Part shown: positions 1 through 64,000 of the stretch, one piece after another
Layout: the number at the start of each line of letters is the position of its first letter
Numbering within the stretch: position 1 is the first letter of the stretch
NCBI GenBank assembly: GCA_963965975.1
Contig: OZ014412.1
Span: 9,529,849-9,593,848, forward strand
Origin: Xestospongia bergquistia
Lineage: Eukaryota > Porifera > Demospongiae > Haplosclerida > Petrosiidae
DNA: 64,000 nt
Direction: 5' to 3'
Translations under genes and position numbers: made by a program
The notes under the pieces: generated by a model
What the model saw: the letters and a program-made list of their open reading frames with translations, nothing else
The model's database searches: none
What the model was told of the DNA's origin: nothing

Positions 1-475
1 TATATAGAAACTAAGAAAAAGTTTAATGAACTGTTCAGATTATTTGCCTCATGCTAAGATGATTGGCAATAACTATAAGAATTATATATAATACCACTGA
101 GGATTGTCCCAAGTTTAAAAAGCCCCTCCCCCTGAACCTTAAAATCTTAATTCAACTCTAAACTGACAAGATTACTTAGCCTTTAGGAAGGTACATCTAA
201 TATTTACATGTAAAGTCCAAAAGGACTACCTGAGGTCTGGCATGGCAATGTCCGTAGACAATTAACATGAAAGGAGTGAACTGACAAAGAGTTATGTATA
301 AGTAAAAATAACTAATATAGTAAAATCGTTAGAGTTAATGATGACAGTATTCCTACAGTAAACTGATTAAGATATTAAAATCTAATCTTGTGGTAATTGT
401 GTCATAAAGATTAATGTGAAGATAAGTATCTTTGGGAATTAGTTTAACTTTAATTCCTTTCTTTAACACAGGATT
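1..475 (+). promoter_or_regulatory. Upstream region of Fringe-like copy 1
   Basis: No coding exon is seen. This stretch is the same duplicated upstream block found before other Fringe copies (38175-38649, 25790-26268). The first bases match the block that follows the exon-like module in those units, so the module and promoter of copy 1 probably lie left of the window. It ends in an acceptor-like AACACAG four bases before the start codon, which suggests the ATG lies at the head of a second exon. Confidence 0.5.
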
Positions 476-3400
476 ATGATAATCAAAAGGGTTTTTAAGA
501 CTGTTTTCATTGTAGTAGTAACCATAACAGTACTGCTAATCGTTGTTACATACTCTTTATGGTGGCATGAGGACAAGGTATTATTATCAGTATCATCAGT
601 GAATAATTTTGAGACTGTAAATGAAACAAAATCTACTGATACATTGACTTCAACAAAATGCAAAGATTATTTTTGTTGTGGACCAGAAGAACTAATTGAA
701 AATAGTAATCTTCCGGTTCGGATGTTAAGTGACAATGAGAAAGCAGGCAACAATATTATGATCACTATCAGAACTACTAAGAAATTTCATCAAAAGAGAT
801 TATCAATCTTATATGATACTTGGTTAACTGTAGTAAATGGTAGTAATGTGTTTTTAGTGACTGATGGAAAAGATGATGAATATCAGAAAAAAAGTAAAAT
901 GTTAGGTAAGTACATCTTTAGAAACACGATTAATTAACATTTGTTATTGTTAAATCTCTCAGTTTTGACTTTTACTAATATTGATTTTAATTTAATTGAA
1001 TACTAACTCTTGTTCTTTGTTATTATTTATTAAGGTATCAATTATGTTGTTATATCTTGTGGACTTAATTACAGCAGGTATTTAATTTTATTTTAATAAT
1101 ATAAATATTATTATTTTTATTTTTAATTTCATAAGATGGAGTTTATGTTGTAAATCAGGAGAAGAAATGGCACTAATGCACAGACCTGAAAATAAACATT
1201 ATGAGTATGTGGTTTTAAATGTATAATTATAAACAATATACAAGAAGTGATTGGCTAAGTTGATAGTATATATTTTTGAGGAATTTGAAAACTAATGATT
1301 TATTGTTCAAGATGACAGACTTGTCATGCATGTGCAAATTAACCCTTGCATAAACTTAAAACAAGATGGTATTATTTTTGGTAGTTAACATTACGTTGAA
1401 ATTAAGTGGTTATTACAAATATTATTTTTTTCTTTTTTTAAGTTGGTTTTGTCATGTGGACGATGATGTTTATGTTATTGTGGATAACTTGATCAAACTG
1501 TTATCAATGATGGATCCTAAAACTGAAGCTAGATACATTGGGAAAGCATTAACTCCATGGAAAAGACCTTATGCAGTAAGTAGTAGTGTGTACATGGCTC
1601 TGAAATGTCACAAGTATAATTATGATAAGTCATTTCAAAAAATGGAATGTGTTTAAAGATGGCAATGCTAGAAAGTACATTAACGAATTAGGGATACAAT
1701 TAAAACATTACTCTACACAGCAATCATTATTAAATAATTTATTAATAGTTGATAGTATCATAAGTGGATTTAATTGTCTTCCTATTGGATAATGGGAAAT
1801 TTGTGTAGAATGTTAATTATAAGAATATCCATGTATTTCACAATCTAAGAGTGATTTGCAAAAACTATTATTTATGAATTACCCAAATAAGGGGAGGGTA
1901 ATATAAATATTATGAATTTACAAAATTTAGTGAATGTAATTTACTCTTTAACAGACTACAATTGAATTTGTGTTTTTTTAGTACAATAATCGGAAGTTCC
2001 ATTTTGCTGCTGGTGGTATGTACTGTTTATCTAAAGCTATGTTAGAAAAAGTCAAACCTTGGTTAGGGTAAGTAAAGATTTTGACTTTGCTGGTACTTAT
2101 GTGTGTGTAGAAATTATTTGCTTGGTTTAGTCTGTCCAAAAATAATGACCAATGTCAATATTGTGTAGATTATACATTGATGTAAAGGATCTACTTAATT
2201 TATTGATGTTTACTTCTACTATAACATTTTCTTGTCTTAATGTTCTATTGCTAAGATGTTGTAACAAACAACACTTAAGTAATAGAATTTTTCCTATGAA
2301 TACATTTCAATAAACAATCTAAACCATAAGATATTGATGACATAATTAATATGATTTCTTGTCCAGGATATTGTTCAAATGATACACTTGCAGTATTTTA
2401 TTATCTGGACTAACATTCTGACTTTATTATAGGAATGGTACTACAATGGCTAAAACATGTGATAAAACACGACAGCCAGAGGATGTGACTATTGGAATTA
2501 CTGTAGGTGAGAGATTAAATAATTTTAAGTATAGTTATGTACCTGATCATGTGTCTATGTATGGATGAATGGCACAATGTTTTTTTTGCTCACAATATTT
2601 TTCAAAACTTGAAGGAATTCAGAGTGTTTATAGAGAGATCATTTAAGTTTTGTATGTTCCTGTTTTAATTTGAACAATACAATACTGGTTGGAACAAGCC
2701 AGAATATAGCTTCTCAGGTAGATGTATGATAATTAAGTGAAGCATTAATCAGTATTAACAGAGAAATTATATATATAAACCTAAAGGGTTTATATATACA
2801 ATATATATAATTTATATATATATAAACCCATATTATATATGTGATATTTATGTCCTTTCTAATTCTTTTGTCCATTCATCAAACATGTTATACTGTAGAA
2901 ATAGAAATGATGTCATCGCCATCTTTTGTATATATTTCTATAGAAATTTTTCAATGTCATTCTAAATAGTGATAGATTCTATCATTATCTTTAAACTCTA
3001 TTCAATGTGGGATTTCTTATATTTGCAATGATTTTTACAATGATTTTCTAAGAAATTTGCAATAATCTGAGCCATATGGTTTGAAATGTTTCTCTGTCAC
3101 TTTAATATTTTTTAAAGAGTGATTAGGTTAAAGTAATATGTTGAACAATAGAGCTACATTTTAAAAAAATACCAGATCATTACATACTCTTTCTCATGCT
3201 CTTCCCCTCACTCTGTCACTCTCTCTCTAGAATTACTGGCCAATGAACGGTTAACACGTACACACTTAATCTATCCACATTCAAATCTTTTATCTCAATT
3301 CAAAATAGACCACAAAACTTTAAAGCAACAGGTGAGAAAAACAGTATTAACTAAGAAAGTATATCTGATGTTGCCTTTTCTCTTCAGATTGGTTTTGCTT

Positions 3401-3600
3401 ATGGGTGTGGTCAGTTATGTCATTTAAAAATATTAAAAAACAATGCAATTAGAGTACCTAATGCAAAATTTCCATATAAAGATGACAAATCAAGGTATAG
3501 TACATTCAAAGCTGTCCAATACAAATATAAATTTCCATTTTTTTATAGGTTTAAATCCCTTCATTGTTATTTATACCCAAAGGCATCCATATGTAATTAA
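476..3600 (+). CDS. fringe-like: Fringe-like beta-1,3-N-acetylglucosaminyltransferase, copy 1
   Basis: Nine exons, all with GT/AG borders: 476-905, 1035-1077, 1136-1204, 1443-1575, 1982-2067, 2433-2506, 3231-3331, 3388-3494, 3549-3600. They splice to 364 codons without a stop. Residues about 9-28 form a membrane anchor after a short basic N-terminus, as in type II Golgi enzymes. Fringe signatures follow in order: RTTKKFHQKR, DTW, VTDG, WFCHVDDD (DDD at 187-189, the Mn/UDP-sugar motif), FHFAAGGMYCLS, PEDVTIG (second-half Asp), FAYG, and a C-terminal FKSLHCYLYP. Fringe enzymes add GlcNAc to O-fucose on EGF repeats of Notch-type receptors in the Golgi. This copy lacks the 27-base microexon 5 of the other four. 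Exons 4 and 6 are both phase 0 at that junction, so the frame holds. Function is inferred from the family; acceptor specificity is unknown. Confidence 0.85.
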
Positions 3601-3938
3601 ATGGAAAATGAATCATTTTGATAAAAGATTTTTGTATGACGTGTTCATTGTTAATTTGAACAATGTAACTTACACATGTACTTTTACAGTTATTTGACTG
3701 TTATATGTATTACAATAGTTTTAACAGACCCTTTAAAATTGTTGTGCTGATCCAAACGACCTGGCATACATACATACATACATACATATATATGTGTACA
3801 TATATAATATTTCTTTAGAAATAAATGGGTATGTTAATGTTATCAGAATAGCAGGTTTTTTGGTTTTTTCGGTTTTAGGTTTTTGTAGAATGACAGCAGA
3901 TTTTTAAAACTATATAATCAATCAATGGCTATAATATA
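3601..3938. other. 3' flank of Fringe copy 1 with short CATA/TA repeats
   Basis: No gene is seen. A CATA-type microsatellite lies at about 3765-3812, followed by A+T-rich sequence up to the gypsy remnant. The LINE tail that follows the other Fringe copies is missing here, so the unit was cut short or the gypsy element replaced it. Confidence 0.5.
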
Positions 3939-5905
3939 TCAGTAATTATCATTGGTCTTAATTTTGAGTTCTTGGAAATAATGATCTGGATATTGACGAT
4001 TACGTCTTGGATATATGAGAGTCTCGGGGACAATATCTTGGTTCTTGTTTTGACCAGGGGGCTCAGGTGGAGCAATGACTTCTTCAGGAGGTGTAACCAT
4101 AGGAGTGGTATCACCTAAAGGAATATCCTGATCTGAAGGGTCTGATTCTGTAGACTGTGGAGTCTCTGTTTGACTTTCCATCTTGAGCTCACACTTGAGA
4201 TCAATATGTCTTTTCCATAATAAATGATCAGCTGTTTCGACAAGATATGTTAGAGGTCCTAGTCTTTCAATAACAACACTTACAGCAGGTACCCAATCAG
4301 GACCAGGACGCATATCACGAGCCATACCGACTGTCCTACAAAGAATTCTTGTTCCTGAGCTTGTCGATCATGCTGAGCCTTCTGCTGAGCTTGTTTTTCT
4401 AAGACTCGAGAGGAATAGTCTGGATGAATTAAATCCGGTCTAGTTCGAATGTGACAATGCAAAAACAGTGATGAAGGAGATACACAAGTAGTAGCATGTG
4501 GAGTACTATAGTAGTTTAACAGAAAATTTGAGAGACAATGTTGAAAAGATAGTCCACAGTTAACAGTAGTCTGAATCTAGCAAAAATGACAAGCAAAATT
4601 TCAATGGTTTTTCAATTTCTTTCCTTCTACAAACACTTCTGGCCACTTAGAATGAGCATCAACAGCAATAAGAAACATTGAACCTTGGAAGGGACCAGCA
4701 AAGTCCAAATGTATTCTCTTCTAGGGCTGATTTGGCCATGTCCATGGCTGTACTGGAGCAACAGCTGGGGAATGCTTAACAGCTTTACACGAAGTACAGC
4801 TTTTGACCACTTCCTCTATTGCTTTATCAAGACCAGGCCACCACATGTAACTTCTTGCAACAGATTTCATGACGTAAGGTAGGGATACAATTTTGTGGCC
4901 ATCCTGATCGAACATAACTTATGACCTTACTTAGAACAGGATCTGTTCTAGTAGCTGTTCCAAGTTGTTGTGAAGTGACAGGGCGGCTCTCCAGTTGTGA
5001 TACATTGAAGACGGCTGGTTCATCAGATGTGATAGGGGCTTCCTGTGATTTCAAAGGTAATCTGGACAAACTGTCAGCGTTAGCATGAGCTTCTGTTGGG
5101 CGATACTCTATGTTGTAGCTATATGCTGGCAAGATCAATGACCAACGCTGTAGACGAGCAGGAGGTAAGGAAGGAGTTCCTCTCTTTGCTCCAAAATTGT
5201 TGTCAGCGGCTTGTGGTCAGTCACTAAAGTAAATGTCTGCCCAAACAGATACATATGGAACTTCTTTACACCAAAGATGATTTCCAGACCTTCTTTCTCT
5301 ATTTGAGAGTAGTTCTGCTCACTCTTAGACAATGTACATGATGCATAGGCAATAGGCTGTTCTTGTCCATCCTCCATTACATGAGAGATTACAGCTCCAA
5401 GGCCGTAAAGAGAAGCATCAGCTGCTAACATAAGGGGTAAACTAGGATCATAATGGGTAACAAAAGTGGAGGATACCAGAACATCCTTGATGTATTGGAA
5501 GGCTTTTGCACAGTCTTTAGTCCATTTCCAATAAGCATCTTTACCCAGTAAACTGTTCAATAGCTGAGTCAGACTAGCTCGATTTGGGATAAATCAACCA
5601 CAATAGTTAAGGAGTCCTAGAAACGCTTGAAGTTCCTGTGCATTCCTAGGTGGTGGTGCGTCAACAATAGCTTTAAACTTGCTATCTGTTGCATGAAGTC
5701 CTTTTGAGTCCACTCAGTGACCCAAATACTCAACACTGTCCTCCATAAAGCGACACTTTTCTAACTTGAGACGTACTCCATGCTTCTGAAGTCTCTGCAG
5801 TACTTCTGACAATTCATTAGGTGTTCTCATCAGATTTACCTGTGTCCTGGACTCTTCATCCAAGATCAGTTGATTGTAAGCATGAGACAAATCAAGTGTA
5901 GTGAA

Positions 5906-6943
5906 CTGTCATAGCAAATTTGTTCCTAGTTAAAATTGGAGGTAGGTCCAATTTTTGCATGCCAAATTTGGACCCAGGACCAAATTTTGCTGCCTAATTT
6001 GGACCTATACTGCAAAATTTGTTCCTAGATATAGGTCCACTTTCTGCCACAAAATTTGGTCTTAGGTCTACATTAGGCAGGTCCTAGTTCCAATTTGATC
6101 TGATTATAATAAGATTTAGTATTTAATTTTAATAAAGATGATACATGTTATGTAATTATAGATTATATGATATAGGTAATGCTAAAATTAATTAATAGTC
6201 TTTACACAAGTGTCACATATCCATGGTCTACCAAAAAGCACTTGGGACTTCACCACCATCTTCATAATATCATTCTTTGCAGCCTTCACACTCAATCATT
6301 TTACCTCCTTCTGCTTGATGACACTTGTATGTAGTATACTCTGAATTAATTTTAATAACAGCAACACATTTTTTTGCTTCCTTTTTTACCACTGGCAGGG
6401 GAATGATTAATTGTCTTATTTTCAAGACAGTGACAAAGGGGGTGCCTTAATTGATGTTGATATCTTTGATCATATACAACACTATTATAAATTATTGTAA
6501 GATAGTAATAAGATTAAAAAAAATATTACAAACTTGTCCAGTTTCTTCTCATAGTACACTTCTCCTCCTCTCAATGCTAGTTTGCCAGCCTTTCTCCAAC
6601 TGCTTCTCTTCCTGTTAGCAGGACAATCTGAGGCATAAGTTCCATTTTCTATTTTATTACTTTATCACTTCATCACTCAGGTTCACATCTCTCTGCTATG
6701 ACATTGCTTTTTAGACACTGTGAAAACTTCTCCAAGTAGTTAAAGCTCTTTATTTAAGTACACACAACCTAAGAAGTGATAAAAGGATTTGTATAGGACG
6801 AATTCCATTTCTCTTTGACAAATTATTACTGTCTCACACCCTTGGGTCCAAATATTGCAAGATGGAATTAATTTTGCGCCATTTCATTGCAAAATTTGGA
6901 CCTAGGTCCGAATTTTGCACCCAGACCAAATTTTTCATGACAG
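5906..6943. mobile_element. TIR DNA element nested inside the gypsy RT
   Basis: The element begins CTGTCATAGCAAATTTG, and its other end read in reverse complement begins CTGTCATGAAAAATTTGG. It is flanked by AA on both sides. Removing it rejoins the gypsy RT reading frame exactly at ...GGKRF/TTLDLS, so borders and a two-base target duplication are well supported. Both ends carry subterminal copies of a GGTCCAAATTT-like motif in both orientations (5935-6065 and 6885-6935). The interior holds a degraded minus-strand coding region with a PHD-finger remnant. The superfamily was not identified; a two-base A/T duplication does not fit TTAA or 8-bp families. Confidence 0.7.
6200..6660 (-). pseudogene. 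PHD-finger coding remnant inside the nested TIR element
   Basis: On the minus strand, about 6330-6200 reads KCHQAEGGKMIECEGCKE, then a stop, then (in another frame) PWICDTC. This is the Cys/His spacing and terminal W-x-C-x-x-C of a PHD finger. About 6660-6535 gives a basic stretch followed by GGEVYYEKKLDK, possibly the preceding exon or linker. Several stops and a frameshift rule out a functional product. PHD fingers occur at the C-terminus of some eukaryotic transposon-borne nucleases and transposases; membership in such a protein is inference. Confidence 0.5.
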
Positions 6944-7065
6944 AACCTCTTGCCACCAGCGAGAGTAGCAAAAATATCCTCTGGTCAAGGTAGTGGGTAC
7001 TTATCTACATCTAGCACTGGATTAACAGTGATTTAATAGTCTCCGCACACTCTGATACTACCACT

Positions 7066-7240
7066 GAAATCAATTAATTTTTATTACCTGACATTGTAAA
7101 CTGGACACGCTCTTACCTGTATTGTATTACCCTTTAAAGGCATTAATGCCGTTCTTATTTATCAATATATTGACTACATATTTTTCTTTATATTATATTA
7201 TTAAAAATAGTCACTAATACAGATATTCACTTAAATTATT
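7066..7240. repeat. Interspersed repeat, second copy at 36990-37165
   Basis: About 170 bases starting AAATCAATTAATTT and containing GTAAACTGGACAC and ACCTGTATTGTATTACCCT recur near-identically at 36990-37165 in the same orientation. Here the repeat directly abuts the end of the gypsy RT remnant. In the other place it abuts receptor/LINE debris, so it is an independent repeat or the tail of an element. Confidence 0.6.
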
Positions 7241-7409
7241 TATTTTACGATGAAAATAGCACTAAAAATACATTTGTAGCTCTATTTTCTCACAGCAATG
7301 TTACTATTAAAAGAGTTAGGACTAATAATTATTTAGAACAAATAAGAACAGATTGGTTAGACTGTTTTTATGTTAGTAAAGTCGCGCTATTCTTATGGAA
7401 AACACTAAA

Positions 7410-7625
7410 ACAACGTAAGATATAGGTGCATTTTCGGGTGTCACAGGAAATTTGGCACCCCAGGAAATTAAGTACCCCATTCCAAATCTCCTCGCATATT
7501 TGTACCGCCTTAGGAAATATTGCACCCCTTAGAAGTTTGGAATTTCAGTACCGCCATATTAAATATCCTAGAAAATTTGGTACCCCCTCTCAAACAAACT
7601 ATCGTGGAAACAGATTACCTTAAGT
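7410..7625. repeat. Degenerate tandem motif (GGAAATTTGGCACCCC-like)
   Basis: A short motif of the type (A)GGAAATTTGGTACCCC occurs about six times with varying spacing. It resembles the subterminal repeats of TIR elements and could be the left end of the element that carries the HIRAN/pogo pair. A matching right end was not found. The open frame across it has no recognisable protein and is probably spurious. Confidence 0.4.
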
Positions 7626-7754
7626 AAACTATTATTTGCGTGCACTAAATTTAGCGAAATTAGCGAAGACTATCAAAAACGTTAAATTAAAGTTAATATT
7701 AATTTCAATGAATAATTTTGGTTAATTAATTATTAATAAATAAATCAATGGGAA

Positions 7755-8270
7755 TTAGCTGTCTTCATCTTCATCTTCATCTGTGGACTCCAGTTCATCT
7801 GCTTCATCATCAGAGTGGATTGTTTTCAAAATATCAGCTGTAGCATCTGTAAACTTACCATTTACTGGCTCTTGATACAACTCATTAAATAGAATCTCAA
7901 ACTTTTCTATTTTAGCGTGATTATTGGTGGAATAGTCCATAATTATGGTCACCAAAACAGGGATTTCAAGACCTCCTTGCACCAGAGGTGATCTTCTATA
8001 AGCTTCGTCAATCACTTTTAAAGAAATATGCGCTCCGTGTAGCATAATAAACCAGACAAGTCTAGATATCTCTTTGGGTAAGTGGCCAACGATTCTCTCT
8101 TCCAGGTCGCCGTGGTCCTGTTTCACTGCCGCGATAGCGTAGCGATCATACGGATATTCTTCTTCGTGTTTCACAGCCAGAATTTCATCTTTTCTAGGGG
8201 CCTATGTATTTCTATATACGTGATATCCACGAAGTAAACATCCGAAAGCGAAACTGGCATTCATGGCCAT
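7755..8270 (-). pseudogene. HIRAN-like domain protein with one in-frame stop
   Basis: The frame runs from ATG at 8270 to TAA at 7755-7757, 172 codons, broken by a single TAG at 8202-8204. N-terminal residues include FGCLLRGYHVYRN, then DRYAIAAVK, VGHLPKEISRLVWF and QGGLEIPV. This VGHxPxxIS ... LPQGGLEIPC pattern belongs to a HIRAN-like domain found in many sponge and cnidarian predicted proteins. The C-terminus is acidic (about 20 residues of D/E/S). HIRAN domains bind DNA ends in HLTF-type proteins; a role here is not known. The stop could also be an assembly or allelic change. The first Met lies 36 bases from the Met at 8307 of the oppositely oriented pogo-like gene. Confidence 0.6.
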
Positions 8271-8306
8271 TTTACTATTAACACGCGCGAGTGTCGAACT
8301 AACCAC

Positions 8307-9145
8307 GTGGAAAAGCAGCTGCCTCAAGCTACTGAAGCTACAGACATGTCGCTGTTTCAATTTGGATTTCGACGTACTGTCAGCCAGACAAATCAAAGTC
8401 AATCGGGAGTAAATGTGAGCAGTCACATGCCTTCACATGAAGATTCTGGACTAGGGAGAACTGAATACGAAGAGTGCTTTCACAAGTTTCAGAACTATCT
8501 GATCCCCATCCTTCAAAGAAACGAAAACTACGAGGTACATACGCAGTGTACACAGCAGCTGATCGCGCAAGAATAGGAAAATATGCTGTTGAAAATGGGA
8601 ATAAAAACGCAAGGCTTCGTTTCCTAAAATATTTCCCTAATCTCAATGAAAGCACAGTGAGAAATTTTAAAAAATCCTATATGGAGAAAATAAACCATCA
8701 GCGAAGACAGTTGAATCCTAAGCCAGTTACTGAAATTCCCATTCAGCCAAGAGGACGTCCTCCTTACATGTTAGAACTTGACAATAAATTGATCAAGTTT
8801 CTTCTGGCTGTAAGAAATAGTGGAGGTATTATCAATATTCACGTCGTTCGAGCATGTGCTAAGGCATTGATAGATACCAACCCAGATCAGCAGCAATTAG
8901 CCCGATTCAACATGCCTCGCTCATGGGTTTACTCACTGTATAGGTGAATGGGATTATCCAGACGAATGGGTACTACTTCACGTTTTCCTGTGCCTCGAGG
9001 TCTTTATGAAGAATGCAAAAGGCAATACCTTGGTGATATACTGGAAGTAAAAACGAAATACAACATCCCAGCAGAACTCATTTTGAATTCCGATCAGACA
9101 CCATCATCCTATGTGTCTGTAGGCAAATCAGGAATAACCGCAATA
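8307..9145 (+). pseudogene. Pogo-like (DDE_1) transposase, truncated and frameshifted
   Basis: The N-terminal segment (Met at 8307, or 8346 giving MSLFQFGFRR) runs to about 8475. One base appears to be missing there, and the reading continues in the next frame with KKRKLRGTYAVYTAADRARIGKYA, written here as two overlapping parts: KKRKLRGTY and ADRARIGKYA. Next come FPNLNESTVRNFKKSY, QPRGRPP, INIHVVRA and MPRSWVYSLYR, a TGA at 8945-8947, then RRMGTTSRFPVPRGLYEECK and ILNSDQTPSSYVSVGKS. This is the HTH plus start of the DDE catalytic domain, with the first catalytic Asp in NSDQT. The rest of the catalytic domain is absent after about 9140. It is non-functional. It lies head-to-head with the HIRAN remnant, and both may belong to one element. 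Confidence 0.75.
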
Positions 9146-9398
9146 ATGAATGGATCAGTTACACTTCCTTCATCAGATCCTTTTGCTGAAGCCCACAGTC
9201 ATACCCATTCTTCTGCTGTTGTACATTGGCATATTGAATAGTAATGCTGTCTTCACACGAATGAAGAAGGGATGCGATCTGCAGTACTGTTGTGCATGGT
9301 AATCTGGAACCCAAGCTATGAGCATTCTGTTTAATGTCTCATTAGTAAAATACAAGAATTGCCATATGGATGAATGCTGGGTATATATGTTAGGGCTG

Positions 9399-9496
9399 TT
9401 ACTATGGAATTTATAACAGGACTCTCCTACACACTACATAGTTGTCCTATCTATAAAATGTTTGGTAAATTAAATAAACTGTCAATTCCATAGTAA
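9399..9496. mobile_element. Short palindromic MITE-like element
   Basis: The left arm TTACTATGGAATT(T)ATAACAG at 9399-9419 is repeated inverted as CTGTCAATTCCATAGTAA at 9479-9496, enclosing about 60 bases. The duplicate block holds the same structure at about 24693-24783. Parts of the right arm (GAACTGTCAATTCCA with TACACACTACATA nearby) recur in the intergenic repeats at 50540-50590, 51815-51860 and 58090-58130. This suggests a dispersed family. Confidence 0.5.
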
Positions 9497-10069
9497 AATA
9501 GTAATCTAAAGAGCATATGCTGATAACACTGTACAATCTAATTTTCTTTACTCTACATGTGGTTAACATTTGGTCCAAAACTATTGTAGAATCAGCTGGC
9601 ATGTTTGTGGACCAATTTTTTTGGCAATAATTAAAGTATACAATTTGATTGCCTTTAAATTTTATTTGCTACCCTAAATTTGTATGTATAACTTTTGTCT
9701 AAACTTATAATTCACACTTTTTAAAATAATGGCCAACCACATACATCTCTTCAATGAAATTTATTTTACATTTACAGAAAGCATCAATATATACTATATA
9801 ATACGTTCATTATAACATGTTGTCTTTTGAGGTGCCTCCAGGTTTGACTATACACTATTTTGATAAAAGAACATATTGTTTATATATATACTATGATTAA
9901 AAGTATTATGTACAAACAAAGGAAGTGCATACTCCAATTATAAGATATAAAATCAATTCAATTAGTGCTACTGTTTCAAGTTTAGGGTAATAACTTCCTG
10001 TGCTGTATTAAATAGCTACTACCTAAAAAACTAAAAAAATATTAAGCGGGATACGATGTCATATTTCCT

Positions 10070-10243
10070 ATGACACCGGTACAGGTTACGTAGTAAAACG
10101 TCATAAATAGAAACCTTTAATATATTGCTGTTAGCTATTAACAGTTCTTGTGTTGTGTTAGAGACGTCGTAGCCAAGTTGACTTCCCAAGAGGAATAGTG
10201 TTTTAGAAGCAGAGAAATTAACACAGTGATGAGACTCACTCGG
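10070..10243 (+). promoter_or_regulatory. Exon-like upstream module (candidate promoter and 5'UTR exon) of Fringe copy 2
   Basis: The block reads GGTACAGGTTACGTA, a CRE-like ACGTCA (10098-10103), TATA-like ATAAATAG, then about 120 conserved bases ending ACTCGG|GTATGC, a plausible donor. The same module with a usable donor lies before Fringe copy 3 (to 17509), the broken copy (to 25538) and copy 5 (to 37943). Together with the acceptor-like AACACAG just before each ATG, this fits a spliced non-coding first exon. It is inference, with no transcript evidence. The minus-strand open frame here is not conserved in length. Confidence 0.4.
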
Positions 10244-10479
10244 GTATGCAAACGACTTTATTGTACCAGTAACCACCATATTGTGATAACTGTTATGTCA
10301 AATCCTAGAAAGTCAGTATATTTAGTACAGTACTGTAACTCTCTGATCAGCTAAGTGATAATACTTATATAGGTTGGATAGCCTGGATTATTCATTAAAA
10401 TTTATATATTAGCTGAAAAGTATAGCAGGAAAATTGTAAAGTAATTATCATATTCCTAAGTGTGACTGAACCACATATA

Positions 10480-11414
10480 CTTATATATAAATTTATATAG
10501 AAACTAAGAAAAAGTTAGATGCACTGTTCAGACACACTGATCAGAATCTCTTGGTATTAGATCATGTTTTAACAACTAGGAATATTTAGATATGTATTGT
10601 TTGCCTTGCACAGTATAAAGCTGGATTTACTAATAGTAGTAGTTTTGATCTTGCCAGAATAAAAGTAACCTTTAGTATTTGTAGCACAATTTCTGTATAG
10701 CTAGCTTCTAACTTAGTCTTGATCTTTTTTGCTTTTACACTGCTCTATATAAAGCATCCTTCTGCTTTTTAATTGTTTTAAGTTTGCTCCTCTTAGAGTT
10801 TCTTGCATCGCTATATGTCAATTATTATATTGTCTGTGGACATGACTGAACATGTGCTCTTGCAATCTGTGATTTTGTGTTCCAGTAAAGTAATCATTAT
10901 AATCCTAAGTGTGACTGAGTCACATATACTTATATATAAATTAATATGTAAAATAAGGCAATATTTTGATGCATTAATTGAATTAGTTGCCTTGTGCTAA
11001 TTAATGTGCTCAGCAATAACTATAAGAATCATAAATAATGCCATTAAGGATTGTCTCTATAAAAAATATCACTCCCAGTGAACTTTAAATCTTAACTGTA
11101 AAGTAATTGTAGGATCACTTTGCCTTCAGAAGATGCACATAGTAATAAAGTGTAGAGTCCAAAAGACTTTTTGAGACCTAACACAGAAATATCCACAGTC
11201 AAGGACAATAAATGAACTAACAAAAAATTATGTATATTAAGTAAAAATAAATAATATAACAAATCTTTAGAGTTATGGATGACAGTATTCCTAGAGTAAA
11301 CTGATTAATGTACTAAAATCTAATTTTTTGATAAATATATGATACAGTTTGATGTCAAGACAAATATGTTTTGGGAACTAATTTAGCTCTAATCCTATTC
11401 GTTAACACAGAGGT
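10480..11414. repeat. Upstream block with inserted repeat, Fringe unit 2
   Basis: No gene is seen. A sequence of about 350-400 bases (10540-10930, starting CACTGATCAGAATCTC) recurs at 17915-18270 and 26625-27010. Direct repeats of about 80 bases flank it here (CCTAAGTGTGACTGA...ACATATACTTATATATAAA at 10457-10505 and 10905-10945). It looks like an insertion that arose with, or caused, a local duplication. It was then copied with the unit. Confidence 0.5.
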
Positions 11415-14400
11415 ATGAACATCAAGAGAACTTTTAAGATTGTTTTCATTATACTAATAACCATAACAGTACTGCTAGCCATCATTTCATACTCATCATG
11501 GTGGCATGAGGATATCGTATTATTATCAGTATCATCATTGAATAACCTTAAGACTGTTAATAAAGCAAAATCAACATTTGAAAAAAATACTGATTTTTGT
11601 GGTGGAATTGAAAATAGTAATCTTCCTGTTCGGATATTAAGTGACATTGAGAAAGCAGGGAACAATATTATGACCACTATTAGAACTACTAAGAAATTTC
11701 ATCAAAAGAGATTACCAATCTTATATGATACTTGGTTGACTGTAGTAAATGGTAGTAATGTGTTTTTAGTGACTGATGAAGAAGATGATGAATATCAGAA
11801 AAAAAGTAAAATTTTAGGTAAGTACATCTTTAGAAACACTTTTAAAAATTAATGTTTGTTAAGTCTCTCTGTTTTGATTTTTAAAAGCCTTGATTTTAAT
11901 TTAATTGAATGCTAACTTTGGTTCTTTGTTATTATCTATTAAGGCATCAATTATGTTGTTATATCTTGTGGACATAGTTATAGCAGGTATTTAATTTTAT
12001 TTTAATATAAATATTATTTTTTAATTTTTAATTTGTACGTAAGATGGAGTCTATGTTGCAAATCAGGAGAAGAAATGGCCCTAATGCACAGACCTGAAAA
12101 TAAACATTATGAGTATGTGGTTGTAAATGTATATATAAACAATATATCAAAGGATTGTTTGTTGGTTAATTTAGATATTATACATTTTGGGTTTACGAAT
12201 TATAAAAACTAATGATTTAATGTGTTCAAAATTGCAGACTTGTGTATGGATATGCAAATTAACATTTGCATAAACTTAAAAGGATGGTACTATTTTTGGT
12301 AGTTAACATTACATTGAAATTAAGTAGCTATTACAAAAGTTTTTTTCTTTTTAAAGTTGGTTCTGTCATGTGGATGATGATATTTATGTCATTATGGACA
12401 ACTTGATCAAACTGTTATCAAAAATGGATCCTAGAACTGAAGCTAGATACATTGGGAGTCCATTAACTACATGTAAAGAGCCTTTTCCAGTAAGTATTAG
12501 TGTGAACATTGCTCTAAAATGTCATAAGTATACGATAAGTCATTTCAATAAAAAAGGAATATGTTTAAAGATGAATTTCAATTACATAAACTAATTAGGG
12601 ATACAATTAACACATCAATTCTACATAGCAATCCTTATAAGTAATTTATTGAAATTTGATTATATCATAAGTGGATTTAATTGTCTTCCTATTGGATAAT
12701 GGGAAATCTGAGTAAAAGAGTGTCCATAAATATCATAATCTAATAGAGATTTGTGAAAATATTTTTTGTAAATTACACAAATAAGGGGAAAGTAATATGA
12801 AATTATGAATTTGCAAATTTTTATTTATAAAACTTCTTTATAGCTTGATGTGAGACAGCACTTACTGAAGGTAGTTTAATTTTTCATGAAGTACAATTAG
12901 ATTTGTGCTATTTTAGGACAAGACTCAAAAGTTCCATTTTCCTGCTGGTGGTATGTACTGTTTATCTAGACCTATGTTAGAAAAGATTAAACCTTGGTTA
13001 GGGTAAGTAAATGTTTGACTTTGCTGGTACCATATGTGTGTGTACAAATTACATTTATAATCACATGATTGAAAACATTCTAATAGCAACAAGTAAAAAT
13101 GATGTCTATGATAGTAATGGTATTATATCTACATATTTTAATACTAATATTATAAAAACATGCTGTTAATGTGTTGTATTGAATACATGATGCTTTACTT
13201 ATACTCTGGTGTTTTCTTGTCTTAATCTATCATTCTAAGATGTTGTAACAAGCAACGTATTAAAAAATATGAATTTTTCCTATGAATACATTTCAATGGA
13301 CAATTTAAAACATGAGATACTGATGAGATAATTAATATGATTTCTTGTCCAGGATGTTGTTCAAATGATATACCTCTTACAGTATTTTATCTTCTGGACT
13401 AACATTCTGATTTGATCATAGGAATGGTACTACAATGGCTAAAACATGTGATAAAACATTCATGCCAGACGATATGACTATTGGAATGGTTGTAGGTGAG
13501 AGACTAAATAGTTATAAGTATAGTTTACATACTGGTAATGTATTTATGTATACATGTATGATGGCACAATATTCTTTTTGTTCACAGTACAATAAGTTCT
13601 TATGCACTCTTTTCTGAGGCTATGATTTCCAAAGTTATAGTAATCAACTTAACTAAATTGTTGTCTTATCTTTTTATTTTCTAGTAAATTTGTTATAACA
13701 AATATTGTGAAATTTAGGTTAATAATAAATAGGTCAGCAATATCAATATAAACTCAAGACTGTTTGTATATCTGAGACAATGCTCCTGCAAGCATGAAAC
13801 AAACAAAGACTGAGATTTAAAAAATTAACTTGATGAATGCTGAGTGCGCTGATGATGAATTCAGTAGTAATTTGTGAGGTCTTCCTCTAAGCAAAGGGGA
13901 TGACCATGGAAGACTATTAAATAGTCAATTGATAGAGTCTAATAATAAGTATAAACGTTTCATGAGCTTAAACACTATTGTTGATTTTGTAGTATAATCC
14001 TCTGTTTAGAAGTAACAGCTATTGTTATCAAGCCAAGTAGGAATCTGTAGCTAGTCAGCTCAACTGAACATCAAAGCAGGGGGTTGGGCTAATGATTGTG
14101 TTACAGTCTAGCAGAATAGTCTTGTTGTGTATTGTAAACAAAAGTATGAATAAAAACTTAAAAGTTACTACAAGTAAAAGGATAAGCATTTCTTGTTTGC
14201 TAAAGCCAATAATCAGATCTTGATGCACACATATCCCAAGAAACAGATGCAGTGTTATATATAATACAGTAATTGAAATGAAGTAATCTGATTGGTTAAT
14301 ATGATATGAAATTTCTATAATTTACAAAGATTTTTACAGTGATTTCCCAACAAATTAATGATGACTTTGAGCCATATAATTTAAAACTTTTCCCTGTGAT

Positions 14401-14901
14401 TTCAATATTTTAAAGGAATGATTAGTGTTTAAGTAATATATGGAACTACGGAACTTCATGGAATTAATAGTAGCCCATTTTTGTCTGCTTACTCACTATT
14501 TTTCAATCTCACTCTTGCTCTCTCTGTCTCTAGGATTACTGGCCAATGAACGGTTAACACGCACAGAATTAATACATCCACATGTAAAGGTTTTATCTGA
14601 AATTAAAGTGGACCAAAAGACTTTAAAGAAACAGGTGTGAAATACAACATTAACTAAGAATGTACTTCTAATGTTGTCCTACCTTTCAGGTTGGTTTTGC
14701 GCATGGCTGTGGTCAGTTGTGTCATCTAAAAAAATACAGAAGGAATGCAATTAGAGTACCTAATGCAAGATTTCCATACAAAGTTGATCAATCAAGGTAT
14801 AGGGCATTTAAATTTTCTCATATGAATACAAGTTTCATTATTTTTATAGGTTTAAATCCCTTCATTGTTATTTATACCCAAAGGCTTTTATATGTAATTA
14901 A
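11415..14901 (+). CDS. fringe-like: Fringe-like beta-1,3-N-acetylglucosaminyltransferase, copy 2
   Basis: Ten exons: 11415-11817, 11944-11986, 12044-12112, 12357-12489, 12844-12870, 12917-13002, 13422-13495, 14534-14634, 14690-14796, 14850-14901. They sum to 364 codons with no stop. The type II anchor is at about residues 9-28. The DDD motif (HVDDDIYVI) is at 178-180 and PDDMTIGMVVG retains the second-half Asp. Microexon 5 encodes LDVRQHLLK. Differences from other copies: FHFPAGG instead of FHFAAGG (shared with copy 4), AHGC instead of AYGC after the exon-9 start, and a weaker donor GTGTGA after exon 8. The N-terminal stem is shorter than in copy 1. It is likely a Golgi Notch-type glycosyltransferase by homology. 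Confidence 0.85.
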
Positions 14902-15104
14902 TTGGAAAATAAATCAATTTGTTGAAAGATATTTGTATGTCATATACATTAAGAATTTGAACAATCTAACTTTACACATATATTTTTACAAGTATTAGAC
15001 TATTGTAGTAATAATAGTTTTAACTGAAAACTAATTTAAATTGTTTGATACATTGTCTTTAATTTAATTATGTTATATACAATCTAAACATCTTTTAATT
15101 AATC

Positions 15105-15815
15105 ATTCAAAGACCAAATTCATGATAATTTTTAGGAAAAGCTTTTCTTTTTTTCAGATATTCCTTCACTCTCTCTTGACCATTTTCCTCTTAAATGCAT
15201 ATCATCATTTGGTACTTAGGTATAACTATATTACTTCAAATGTGTATATCTAAGTTGTCTCACGTCAATTTAATTCCATTAAAAAGTATAAGAAACTTCT
15301 TGGTTTTATTTATTGTTATTTTTACCCTCACACTTCATTTTCAGTTCTGTTAAAGTTGTATCTTACTTTAGTTCTTCCTCATTATACTGTTCCTCAGTTT
15401 GGAATCCCAGTAGTCTTTTAAATAATGGTATTTTTGAGTCAGTTCCTTTTTTTTTGCTCTCAAGCTATGTAGAAAAAGCTAGTCCTCTGATTATGAATCT
15501 CTTTTAAATAGTTTTAACGTTCCTTCTTTTGCTAATTGTCATCTTATCTCTAAACATATTCTTTATATGTTTAGAGATAAGATAAACATAAAATGTATGT
15601 TCCTAATGGTGTTTTTGTGTTTCAAAACCTGTGTTCTTACAACCTATGTTTTTTCATTCTCTCAATCTAAGTGTCCAGTTTTTGAAATCTTTTACTCATT
15701 TAAATGCTCTCTTTCCAAGCACCATATCTCTGTGGAACTGTTATCATCCCTCTATTGATCTTGATTCTGTCTCCATTTTCAAATCAACACAATTAGCTAT
15801 GTTTCATAATCATTA
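15105..15815 (+). mobile_element. 5'-truncated LINE reverse-transcriptase tail, Fringe unit 2
   Basis: Degenerate reading frames give SLSLDH...WYLG, HVNLIPLKS, LYCSSVWNPSSLLN, KMYVPNG, NLCSYN and ISLWNCYHPSIDL in order. This is the C-terminal part of a non-LTR RT (the F/WKYLG, SSVWNP and PLWNSLP blocks). Stops and frame changes are frequent. The same tail follows Fringe copies 3, 4 and 5 at a similar distance, so the LINE inserted before the tandem duplications. A hairpin at 15541-15583 is unique to this copy. Confidence 0.65.
15541..15583. repeat. Perfect 19-bp inverted repeat with 5-base loop
   Basis: ATCTTATCTCTAAACATAT (15541-15559) is followed by TCTTT and its exact reverse complement (15565-15583). 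In the homologous places of units 3, 4 and 5 the right half is different and not complementary over this length. Confidence 0.85.
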
Positions 15816-16128
15816 ATCAGTCATTTATTCTCTTATACCATTTTATTTACCATTCATCACTTATTTATTTAATTTATTATTCATTTGCTCTTTGTTTTAC
15901 TTTTGCTATCGAGCATGTCATTGTTCTAAAAAAATAGCATGGCCAAATTTTTAAAAAATATTAAAAACTCTAAAGTACAAAACTTCAGCACATTGCTATA
16001 CTTTCAGTTGACAAATAATAAAACATCAGTAGATACTAGATGTAGATAACATATATAGTAGTCAGACTATAGTGATAAATCTTCCGAAGAAATACATCTT
16101 TACTGCTTTTAACTGCTTAACTAGAGTA

Positions 16129-17354
16129 AAGGCGGGGGTATCCGGACAAACTTTTTTTCCAGTAGCTATTCACCTATCGCCTGACTTTTCAGTATTTTCT
16201 TTTGATATTATTGGATAATAGAACTATTATACTATACTGATATAAAATCTCAAGTAATTCTTCCTTCGTATTTAGTCAATACAGCTTGGAATGCCACTAC
16301 TACTCTAAATCCCGAGGGCGTGGTTTCCGGACATTAGTTAAAACTTGTTTTATTTTGGCTTTGGGTAATTACTATTGGCAGAAGGTTTCAAAATTATTTC
16401 TGGTGATTAAACTCTAAATGGATGGTGAGATATAAAAGTATATACTAATAATATATTCCCATAATATAATATAATGTGTAAAATGTGAATACAAATTAAT
16501 TTAGCGTGTTACATAATTATAATTATGACATGCAGCTAGCTGTGTTATTGATTAGATGTTGCTCCTTTTTTACAGTACTGGCAAAGAAATTGTTGTCTGC
16601 TAGTTAGCATTCTCTTGAACCCAGCACACCAGTAATGGTACCATCTGTTACATACAATCTCCATCACATCCTATCCGCCCATTCTTATCATCTTATTATA
16701 TCTACTAGATCTTTTGTTAACCCAAATCCCATTTCTCCCAGTGCAATAAGAGAAAGAACAATCTCTCTTTCTTCAGTATGTTAGAACTGTTGGTCCTCCA
16801 GTACCTACTTTAGTATGTTTCTCTGAGAGATGATCATGCAGAGTACTGGAGCTAATTCCATATTTTCTAGCAGCACCATGGATGCTACTTGTTCCTGTCT
16901 TGACTTCTTCTATGGTGCTTTCCATTACTTCTTTGCTATAAGTCATGCTATGAAAACTCAAACTGCATTGAACTTTTCAAATTTGAACTGTATTTTTTGA
17001 GCTGATCAAAAAATTAATTATAAATGTTGAATTCATCATAAAATTTAATTAATATTTATGAAACATTTTATTAGATTATAGTTGATGGCTCCACTTCACT
17101 ATTATTCAGTTTGACTATGAGAAGTGTGTTCTAAAGGTAAGAGAGAAAGTTTAAGATCAGAAAATATATTCCAACATTGAAAGAGGAACAAAACCCCTCT
17201 GCAAATAACTGTAGGAAATAGTAAAACTAGCATTGATTACTACAATAGATTGATTATATATAGCTATATTATAGGTACTAATATTAATACTATTCATAGT
17301 CTTTTCACTTTGTAATACTCGAAATTTTGGATTGTGTCCGGAAACCCCCCCGTT
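16129..17354. mobile_element. Pogo-like TIR element, deletion derivative
   Basis: The left end reads AAGGCGGGGGTATCCGGACA, the right end in reverse complement AACGGGGGGGTTTCCGGACA. TA flanks both sides (16127-16128, 17355-17356), as expected for Tc1/mariner/pogo insertion. An internal GTTTCCGGACATTAG at about 16331 is a further copy of the end motif, suggesting nesting or rearrangement. The only coding trace is an HTH_psq N-terminus on the minus strand (16773-16961). The catalytic domain is missing. Confidence 0.75.
16773..16961 (-). pseudogene. HTH_psq DNA-binding N-terminus of a pogo/Tigger-like transposase
   Basis: Sixty-two residues including YSKEVMESTIEEV, SIHGAARKYGISSSTLHDHL and KVGTGGPTVLT. 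This is the pipsqueak-type helix-turn-helix (IxxAAKKYGIPxSTLxDH) with the GxGGPTVLT linker that precedes a CENPB/DDE region in pogo-like transposases. The frame ends there and no DDE domain follows. It sits within a TA-flanked element whose TIRs explain its borders. Confidence 0.7.
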
Positions 17355-17399
17355 TATTATTATTATTATTATTATATTATTATTTACTCATTAATAGGT

Positions 17400-17509
17400 G
17401 TGGCGAGGCTAGTCCATAACTTAGTAGGTGCGGTGTTGTTATAGAGATTCTTAGCCATTTGATCTCCCTAAGAGGAATAGTGTTTTACAAGCAAATAAGA
17501 CTCACTGAG
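17400..17509 (+). promoter_or_regulatory. Exon-like upstream module of Fringe copy 3 (diverged)
   Basis: AGAGGAATAGTGTTTTA, GACTCACTGAG|GTATGT and the following TCCTAGAAAGTCAGTATATT align with the modules at 10070, 25370 and 37730. The donor is kept although the promoter half (CRE-like and TATA-like) is lost or replaced by the pogo-like element that ends 45 bases upstream. Confidence 0.35.
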
Positions 17510-18612
17510 GTATGTCAAACGTCTTTTTTGTACCAGTAATCAGCAATTTCTCATATTTGTTTCGTCAAAATCCTAGAAAGTCAGTATATTTAGTATCTTA
17601 ACTCCCTTATCATCCAGGAGATAGTACTATTACCTATATAGGTTGGATGGCCTAGATTGTTCATTAAAATATACAATTAGCTGAAAACGTGAAATTAAGT
17701 ATAACAAAAATTGGCGAAGATTTAATTTGGTTATTTTAGTAAATTATCTGCAAGTTTGTCAATGTAAACTCAGCAAATGTTCATATTAATATTATCAGAA
17801 TTAAATAAATTGCCAAATTTACTACCTAACTAACATACACCGTTTTGTAAGATATTTGCCAAATTTATTCTTATCAAATTAACTTGCAGTATGATATCTC
17901 ACAAACTATGCACTGATCACAATCTCTTAGTATTAGCTCATGTTTTAACAACTAGGAATATTTAGATATGTATTGTTTGCCTTACACAGTATAAAGCTGG
18001 ATTTAATAATAATAGTAGCTTTGATCTTGCCAGAATAAAAGTAAACTTTAGTATTTGTAGCACAATTTCTGTATAGCTAGCTCTGTAAAGCATCCTTCTG
18101 CTTTTTAATGTTTTAAGTTTGCTCCTCTTTGCTTTTTGTAAGTTTCTTGCATCGCTATATGTCAATTATTATATTGTCTGTTGACATGACCGAACATGTG
18201 CTCTAGCAATCTGTGATTTTGTGTTCCAGTAAAGTAATTATCATATTCCTAAGTGTGACTGAATCACATATACTTTAAATCTTAACTCTAAAGTAATTAT
18301 AGGATTACTTCGCCTTTAAAAGATGCACATAGTAATAAAATGTAGAGTCCAAAAGACTTTCTGAGACCTAGCACAGACATTTCCATGGACAATTAACATC
18401 AAAGGACAATAAATGAACTGACAAAGAGTTATGTATAAGTAAAAATGACTAATATAACAAATTTTTAGAGTTATGGATGACGGTATTCCTAGAGTAAACT
18501 GATTAATATACTAAAATCTAATTTTGTGGTAAATATTTGATAAAGTTTGATGTCAAGACAAATATCTTTTGGAAATTAATTTAGCTGTAATCCCTTTCAT
18601 TAACACAGGGTT
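17510..18612. repeat. Upstream block of Fringe unit 3
   Basis: No gene is supported. It contains the repeat found at 10540 and 26625 (here 17915-18270). From 18270 it matches the sequence leading into each Fringe ATG (TTAACACAGGGTT before ATG). The minus-strand frame at 17962-18165 has no recognisable domain and is not kept in the sister units. Confidence 0.5.
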
Positions 18613-21600
18613 ATGAACATCAGCAAAACTTTCAAGATTGTTTTCATTATAATAGTAACCATAACAGTAATGCTAGCCATCATTTCATACTCATCACGGT
18701 GGCATGAGGATATCGTATTATTATCAGTATCATCATTGAATAACCTTAAGACAGTGAATAAAGTAAAATCAGCAGTCGAAAACAATGCTGTTAAAGTTAC
18801 AACATCTAGTCCTTCTCCAACTGTTTCCACTTTGAAATCTGATTTTTGTGGTGGAATTGAAAATAGTAATCTTCCAGTTCGGATATTAAGTAACAATGAG
18901 AAAGCAGGCAACAATATTATGATCACTATCAGAGCTACTAAGAAATTTCATCAAAAGAGATTGTCAATCTTATATGATACTTGGTTAACTGTAGTAAATG
19001 GTAGTAATGTGTTTTTAGTGACTGATGGAGAAGATGATGAATATCAGAAAAAAAGTAAAATGTTAGGTTAGTACATTTTTAGAAACACTTTTTAAAATTA
19101 ATGTTTGTTAAGTCTCTCTGTTTTGACTTTTAAAAGCCTTGATTTTAATTTAATTGAATACTTTGTTATTATCTATTAAGGTATCAATTATATTGTTATA
19201 TCTTGTGGACATAGTTATAGCAGGTATTTAATTTTATTTGAATATAAATAATATTTTTTAATTTTTAATTTGTACGTAAGATGGAGTCTATGTTGTAAAT
19301 CAGGAGAAGAAATGGCACTAATGCACAGACCTGAAAATAAACATTATGAGTATGTGGTTGTAAATGTATATATAAACAATATATCAAAGGATTATTGGTT
19401 TGTTGATTAATTTGTTATTGTACATTTTAAGTTTACGAATCATAAAAACTAATTATTTAATGTGTTCAAAATGGCAGACTTGTGTATGGATATGCAAATT
19501 AACCCTTGCATAAACTTAAAAAGGATGGTATTATTTTTGGTAGTTAACATTATATTGAAATTAAGTAGTTATTGCAAAAGTTTTTTTTTCTTTTTTAAGT
19601 TGGTTCTGTCACGTGGATGATGATTTTTATGTCATTATGGACAACTTGATCAAACTGTTATCAAAGATGGATCCTAGAACTGAAGCTAGATACATTGGGA
19701 GTCCATTAACCCCATGTGAAGGGCCTTCTCCAGTAAGTATTAGTATGAACATAGCTCTAAAATGTCATAAGTATATGATAAGTCATTTCAATAAAAAGGA
19801 ATATGTTTAAAGATGAATTTCAATTACACAAACTAATTAGGGATACAATTAACACATCAGTTCTATACAACAATCCTTATAAGTAATTTATTGAAATTTG
19901 ATGGTATCATAAGTGGATTTAATTATCTTTCTATTGGATAATGAGAAATCTGAGTAAAAGAGTCTCCATGAATTCCATAATCTAAGAGAGATTTGTGAAA
20001 ATATTTTTTGTAAATTACACAAATAAGGGGAAGGTACTATTAAATTATGAATTTGCAAATTTTTATTCTTTATAGCTTGATGTGAGACAGCACTTACTGA
20101 AGGTAATTTAATTTTTCATGAACTACAATTAGATTTGTGCTATTTTAGGACAAGACTCAAAAGTTCCATTTTGCTGCTGGTGGTATGTACTGTTTATCTA
20201 GACCTATGTTAGAAAAGATTAAACCTTGGTTAGGGTAAGTAAATATTTGATTTTGCTGGTACCTTATGTGTGTGTACAAATCATTTGACATTAAATTTAT
20301 AATCACATGATTGAAAAAATTCTAATAGCAACAAGTAAAAATGATGTCAATGATAGTAATGACATTATATCTACATATTTTAATACTAATATTGTAAAAA
20401 TATGCTGTGGTGTTGTTTCTATGTGTTATATTGAATACATGATGTTTTACTTATACTCTGGTGTTTTCTTGTCTTAATCTATAATTTTAAGATGTTGTAA
20501 CAAACGACATATTAAAAAATATGAATTTTTCTTATGAATACATTTCAGTGGACAACCTAAAACATGAGATACTGATGAGATAATTAATATGATTTCTTGT
20601 CCAGGATATTGTTCAAATGACACATTGTCTGGACTAACATTCTGATTTTATCATAGGAATGGTACTACAATGGCTGAAACATGTGATAAAACATTCACGC
20701 TAGAGGATATGACTGTTGGAATGGTTGTTGGTGAGAGACTAAATAGTTTTAAAATAGTTATGTACCTGGTCATGTATCTATCTATACATGTATGATAGCA
20801 CAATGTTCTTTTTGTTCACAGTGCAATATAATTCCAAAACTAGATTTAAGTTATTGTTTTTGTTTTAATTTGAGCAATACAATACTGGTTGGAACAAGCC
20901 AGAATATAGGTGTCAGGTAGATGTATGATAATCAAGTTAAGCATTAATTAGTATCAAATGAAAATATGTATAAATAATTAAGTATATATATATATATATA
21001 TATATAATCTGTAGCTAATCAGCTCAACTGAACATCAAAGCAGTGGGTTGGGCTAATGATTGTGTTACAGTCTAGCATAACAGTCTTGTTGTGTATTGTA
21101 AACAAAAGCATGAATAAAACGTTTAAGTACTTTAAGTTACTACAAGTAAAATTCCTTAAGCCAATAATCAGACCTTGATGCACACATATCCAAAGAAACA
21201 GATGCAGTGTTATAATAGAGTAATTGAAATGAAGCAATCTGATTGGTTAATATGGCATGAGTCAGTTATACACCTCAATCTCATTAGCTAACAAAGGTGT
21301 TACACTCCAGCAAAAATAGTTTTGTTATGTCCTTTCTAACTTTTTTGTCCACTCACCAAATTTGTTATAATGTGGAAATGAAAATGATGTCATCGCAATC
21401 CTTTGTATATATTTTTAACTGTTATTACTAAGTAGTAAAAAATTCTATCATAAGCTTTGAGCTCTATTCGATATGAAATTTCTATAATTTACAAAGATTT
21501 TTACAGTGATTTTCCAACAAATTGATGATGACTTTGAGCCATATAATTTAAAACTTTTCCTTGTGACTTCAATATTTTAAAGGAATGATTAGTGTTTAAG

Positions 21601-22069
21601 TAATATATGGAACTACGGAACTTCATGGAATTAATAGTAGTCCATTTTTGTCTGCTGTCTCACTATTTTTCAATCTCACTCTTGCTCTCTCTGTCTCTAG
21701 GATTACTGGCCAATGAACGGTTAACACGCACAGAATTAATACATCCACACGTAAAGGTTTTATCTGAAATTAAAGTGGACCAAAACACTTTAAAGAAACA
21801 GGTGAGAAATACAGTATTAGCTAAGAATGTACTTCTAATGTTGCCCTACCTTTTCAGGTTGGTTTTGCTTATGGCTGTGGTCAGTTGTGTCATCTACAAA
21901 AATACGTAAAAAATGCAATTAGATTACCTAATGCGAAATTTCCATACAAAGTTGATCAATCAAGGTATATGACATTTAAGTTTTCCAATATGAATACAAT
22001 TTTCATTATTTTTATAGGTTTAAATCTCTTCATTGTTATTTATACCCAAAGGCTTCCATATGTAATTAA
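18613..22069 (+). CDS. fringe-like: Fringe-like beta-1,3-N-acetylglucosaminyltransferase, copy 3
   Basis: Ten exons: 18613-19066, 19181-19223, 19281-19349, 19600-19732, 20076-20102, 20149-20234, 20657-20730, 21701-21801, 21858-21964, 22018-22069. They sum to 381 codons with no stop. It has the longest stem of the array, because exon 1 has an extra 17-residue insert containing KVTTSSPSPTVST, a Ser/Thr/Pro-rich segment that could be O-glycosylated. The DDD motif (HVDDDFYVI) is at 195-197. LEDMTVGMVVG keeps the second-half Asp. The first donor is GTTAGT rather than GTAAGT. The anchor and the C-terminal FKSLHCYLYP match the other copies. Confidence 0.85.
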
Positions 22070-22254
22070 TTAGAAACTAATTAATTTGCTAAAACATTTT
22101 TTGTATGTCATACACACTATTAATTTGAACAATGTAACTTCTACAAGTTATTAGTCTATTTTATTGTATTAAAATAGTTTTAACTGACCTTATAATTTAA
22201 AGCTAATTTAAATTGTTTGATGCATTTTCTTACATTCAAACTTGTTACATATAA

Positions 22255-22965
22255 TTTAGGCATCTTTTAATTACTCAATCAAATACCAAATTCATGATAA
22301 TTTCTAGGAAAAACTCTCCATATTTTCCACATATTCCTTTTCTCTCTCTTGATCATTGTCCTATTGAATGTACATCATCATTTTGGTACTTAATTAAAAC
22401 TATTACTTCAAATTTATCTCAGTCATCTCATATCAATTTAATTCCATTATAAAATATAAGTAACTTCTTAGTTTTATCTATCGTTATATTTATACTCACA
22501 CTTCCTCTTCGGTTCTGTTAAAGTTGCAGTTCTTCCTCATTTAATATATTGTTCCTCAGTTTGGAATGTTAGTGATGTTTTAAATATTGGTATTCTTGAG
22601 TCAGTTCTGTTTTTTGCTCTCGAACTATGTAGTAAAAGGTGGTCTTCTGATTATGAATCTCTTTTAAATACATTTAACCTTCCTTCTCTTGCTAATTGTC
22701 ATCTTATCAATAAACTTATTTCTTCTAAGTCTATTTACCATAAAATGTATGTTCCTAATGGTGCTCTTGTGTACAAAAACCTGTGTTCTTACAAGCTACA
22801 TTTTTTGCATTCTCAATCTGAATTTCCCATTTTCAAAATCTGCTCATTTAAATACTTTCTTTCCAAACACCATACCTCTATGGAACTCTCTTCCTCCCTC
22901 TATTAAAAATCTTAATTCTGTCTCCAATTTCAAATCTGCACTATAACCTATGTTTCATAATCATT
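22255..22965 (+). mobile_element. LINE reverse-transcriptase tail, Fringe unit 3
   Basis: Fragments in order include HINLIP, VPQFGM, KMYVPNGALVYKNLCSY and FFPNTIPLWNSLPPSIKNLN, the usual end of a non-LTR RT protein. Frames are interrupted. It is homologous to 15105-15815, 31355-32040 and 41640-42190, and like them lies downstream of a Fringe 3' end on the same strand. Confidence 0.65.
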
Positions 22966-23114
22966 AATCAGTCATTTATTCTCTTATACCATTTTATTCA
23001 CTATTTATCACTATTTTGTTCAGTTTATTGTTTGGTTATTTGCTCTTTGTATTAGCTTTGTATTGAGCTCTCATTGTTCTATAATACAAATGTATGTCCA
23101 AAGTATGTGAGACC

Positions 23115-23139
23115 ACCATATATATATTATATATATATA

Positions 23140-23210
<71 letters not shown>

Positions 23211-23260
23211 TATAATTATATATATACATATAATTATATATATGTATATAAGGCAGTAAT
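23115..23260. repeat. (AT)n microsatellite after LINE tail, unit 3
   Basis: Long nearly pure AT dinucleotide run with TATATACATATAATTA interruptions. The counterpart at 32200-32325 in unit 4 has the same flanks. Open frames called through it encode only Tyr/Ile repeats and are artefacts. Confidence 0.9.
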
Positions 23261-23771
23261 ACTAGCAGATTAAAGCTCAGATCTGGACGTAAAAACAACA
23301 CTAGATGTAATTTTGATCAGTAAACATAAACTTAATACAGTTACATGAAACAACTGGTATTATTTATCCATATATAAACCAGTTGTTTTGTATGTAAAGA
23401 TCTTTATTGATTTATTTATAGGGGTTAAATTTAAAGTCATTCAACTTCTTTTTTACAAAGGTTACTAAAGTTAGTTAATTCATTGATCAATACAAAAGGT
23501 CAAAGTGTCCCATGCTAAGTGTATTAAAATAAAAAAATGTACATTATTTAAAGACAGACAATAAAGCAAGTTATTCAAATAAAAAAAATCAGAACAATGA
23601 TGCAGTGGTCTAAATAACAATTACAACATCAGTAGTAGTAAAGCTATATCTTATGAAAAAAAAGGACATAATATACCACAGTTGTAGTTCCAAACATAAA
23701 CCATACATATTAAACATCATCACATGTTGTAATAATGCCTCTACTGTTAATTCAAAGCTATGGGACCAATA

Positions 23772-24630
23772 AGGACGTAAGGTAGGGATACAATTTTGTG
23801 GCCATCCTGATCGAACATAACTTATGACCTTACTTAGAACAGGATCTGTTCTAGTAGCTGTTCTAAGTTGTTGTGAAGTGACAGGGAAGCTCTCTAGTTG
23901 TGATACATTGAAGACGGCTGGTTCATCAGATGTGATAAGGGCTTCCTATGATTTCAAAGGTAATCTGGACAAACTGTCAGCGTTAGCATGAGCTTTTGTT
24001 GGGCGATACTCTATGTTGTAGCTATATGCTGGCAAGATCAATGACCAACGCTGTAGACGAGCAGGAGGTAAGGAAGGAGTTCCTTTCTTTGCTCCAAAAT
24101 TGTTGTCAGCGGCTTGTAGTCAGTCACTAAAGTAATTGTCTGCCCACACAGATACTTATGGAACTTCTTTATACCAAAGATGATTTTCAGAGCTTCTTTC
24201 TCTATTTGAGAGTAGTTCTGCTCACTCTTAGATGATGTACATGATGCATAGGCAATAGGCTGTTCCTGTCCATCCTCCATTACATGAGAGATTACAGCTT
24301 CAAGGTTCGTAAAGAGAAGCATCAGCTGCTAACATAAGGGGTAAACTAGGATCGTAATGGGTAACAAAAGTGGAGGATACCAGAACATCCTTGATGTGTT
24401 GGAAAGCATTTGCACAGTCTTTAGTCCATTTTCAATGAGCATCTTAACCCAGTAAACTGTTCAATAGCTGAGTCAGACTAGCTCAATTTGGGATAAATCG
24501 ACTATAATAGTTAAGGAGTCCTAGAAACGCTTGAAGTTCCTGTGCATTCCTAGGTGGTGGTGCATCAACAATAGCTTTCAACTTGCTATCTGTTGCATGA
24601 AGTCCTTTTGAGTCCACTCGGTGACCCAAT
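23772..24630 (-). mobile_element. Ty3/gypsy pol fragment (RT end and RNase H)
   Basis: On the minus strand it gives the same RT/RNase H segment as 3939-5750, with EAVISHVMEDGQEQP, YASCTSSKSEQNYSQIEKEA, LVTDYKPLTTIL and the downstream cysteine-poor linker. Stops occur in the RT part (about 24430-24500). It ends abruptly at TGACCCAA (24629) against the duplicated block that matches 9334 onward. Both gypsy fragments are close enough to derive from one element or from segmental copying. Confidence 0.8.
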
Positions 24631-25369
24631 GTCTCATTAGTTAAATACAAGAATTCCCATGGTTGAATGCTGGGTATATATGTTAGGGCTGTTACTATGG
24701 AATTATAACAGGACTCTCCTACACACTACATAGTTGTCCTATGTTTGATAAACTAAATAAACTGTCAATTCCATAGTAAAATAGTAATCTAAACAGCATA
24801 TGCTGATAACACTGTACAATCTATCTTATCTTTACTCTACATGTGGTTAACATTTGGTCCAAAAGAATTGTAGAACAAGCTGGCATGTTTGTGGACAAAT
24901 TTTTTTGGCAATAATTAAAATATACAATTTGATTGCCTTTAAATTTTAATTGCTACCCTTAATTTGTATGTGTAGATGGTTCTGTCTAAACTTACAATTC
25001 ACATTTTTTAAAATAATGGCCAACCGCATACATCTCTACAATGAAAATTATTTTACATTCACAGAAAGCATCAATATATACTATATAATACGTTCATTAT
25101 AACATGTTGTCTTTTGAGGTGCCTCCAGGTTTGACTATAAACTATTTTGATAAAAGAACATATTGTTATATATATACTATGATTAAAAGTATTATGTACA
25201 AACAAAGGAAGTGCATACTCCAATTATAAGATATAAAATCAATTCAATTAGGTCTACTGTTTCTAGTTTAGGCTAATGAGTTCCTGTGCTGTATTAAATA
25301 GCTACTACCTAAAAAACTAAAAAATATATTACGCGGGATACCAAAAGTATGGGATGTCATGTTTCCTAT

Positions 25370-25538
25370 GACAGCGGTACCGGTTACGTAATAAAACGTC
25401 ACAAATAAAACATTTAATATATTGTTGATTAAACTTTGCTATAAACAGTTCTTGTGTTGTGTTAGAGACGTCGTAGCCAAGTTGAAGAATAGTGTTTTAG
25501 AAGCAGAGAAATTAACACAAGTGATGAGACTCACTCAG
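25370..25538 (+). promoter_or_regulatory. Exon-like upstream module of Fringe unit 4
   Basis: GCGGTACCGGTTACGTA, ACGTCA at 25396-25401, AAATAAAA, then the conserved exon-like stretch ending ACTCAG|GTATGC. It is the best match to a consensus donor in the array. It stands 0.7 kb before the broken Fringe copy at 26269 and 2 kb before the intact copy at 27502. Confidence 0.4.
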
Positions 25539-26268
25539 GTATGCAAACGACTTTATTGTACCAATAAAGAGCATATTGTGATAACTGTTATGTCAAATCC
25601 TAGAAAGTCAGTATATTTAGTACAGTACTGTAACTCTCTGATCAGCTAAGTGATAATACTTATATAAGTTGGATAGCCTGGATTATTTATTAAAATTTAT
25701 ATATTAGCTGAAAAGTATAGCAGGAAAATTGTAAAGTAACTATCATATTCCTAAGTGTGACTGAACCACATATACTTATATATAAATTTATACAGAAACT
25801 AAGAAAAAGTTAGATGCACTGTTCAGATTATTTGCCTCATGCTCAGATGATTGGCAATAACTATAAGAATCATAAATAATGCCACTGAGGATTGTCCCTA
25901 ATAAATAAGTTTAAAAAGCCCCTCCCCCTGAACTTTAAATCTTAACTCAACTCTAAACTGACAGGATTACTTAGCCTTTAGGAAGGTACATATAATATTT
26001 ACATGTAAAGTCCAAAAGGACTACCTGAGATCTGGCATGGCAATGTCTATAGACAATTAACATCAAAGGACAATAAATGAACTGACAAAGAGTTATGTAT
26101 AAAGAAAAATGACTAATATAGTAAAATTGTTAGAGTTAATGATGACAGTATTCCTATAGTAAAGCTGATTAAGATAATCTTGTGGTAATTGTATCGTAAA
26201 GATTGATGTGAAGACGAATATCTTTTGGGAATTAATTTAGCTCTAATCCCTTTCATCAACACATAGTT

Positions 26269-26495
26269 ATGAATATCAAAAGGGTTTTTAAGACTGTTTT
26301 TGTTATAGTAGTAACCACAACAGTACTACTGATCATCGTTTCTTACTCTTTACAGTCACATGGGGACAAGGTATTATTATGAGCATCATCATTGAATAAC
26401 TTTGAGACTGTAAATAAACAAAATGTACTGGTACATTGACTTCAGCAAAACACAAAGATTATTTTTATTGTGGACCAGAAGAACTAATTGAAAAT
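26269..26495 (+). pseudogene. Truncated Fringe-like 5' exon
   Basis: ATG, then NIKRVFKTVFVIVVTTTVLL (the membrane anchor) as in the intact copies. A TGA interrupts after about 38 codons, in GTATTATTATGAGC, and one base is missing further on near GTAAATAAACAAAATG. The homology ends in the ELIENM region at about 26495, where repeat sequence related to 17790 begins. The remaining nine exons are absent. Confidence 0.85.
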
Positions 26496-27501
26496 ATGCT
26501 CATATTAATATTGTCAGAATTTAATAAATTGGCAAATTTACTACCTACGTCACATACACCGTTTTGTAAGATATTTACCAAATTATTCTTATCAAATTAA
26601 CTTGCAATATGATATCTCACAAGCTATAAATTGATCAGAATCTCTTGGTATTAGATCATGTTTTAACAACTAGGAATATTTAGATATGCATGGTTTGCCT
26701 TGCACAGTATAAAGCTGGATTTACTAATAATAGTAGCTTTGATCTTGCCAGAATAAAAGTAAACTTTAGTATTTGTAGCACAATTTCTGTATAGCTAGCT
26801 TCTAACTTAGTCTTGATCTTTTTTGCTTTTACACTGCTCTGTATAAAGCATCCTTCTGCTTTTTAATTGTTTTAAGTTTGCTCCTCTTTGAGTTTTTGCA
26901 TCGCTATATGTCAATTATTATATTATCTGTGGACATGACTGAACGTGTACTCTTGCAATCTGTGATTTTGTTTTCCAGTAAAGTAATCATTATATTCCTA
27001 ATGAATCACATATACTTATATATAATTTTATATATAAAATAAGGCAATATTTTGATGCATTAATCGAATTAGTTGCCTTGTGCTAATTAATGTGCTCAGC
27101 AATAACTATAAGAATCATAAATAAAGCCATTAAGGATTGTCTCTATAAAAAGATCACTCCCAGTGAACTTTAAATCTTAACTCTAAAGTAATTATAGGAT
27201 TACTTTGCCTTTAGAAGATACACATAGTAATAAAATGTAGAGTCCAAAAGACTTTCTGAGACCTAGCACAGAAATGTCCACAGTCAAGGACAATAAATGA
27301 ACTAACAAAAGAGTTATGTATATTAAGTAAAAATAAATAATATAACAAAATCTTTAGAGTTATGGATGACAGTATTCCTAGAGTAAACTGATTAATATAC
27401 TAAAATCTAATTTTGTGGTAAATATATGATAAAGTTTGATGTCAAGACAAATATGTTTTGGAAATTAATTTAGCTCTAATCCCTTTCGTTAACACAGAGT
27501 T
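26496..27501. repeat. Second upstream block, Fringe unit 4
   Basis: No gene is seen. It contains the 10540-type repeat at 26625-27010, then the sequence that precedes each Fringe ATG, ending with GTTAACACAGAGTT. The duplicated upstream region after the broken copy indicates an unequal exchange between two units. Confidence 0.5.
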
Positions 27502-30500
27502 ATGAACATCAAGAGAACTTTTAAGATTGTTTTCATTATACTAGTAACCATAACAGTACTGCTAGCTCTCATTTCATACTCATCATGGTGGCATGAGGAT
27601 ATCCTATTATTATCAGTATCATCATTGAATAACCTTAAGACTGTGAATAAAGTAAAACCAACAGTTGAAAACAATACTGATTTTTGTGGTGGAATTGAAA
27701 ATAGTAATCTTCCAGTTCGGATATTAAGTGACATTGAGAATGCAGGGAACAATATTATGATCACTCTTAGAACTACTAAGAAATTTCATCAAAAGAGATT
27801 ATCAATCTTATATGATACTTGGTTAACTGTAGTAAATGGTAGTAATGTGTTTTTAGTGACTGATGGAGAAGATGATGAATATAGGGAAAAAAGTAAAAAG
27901 TTAGGTAAGTACATTTTTAGAAACACTTTTTAAAATTACTGTTTGTTAAGTCTCTTGGTTTTGACTCTTAAAAGCCTTGATTTTAATTTAATCGAATACT
28001 AACTTTTGTTCTTTGTTATTATCTATTAAGGCATCAATTATGTTGTTATATCTTGTGGACATAGTTATACCAGGTATTTAATTTTATTTTAATATAAATA
28101 TTATTTTTTAATTTTTAATTTATATGTAAGACAGAGTCTATGTTGCAAATCAGGAGAAGAAATGGCACTGATGCACAGACCTGAAAATAAACATTATGAG
28201 TATGTGGTTGTAAATGTATATATAAACAATATATCAAAGAATTATTGGTTTGTTGGTTAATTTTGATATTATACATAAGTTTACGAATCATAAAAACTAA
28301 TGATTTAATGTGTTCAAAATGGCAGACTTGTGTACGGATATGCAAATTAACCTTTGCATAAACTTAAAAAGGATGGTATTATTTTTGGTAGTTAATGATA
28401 CATTGAAATTAAGTAGTTATTACAAAAGTTTTTTTTTCTTTTTAAAGTTGGTTCTGTCATGTGGATGATGATATTTATGTCATTTTGGACAACTTGATCA
28501 AACTGTTATCAAAGATGGATCCTAGAACTGAAGCTAGATACATTGGGAGTCCATTAACTACATGTAAAGAACCTTTTCCAGTAAGTATTAGGTAATATTA
28601 AATTATGAATTTGCAAATTTTTATTTATAAAACTTCTTTTATAGCTTGATGTGAGACAACACTTGTTGAAGGTAATTTAATTTTTCACAAACTACAATTA
28701 GATTTGTGCTCTTTTAGGACAAGACTCGAAAGTTCCATTTTCCTGCTGGTGGTATGTACTGTTTATCTAGACCTATGTTAGAAAAGATTAAACCTTGGTT
28801 AGGGTAAGTAAATGTTTGACTTTGCTGGTACCTTATGTGTGTGTACAAATCATTTGACATTAAATTTATAATCACATGATTGAAAATATTCTAATAGCAA
28901 CAAGTAAAAATGATGTCAGCGATAGTAACGGCATTGTATCTACATATTTTAATACTAATAATTATTATAAAAACATGCAGTTAATGTGTTATATTGAATA
29001 TATGTTTTACTTATACTCTGGTCTTATATAAGACTTTGGTCCTATAACAAACAACATGTTAGAAAATATGATTTTTTCCTATGAATACATTTCTATGGGC
29101 AATCTTAAACATGAGATACTGATGAGATAATTAATATGATTTCTTGTCCAGAATATTGTTCAAATGATATACCTCTTACAGTATTTTATTGTCTGGACTA
29201 ACGTTCTGATTTGATCATAGGAATAGTACTACAATGACTAAAACATGTGATAAAACATTCATGCCAGACGATATGACTATTGGATTGGTTGTAGGTGAGA
29301 GACTAAATAGTTTTAAGTATAGTTATGTATCTGGTCATGTATTTATGTATACACATATGATGACACAATGTTCTTTTTGTTCACAGTGCAATATAATTCT
29401 AAAACTAGATTTAAGTTATTGTTCTTGTTTTAATTTGAGCAATACAATATTGGTTGGAACAAGCCAGAATATAGGTGTGAGGTAGATGTATGATAATCAA
29501 GTGAAGTACTAATTAGTATCAAATGAGAATATGTATAAGTATATATATATACAAACCATGCTTTGACTTAAATGACCAATAAGATTACTCCGTTTGAGGA
29601 GGTGTATAAGTTCTCATGCACTCTTTTCTGAGGCTATGATTTCCAAGGTTACAGTAATCTACTTAACTAAATTGTTGTCTTATCTTTCTGTTTGTAGTAA
29701 ATGTATTATATCAAATATTGTGGAATTTATGTTCATAATAAATAGGTTGACAATATCAAAATTTATATAAACTCAAGACTGTTTTTATATCTCAGATAAT
29801 GCTCTTGAAAGCATGAAACAAACAAAGATTGAGAATTAAAAAATTAACTTGATGAATGCTGAGTGCACTGGTGATGAATTCAGTGGTAATTTGTGAGGTC
29901 TTCCTCTAAGCAAAGGGGATGGCCATGGAAGACTATTAAATAGTCGATTTTCCATTGATGGAGTCTAATACTAAGTATAAACATTTCCATAAGCTTAAAC
30001 ATCATTGTTGATTTTGTAGTATAATCCTCTGTTTAAAAGTAACAGCTCTTGTTATCAAGCCAAGTTGGAATCTGTAGCTAATCAGCTCAACTGAACATCA
30101 AAGCAGTGGGTTGGGCTAACGATTGTGTTACAGTCTAGCAGAATAGTCTTGTTGTGTATTGTAAACAAAAGCATGAATAAAAAGTTTAAGTACTTTAAGT
30201 TACTACAAGTAAATGATAAGCATTCCTTGTTTGCTAAAGCCAATAATCAGATCTTGACGCACACATATCCAAAGCAACAGATGCAGTGTTATAATACAGT
30301 AATTGAAATGAAGTAATCTGATTGGTTAATATGGCATGAGTCATTTATACACCTCAATCTCATTAGCTAACAAAGTTGTTACACTCTAGCAAAAACAGTC
30401 TTGTTATGTCCTTTCTAACTCTTTTGTCCACTCACCAAATGTGTTATAATGGGGAAATGAAAATGATGTCATCACCATCCTTTGTATATATTTTTAACTG

Positions 30501-31148
30501 TTATTACTAAGTAGTAATAGATTCTATCATAACCTTTGAGATCTATTTGATATGAAATTTCTATAAATTACAAAGATTTTTACAGTGATTTTCCAACAAA
30601 TTGACGATGACTTTGAGCCATATAATTTAAAACTTTTCCTTGTGACTTCAATATTTTAAAGGAATGATTAGTGTTTAAGTAATATATGGAACTACAGAAC
30701 TTCATGGAATTAATAGCAGCCCATTTTTGTCTGCTTTCTCACTCTTTTTCACTCTCACTCTTGCTCTCTCTGTCTCTAGAATTACTGGCCAATGAACGGT
30801 TAACACGCACAGAATTAATACATCCACATGTAAAGGTTTTATCTGAAATTAAAGTGGACCAAAAGACTTTAAAGAAACAGGTGAGAAATACAGCATTAGC
30901 TAAGAATGTACTCCTAATGTTGTCCTACCTTTTCAGGTTGGTTTTGCTTATGGCTGTGGTCAGTTGTGTCATCTAAAAAAATACATAAAAAATGCAATTA
31001 GATTACCTAATGCGAAATTTCCATACAAAGATGATCAATCAAGGTATAAGACATTTAAGTTTTCCAATATGAATACAATTTTCATTATTTTTATAGGTTT
31101 AAATCTCTTCATTGTTATTTATACCCAAAGGCTTCCATATGTAATTAA
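27502..31148 (+). CDS. fringe-like: Fringe-like beta-1,3-N-acetylglucosaminyltransferase, copy 4
   Basis: Ten exons: 27502-27904, 28031-28073, 28131-28199, 28448-28580, 28645-28671, 28718-28803, 29221-29294, 30780-30880, 30937-31043, 31097-31148. They sum to 364 codons with no stop. The DDD motif (HVDDDIYVILDN) is at 178-180, and PDDMTIGLVVG is kept. It shares FHFPAGG with copy 2. The start of exon 3 reads RQSLCC where the others have RWSLCC (two base changes). Exon 2 ends YTR instead of YSR. Intron 4 is only 64 bases, against about 350 in copies 2 and 3, through an internal deletion starting right after the donor. It is predicted to be a Golgi type II enzyme like its neighbours. Confidence 0.85.
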
Positions 31149-31354
31149 AATTAGAAACTAATTAATTTGTTAAAACATTTTTTGTATGTCATACACACTA
31201 TTAATTTGAACAATGTAACTTCTACAAGTTATTAGACTATTGTATTGTATTAAAATAGTTTTTAACTGACCTTATAATTTAAAGCTAATTTAAATTGTTT
31301 GATGCATTGTCTTACATTCAAACTTGTTACATATAATTTAGGCATCTTTAATTA

Positions 31355-32040
31355 ATCATTCAAATACCAAATTCATGATAATTTCTAGAAAAACTCTCCT
31401 TTTTTCCACATATTCCTTTTCTCTCTCTTGATCATTGTCCTATTGAATGTACATCATCATTTTGGTACTTAATTAAAACTATTACTTCAAATCTATCTCA
31501 GTCATCTCATATCAATTTAATTCCATTATAAAGTATAAGTAACTTCTTAGTTTTATCTATCGTTATATTTATACTCACACTTCCTCTTCGGTTCTGTTAA
31601 AGTTGCAGTTCTTACTCATTTAATATATTGTTCCTCAGTTTGGAATCCCAGTAATGTTTTAAATATTGGTATTCTTGAGTCAGTTCTGTTTTTTTGCTCT
31701 CAAACTATGTAGTAAAAGGTGGTCTTCTGATTATGAATCTCTTTTAAATACATTTAACCTTCCTTCTCTTGCTAATTGTCATCTTATCAATAAACTTATT
31801 TCTTCTAAGTTTATTTACCATAAAATGTATGTTCCTAATGGTGCTCTTGTGTACAAAAACCTGTGTTCTTACAACCTACATTTTTTTGCATTCTCAATCT
31901 GAATTTCCCATTTTCAAAATCTTCTGCTCATTTAAATACTTTCTTTCCAAACACCATACCTCTATGGAACTCTCTTCCTCCCTCTATTAAAAATCTTAAT
32001 TCTGTCTCCAGTTTCAAATCTGCACTATAACCTATGTTTC
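31355..32040 (+). mobile_element. LINE reverse-transcriptase tail, Fringe unit 4
   Basis: Near-identical to 22255-22965, with VLNIGILESVLFF-type frames, KMYVPNGALVYKNLCSYN and the terminal PLWNSLPPSIKNLN block. Frames are broken. The following (AT)n tract is also shared, which shows that units 3 and 4 separated recently. Confidence 0.65.
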
Positions 32041-32199
32041 ATAATCATTAATCAGTCATTTATTCTCTTATACCATTTTATTCACTATTTATCACTATTT
32101 TGTTCAGTTTATTATTTGGTTATTTGCTCTTTGTATTAGCTTTGTATTGAGCTCTCATTGTTCTATAATACAAATGTATGTCCAAAGTATGTGAGACCA

Positions 32200-32211
32200 C
32201 CATATATATAT

Positions 32212-32287
<76 letters not shown>

Positions 32288-32325
32288 TATATATACATAT
32301 AATTATATATATGTATATAAGGTAG
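32200..32325. repeat. (AT)n microsatellite, unit 4
   Basis: Counterpart of 23115-23260 with the same flanking sequence but a shorter pure AT run. Confidence 0.9.
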
Positions 32326-33214
32326 TAATATTAGCAGATTAAAGCTCAGATCTGGACGTAATAACAACACTAGATGTAATTTTGATCAGTAAACGTAAAC
32401 TTAATACAGTTACATGAAACAACTGATGAAACAACTGGTATTATTTATCCACCAGTTGCTTCATAAGTAAAGATCTCCATAGATTTATTTATAGGAGTTA
32501 AATTTATTTATAGGGGTTAAATTTAAAGTCAAGTATTAAAATGAAAAAAATGTACATTAAAGACAGACAATAAAGCAAGTTATTCAAATAAAAGAAATCA
32601 GAACATTGATGCAGTGATCTACATAACAATTACAACATCAGTAGTAGTAAGGCTATCTTTTATGAAAAAAGGACATAATATACCAAAGTTGCAGTTCCAA
32701 ACATAAATCATACAAATTAAACATCATCACATGTTGTGATAATTACAACTAACTGATCATATATAATAAACTTTATCCATAGTTGTCAAGTTGAAGGAGG
32801 TAACTTTAGCTACATCTTTTATAAAGCAGTATTTTTCTGACTATAGCCATGCCTTCATTGTTAACTTTTACAGAAACAATTGTAATAGTAATTGTAATGT
32901 GAACATTTAACTAGTGTACACAGAATAGAGATGAAACTGAAAACAATAACATTTTTGAAAGCAATGAAGGTACAATGCTATCCATGTACTTGGAAGGAGG
33001 TTAATGTTATAATTTCTTTGTAGAATTTTAAACTTTAAAAAACATATTAAATATGTCGCCATCTTTGTCAAAGAAAAAAGAATGCTAATAATGTCTTCTG
33101 TTTGTCTATAATGAATCAGTTCTCTGTGTTATCACATTACTTTAATTTATAGTAACACCTTTATCATTTAACACTCTAACAAACCTGTGTATCAATTTGA
33201 ATTGAGAGTAAGTA

Positions 33215-33790
33215 ATTAACATTTTCTTCTTCCAGGATCTTCAGAATCCTTATAGATAACGTGGAGCAATTTAAGTATTTAGGTACATATGTTGTTAACA
33301 TTGTAACTTCTTGGTCACCTCATAGTAATTCTATCTGCTCTATAGGAAAAAGATTGCTTGGTGTAATATGTCGAAAATAACATAATCAATGTACCATGAC
33401 TATGTCAAGTATATCTCTTCTTTAGACCTCACTTGGAATAAGCTAGCCCAGTGTGGTGTCCCTTAATAATGAATCACTTGAAAAGGTTCCTGCCTGCAAA
33501 ATTTGTCTACATTGGTGGGACAAGGTGCAACTCTAACAGGGCACTATCAATCTTTGATATCCTCTCTTTGTCTTCTTCTTGTTCTAATACGAAACTCTCC
33601 CTATTCATAAAATACCACAAGTACTTGTGCCATAAAACAACAAGTATTTTACTTTACCTAAACACTTCTCAGTCTTCACTTTGGTCCTCTGGAACTGTCT
33701 CAATTCCATTTGTTAGGACATCTAATTATATTCATTCATTCATTCTTACTCTCTTCAATGAGACTTTTCAACTGACTAACAAGGGATAAT
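33215..33790 (+). mobile_element. Second LINE RT tail (different family), unit 4
   Basis: Frames give IDNVEQFKYLGTYV, VTSWSPHSNSIC, RLLGVI, PVWCPLIMNHLKRF, LSIFDILSLSS and a C-terminal SLWSSGTVS. This is the YLG to SPVWCP end of a non-LTR RT distinct from the tail that follows the Fringe genes. Stops interrupt it. A homologous copy lies at 43220-43770 in unit 5. Confidence 0.65.
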
Positions 33791-34553
33791 CAGCTATCGA
33801 TCCTTAATTAACACCTTTCTTTACTATACTTGTGTGCACTTTGATTAGTTTATTTATTATATTATGTGTATTCAATTCTTTATTACAAAATTTTCATATA
33901 AAACGAAAGTTTCAAGTATTTTAGTCATTCAATATGTTAGGCAATAACCTAAGAACCACTAAAGCCAAGCATGCATATAATACTGTCTAGTTACTTATCA
34001 TTATTTTCACTTTATTTGATAATTATAATTGTAACATTAACATTATATGGCAGGACATGTATTGCTTTTTATGTCATACATTAAATGATGAAAAATAGTG
34101 TTACTTGTTTTTGTTGTTTTTACATTTATTTAGTATTAGTTAGTGTTAACCTTTTACAAATAATTTAGTTAGTTTTGGCCTCTTGACGAATATTTTAGTT
34201 AGTTTTGACCTCTTTATGATTATACTTTTAGATAGTTATGGTTAGTTTTAGCTTCTTTAAAATACATTTAGTTGGTTTTGGCCTCCTTAGGATTACTTTT
34301 AGATAGATATGTTTAGTTTGGGCGTCTTTGATCAATTTATTTTATTTATAATTAGTTTTCAAGAGGATTGAATAAATTAATAGCTTTAATTATAATTCTG
34401 CATGATATGCATGAACGATAGTTATGTAGGAAGCTATGCTTTGTTGAGACTTCCTGCTGCCAAAAGGGATTAACCATTATAACAGGATCTGGATGACTAG
34501 TCTATTTATGGACGTGAAATTGCAAGTAATTATAGGTAATCTGAAAAAGAAGC

Positions 34554-34556
<3 letters not shown>
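33791..34556. other. Shared 3' block and protease-gene promoter remnant
   Basis: No coding exon is seen. GTTAGTTTTGGCCTC-type phrases repeat (34140-34330), and the block matches 44402-45060. From about 34420 it carries the upstream sequence of the astacin-SRCR genes (AAAAGGGATTAACCA, GACTAGTCTATTTATGGAC). The TATTTAAGG of the other copies has here become TATTTATGG. Confidence 0.5.

Positions 34557-34610
<54 letters not shown>
34557..34610. repeat. (AT)n microsatellite
   Basis: Pure AT run placed between the astacin-SRCR promoter remnant and a lone SRCR exon. It replaces all the exons that should lie between them. Confidence 0.9.
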
Positions 34611-34612
<2 letters not shown>

Positions 34613-34790
34613 TAAGGTGGCTACTCTAAAGCTGTTCATGTCCTAACTAATGGGTCTTATAGTCCAAAGAATAGAACCATGTTAATGTCACAGCTCCAAT
34701 GTGATGGTAGTGAGGATCAACTGTCTCACTGTGATTATGATGATGCTTATGGTTGTACTCTTGACAAAGCTGTGGCACTTCAGTGTAGCA
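34611..34790 (+). pseudogene. Lone SRCR-2 exon fragment of an astacin-SRCR gene
   Basis: It aligns with the last large exon of the genes at 45167 and 53036 ([19 protein letters not shown], then [14 protein letters not shown]) and keeps the donor CAGTGTAGCA|GTAAGT. Sixteen bases are lost near its start (GCTAAGGTGG then CTACTC), which shifts the frame. All upstream exons are gone. Downstream it joins unrelated receptor-like sequence at about 34817. Confidence 0.8.
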
Positions 34791-34829
34791 GTAAGTTATT
34801 TCATTAATATTTTATTGGAATGATTTTAT

Positions 34830-35867
34830 TTGAATGATGAGCACATGAGATGGTTGAAGTTCATGCTTCTGGAGATAGTACCTGTCACAGTAATGGTGAC
34901 TTTAATCTTGATCTTTAATATGAAGATATCTAATAGATCTATCAATGGATATATCTTTTACTGGCAGGTTATTACATTCAGCATCCCGCATTGGTATTAT
35001 CCTGCATGTATTTCTAGTCATTGGTTTGATCACAGTGCAAACAACTTAAACTATGAGGAACTATATCAACTAAGTGGTACCACTTCACATTTCAGTGTTG
35101 TCTTTATAACTTGTCCTATTCATCAACAATTGTTTTGATTTTGGAGAATGTTTGACATTGAACCTGCTTTCACTGATCCTATATAGCTGTTCTTTATGTA
35201 ATATCCTTTACTCTGTTTGTAAACATATCTTTTAAACTACTACATTTCACAAACATCAGAGAACCTGTTTTTATTACAACGGAGCAATGAAATATTTTGG
35301 GTGGCCACATGCTATTCCTGGCATGTTTGCTATCATAATTCTCTTGACTCTAGACCTCCTACCTATATACAGTTTGGTTATTGTTGTATCAATTCCAGTA
35401 TACCCAGAGACTGATCAATTATTTTAATATAAGAACAGAAGGAGTGTCTGTATTGTATGATGCCTTTACAGGTTCATTTCGAAGTGGATTTCGCTACTTT
35501 GCTGGTTGTTACTTTTTTCTAAGAGTCATCATCATGTCATGTATATGCCCTTACCATTTGTTCTATGATATTTTCTTTATTGGGTGTGGAAGAAGAAGAA
35601 ATTGGAATCAGAACACGCAATTTAATTAATGATGATGATCAAGAAGAACAAGACCCAATTACTATTTCAGAGTACTGGATCACAATCACTCAACTTTGCT
35701 GATCGTGTTCTTAATCCAGATAAGTATGATGAAGTGCATAGAAGAGTTGCACAATCAGGATCATATTCGGTCATCAATTCAGGTACAGCATCAGCTGGTT
35801 CTACAATCCATATTACATCTTCCACGACATATGGAAATATTAACAATACAACAACAGAAGATTAATA
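34830..35867 (+). pseudogene. Remnant of a multi-pass receptor C-terminal region
   Basis: 34848-34975 reads LKFMLLEIVPVTVMVTLILI then GYIFYWQVITF. About 35285-35395 reads FGWPHAIPGMFAIIILLTLD then PTY/PIYSLVIVVSIPVYP. About 35470-35540 reads GSFRSGFRYFAGCYFFLRVI. 35690-35865 ends with NFADRVLNPDKYDEVH and a Ser/Thr-rich tail. Hydrophobic helices and the FRxGxRYFAGxYF pattern resemble the multi-pass C-terminus of large EGF-type or repeat-bearing sponge and cnidarian surface proteins (recalled pattern, not searched). Stops and frame changes separate the pieces, though short introns could explain some. Probably a pseudogene. Confidence 0.4.
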
Positions 35868-36594
35868 AATTATTGAATGCGTATTTATTAATATTTAATA
35901 TGTACACATGTGACCTTTGTATATTTCCTTAGTATGTTAATGTGTTATTGGTTGACTCTAAAAGAAAATTGTTGATTTGAATTTATATGAATGTTAAATA
36001 ATAGCCTAAATGTTAGGAACAATACCTTAATATTATGCATGTTAGATTTCTCAAGGATTGAAAATGAGAAATGAAGATGGTGGCTCGCTAGAACTGCTGG
36101 TGCAACAAAAAAAGCTGTGTAAAGGCTGTGTCTGCAGGCACTAAAAGTGGATGATTTTGTACAAGCTGCACACTTGCCAAGCTGTCTTGGTTTCTGTGCT
36201 AACACACAAACATCTACCTCTAGTGTCGTCTGTCTTGTGGTTCTCACTTCTGCTATTCAAGACAATGCCCCTGCTGACTCCTCTCAAACAGTTGCTGTTA
36301 CTGTCTCTGATGACACATGCTTACTTTCTGATAAACATGTGATGACTGTATTGAGTCAATTGAGTCAATACAGTTCTTGTTAAAGAACTCTCTAGACTGT
36401 TTAAATCATATGTTGAGAGTTCTACTCTCGAATCAATAGCATTGAAGGCTGCCTTTCTGCACCCAGTTTTGGTCCTACAGAAACCTCATAGGCAATCAAA
36501 GTCTAAAGATCATATTGCTTATTTGGATTGCCATCTACAGCTCTGGTGCAATGGTTCCTATAATGAACTTTCGTTTGAGAGTCGCTCAATGCCA
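35868..36594 (+). other. Unrecognised sequence with possible LINE coding trace
   Basis: 36147-36383 is an open frame of 78 codons with no domain that I recognise. 36442-36590 reads LVLQKPHRQSKSKDHIAYLD then LQLWCNGSYNELSFESRSM. This resembles the segment before the RT domain of some sponge and cnidarian LINE proteins (QKPxxxSKxxDHIxxLxRR...LW). The similarity is from memory and weak. Confidence 0.25.
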
Positions 36595-36830
36595 CAGAAC
36601 CTCTTTTTATTAAAACGAGGCAATGACATTTTTGGTTGCCATTTGCTATTTCTGGCATGTTTGCTATCTTACTTCTTTTGACTCTAGACCTCCTACCTAC
36701 AGTTTGGTTATTGTTGTATCAATTCCAGTATACCCATGGACTGCTTAAATATTTTAATATAAAAAGAAAAGGAGTATCTGTATAGTATGATGTCTTTACA
36801 GGTTCATTTCGAAGTAGATTTAATAAAACT
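36595..36830 (+). repeat. Partial duplicate of receptor segment 35255-35495
   Basis: AGAACCTCTTTTTATTAAAACG, given here as AGAACCTCTTTTTATT plus flank, then CATTTGCTATTTCTGGCATG, GACTCTAGACCTCCTACCTA, CAGTTTGGTTATTGTTGTAT and TTTACAGGTTCATTTCGAAG all match 35255-35495. Deletions break the frame. This copy lacks the bases after TCGAAGTAGATTT. Confidence 0.75.
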
Positions 36831-37729
36831 AAAGACTTTCTCTTCTTTTCTTTCGCGAACGCATGGGTACAAGTCTTATTTATAACTTACTTATAGCCTC
36901 TGCTCGTAAGTAAAACCATAGAGTACGTACTGGGATTGGAATCGGATCATGTGATCCATAGAACATTCGAAAACGCACTCTGTGTCCAAAGAAATCAATT
37001 AATTTATATTACTTGACATTGTAAACTGGACACACTCTTACCTGTATTGTATTACCCTATAAAGGCATTAATGTATTTTTTATTTATCAACCAATTGACT
37101 ATATATTTTTCTTTATATTATATTATTAAAAATAGTCAATAACACAGACATTCACTTTTAAATTATTTATTTAAATAATGTCATGATCAATCAACAAAAA
37201 CTGCAGTGAATAATCTAAGTGAGTGCATTTTCAGATGAAGCAAATGAAATGGATCAGGAACTGGTGGCAGTGACTAAAGTTAATAACTACATTCTTTGTC
37301 TGCGCTAAGAGAGAGATTCCATTCCTTGGGATTAATGCCTAAATAATCAGATGACAGGTCATTTATTAGATTGGTTGCAAAAGTTGATACAATCTCCCTG
37401 GTTCAGGTCTAGAGCACCATTTAAACAGGAAATCTGTACTATCTAACACTTGTGTAGCGACTGGTGTACCAATTTTAAAACCTGCTTCTGAAAGAGCTCC
37501 TTGTATTATTATACTAGCAAAAAGACTTCTGTTTTACTGTGACTGTGACCTTACATTATCAGTAAATTAATTGTCAGATTAATAATAATTACTTCAAATA
37601 AGTATTTATTATAAAGTAACACTTAATTAAAGTAAAAATTCCAACTACAAGCTTGTTTCAGAAGAAACAGGAGAAGTACAAGCTATAGTTATATGCTGTT
37701 GTCAGCTGCCGGGTGTGCGTGGGCGTTGC
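36831..37729. other. Intergenic sequence with repeat 36990-37165 and decayed coding trace
   Basis: 36990-37165 is the second copy of the repeat at 7066-7240. On the minus strand, about 37520-37375 reads GALSEAGFKIGTPVATQVLD then FKWCSRPEPGRLYQLLQPI before stops. It looks like decayed coding sequence, and I cannot assign it. Nothing else is supported. Confidence 0.35.
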
Positions 37730-37943
37730 CAATCCCGGTACCGGTTACGTATGTATGGTAAAACGTCATCAATAAAAACCCAGCCCATTGTTCGTGGGCT
37801 TCCTTTAATGTGTTGATTAAACTTAGCTATTAACAGTTCTTGTGTTGTGCTGGAGACGTCGTAGCCAAGCTTAAGTTGACTCCACAAGAGGAATAGTGTT
37901 TTTAGAAGCAGAGAAATTAACACAAGTGATGAGACTCACTCCG
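37730..37943 (+). promoter_or_regulatory. Exon-like upstream module of Fringe copy 5
   Basis: CCCGGTACCGGTTACGTA, ACGTCA at 37763-37768, AATAAAAACC as a TATA-like box, and the conserved stretch GTGTTGTGCTGGAGACGTCG ... ACTCCG|GTATGC. It lies 0.7 kb before the ATG of copy 5. The minus-strand open frame over it is not conserved between units. A non-coding first exon on + is the preferred reading. Confidence 0.4.
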
Positions 37944-38649
37944 GTATGCAAATTGTACCAATAAAGAGCATATTGTAATGTCAAATTCTAGAAAGTCAGT
38001 ATATTTAGTACAGTACTGTAACTCTCTGATCAGCTAAGTGATAATACTTATATAAGTTGGATAGCCTGGATTATTCATTAAATTTATATATTAGCTGAAA
38101 AGTATAGCAGGAAAATTGTAAAGTAACTATCATATTCTTAAGTGTGACTGAACCACATATACTTATATATAAATTTATATAGAAACTAAGAAAAAGTTTA
38201 ATGAACTGTTCAGATTATTTGCCTCATGCTAAGATGATTGGCAATACCTATAAGAATTATATATAATACCACTGAGCCAAGTTTAAAAAGCCCCTCCCCC
38301 TGAACCTTAAATCTTAATTCAACTCTAAACTGACAGGATTACTTAGCCTTTAGGAAGGTACATATAATAATTACAGTTAAAGTCTAAAAGGACTACCTGA
38401 GGTCTGGCATGCCAATGTCTATAGACAATTAAAATCAAAGCACAATAAATGAACTGACAAAGAGTTATGTATAAGTAAAAATGACTAATATAGTAAAATT
38501 GTAAGAGTTAATGATGACAGTATTCCTACAGTAAAGCTGATTAAGATATTAAAATCTAATCTTGTGGTAATTATGTCATAAAGATTAATGTGAAGATAAG
38601 TATCTTTGGGAATTAATTTAACTTTAATTCCTTTCTTTAACACAGGATT

Positions 38650-41437
38650 ATGATCATCAAAAGGGTTTTTAAGACTGTTTTCATTACAGTAGTAACCATA
38701 ACAGTACTGCTAATCGTTGTTACATACTCTTTATGGTGGCATAAGGACATGGTATTATTATCAATATCATCATTGAATTACTTTGAGACTGTAAATGAAA
38801 CAAAATCTTCAACGAAATGCAAAGATTATTTTTATTGTGGACCAGAAGAACTAATTGAAAATAGTAATCTTCCAGTTCGGATATTAAGTAACAATGAGAA
38901 AGCAGGCAACAATATTATGATCACTATCAGAACTACTAAGAAATTTCATCAAAAGAGATTACCAATCTTATATGATACTTGGTTGACTGTAGTAAATGGT
39001 AGTAATGTGTTTTTAGTGACTGATGGAGAAGATGATGAATATCAGGAAAAAAGTAAAAAGTTAGGTAAGTAGATTTTTAGAAACACAATTTTATGTAATT
39101 AACATTTGTTTTTGTTAAATCTCTCAGTTTTGACTTTTACTAATATTGATTTTCATTTAATTGAATACTAACTCTTGTTCTTTGTTATTATTTATTAAGG
39201 TATCAATTATGTTGTTATATCTTGTGGACTTAGTTATAGCAGGTATTTAATTTTATTTTAATATAAATATTTTTATTTTTAATTTCATAAGATGGAGTTT
39301 ATGTTGTAAATCAGGAGAAGAAATGGCACTAATGCACAGACCTGAAAATAAACATTATGAGTATGTGGTTTTAAATGTATAATTATATAAACAATACAAG
39401 AAGTGATTATTGTCTTGTTGGTTAATTTGATAGTATATATTTTTGAGGAATTTGCAAATGATAAAAACTAATGATTTAGATGTAGTTAACATTACATTGA
39501 AATTAAGTGGTTATTACAAATATTATTTTTTTCTTTTTTAAGTTGGTTTTGTCATGTGGATGATGATATTTATGTCATTATGGATAACTTGGTCAAACTG
39601 TTATCAAAGATGGACCCTAAAACTGAAGCTAGATACATTGGGAAATCATTAACTCCATGGGAAAGACCTTCTCGGGTAAGTAGTAGTGTGTAAATGGCTC
39701 TGAGATTTCGTAAGTATATAGTAAGTCATTGATATAAAAGAATAATTATGTTGAAAGATGACAATGCTGAAAAGTAGAAATACTAATAGAATATTGTCCA
39801 TGAATTGCATAATCTAAGAGTGATTTCCGGAAATTCTTATTTGTGAATTACCCAATGAAGGGAAGAGTTTTATGAATATTATTTGCAAAACTTTATCATT
39901 TAAATTTTTTTATAGCTCGATGGGAGACAACACTTAGTGAAGGTAATTTAATATTTTGTGGACTACAATTGGATTTGTGCTGTTTTAGGACAAGACTCGA
40001 AAGTTCTATTTTGCTGCTGGTGGTATGTACTGTTTATCTAGACCTATGTTAGAAAAAGTCAAACCTTGGTTAGGGTAAGTAAATTTTTCACCTTTGCTGG
40101 TACTTATGTGTGTGTGCAAGTTATTAGCATAGATTACTCTGCCCCTAAGATTAGGATTATTGTAGTATTGTAGTACAAATATTATAAAGACATGTTGCTG
40201 TTATAGTCAATACATGATGTTTTAATTATACTATGACATCTATCATTCAGCTATTGTTAATATTTATGTTGTGGCTAATAACACTTAAGTAATATAAATT
40301 TTTCCTATGAATACATTTTAATGGACAGTCTATAAACCATGAGATAGTGATGACATAATAATGTGATTTCTTGTCCAGGATATTATTCAAATGATATACC
40401 TCTTACAGTATTTTCTTGTCTGGACTAACGTTCTGATTTGATCATAGGAATGGTACTACAATGACTAAAACATGTAATAAAACATTCATGCCAGAGGATA
40501 TGACTGTTGGATTGGTTGTAGGTGAGAGACTAAATAGTTTTAAGTATAGTTATGTACCTGGTCATGTGTTTATGTTTGTATGTATGATGGCACAATGTTC
40601 TTTTTGTTCATTGTACAATATAATTCAAAAACTAGAAGGAACTTAGACTATTTTAGAGGATTATTTAAGTTTTTTTCTGATTTTAATTTGAGCAATACAA
40701 TACTGGTTGTAACAACTATATATAATTATATATATATATATATAATTAATATATATAATATATATATATATAATCTTTCTAATTCTTTTGTTTTGGAAAC
40801 GTATATGATGTCATTGCCAACATAACTGTTATTAGTGATAAATTCTATCATCTATTATTAGCTTTGAGTTCAATTCAATGTGAGATTTTTAAAATTTATG
40901 ATGATTTTTAGAATGATCTTTAAAAAAATTAACTATGACTCTGACTGATATAATGTAAGACTTTCCTCTGACTAGATATAAATAATCTATGGAAATATGG
41001 AGCTGCATGGAAAAAACAGTATATAATCTCTCTCTCTCTCTCTCTCTTTCTCTTTCTCTCTCTAGAATTACTGGCCAATGACCAGTTAACACGCACACAA
41101 TTAATCTATCCACATTCAACGGTTTTATCTAAAGTTAAGGTAGACCGAAAAACTTTAAAGAAACAAGTGAGAAATATAACATTAACTAAGAATGAACTTC
41201 TAGTGTTGTCTTACTTTTTTGAGGTTGGTTTTGCTTATGGGTGTGGTCAGTTATGTCATTTAAAAAAATACAGAAGGAATGCAATTAGAGTACCTAATGC
41301 AAGATTTCCATACAGACATGATCTGTCAAGGTATAGTATTACATTTAAATTTTTCTATAGAATACACGCTTCATTATTTTTATAGGTTTAAATCCCTTCA
41401 TTGTTTTTTACACCCGAAGGCTTCCATATGTAATTAA
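38650..41437 (+). CDS. fringe-like: Fringe-like beta-1,3-N-acetylglucosaminyltransferase, copy 5
   Basis: Ten exons: 38650-39064, 39200-39242, 39292-39360, 39543-39675, 39916-39942, 39989-40074, 40448-40521, 41066-41166, 41224-41330, 41386-41437. They sum to 368 codons with no stop. Exon 1 matches copy 1 best (MIIKRVFKTVFI, then FYCGPEELIENSNLPVR). DDD is at 182-184 (HVDDDIYVI), PEDMTVGLVVG is present, and the end is FKSLHCFLHPKASICN. Microexon 5 gives LDGRQHLVK. The acceptor of exon 8 follows a pure (TC)n run at 41030-41064. It is predicted to be a Golgi type II glycosyltransferase acting on O-fucosylated EGF repeats. Copies 1 and 5 form one subgroup by exon 1, copies 2-4 another. Confidence 0.87.
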
Positions 41438-41639
41438 TTGAAAAATAAATCAATTTGTTAAAAAATTTTTGTATGTCACACACATTAGTAATTGAACAAT
41501 CTAACTTTACGCATGTATTTTTACAAGTTATTAGACTATTGTATTATAATAGTTTTAACTGACCTTATAAAGCTAACTTAAATTTTTTGATACATTGTCT
41601 TTAATTCAATCATGTTATATATACAATCTAGGCATCTTT

Positions 41640-42190
41640 TAATTAATCGTTCAACGACCAAATTCATAATAATTTCTAGGAAAAGCTTTTCTTATTTTTC
41701 AGATATTCCTTCACTCTCTCTTGACCATTGTCCTATCCAACACGTCATCATTTGGTACTTAGTTAAAACTATTACTTCAAATGTATACATCTCAGTCATC
41801 TCATATCAATTTAATTCCATTATAAAGTATAAGTAACTTCTTAGTTTTATCTATCGTTATATTTATTCTCACACTTCCTCTTCGGCTCTGTTAAAGTTGC
41901 ATCTTACTTTATTTTTTCCTCATTTAATATATTGTTCCTAAGTTTGGAATCCCAGTGATGTTTTAAATATTGGTATTCTTGAGTCATTTCTGTTTTTTTG
42001 CTCTTAAACTATGTAGTAAAAGCTGGTCTTTTGATAATGAATCTCTTTTAAAACATTTAACCTTCCTTCTCTTGCTAATTGTCATCTTATCTCTAAACTT
42101 ATTTCTTATAAGTTTATCTGCCATAAAATGTATGTTCCTAATGGTCTCCAGTTTCAAATCTGCACTATTAGCTTTGTTTCATAATCATTA
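41640..42190 (+). mobile_element. LINE reverse-transcriptase tail, Fringe unit 5
   Basis: Homologous to the tails in units 2-4: SYFSDIPSLSLDHCPI, VIIWYLVKTITSNVYIS, HLTFLLLLIVI. An internal deletion after KMYVPNG removes the C-terminal PLWNSLP part, joining ATGGT directly to CTCCAGTTTCAAATC. Frames are broken. Confidence 0.6.
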
Positions 42191-42328
42191 ATCACTCATT
42201 TATTCTCTTTTACCATTTTATTCACTATTTTTGTTTAAGTTAATGTTTATTTATTTGCTCTTTGAATTAGTTTCGCTATTGAGCTCTCATTGTTCTGTAA
42301 TACAATTACATGTCCAAAGTTTGTGAGA

Positions 42329-42330
42329 GT

Positions 42331-42367
<37 letters not shown>

Positions 42368-42380
42368 ATATATATATTAA
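42329..42380. repeat. (CA)n(TA)n microsatellite
   Basis: ACAC repeat followed by AT repeat. It occupies the place of the long (AT)n tracts of units 3 and 4. Confidence 0.9.
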
Positions 42381-42831
42381 GTGTCCCATACAAAGTGTAT
42401 TAAAATAAAAAAAATGTACATTATTTAAAGACAGACAATAAAGCAAATTATTCAAATAAAAAATCTGAACAATGATGCAGTGATCTACATAACAATTACA
42501 ACATCAGTAGTAGTAAAGCTATCTTTTATGAAAAAAAGGACATAATATACCAAAGTTGCAGTTCCAAACATAAATCATACAAATTAAACATCATCACATG
42601 TTGTGATAATTACAACTAACTGATCATATATAATAAACTTTATCTATAGATGTCAAGTTGAAGGAGGTAACTTTAGCTACATCTTTTATAAAGCAGTGTT
42701 TTTCTGACTATAGCCATGCTTTCATTGTTAGCTTTTACAGAAACAATTGTAATAGTAATTGTAATGTGAACATTTAACTAGTGTACACAGAATAGAGATG
42801 AAACTGATAACAATAACATTTTTGAAAGCAA

Positions 42832-42968
42832 TGAAGGTACAATGCTATCCATGTATATTAGACCTCACTTGGAATATGCTAGCCCAGTGTGGTGTCCCTT
42901 AATAATGAATCACTTGAAAAGGTTCCTGCCTGCAATATTTGGCAATGAAGGTACAATGCTATCCATGT
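42832..42968 (+). repeat. Displaced LINE fragment flanked by a 27-28 base direct repeat
   Basis: GCAATGAAGGTACAATGCTA (with TCCATGTA) occurs at 42832-42859 and again at 42942-42969. Between the copies lies about 82 bases matching the LINE tail 43416-43495 (TTAGACCTCACTTGGAATAT ... CTTGAAAAGGTTCCTGCC). Unit 4 has the phrase once and no insert (32960-32990). Confidence 0.8.
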
Positions 42969-43214
42969 ACTTGGAAGGAGGCTAATGTTATAATTTCTTT
43001 GTAGAATTTAAAACTTTAAAAACATAGTAGATATGTTGCCATCTTTGTCAAAGGAAAAAGAAATAAAAGTGTGCTAATACTGTCTTCTGTTTGTCTATAA
43101 TGAATCAGTTCTCTGTGTTATCACATTACTTTAATTTATAGTAACATCTTTTATTATTTAACACTCTAACAAACCTGTGTATCAATTTGAATTGAAAGTA
43201 ATTACTTAACATTT

Positions 43215-43773
43215 TCTTCTTCTAGGCTCTTCAGAATCCCTATAGATAACGTGGAGCAATTTAAGTATTTAGGTACATGTGTTGTTAACATTGTAACTTT
43301 CTTGGTCACCTCATAGTAATTCTATCTGCTCTAAAGCAAGAAGATTGCTTGGTGTAATATATTGAAAATAACATAATCAATTTAACATGACTATGTCAAC
43401 TATATCTCTTGCATTAGACCTCACTTGGAATATGCTAGCCCAGTGTGGTGTCCCTTATTAATGAATCACTTGAAAAGGTTCAATTATTTGTCTTCAATAT
43501 TTGTCTACATTGGTGGGACAAGGTGCAACTCTAACAGGACACTATCAATCTTTGATATCCTCTCTTTGTCTTCTTCTTGTTCTAATATGAAACTCTCCCT
43601 ATTCATAAAATACGACAAGTGCATGTGCCATAAAACAACAAGTATTTTACTTTACCTAAACACTTCTCAGTCTTCACTTTGGTCCTCTGGAACTGTCTCA
43701 ATTCATTTTACTAGGACATCTAATTATTTTCATTCATTCATTCTTACTCTCTTCAATGACACTTTTTAACTGA
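43215..43773 (+). mobile_element. Second LINE RT tail, unit 5
   Basis: Homologous to 33215-33790: IDNVEQFKYLGTCV, RPHLEYASPVWCPLLMNHLK, SIFDILSLSSSCSNMKLSLF. This copy retains EYASPVWCP intact where unit 4 has a stop. It is non-functional. Confidence 0.65.
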
Positions 43774-43777
43774 TTAA

Positions 43778-44397
43778 TGAATGCATCGCTGCGGTCTTAT
43801 CCAGAGTTTATTGCTCGTCAAGTGACGTAATCTTACGTATATGATTCAGCATTTCTCTTCAATCAAAGGGGAAAAGCTTTGCCTTTTAGTGCACCTACTG
43901 GGTACTTTGCACTCTAATTGTCAAAAGGTCCAATACTTTCCAAATTCTTAGTAAAAGTTAGTCATTCTCCAATAACAGCTATGGTGCTAGTATTTTTAGT
44001 TCGCGCTCAATGTATCGACAAAGATAACTGCCAAAAGTTAGCAAACTGTCATAATTATGACAGTTTTACAATATAACTTTCCAAAAAAGTATTTTTGCAA
44101 AATTCCTCACTTTAAAAAGTTGGGAAATGTCATAAGCTGTGTGCAGGAGGTTTTTATTGAATTCTCGAGCCTTCACTGAAAGCTGTGCTTATTTTCAAAG
44201 GTTTTTCAGACTTTTAAAGCTTTTTGTTCGTTTGACGCTCCTTTTGGCAGTATTCTTAAGAAGTACAGAAGTTTTGCTACCCTCCACTATAGTTTGGTGG
44301 CTAACAGTGCCGTTTTTGCCGAGTTAAAGCAGTTCAAAGCCATTTGCTTTACTGACAGACTACAGTAACCCTCGCTATGCGCCCACGCACAGCGAGG
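43778..44397. mobile_element. 620-bp MITE with TTAA target duplication (piggyBac-like)
   Basis: TTAA stands on both sides (43774-43777 and 44398-44401). The ends are imperfect inverted repeats: GCATCGCTGCGGTC on the left and CCTCGCTGTGCGTGGGC from the right in reverse complement. Unit 4 shows the empty site ACTGACTAACAAGGG at 33771-33785. The interior has no coding sequence that I recognise but contains a perfect 24-bp palindrome at 44043-44066 (AAACTGTCATAA and its complement). TTAA duplication is the hallmark of piggyBac insertion; the family call rests on that and the TIR. Confidence 0.75.
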
Positions 44398-44401
44398 TTA
44401 A

Positions 44402-45054
44402 CAAGGGATAATCGGCTATCAATCCCACACTTTTCTTTACTATACTTGGGTGCACTTTGATTAGTTTATTTATTATATTATGTGTATTGAATTCTTTATT
44501 GCAAAAATTTTCATTTAAAAAAGGAAAGTTTCAAGTGTTTCATTCATTCAATAGGTTAGGCAATAACCTAAGAACCACTAAAACCAACCATGCATATAAT
44601 ACTGTCTATAATCAAAGTTACTTATCATTATTTTCACTATATTTGATAATTATAATTGTAACATTAACATTATATGGCAGGACATGTATTGCTTTTGATG
44701 TTGTATATTAAATGATGAAAAATAGTGTTGTTGTTGTTTTTACATTTATTTAATATTAGTTAGTTTTGGCCTCTTTACGAATATTTTTAGTTACTTTTTT
44801 GTTAGTTTTAGACTCTTTACAAATACATTTAGTTGATTTTGGCCTCTTTATGATTACATTTAGTTAGTTATTGTTAGCTTTGACGTCTTTGATCAATTTA
44901 TTTTATTTATAATTAGTTTTCACGAGGATTGAATAAATTAATAGCTTTAATTATAATTTTGCATGGTATGCATGAACAATAGTTATGTAGGAAGCTATGC
45001 TTTGTTGAGACTTTCTGCTGCCAAAAGGGATTAACCACTACAACAGGATCTGGA
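44402..45054. other. Shared 3' block of Fringe unit 5 leading into the protease gene
   Basis: No gene is seen. It is homologous to 33783-34490, including GTTAGTTTTGGCCTCTTTA phrases and ATTGAATAAATTAATAGC. It ends with the conserved upstream sequence of the astacin-SRCR genes. Confidence 0.5.
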
Positions 45055-45115
45055 TGACCAGTCTATTTAAGGACATGAAATTGCAAGCAATCATAGGTAA
45101 TCTGAAAAAAGCCTT

Positions 45116-45158
<43 letters not shown>

Positions 45159-45166
45159 CTGGCAAT
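45055..45166 (+). promoter_or_regulatory. TATA-type promoter of astacin-SRCR copy A
   Basis: CAGTCTATTTAAGGACAT at about 45059-45076 lies about 95-105 bases before the ATG, with TGCCAAAAGGGATTAACCAC upstream. The same arrangement occurs at 52960 (copy B) and, changed to TCTATTAAAGG, at 60136 (copy C). An AT microsatellite (45120-45158) sits between TATA and ATG in copies A and C but not in B. Confidence 0.55.
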
Positions 45167-47518
45167 ATGAAGCACATAGTCTTCATTTTTTTCTTGGCAT
45201 TACTGATGTCTGCACAAATAAATAAATGTGGTATGTCTTTTTATTGTCATTAAATGTTGTCTGTGAATGTTTTTACTTTTGATTGTAGCTGCTCAGTATG
45301 TCGATTTCTTTATTGATAATAAGGATTCTTCTGATACTCAAACTATTAAAGGTATTTGTTTCTTGAAATCTTTAATAGATGTGAAAAAATGAATAATCAA
45401 TCGTCGTTCCATACACATATTGCGTGTATAGCTTTAACGTTTTTCATATTTACAGTGAATGAAGCTAATGATGGTCAGAAGGAAAATTACAATGATCTTC
45501 CTGCTAATGAAGAAGTTACAGGTACTAGTGTATAAAGAGTACTTTGTTTTAAAACCTTTACATTTATTATATTATACAGTGGATGAAACTAATAATGATG
45601 AGTACAATGATCCTCCTGATATTGATACTGTATCTGGTATGTACTTGTGCTTTATGTATAAATAATAATACACAATAAATAAATAGTTGACGGATATGAT
45701 GTAGAGGATATCCTTGCAAATGAAGATGATAACTTTGTGGAAGATTTAGAAGACCCTAAACTAACAGGTTTGTATGTTATCTTACGATCTATAAGAGTCA
45801 GTAATTTAATTTTTAATCAAATGGTCTGCATTTTCAGATGAGAAACGGGAAAAAATAGGTTGGTAAGAATTATTATAAATGTATAAATGAATAATTGTTT
45901 GATTAGCTGCAGAGGAAGAGAAAAATCATGTACTTATTGATGGAGATATTCTTGTCACTAAAGAGTAGGCAGCTATCTACTATAAAAGTGGATGGGATGG
46001 TCTGGTTAATAGTGAAGCCTGGGGAATTACTTGTAGATGGAAAAAGAGAATCCCTATTGTTGTTCATAGATCAATACGTAAGATTTGAACTATTATGATG
46101 CAGTAGTTATATTGAGCATACTATGCTGTATAGGTGGTTCAGTAAGAACGAATCTCATCTGGTCCATTAAAACTATTAGGAAGAACACATGTGTTAAATT
46201 TATAAAGAAAAGGCAAAAAGATCGTTCCTATTTATATGTTAGAAGTGGAAGCAGGTTAGTTAAATTATATATTAATTGATACAAAGTATGAGTATTGTCT
46301 TCCTATTGTGTAGCTGCTCTACATATTTAGGAAGGCCATGTATTGGAGGAAGAACGATAAATTTAGCATCATCATGTGCTGGTGGAAGTAGACAAGCAAC
46401 TCCTGCTCATGAGATAATGCATGCGATGGGACGTTACCATGAACAAACACAACGAGACAGAAATCGCTTTGTCAATGTTATTAAAGGAAATATAATAAGT
46501 TCATGTAAGTTACTACGAAGTTGTTCTTACCTTATTTTTTAATTAATAGGTCAATCTCAGTACAACAGCTAAAACACTAGGTATTGGATATGACTACTAC
46601 TCTAGTATGCACTATAGTCGATGGCAATGTGCTAAAAGTAGGAGTAAACCTACAATGTCATTTCCAAAAAGTGTCAATCCTAACTCTGTTGGACAAAGAT
46701 CTAGACTTTCAGTGAAAGATATACAACACATCAAAGTCATACATTGTCGACGTAAATTTATTATTATATTAAATTGTAGAGTTAAAATTATTATTTTAGA
46801 TATGATGATGAGGTTTGTTGGTTGCCAAGGTTCATTTGAAGGACGTGTTGAGGTTCATAATAACAATGTGTGGGGATCAGTCTGTTCTGATAGCTTTGAT
46901 ATAAAAGATGCTAATGTTATGTGTAAGTATATGGGATTCCCAGGAGTCAAAACAGATCTTTAAAACAAGTGAGAGGTTTGGCAAAGGAGTAGGACCTATT
47001 TGGATGAGCAATCTTCAGTGTACTGGAGAGGAATATGGACCGTTTCATTGTGTACAGAATGAAATGGGTAATCATGATTGTCATCATGGTCAAGATGTTG
47101 GAGTCACATGCAAAAGTTTGTATAATTATCTACTTATAATCTAAAATATGAAATATATCATAGAGAACGCATGTTTAATTAATGGTCCTAATGATCAGTC
47201 TGGACATCTTGAAATCTATGAAGATGGTAAATGGGGCTATGTGTGTAATGAACAGTTTTAAAGATGCTAAGGTGGCTTGTCGTATGATGGGGTACTCTAA
47301 AGCTGTTCATATCCTAACTAATGGGTCTGATTGCCCAAGGAGTGGATTCATGTTAATGTCACAGCTTCAATGTGATGGTACTGAGGGTCAACTGTCTCAC
47401 TGTGATTATGATGATGCTTATGGTTGTACTCTTGACAAAGCTGTGGCACTTCAGTGTAGTAGTAAGTTATTTCATTAATATTTTATTGGTAACTTATCCT
47501 TTTCTTATTATAGACTGA
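45167..47518 (+). pseudogene. Astacin-SRCR-SRCR metalloprotease, copy A, disabled
   Basis: Exons by alignment with copy B: 45167-45230 (signal peptide MKHIVFIFFLALLMSAQINK), 45289-45351, 45456-45521, 45580-45636, 45687-45767, 45838-45858, 45907-46077, 46134-46254, 46314-46504, 46550-46751, 46800-about 47114, about 47172-47461, 47514-47518. Zinc motif HEIMHAMGRYHE and Met-turn SSMHY are present. Disabling changes: TAG at 45966-45968 (CAG in copy B), 11 bases lost near 46563, one extra A at 46949-46952 in SRCR-1, and five bases lost near 47258 in SRCR-2. Astacins are secreted zinc proteases; SRCR domains are extracellular ligand-binding modules. At least four lesions make this a pseudogene, although each SRCR half remains readable. 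Confidence 0.85.
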
Positions 47519-48099
47519 TGACAAGTTACTTTGCAGAACTGCAATCTCTATTATTGAACACATCAGTAGAATTATAGTAGATATAGGCATCCACTACATT
47601 TGTCTTTGTGATAATAGCAACTTAACTTTCCTTTTTGGATTTTATGTAGTGGTTAAAAAAGATTCATTATTTCAACCAACCAATTTTAACTTGTGTGCTG
47701 ATGGTTAGATTACAAATATAGTGTTAGTTGTGTATCTTTGTAATGATAATTTTGTCTTTTCTACTTTAACACACTCTAATCAAATTGTAGTTTCTGAACA
47801 ATTACTAGAGTGAAACGCTTGCTACTCAGTGATTAATTATAGATGACTGGTCATTGCTACCAAGAGTTTTTGATCTAATATCCTTGTGTTGCAAATGAAT
47901 GATTGATTTGCAACACAATCATAACAACATTTCTTACAGCCATTTTGAAATTATTATTACATTAACTAAAAAACAAGTTAACAATATGTTTAGTAATTAA
48001 TCATGAGCTAAAGCTAAAACTGAAATTGATATAACAGTACTAGTAAACTAGAAAAAGGAATATTAAGCTGGCAATATCAAGTTCTATGGTGAAGTCATA

Positions 48100-49240
48100 T
48101 TATAGGTGACTCTTGAGATCAAGATTAAACCTATAGTGACTCTTGAGATCAGTATTAGACCTCTAAAGCAGTATATAAAATACATTAATAATAGTAAAAA
48201 AATACCACCATATACCTTAGCTGGGTATATAGCTGTAGGCATCTTTCCCTTGTACGTGAGTTCTGCACTAGTAGATACTACTGGATCCATGGTCAGGTTT
48301 GCAACAGTTAATACATTTTCTTCTCTATAATATGTACAATGATAATGTTAGTTAATAAAATTATCAAATAAATAAATAAATATGTCAAAATAACAATAAT
48401 TTTAATAATAATTGGGTGTGGCTTGGTAAATTGTTATTTAATAAGAATACATCAAATATTAACTAAACTATATAAACTATAATATTAACTAAAATGAAGG
48501 AATTATCGAAGAAAGAAATACTGCAAAGAATTAAAAGGTTTTGATCAGTTTTGAGTAAGATATTAATTATTTAATGCTAATATATTAATTTCAATTTACA
48601 ATCCAGGCCATTCCTACATAGACAATGGTACTGCTTGCCCGACATGAAAACTGACTAAATGTACCTATACAACTAGTCCTGTACCCAGACTTACAACATG
48701 TCATAGGTCTGGGTATTAGCCTAGAATACAACAGTCAAATGTACTATGTTAGAGACGGGTAGTGAGAATAATTTTGCTAAAATAACATTAACTTCTTAAG
48801 TATTGTTTTACAAAACTTAAGAAGTTAATGTTATTTTAGCAACTAATTTGTGGCTTACAAGGATTACTATAGAATCAAGTGTTAATGTGAATTACATATA
48901 AACTAACCACAATAATGAGGCTTTCTCATGAGTAGAATTACTAGAACCTGTTTGTTGTCTATCCTATCTTATTCTCTTTGGTGGTAACAGTCACAATAGT
49001 ATTAGCTTGACTGGGTCCCCTCAACAAATATACATCACCAAATCAAGGATTGGTAAAGGTCTTGGTCTCAATGAAAGTAACACAATATCATACTTAGTAC
49101 AGTTAATAATGTATACACGTCAAGAGGTGTACCATTTTATAAAAAAAAATCTTACTGTATTTGACTCTTGAAGACAACTGACTAATAACCGTATAGAATA
49201 CTAAAAAAGCTAATACAATGAATTTTGGATGTTTAAAATA
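48100..49240 (-). pseudogene. Decayed AIFM3-like gene next to copy A
   Basis: 48105-48165 holds two tandem copies of the last exon (GTGACTCTTGAGATCA twice). 48213-48328 corresponds to exon 60974-61078 with a shifted frame (GCTATATACCC for GCTACCC). 48895-48925 matches the end of exon 61616-61826. 48981-49072 matches exon 63655-63742 with a one-base loss that leads to a stop. 49125-49240 matches the sequence at the right edge of the window. The central exons are missing. It shows that the protease/AIFM3 pair was duplicated as a unit. Confidence 0.75.
48774..48842. repeat. Perfect 28-bp inverted repeat with 13-base loop
   Basis: Arms 48774-48801 and 48815-48842 are exact reverse complements (core GCTAAAATAACATTAACTTC), with loop ATTGTTTTACAAA. 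It lies inside the decayed AIFM3-like region. It could be a template-switch product, a small fold-back element or a hairpin RNA precursor. The sequence alone does not decide. Confidence 0.9.
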
Positions 49241-50149
49241 AACACCATCAAATTAATGATCAAAACAGCTAATATTATAATTTTGTTAATGTGTATCTAC
49301 CAGTAACAGACTATCACTCATTACTAATGTTATTAAATTGTAGCTGATGTAATTGATTTTCATATTGTCATTATTTGATAGCTGTCACTTGAATATTAAC
49401 TATAGATTATTTACTACTTAGTCATATCAAGTAAGACAATTGTCTAAAGAATTAATGTATATATAAAAATACTACTTAGTTATTGTGGTACCTTTAGCTA
49501 AGAGATAAGCACGACAAGACAAAACACAACTCAAGACAATACAGAAAGAACATGTGCTTTGTGCATGTCCCACGTCTCCATATAAAATTTAATTAACTGT
49601 GTAACAAAATATGAATATGAACATCAATATACCACATCTCTCCTCCAACAAGTACAAATACAACAATTAGTAATAATGTTAAAAGTACCAGTATGGAGGT
49701 TTCAAATTCACTGCAGATAATGCAATGACTAGAGGTTCAATTTGCTCAGTATTACGAGGAAGCAAGACTATTACAGAATAATAATAGTCAGCGTCATTAC
49801 TACTATCAAACCTAAGTTAGAAACTGAAAGTATGATTTGATCATTGCTTAATTGTTGACTAACAGATGTCCATGATACATTTCAATGCTAAGAGACTAGA
49901 TACAATTAAAAGGAACTAGAGCCTGCCTGGAAAATTAATAAAGCTAATTAGTCTATATACATATATTTCAATTGGAATGTTAGCTGTATAGAGTACTGGC
50001 AGTTACAATTGCACACTCATTATAATAGCATAATTATATAATATCAAATAGCTAGCACTGATTTATTAGTCCTTGATTGCTGATTATGATTTAGCTATAT
50101 AGAAATCTAAACTGCCAATTAGTACATTAGATCATTTAAAACCTGCATA

Positions 50150-50715
50150 TGACAAAAACATGTCCAACAGTCAGCCATGTATCATATTAGCAATGAATCT
50201 CTAGAATTCCTTCTGATCCCTGGAAAATGAAGATAGCTCTAATTTTAATCTCATGTTTTTATAATATGTAATACTATAACATAATTATGATATTAAATGT
50301 CCTTGACAAAAAACACACTATGGCACTCGCTAAGCATAACTGAGTAATTACCCTATAATATTTAAACCACAAAACAATATGTTTAGGCCTCATTAGTTAA
50401 TTTTAATGGACTATGGATTGACACTACTTAATTTTAATAGACTATGGATTCTGTTATGTCTCATTTCTTAATTTTTATGGACTCATGCATGTGGACTGTC
50501 ACTTGACTAAAATTTTACACACTACATAAATGCTCTTCCGAGAAAACATTACATGAACTGTCAATTCCATACTAAGCAAAACAGTACACTTTCTTTATTC
50601 TTTTGGTAGCTATGCATGCATGCACTTGAAGTCACCATAAATTGAATGTATCAACCAATCTATTTAAACAATGATATATATAATATATACACTTATTGAA
50701 GTGTTTATCTCAAGA
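50150..50715. repeat. Direct duplication, second copy at 51430-51998
   Basis: About 570 bases starting CAACAGTCAGCCAT and ending AGTGTTTATCTCAAGAA recur 1.28 kb downstream with few differences (for example 11 bases CTGTGAACTCA gained in the second copy). Within each copy the phrase TTAATTTTAATGGACTATGG is itself repeated twice. Confidence 0.85.
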
Positions 50716-51429
50716 AAAACAACACTCAATAGTTAGACAAAAGAATTTTTAAATATACTTGTAATAGCATTGTACTAATCTTATTAATTTATCCTTAATT
50801 ACATTTGTATGTATATATAGTCAGATAAAGGTGTCCCAACTTGTGAGTATTCTAGTTACTGTAAGACAACTTTCTATATGTTATTCTGTATTATTCACTG
50901 CTACAGCCTTAGCACATGATACAAATTATTAAAAGTAGATTGAAGCCTTTCCTGTGGCAGTTAAAATTGCATGCTCTTTAGTAACATAATTATATAATAG
51001 CATATAGCTAACACTGACTTTTTAGCCATTGACAGCTATTTATTACATGCAACAAACAGATGTATCTAGAAATTTCAAAACAGGCATTTCCATTCCTAGT
51101 ATATTAGATTATTTAAAACCTACATATGACGAAAATATGCCCAACAGTCAGTCATGTATCATATTAGCAATGAGGCTCTAGAATTTCTTCTGAGCCCTGG
51201 AGAATGAAGATTGCTTTAATTTTAATCTCATATTTTAATAATGCTATAACATAATTATGATATTAAATATCCTTGGCAGAAAATACACTGTGGCACTCGC
51301 TAGACATTACTTAATTATCCTGATAAAATCTACTTTGTTGAGTATAAATTAATTACTGAGTAGTTAGCCATAAGTGATTATTATATGTAGTAATTAGTGG
51401 TATAGTTTACACTTTACAATGAATCAAAT

Positions 51430-51998
51430 GTCAACAGTCAGCCATATGTCATATTAGCAATGAATCTCTAGAATTCCTTCTGATCCCTGGAAAATGAAGA
51501 TAGCTCTAATTTTAATCTCATATTTTTAAAATATGTAATACTATAACATAATTATGATATTAAATGTCCTTGACAAAAAACACACTATGGCACTCGCTAA
51601 GCATAACTGAGTAATTACCCTATAATATTTAAACCACAAAACAATATGTTTAGGCCTCATTAGTTAATTTTAATGGACTATGGATTGACACTACTTAATT
51701 TTAATGGACTATGGATTCTGTTATGTCTCATTTCTTAATTTTTATGGACTGTGAACTCATGCATGTGGACTGTCACTTGACTAAAATTTTACACACTACA
51801 TAAATGCTCTTCCGAGAAAACATTACATGAACTGTCAATTCCACTGTAATGCAAAACAGTACACTTTGTTTATTCTTTTAAATTTATCTGGTAGTTAGGC
51901 ATGCATGCACTGGAAGTCACCATGAGTTGAATGTATCAATCAATCTATTTAAACAATGATATATATAATATATACACTTATTGAAGTGTTTATCTCAA
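51430..51998. repeat. Second copy of the 570-bp direct duplication
   Basis: Counterpart of 50150-50715. It shares the internal doubled phrase and the TA-rich end ATGATATATATAATATATACA. Confidence 0.85.
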
Positions 51999-52869
51999 GA
52001 ATTACATCACTATCACTACATTATATTGGTATGTGAATAATATACCCTTTAAAATGATTATTACATTTAGTAATTAGTGGTATAATTTAAACTTTACAGT
52101 GAATTGAAATGAATATATTTTAAATGTTATATATCATATGTGCAAGTACAACATCAACTGTATTTATCTTAAAAACTTCATCTATAAGACATACCATGAT
52201 GTTCCTATCAGTACTGATCATAAAGCCTTCACTTCAATTTCTCCTATTACTATAAATAAGCAATTAGCACACCTACTTGAATAAATTTATAATATTTGTC
52301 TTGATTTATATTAACTCTAGATAAAATGGCTTCTCACTATAACTTGATGCCCAATTTGCTCATCAGGTCAAAAGTAGTAAGTGTACTCTTCAAAGATACT
52401 TTAATTGCTTAACAACAATGTAAACAATAGCTAAAAGAATGTGATTAGCATTTGTGAATAAATACTCTAAAGTTAGTGACTCACAGATGATATGATTTCC
52501 AATGAAATCAATAGTCTGATATTTATTGAGTTAAAGAACTGCAAAGGCAATGCTATTATTGCTACAATAATATATACTACACATAATACAAAAGTCACAT
52601 TAAAATTGTTGTAATTTAATCGATCAGAATATATGAATTGATTTAGTCTTCAGGTCTTACTTGGAACATGCATACCTAAATTGAATTGTCTGGCTTCTAT
52701 TTGGTTTATTAGTTTTCAAGGAATTTTTATTAAGGAATTTCTAAGATCATAACTAATTGAAGTGTGACTTTATATGACATTTTTGGTAATTCTATTGATT
52801 GTGATAATTTTAATAGAATTTAAGATATTAATGGCTTCAGTATAATATTCATTCTGATACGCATGTATG

Positions 52870-53035
52870 GTTGTCATGTGGGAAGCTATACTTTGTTGTT
52901 TACTAGACTTACTACCGCCAAAAGGGATTAACCACTATAATAGTATCTGAATGACTAGTCTATTTAAGGACATCGAACTTGAAGAAATCAGAGGTAATCT
53001 GAAAAAATCTTATATGTAAGTGATATTCTGGCAAT
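52870..53035 (+). promoter_or_regulatory. TATA-type promoter of astacin-SRCR copy B
   Basis: CGCCAAAAGGGATTAACCAC, then GACTAGTCTATTTAAGGACA at about 52952-52972, about 70 bases before the ATG. Conservation with copies A and C through the TATA box, against diverged flanks, supports a core promoter. Confidence 0.55.
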
Positions 53036-55816
53036 ATGAAGCACATTGTCTTCGTTTTTTTCCTGGCATTACTGACATCTGTACAGATAAATAAATGTGG
53101 TATGTCTTCTTAAATATTGTCTGTGAATATTTTTACTTTTGATTGTAGCTGCTCAGCATGACACCAATTTCTTTTTTGATAATGATGATCCTCCTGATAC
53201 TCAAACCATTAAAGGTATTTGTTCCTTAAAATCTTTAACAAAAATGTTGCATTTTAAAAATTTGGTTACTAAGATGATGTCAATGAAACATGTTATTAAG
53301 AGGACAAAAAGAAAGCTGGTCGCAATTGCAATAGAAAATAATGCCTTGACATCACAATGAAAGCAAATAAAACAAAACATAACGAAGATGTCTCTACATT
53401 TTTAAAACTCACAAACAGCTTTCTCTTGATCAGTAGTTTCTTTGCTAATTCCCAGTGTCGAATTCGAAAATTGATTGCTTCTGAAAATATTTAAAAAGGG
53501 ACTACAGCTTCGAGTCTAATCCATACGTTGTTCTCCATTTTGACGTTGACTTTTGCAATGTCTTGTCTTAGAAGCTTTCTGATCAATGAACACAAGTGAT
53601 TCAAATCCAAGGAATTGGCACCAGACACCGTTTTTCGCCCGTATTAAAACGATTTGACATCTGGTGACGAGACTAAGACTATTGCTCCGTCAATCGCTAT
53701 CCGTAAGGTCGAAATAGCAAACATACTAGAGCATTAATTACGCCTAGTTATTAATAGATATTAATAATAGTTATGAATAATTAATTTTAAGTCGTTATTT
53801 CATACACGCTTACACTTTAACGTTTTTCATATTTACAGTGGATGAAGCTAATGATGGTCAGAAGGAAGATTACAATGATGATCCTCCTGATATTGAGACT
53901 GTATCTGGTATGTACTTGTATTTTATGTATAAATAATAATGCACAATAAAAAAATAGCTGACAGAAATGATGTAGAGGATATCCTTGCAAATGAAGATGA
54001 TAACTTCATGGAAGATTTAAATGATTTAGAAGACCCTGAATCAACAGGTTTGTATTTTAATTTATGGTCTATAAGAGTCAGTAATTTAATTCTTAATCAA
54101 ATGGTCTGCATTTTCAGACGAGGAAAGGGAAAAAATAGGTTGGTAAAATAATTATAAATGTATAAGTAATTAAAATTTATGATTAGCTGCAGAGGAAGAA
54201 AAAAACCATGTACTTATTGATGGAGATATCCTTGTCACTAAAGAGCAGGCAGCTATCTACTATAAAAGTGGATGGGATGGTCTGGTTAATAGTGAAGCCT
54301 GGGGAGATACTTGTAGATGGAAAAGGATAATCCCTATTGTTGTTCATAAATCAATACGTAAGCCGTTAAACTCTTATAATGCAATGGTTGTATTAAGCAT
54401 ACTATGTTGTATAGGTGGTAGAGTAAAAAGGAATCTCATCTGGTCCATTAAAGCTATTAGGAAGAACACATGTGTGAGATTTTACAGGAAAAGGCGAAGA
54501 GATCGTTCCTATTTATATTTTAGAAGAGGAAAGGGGTCAATAAAATTATATATTAATTGATACAAAGTATATTGTTTTTCCATTGTTTAGCTGCTATACA
54601 TATTTAGGAAGGCCATGTAATGGAGGTCGAAGAACAATTAACTTAGCATTATCATGTGCTGGTGGAAGAAGACGAGCAACTCCTGCTCATGAAATAATGC
54701 ATACAATGGGACGTTACCATGAACAAACACGACCAGACAGGAATCGCTTTGTCACTGTTATTAAAAGAAATATAATAAATTCAAGGTCATGTAAGTTACT
54801 ACAAATTGTGTTTACCTTATTATTTAGTTAATAGGTCAATACCAGTACAAACGACAGACAACAGCTAGAACACTAGGTATTGGATATGACTACTACTCTA
54901 GTATGCACTATAGTCGATGGCAATGTGCTAAAAGTAGGAGTAAACCTACAATGTCATTTCCAAAAAGTGTCAATCCTAACTCTGTTGGACAAAGATCTAG
55001 ACTTTCAGTGAAAGATATACAACATATCAAAGTCATACATTGTTCATGTAAATTTATTGCTATATTAAATTGCAGAGTTAAATTATTATTTTAGATATGA
55101 TGATGAGGTTTGTTGGTGGCCAAGGTTCATTTGAAGGACGTGTTGAGGTTCATAATAACAATGTGTGGGGATCAGTCTGTTCTGATAGCTTTGATATAAA
55201 AGATGCTAATGTTATGTGTAAGTATATGGGATTCCCCGGAGTCAAACAAATTTTTAAAAACAAGTGAGAGATTTGGTGAAGGAGTAGGACCTATTTGGAT
55301 GAGCAATCTTCACTGTACTGGAGAGGAATATGGACCATTTCATTGTATACAGAATGAAATGGGTAATCATGATTGTCATCATGGTCAAGATGTTGGAGTC
55401 ACATGCAAAAGTTTCTACAATTATCTACTTATAATCTAAATATGAAATATATCATAGAGAATGCACGTTTAGTTAATGGTCCTAATGAACAGTCTGGACA
55501 TCTTAAAATCTATGAAGATGGTAAATGGGGCTATGTGTGTAATGAACAGTTTGATCTTAAAGATGCTAAGGTGGCTTGTCGTATGATGGGGTACTCTAAA
55601 GCTGTTCGTATCCTAACTAATGGGTCTGATAGTCTAAAAAGTGGACCCATGTTAATGTCACAGCTCCAATGTGATGGTACTGAGGATCAACTGTCTCACT
55701 GTGACTATGATGATGCTTATGGTTGTACTCTTGACAAAGCTGTGGCACTTCAGTGTAGCAGTAAGTTATTCATTAATATTTTATTGGTAACTTATCCTTT
55801 TCTTATTATAGACTAA
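53036..55816 (+). CDS. Astacin-SRCR-SRCR secreted metalloprotease, copy B
   Basis: Twelve exons: 53036-53099, 53149-53214, 53839-53907, 53958-54047, 54118-54138, 54187-54357, 54415-54535, 54591-54790, 54835-55047, 55095-55410, 55458-55760, 55812-55816. Signal peptide [17 protein letters not shown]. An acidic Asp/Glu-rich propeptide (about 20-105) is followed by LIDGDI, whose Asp117 may be the zinc-blocking aspartate of astacin propeptides. The catalytic domain has [12 protein letters not shown] (zinc His at 234, 238, 244; Glu 235) and Met-turn SSMHY (289-293). SRCR-1 starts [19 protein letters not shown]-2 starts ARLVNG and ends VALQCSSN. The spliced total is 1639 bases, one too many. The extra base is in an A run at 55256-55260 in SRCR-1, so as written the frame fails there. 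Donor GTCAAT after exon 7 is weak. It may be functional if the extra A is an error; otherwise it is a truncated protease. Confidence 0.7.
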
Positions 55817-56060
55817 TGACAAGTTACTCTGCAGAATTGCAATCTTCAACTTTTGAACTCATCAGTAGAATTATAGTAGATATAGGCATCCACTACATTG
55901 TCTTTGTGATAATAGCAACTTAAATTTTTGATAATTTTTTCCTATTTTTGCTTTTATGTAGTGGTTCTTTAAAGATTTATTATCACAATACAATATAATA
56001 TAATACACTATTACAGTAAAAGTACACAAATTATTTCAACTAACAAATTAGTAACTTGTC
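55817..56060. other. 3' flank of copy B
   Basis: No gene. It matches the sequence after copies A and C (GACAAGTTACTCTGCAGAA...), including AATTATAGTAGATATAGGCA. Confidence 0.5.
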
Positions 56061-56600
56061 TGTTGATGGCTATAGATGCAACTAAAATAGGTAAGCTTTG
56101 TGTCAAGTATTAACTAATATAACATATAATATGACTATAATATAGAATAGTAATATATAGCAATATAATTAATACTTACTTGACAAAGAAGGCTGCAAAT
56201 TTTTATTTCTCAGGATTATCATTAAAGATAATGTCATCCCACTCTAGAGCAAAACCTAATAAAAAGAATGCATAAAAAAAATTATAAATTTATTTATATC
56301 AATACATGAAAACAGTAACACTAAAGTACCAGTAGTCTACTCAGTTGGAGAAATACAAATTACAGAATGACTCCTTATATTAAAAACACCAATCTTTTAA
56401 TTTAAGTAACTTAGGTAGTATAGTTAGTACAATTGTTTTATAATAATAGTCATTGGTGCAAGTGTATCATAAAGCACTACATATAAACTGAACACAATAT
56501 TAGAGGTTTTTCTCACATAATACAGTCTATAATATGGAATATTATGAAACATTTCTTCCTTCCCAGCTAATTTCTTGGCTATTTTGACACACTTATGTTA
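56060..56600 (-). pseudogene. Decayed AIFM3-like gene next to copy B
   Basis: 56060-56270 matches 61225-61430, including the exon 61331-61406 (readable as FALEWDDIIFNDN, with a changed end). 56475-56580 matches 61595-61690, the 3' part of exon 61616-61826, with base changes that break the frame. The last two exons and all upstream exons are absent. Confidence 0.75.
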
Positions 56601-57079
56601 CCAAATGTAGTATCTTTAACCGAAATTAAATAGATCTCTTAGCTAGGGTCATGATATAATGTGTGTGGTAGTCACTCTACATATTTACCATATTTACCAT
56701 GTGGTCATTTCACATGATATACATATTATATGTAATTTCATAAAAAAACATTAATTTAGTTTACAACAGAGTTTAATAGGCTTCATTAAAATTCTGGCAG
56801 GAAGTTCACACTTCATTATGTATTATGACATGTGAATTTACAATATCTAATAACCTCAAATCTAATGTTTTCAAAAGACAATATAGAGATTATGAAGTAG
56901 ATTAGTGAAATGATAGAATATATCTGTGTGCTTTGAATTATGAAAATCACTGAACTAGGTAATCAGTCTTTTGTTAAAAAAATGTTTATAACAAAGCTGA
57001 AAACATAATACTACAAAACAATTAGTTTTAGTCTTAAAACAACAAATGGTATTATGGTCACAGAGTCAGTAGTAATGTT

Positions 57080-57180
57080 TCTTTGGTAATTGTTACTATG
57101 GTGATTATGTGTTGTTGCTGCTATGGTAATATTGCTATGGTGATTGTTACCATAGTAATAGTTGCTACGATAACACATAT
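57080..57180. repeat. Tandem RFX X-box-like motif cluster
   Basis: Within 100 bases there are GTTACTATGGTGAT, GCTGCTATGGTAAT, ATTGCTATGGTGAT, GTTACCATAGTAAT and GTTGCTACGATAAC. These are imperfect palindromes of the GTTRCYATGGYAAC type recognised by RFX factors. The regular reuse is also what a palindromic minisatellite or MITE would give. Confidence 0.6.
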
Positions 57181-60120
57181 TATGTTGTTGCTAAATAATT
57201 GTTGCTATATATGTTAATGTGCATGATGTTGCTTCTTTCTAATGTTTATATGGTTCCATGGATTTGATGACTTTGTGTGTTATTAGTACCAAAACATGCC
57301 AATAATGGATGGAAACTGAACAATACATATGAATAAAATATCTAGTAAGTTTTGGCATTGTTTCTAACAAATTTGGAATAGTTACAGTATTAAATGTTTT
57401 CTATGTGATTGTAATATTCCGTGAATTCCTTTCACACGAACATATATCATAATAGCAATGAAGCTCTAGAATCCTTCTGAGTCTTGAAAAATGGAGATAG
57501 CTCTAATATTAATCCCGCAATTTTATAATATGTAATACTATAACATAACTGTGATATTAAATGTCCTAGTCAAAATATACACTATATAACTCACTAGACA
57601 TAACTGAATAATTATCCTAATGTTTAATTCACAGAGCAAACCAGAATGTACTGTGAACCCATCCACTTAAAAATATAGTAACCTTTGTCATACACATAAC
57701 AAGAGACTTTGTTACACTATATTTATATTTCTTTTCAAAATTATTGATAATATTGACACTCAAACAGTCTTCTGAACAGACAGAATGTAATGGCGATATT
57801 AAATATCCAATTAAAATTATGTGGATTTCCATAATTGAAACATGAAAATCACAATTTTTTTTAGTTTTGAGGAAAGAAGCTTTGGAAACAAGACACTTAT
57901 TAGGAAATGTGATGGTTGGGTTTAAACTTGTTCAAACATGGGAAAGCTAAGGGAATGTAACCGTGCATTTTAAGTAGTGAAATAAACATTTTAAGTGAGC
58001 CTAAGAGGCAATGTAGCATGAATCCCTAGCTTGGATAATCTCTATGTGTAAAATAATTATAGAATAATTAGCCACACAAGTGCTCTTCTGAGAAGTCATT
58101 ACATGAACTGTCAATTCTGTAGTAAACAAACAGTACACTTTGTTACTTCTTTTAAATATATTTGATAGTCGTGCATAAATACACTGTATGTCACCATGAG
58201 TTGATTGAATCATTAATCTATTTAATAATGATATACATTTATTACAGTCTTCATCTCAATTATTACATCACTATTGTTATTAAGTAACATATCCTATATA
58301 GTTATAGTTTACAGTGAAGCACAATGAACACCTAATCAAGGTACATAAGATTGTGGTGGTGTATATTACAAAGAAAGGTAGATGAATGTATACCTTAAGA
58401 TGTTATAGTTGATAATAAAGAAACCAGATACAAAGGTGATATATTTCATTCTCATGTACAGTCATGTAGTTATTATTAGTATTCAAAATACTAAATTGCT
58501 ATAACTTTGAGTTCTATGACATAGAAAAGGTTTATTTGTTTGTTCTAAATATAATTTACAATGGTAATTATATATACATGACATAACTTATTGAAATGTT
58601 AATGATTTTACAGGGTATTATATGGTGAAGTAATTACATTTAATGATGACACAAGATGAATGTACTACTGCATAAAGAAAGTTTATATACTCAGTTCGTT
58701 GTGTACACTACACATGATGTTAAGACTGTCATATAAATGTGATATTATTAAGTCAATATACTATACATTGACAATAACTACAGGAATCAAAATTGCTGGT
58801 GTTAATTATATTCATAATTATATTATATACCTCAAAACTTTGAAAACACTTGCTGTTGGCCAGACACACAGACATACATACCTTGTGATTGAACTCTAGA
58901 AAATAAAGATTGCTCTAATTTATTTTCACATTTTAATACTATTAACACATGATTACAATATTAACTGTCCTACATGATGGTATTCATTTGACTAAACAAG
59001 ATACAATTATAAATTATCGTAGCATTTTTAAAGGTGATAGCTCTGTGATAAATTACTACAGTTTGAAAAATAGTATATAAAAGTTTGTGATCCTGCTACA
59101 AACTTTTACTGGAGTAATAGATTGCTAAAGGTTTGGCTAGTTATACCTAATATATATTATAATTTCATATAATTGTGATGTGTTAATTTAATGGAGTACT
59201 GTCTTCCTATTTACCTTGTCATGTTGTTACAGCACTGTATGATCTACAGATAATGTGAACAGTTGGTAATATAGCAAATAATGAGAAAATGGCTTCCTGA
59301 TGGCTTATGAAACTTCTTGTACTAAACATTCCTGCAAGTACAACATCAACTTATTTTACTTAAAACGTCATTGTACATTACTCTATTATGAACTACCAGG
59401 AAATCTGAACTCTTCTTATCAGTGCTGATTACAAAGTCTACATCATAATTTCTTATAATATAAATAAACATTTAGCATACATTAAAAGGAATAATTTTTT
59501 GTGGTCTTGATTTCTTAGGGCTTCATGTTAATGTTTTCAGGTCCAATTTGTTAAGTAGCTGAAAGCTCACTCTTTTCTTGCAACAGCTAATGAAGAACTA
59601 ACTAAATATAAACTTCTATTATCTGGACATCAATCAATGCAAAAACTGTCATGCTTCAAGTAATTAATTTGTAATTTAATAATGTAATATTAGTTCTATG
59701 ACATCAAAGAAATTCATGTTTTTGTTTTAAAATCATTCATTTTTATGATTAATTAGTGGCAGGTCAATACAAGCTTGTACTTCAATTGAGCCATTTTTTA
59801 TAACAATAGAATGCCATTAACCATCTGTGACATATAACAATAGTGGGTTATATTATTGTAAGTATAATTGCTATGGACTGTAAACTAGAACATGCCTTAA
59901 TTGAATGTGGCATTAGATTTCATGTCTTGGGATTTAATTATAATTAATTTTGGTAATTAATTTTCAACATAATTGAATAAATAAATCGCTTTGTTATGAT
60001 TGTGGGCATGAATGTATGGCTGTCATGTAGAAATCTATACATTTTGTTGTGTATTATTAATGTATACAAACTTCTCAATATGTATAGACTTCTTGCCATC
60101 AAAAAGAAATTAACTATTAA
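57181..60120. other. Intergenic region between copies B and C
   Basis: No exon can be supported. 57430-57610, 58080-58260 and 58885-58985 carry diverged members of the 50150-type repeat (TCTAGAATCCTTCTGA, TTACATGAACTGTCAATTC). 59334-59520 matches 52140-52330. The open frames here are short and have no recognisable domain. Confidence 0.5.
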
Positions 60121-60200
60121 TAGGATCTAACCAGTCTATTAAAGGATGTGGAATTGTGAGTAGTCATAGTCAATCAGAAAAAAAGGCTTATATACATATA

Positions 60201-60244
<44 letters not shown>

Positions 60245-60253
60245 ATTGGTGAT

Positions 60254-60764
60254 ATGAAGCAGTTTATCTTTGTTTTTTCTTGGCATTACTGATGTCTGCA
60301 CAGATAATAAATGTGGCATGTCTTTTTCTTGTCATTAAATGTTGTCTGCAAAATGAATGTTTTACTTTTGATTGTAGCTGCTCAGTATGTCAATTCTTTT
60401 TTTTGATAATGATGATCCTCCCATTGCTCAAGCTATTGAAGGTATTTGTTCCTTAAAAACTTTAACCACTATACAAAAATGTTGTATAAGTCAAGTTAAA
60501 TATTTTAAAGATGCTAAGGTGGCTTGTCATATGATGGGGTACTCTAAAGCTGTTCGTATCCTAACTAATGGGTCTGATAGTCTAAAAAGTGGACCCATGT
60601 TAATGTCACAGCTTCAATGTGATGGTACTGAGGATCAACTGTCTCACTGTGACTATGATGATGCTTATGGTTGTACTCTTGACAAAGCTGTGGCACTTCA
60701 GTGTAGCAGTAAGTTATTCATTAATATTTTATTGGTAACTTATCCTATTCTTATTATAGACTAA
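60254..60764 (+). pseudogene. Astacin-SRCR copy C, core deleted
   Basis: Exon 1 starts MKQFIFVF but has lost one T, so the frame breaks before the end of the signal peptide. Exon 2 (from 60379) is readable as DNDDPPIAQAIEG. At about 60505 the sequence passes directly into the SRCR-2 exon ([20 protein letters not shown] ... VALQCSS), with donor and the short last exon ending TAA at 60762-60764. The propeptide, zinc domain and SRCR-1 are gone. An (AT)n tract stands between TATA and ATG. Its SRCR-2 half is nearly identical to copy B. Confidence 0.85.
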
Positions 60765-60889
60765 TGACAAGTTACTCTGCAGAATTGCAATCTTCAACTT
60801 TTGAACACATCAGTAAACTGAAAATGATATAACAATAGAGAATAAACAAGAACAAAAACAATATTTACTAGTAGTATTATTAAGTTCTA

Positions 60890-63742
60890 TTATAGGTGGC
60901 TCTTGAGATCAGGATTAGACCTGGAAAGCAGTATAAAATACATTAATAAGAGTAAGAAAATATGACCATATACCTTAGCTGGGTAGCTGTTGGCATCTTT
61001 CCTTGGTACATGAGTTCTGCGCTAGTAGATACTACTGGATCCATGGCCAGGCTTGCAACAGCTAATACTTTTTCTCCTCTATAATATGAACAAAACAATG
61101 TTAGTTAATATAATTATATTATAAAAATTGCTAAATAAAATTAATAATCAAAATTTGTAGTTTTAATTTCAAGTGGGTGTGGTCGGGATGTTATTTAATA
61201 AGTATGCATTAAATTAGTATTAATAGATGCAAGTAAAATAGCTAAGCTTTGTGTCAAATATTAACTAATATAACATATCATATGACTATAATATACAATA
61301 GTAATATATAGTAATATGATTAATACTTACTTAACAAAGAAGGCTGCAAATTTTTGTTCTTCAGGATTACCATTAAAGATAATGTCATCCCACTCTAGAG
61401 CAAAACCTAATAAAAACAATGCATAAAAACAATCTTCACATATTCATAATATTACTAATAATTACAACTTTGTAAAAACAAAAATACTATTTAGAGGACA
61501 GCCATTTTTATCAAAGACAGCATTCTTTCATTCAGGTAGTAAAGTTAATACAATCATTTTATAATATAGTTATTGGTATAAATGTTACATCATAATGTAC
61601 TACATATAAACTAACCACAATATCGGAGGCTTTTCCCACATAGTACAGTCCAAAAATATGGAATACTATTAAACATTTCTTCCTTTCCAGCCATGTTCCT
61701 GCCAGCGACACGTCCATGATTATGAGCAATTTGCCAGTGACCAATTGAGATAGAACTCTCTATCATTGGTAAAGGGAAATATGCAATGTCTCCAGCTGCA
61801 TAGATTCCATCAGTGACTTTCATGTGCTATAGAGACGAAGAATGCATAGAGGTATAAGTGAGGTAATAAAATTAAAACAAATGATAAAGTTTGACATTAC
61901 ATTATGTGTGCATTTCTTATGAAAGTACACATGTGAAAGACAGAGATTGTCAAAAGAGAAAGCTTTAAATAGTTAGTCTATTAAATATATAACTTTTCTA
62001 GTTAGCTGTAATGATAGATAGCCATATTATAATAATGAGTTAATGCAGTCAGTATCATATGAAGATATATAATACCTTTAGTAAGTAATCAATAAATATA
62101 TATAAAAATTACATTGATACACGTAGCTATGCTATGGCCTATTTTATTATAATGAGAAAATACATATAATATGTTTTTTTATGACAGACTAATTTGACGT
62201 TTTCCTCGAATACTTTTACTGTGAATATACACACACGCACACACACACACTGATAAGATCTTCAGTCTGATAGCACATTTGCAGTGAAGCTTTGCTCTTT
62301 GAGAGAGTTTTTTTGTGTTTAAAAGTATATTGAGCTGGAGACTTGACTTAATATGAGGCCACTAAGTGATACATGGTAAAAATGAAGAGAGTCAGCCTCA
62401 CCTCATCGACAATGACCTCCCCTCGTCGAGTGATGGGGAGACCAGAGTCTTTGAGAAAGTCTGTAGCAGGTACAACTCCTAGAAGTGTGACAAAAAAAAG
62501 AAAAACTTAAGCATCTACAAATTGAATTATTCATAACAGATTTTGTAACTATAATTTAGAGATATCTGAACATGTGCTAATGGGTGTGGCTATACATACT
62601 TTTAGCATTATAATATTGTGTCATTAAGTATATGTATAAGTCATCACGTTAATAATCAAACAAACAAATTAATTATTATGAATTATTTTATCCTTAAATT
62701 ACTGATTTAATAATTAATTAACATTAGAACTAATTTATTGATTTGAATTACCTACTCCAGCAATAACTATATCAGCAAGAAGTGTTTCATCAGATGGTAA
62801 AGTAACTCCTGTAATCTATAGTGGATAGATTAATATTATTATAAACATAATAACTAACAATGTCATACTTTGCCTTCTTCAGAGACAATTTCTTTAACTC
62901 CAGCTTTAAGATGAAACTTGATTCCTTTTTCCTCCAATAACTAGAGATACAAAAAGATACAAATATTATTTATTAGAATATAACAAATCTAATCGGAAAA
63001 AAAGAACGTTATTAAATGTTTAATTAAGGAAACTTCCAATAATGAGAAAAGAACTGCAGGAAATTTCTTTAAAGAAAGATTATAAAACTGTCATAAAGAA
63101 ACTGTGAATTAAGGACACCTCCTACCATATTAAAACAGTAGTATGTTGTTTAACCTCTCTATCATCTCTTTAAGAGAGACAGTTTCCAAAGCCTTAAAGT
63201 GACTTTTTAATGATTTTAAAATGTAGGCAACGTTTTTTGAATGGTCTAACTGTTCACACATATACCATTCCAATGAAGACAGACACAAACAAATGTTACT
63301 AATATATACTAATGTATACTAAATACACAGTACCTGCTGTAGAGACTTTCCAATGCGTTCTCCTAATACTCTCTCAAAGGGCACAGCTGCAATGTCAATG
63401 CACTCCACACTAGAGGCCTTATCTGATAAATACGATGCTACTTCCATTCCAATAAATGAAGTCCCAATAACCACAACACGTTTGTCCTATTTAGAGGAAG
63501 ACAATAAAAAAGAATAAAGAGTTTTACTTATTTATATAATATGTATACCAATAATAAAATTATGTATAAATAATATAGAAAATGAGAATATAAAATACTG
63601 TGCCATTCCTATAGTGTAGTAGGAACTCTCTGATGTATATTATATTTTAATCACCTTGGCAACAGTGGCAATGGCATTAGCTTGACTGGGTTCTCTCAAC
63701 AGATATACATCATCAAATCCAGGAACTGGTAAAGTTCGAGGT
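60890..63742 (-). CDS. AIFM3: AIFM3-like apoptosis-inducing factor oxidoreductase (3' part)
   Basis: Nine exons on the minus strand: 63742-63655, 63486-63334, 62940-62869, 62815-62752, 62478-62402, 61826-61616, 61406-61331, 61078-60974, 60920-60890. All phases agree and TAA is at 60892-60890. Residues include RVVVIGTSFIGMEVASYLSD (Rossmann NAD-binding), VGVVPATDFLKDSGL, VTDGIYAAGDIAYFPL (FAD-binding GD motif), IGHWQIAHNHGRVAGRNM, IPYFWTVLCGKSLRY and AFFVKGEKVLAVASLAMDP. These are typical of AIFM3 (AIF-like NAD(P)H/FAD reductase with an N-terminal Rieske domain). The Rieske and first FAD exons must lie right of 64000. It is convergent with the protease copy C, whose end is 126 bases away. It is the only intact copy in the window. 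Confidence 0.85.
62228..62250. repeat. (AC)n microsatellite in an AIFM3-like intron
   Basis: ACACACACGCACACACACAC within the intron between exons 62402-62478 and 61616-61826. Confidence 0.9.
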
Positions 63743-64000
63743 CTGAATGAAAGTAAAAATATAACACAGTATAACATACTATCACAATTAATGATGAATA
63801 TACATTGAGAGGTATAGTACGATTGTTTTATACATCAGAATTATAGATAGACTCTGCTAAGCCATTTTGTAACTATCATTTACTGCTAAGGCAATAGTCA
63901 TACATCAAAAGTCTTATTGTGTTTGACTCTTGAGGGTAAACAACTAAACTATATAAATATAAAAAAGCTAATATATATTATAATGAATTTTATATTTAAA

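Follow-up and report, generated by a model that had tools for sequence, protein, structure and literature searches.

Fringe enzymes tune the Notch cell-communication pathway in other animals, and animals are usually described as having one to three Fringe genes. A preliminary description of the window, a stretch of 64,000 nucleotides from the sponge Xestospongia bergquistia, proposed that it carried five Fringe-like genes in tandem and that the array reflected selection for several enzymes that modify Notch or EGF repeats. The locus raised the question of whether the five genes were intact and of the Fringe type, whether selection had kept them, and what they might do. No description of a multi-copy Fringe array was found in the literature searched, most subscription papers lying outside that coverage. 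Fringe is reported to be present in the sponge Amphimedon queenslandica (PMC2770060).

Five intact Fringe-like genes lie in tandem

Spliced gene models confirmed that the five-gene array was real, with all copies on the forward strand between positions 476, where copy 1 began, and 41437, where copy 5 finished. The features in the window were as follows.

476..3600, + strand: copy 1, Fringe-like gene, 364 residues, spliced model without premature stop, Pfam Fringe E 1.1e-41
476-905, 1035-1077, 1136-1204, 1443-1575, 1982-2067, 2433-2506, 3231-3331, 3388-3494, 3549-3600, + strand: the exons of copy 1
11415..14901, + strand: copy 2, Fringe-like gene, nine exons, 355 residues, Pfam Fringe match
18613..22069, + strand: copy 3, Fringe-like gene, nine exons, 372 residues, additional Ser/Thr/Pro stem segment, Pfam Fringe match
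26269..26433, + strand: broken further copy, exon 1 alone, with in-frame stops
27502..31148, + strand: copy 4, Fringe-like gene, nine exons, 355 residues, Pfam Fringe and Manic Fringe matches
38650..41437, + strand: copy 5, Fringe-like gene, nine exons, 359 residues, Pfam Fringe match
1443-1575, 12357-12489, 19600-19732, 28448-28580, 39543-39675, + strand: exon 4 of copies 1 to 5, with the metal-binding DDD motif (WFCHVDDD)
2433-2506, 13422-13495, 20657-20730, 29221-29294, 40448-40521, + strand: exon 6 of copies 1 to 5, with the second acidic site
3549-3600, 14850-14901, 22018-22069, 31097-31148, 41386-41437, + strand: exon 9 of copies 1 to 5, with the Fringe-type C-terminus FKSLHC

Each gene had nine coding exons and was free of premature stops and frameshifts. 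Exons 2 to 9 were 43, 69, 133, 86, 74, 101, 107, and 52 nt long in all five genes, exon 1 ranged from 403 to 454 nt, and all 40 introns were of the GT-AG type. The in-phase splicing of every copy stood as described, but the lengths given for the products (364 to 381 codons) did not; we found 355 to 372 residues, so the splice choices of the earlier reader must differ slightly from ours. A splice model that omitted the 43-nt exon 2 was dropped because this exon had its own AG and GT, restored the reading frame when exon 1 was spliced from its consensus donor, and aligned to the corresponding stretch of Manic Fringe. The extra Ser/Thr/Pro segment claimed for the stem of copy 3 was present, and hydropathy indicated a hydrophobic N-terminal stretch in all five products. 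The broken exon 1 fragment lay within positions 25789-26496, which repeated positions 1-704 of the window at 87%.

It is hardly conceivable that the copies were an assembly artefact, such as unmerged haplotypes, and we found nothing to favor that view. As proteins, copies 2 to 5 were only 77 to 84% identical to copy 1, and introns differed between pairs of copies at 6.7 to 22.6% of sites as well as in length (intron 4 was 137 nt in copy 4 versus 313 to 427 nt in the other four). In addition, the five copies were collinear on one 16-Mb contig.

The window genes are of the Fringe type by sequence

The Pfam Fringe domain scored above the curated cut-off in all five window genes, with a best E value of 5.3e-45 (for copy 1, 143.3 bits versus a cut-off of 21). 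This domain marks a GT31 fold family that also includes C1GalT1, B3GLCT, and chondroitin sulfate synthase 3. Hence the genes might belong to another GT31 group and be misnamed Fringe, and two further genes of the same genome illustrated the point: loci L003 (contig C15) and L040 (contig C9) matched PF02434, yet were closest to chondroitin synthases, with E values of 8.8e-50 and 2.3e-11, respectively, in the PDB.

Among enzymes with solved structures (PDB), which were those covered by the nearest-enzyme comparison, the best match of the window genes was mouse Manic Fringe (2j0a/2j0b), an O-fucosylpeptide beta1,3-N-acetylglucosaminyltransferase. A profile of the five genes matched 2j0a over the whole catalytic domain, including the C-terminus, with an E value of 1e-32, and copy 4 alone covered the same domain with an E value of 1.2e-35. 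In contrast, the other GT31 enzymes gave weak matches. With the profile, these were B3GLCT (12em; 0.0043), C1GalT1 (7q4i; 0.023), and chondroitin sulfate synthase 3 (9q8z; 0.13), and the next match of copy 4 was C1GalT1 (0.0051); the full ranges were 0.004 to 0.15 with the profile and 0.005 to 0.56 with copy 4. The gap in favor of Manic Fringe was about 30 orders of magnitude, and a chondroitin-synthase or C1GalT identity was rejected for the window genes on this basis.

The subfamily to which the window genes belong grouped with Manic Fringe, apart from the chondroitin-synthase-like genes of the same genome, with support of 100/100, in a phylogenetic tree that held neither C1GalT nor B3GLCT and one Fringe from outside this genome (2j0a). 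The branch joining the subfamily to other Fringes was long (1.35), and the tree yielded no settled order as to which set stands nearest Manic Fringe. The full-domain matches supported the Fringe-type identity that had been proposed for the window genes. Given these matches and the separation from the chondroitin-synthase-like genes, we consider misnaming very improbable.

Catalytic motifs are kept in every copy

The preliminary description held that each copy keeps the DDD motif, an Asp in the second half, and an FKSLHC-type C-terminus, and this was so in all five genes. The likeness to Manic Fringe extended over a full-length catalytic domain with DDD, the second Asp, and a C-terminal SLHC..LYP..C pattern. 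Specifically, WFCHVDDD and a [P/L][E/D]D motif aligned to Manic Fringe in each copy (PEDVTIG in exon 6 of copy 1 aligned to PDDCTVG), and FKSLHC aligned to FRSLHC; in copy 5, LHP replaced LYP. In Manic Fringe, the DDD motif binds metal and the second Asp is catalytic. Unlike Manic Fringe, all five window genes had Val or Met at the Cys of the PDDC motif. Elsewhere in the genome, this position was Met in the Fringe gene on contig C3 and Ile or Val in two complete genes on contig C1. The PDDC Cys is a possible defining residue of Fringe.

Moderate purifying selection is supported for most copies

A dN/dS ratio below 1 had been named as a sign of function. As a point value it was found in all ten pairs of window genes (0.45 to 0.75), but the bootstrap upper bound was below 1 in only seven pairs, and the other three did not exclude 1. 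In the case of the stem by itself, the ratio exceeded 1 in two of the ten pairs (1.04 and 1.10). Among the subfamily's 13 unbroken genes, the upper bound was below 1 in 70 of 78 pairs, and the median dN/dS was 0.43. The stem ratio was at least 1 in 9 of 91 pairs of subfamily genes.

Constraint was unevenly spread. In pooled pN/pS estimates for the 13 genes, which exclude a frameshifted 14th gene, constraint was strongest in exon 3 (0.06) and in the catalytic portion of exon 1 (0.25), the stem stood at 0.70, and exon 6, which carries the second Asp, stood at 0.82, a figure based on 24 codons. The proposal that variation is greatest in exon 1 and the stem and smallest in the catalytic exons was only partly right.

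The surroundings of the exons were decaying, as had been claimed. Over the ten pairs, introns had 349 gap openings (20.1 per kb) versus 4 in exons 2 to 9 (0.6 per kb), a roughly 30-fold difference per kb, and differing sites amounted to 16.1% in introns versus 9.2% in exons 2 to 9. The four exonic openings represented a single 2-nt gap that the aligner placed in the stop codon of copy 4, and so none was real. Exon 1 had 14 openings (3.5 per kb), none of them frameshifting. The broken exon 1 fragment at about 26.27 to 26.43 kb was a further sign of decay around the genes.

These data bore on the idea that the copies are young, largely redundant tandem duplicates under relaxed selection, drifting toward pseudogenes and without special use. 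The moderate dN/dS values, the three window pairs compatible with 1, the one frameshifted gene in 14, the incomplete copies nearby (at 26.27 kb in the window and at 9.63 Mb on contig C2), and a stop in one C1-type first exon would fit such drift. However, exons 2 to 9 were equal in length in all five genes and lacked real gaps next to introns rich in them, and the median dN/dS over 78 pairs was well below 1. Furthermore, when neutral evolution of one gene was simulated to 0.05 substitutions per site, 170 of 2,000 copies (8.5%) remained stop-free, yet 13 of the 14 genes were unbroken. We regard redundancy as unlikely; the data supported moderate purifying selection on most copies.

The array is part of a wider expansion

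The count of five held within the window but was too low for the array as a whole, which ran on upstream. On contig C2, we modeled 14 genes of the subfamily, 13 of them unbroken and 1 frameshifted; the incomplete copy at 9.63 Mb gave a model without three exons. A second, divergent Fringe-like subfamily was located on contig C1, where 19 places matched the portion of the Pfam model that corresponds to the DDD exon. Eight of these places were read, and two genes were modeled as complete; a third chain was left out because it had absorbed 3' exons of a neighboring gene. Contig C3 carried one conventional Fringe, which as a single sequence matched Manic Fringe somewhat better than copy 4 did (3.2e-41 versus 1.2e-35). 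In total, the genome contained about 35 Fringe-type places, comprising two separate subfamilies and one conventional gene.

Notch pathway components and proposed function

In the same genome we found 53 matches to the DSL (Notch-ligand) domain, a single Notch receptor locus, and a single CSL locus. The Notch locus carried EGF, LNR, and ankyrin domains, and its 435-residue EGF frame had five C-x4-[S/T]-C motifs, the O-fucose consensus. O-FucT family matches were found in 17 stretches, one of which showed a POFUT1-type C-terminus on reading. At the two DSL loci that were read, 8 of the 26 listed frames were scanned, and none of these contained an EGF domain. A search for the NOD domain gave no match anywhere, controls included, and shows nothing by itself. 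Together with about 35 Fringe-type places, these counts would imply that the modifiers and ligands of Notch signaling multiplied in this genome and that receptor and transcription factor each remained a single gene.

The best explanation, which we judge probable, is that the window genes encode Fringe-type glycosyltransferases that are specific to this lineage and modify EGF repeats, and that the genes were duplicated in tandem and mostly kept by moderate purifying selection. The five products would be type II glycosyltransferases of the Fringe (GT31) group, presumably anchored in the Golgi membrane. They would move GlcNAc from UDP-GlcNAc, in beta1,3 linkage, onto O-fucose of cell-surface EGF repeats; the putative acceptors would include the single Notch receptor, and the modification may alter which Notch ligands bind. 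Tandem duplication inside a lineage-specific Fringe subfamily would be the origin of the copies, which may differ in their expression or in the EGF repeats that they prefer. In favor of the explanation we counted the intact models, the Manic Fringe match, the motifs and hydrophobic N-terminal stretches, dN/dS, the intron-exon contrast, the stop-free simulation, the motif-bearing Notch locus, the O-FucT matches, and the POFUT1-type C-terminus. Against it we counted the long branch, the replaced PDDC Cys, the three pairs that did not exclude 1, the high stem ratios in 9 of 91 pairs, the frameshifted gene, and the fact that the conventional C3 Fringe could do the canonical job alone.

The last point leads to an alternative that is possible but clearly less favored, namely that the genes kept the Fringe fold and catalytic residues, changed their acceptor or donor, and now decorate other surface or matrix glycoproteins (adhesion or defense molecules are examples), leaving the C3 gene as the canonical enzyme. 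The long branch, the presence of that conventional gene, and an exon 6 no more constrained than the stem (0.82 and 0.70) would suit such a change, as would the DSL-locus frames scanned, since their lack of EGF domains suggests that the enzymes may not act on EGF repeats of the ligands. However, the exon 6 figure came from few codons, constraint was strong in exon 3 and in the catalytic portion of exon 1, and DDD, the second Asp, and the C-terminus were retained.

The preliminary interpretation as a whole was partly supported, and selection for several Notch-modifying enzymes would be plausible. A bolder idea, which we consider doubtful, is a combinatorial surface code in which dozens of Fringe-type enzymes write EGF glycans, dozens of DSL proteins read them, and the single Notch signals, serving individual or cell-type recognition and not only developmental boundaries. 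The genome would offer a natural setting in which to test whether Fringe paralogues share out a receptor's EGF repeats among themselves and what role Notch glycosylation has in an early-branching animal.

Loci not counted

We left the PF02434 matches on contigs C15 and C9 out of the Fringe count. Four loci there were read, with two frames in L001 and one each in L003, L039, and L040; the L001 and L039 frames were labeled chondroitin synthase by eye. LNR matches on contig C12 were rejected as a second Notch because the locus had DMAP_binding and below-cut-off Stealth_CR3 matches, a domain set that fits GNPTAB. Also set aside as a co-expanded pathway partner was an O-fucosyltransferase array near a C1 Fringe cluster. 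Its five matches were C-terminal only, spanning positions 246-325 (four) or 222-325 (one) of a 326-position profile, and were not counted as enzymes. A 4.7-kb locus, L038, contained the ends of two of these O-FucT repeats with POFUT1-type C-terminal sequence, and its frames resembled, by eye, a short-chain dehydrogenase.

Structure and identity of the Fringe-like genes in the window

The simplest account of the sequence data is a lineage-specific expansion of Fringe-type enzymes, with most copies of the C2 subfamily (the group named after the contig of the window, and the one that includes the window copies) being maintained by moderate purifying selection. The Xestospongia bergquistia assembly has 146 Mb in 21 contigs, and the window corresponds to C2:9529849-9593848. 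In the window, stop-to-stop frames revealed five alike first exons and a self-comparison revealed tandem repeats, with the gene starts in the array spaced 7.2 to 11.1 kb apart. Splice sites were derived from an alignment of the five genomic copies. Each copy had nine coding exons and a single terminal stop, the lengths of exons 2 to 9 were identical in all five copies, GT-AG was found at 40 of 40 introns, and the 43-nt exon 2 put exons 1 and 3 back in frame with each other. The array and the other features seen in the window were as follows.

476-41437, + strand: tandem Fringe-like genes, copies 1 to 5
3939-5725, - strand: retroelement remains
5138-5593, - strand: RNase H domain of reverse transcriptase in these remains
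23774-24629: retroelement remains, a recurrence of 4871-5725 at 96% identity
45554-47670, 53814-55983, and 60502-60815: SRCR domains in repeated stretches downstream of the array
46550-46960: frame in which an astacin end is joined to an SRCR start

All five copies matched the Pfam Fringe model (best E value, 5.3e-45), and all contained the DDD motif, the second Asp, the SLHC C-terminus, and a hydrophobic stretch at the N-terminus. The match between a profile of the five copies and mouse Manic Fringe (PDB 2j0a) began with the catalytic domain and ran to the final Cys (E value, 1e-32); the next matches were to the GT31 enzymes B3GLCT (0.0043), C1GalT1 (0.023), and chondroitin synthase 3 (0.13). 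When copy 4 was the lone query, the E value for Manic Fringe was 1.2e-35 and that for the next match, C1GalT1, was 0.0051.

We also placed the genes in a tree of 23 rows, which was built without C1GalT and B3GLCT and contained several long branches flagged by a program warning. The C2 genes, the Fringe-like sets on contigs C1 and C3, and Manic Fringe were split from chondroitin-synthase-like genes that also belong to this genome (100/100). For the position of Manic Fringe in the tree, topology tests rejected neither one clade of the genome's own Fringe-like genes (p-AU, 0.31) nor a grouping of C2 with Manic Fringe (p-AU, 0.289). The value for C2 plus C1 without C3 was 0.049 in the same test. 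Clusters of chondroitin-synthase-like frames at 1.01 and 2.02 to 2.03 Mb on C15 and at 1.21 to 1.25 Mb on C9 also matched Pfam Fringe; the DDD motif was absent from both C9 frames read.

Fringe-like genes in the rest of the genome

The Fringe-like array on C2 extends beyond the window. Specifically, we looked for DDD-exon candidates of the same exon types and chained the neighboring exons onto each, using both strands for 9.48 to 9.59 Mb and one strand for the other C2 regions read. The regions searched yielded 14 full gene models: nine at 9.48 to 9.57 Mb (five in the window, and one of the nine on the opposite strand), four at 10.80 to 10.83 Mb, and one at 12.25 Mb. Thirteen were unbroken; the gene at 9.508 Mb lost its frame right past the start codon. 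The model at a fifteenth place (9.63 Mb) was without three exons, and additional Fringe-like fragments were located at 10.81 to 10.85 Mb.

C3 carried one Fringe gene (336 residues), which matched Manic Fringe with an E value of 3.2e-41. In L027, a stretch of C3 that was read, a minisatellite at about 904.0 to 904.65 kb filled an intron of this gene; its unit was about 43 nt, as counted by eye. On C1, a profile search returned 19 matches to the DDD-exon part of the Pfam model, which are domain matches and not a tally of working genes, in clusters at 5.17 to 5.54 and 9.22 to 9.34 Mb and at a single place at 8.78 Mb. The DDD exon was read at 8 of the 19 places. Two C1 gene models were complete (5.163 to 5.169 and 8.777 to 8.782 Mb, the latter matching Manic Fringe with an E value of 1.5e-25), the rest were partial in the stretches read, and one C1-type first exon had a stop. 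Intron positions differed by set: the C3 gene had ten exons, the first two were fused in C2, and two other pairs were fused in C1. Genome-wide, the DDD-exon part had about 35 matches (15 on C2, 19 on C1, and 1 on C3), a total that leaves out two short extra C2 fragments and comes from search counts that are lower bounds.

Selection on the C2 subfamily

The dN/dS values among the window copies were 0.45 to 0.75 (NG86), and the upper 95% bound from codon resampling was below 1 in 7 of the 10 pairs; for the stem only, dN/dS exceeded 1 in two pairs (NG86). The 13 unbroken C2-subfamily genes had a median dN/dS of 0.43, with the upper bound below 1 in 70 of 78 pairs. When the frameshifted gene was included (91 pairs), dN/dS was 1 or higher in no pair for the whole gene and in nine pairs for the stem.

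Site differences between the window copies were 16.1% in introns, 9.2% in exons 2 to 9, and 10.2% in exon 1, and the corresponding gap openings per kb were 20.1, 0.6, and 3.5. The gaps in exons 2 to 9 were traced to one gap that the aligner put within a stop codon. Neutral simulations from one copy gave stop-free genes in 439, 170, and 15 of 2000 cases at 0.03, 0.05, and 0.10 substitutions per site, respectively.

When the 13 genes were pooled, the stem had a pN/pS of 0.70 and the catalytic part of exon 1 had one of 0.25; the values for exons 2 to 9, in order, were 0.53, 0.06, 0.44, 0.36, 0.82, 0.50, 0.46, and 0.35. The raised value of exon 6, the exon with the second Asp, was a hint and no more because it was based on 24 codons.

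Notch pathway and other sugar enzymes

The enzymes of the expansion probably act on EGF repeats, and the candidate targets include Notch, ligands, and other proteins, among which sequence cannot choose. The most interesting observation was that one Notch receptor locus was accompanied by numerous Fringe-type genes and numerous DSL-domain matches, a concurrence in one genome that may be due to chance. The Notch locus, on C11, contained EGF, LNR, and ankyrin domains; the sole other LNR locus found, on C12, had DMAP_binding and a sub-threshold Stealth match. A profile search of the genome identified one CSL locus.

The DSL domain had 53 matches genome-wide (domain matches, not gene models): 39 at 14.75 to 16.03 Mb on C1, 10 at 0.27 to 0.50 Mb on C8, and 2 each at 5.59 and 26.89 Mb on C1. 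An MNNL match lay about 0.5 kb or less from each of the 10 C8 matches, and the 3 remaining MNNL matches of 13 were all on C11. At L034, the one locus read of the large C1 set, the frames scanned contained DSL but no MNNL, and thus this set comprises candidate Delta ligands only. In a study of Amphimedon, software likewise detected MNNL in just a single Delta among five, and this protein was without EGF repeats (PMC3482393). Within 2096-4257 of L034 (C1:15.946-15.952 Mb), the DSL exon was also without an EGF match in the frames scanned. About 1.3 kb past it was a frame with a weak, sub-cutoff match to a secretin-type 7TM domain (7tm_2; E value, 0.0037), and the two are either adjacent genes or an unusual fusion. 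The single Notch locus, the DSL loci at which no EGF domain was detected, and the size of the genome would all fit a sponge.

Genome-wide searches for Galactosyl_T (5 matches) and Glyco_transf_90 (8 matches at about four places) showed no Fringe-like expansion. O-FucT had 17 matches genome-wide, including five C-terminal fragments arrayed in tandem. These fragments were at C1:9154396-9173253, spaced 4.2 to 4.8 kb apart and about 46 kb off a C1 Fringe cluster. The sequence read from this array was POFUT1-type and also contained frames that, by eye, resembled short-chain dehydrogenase.
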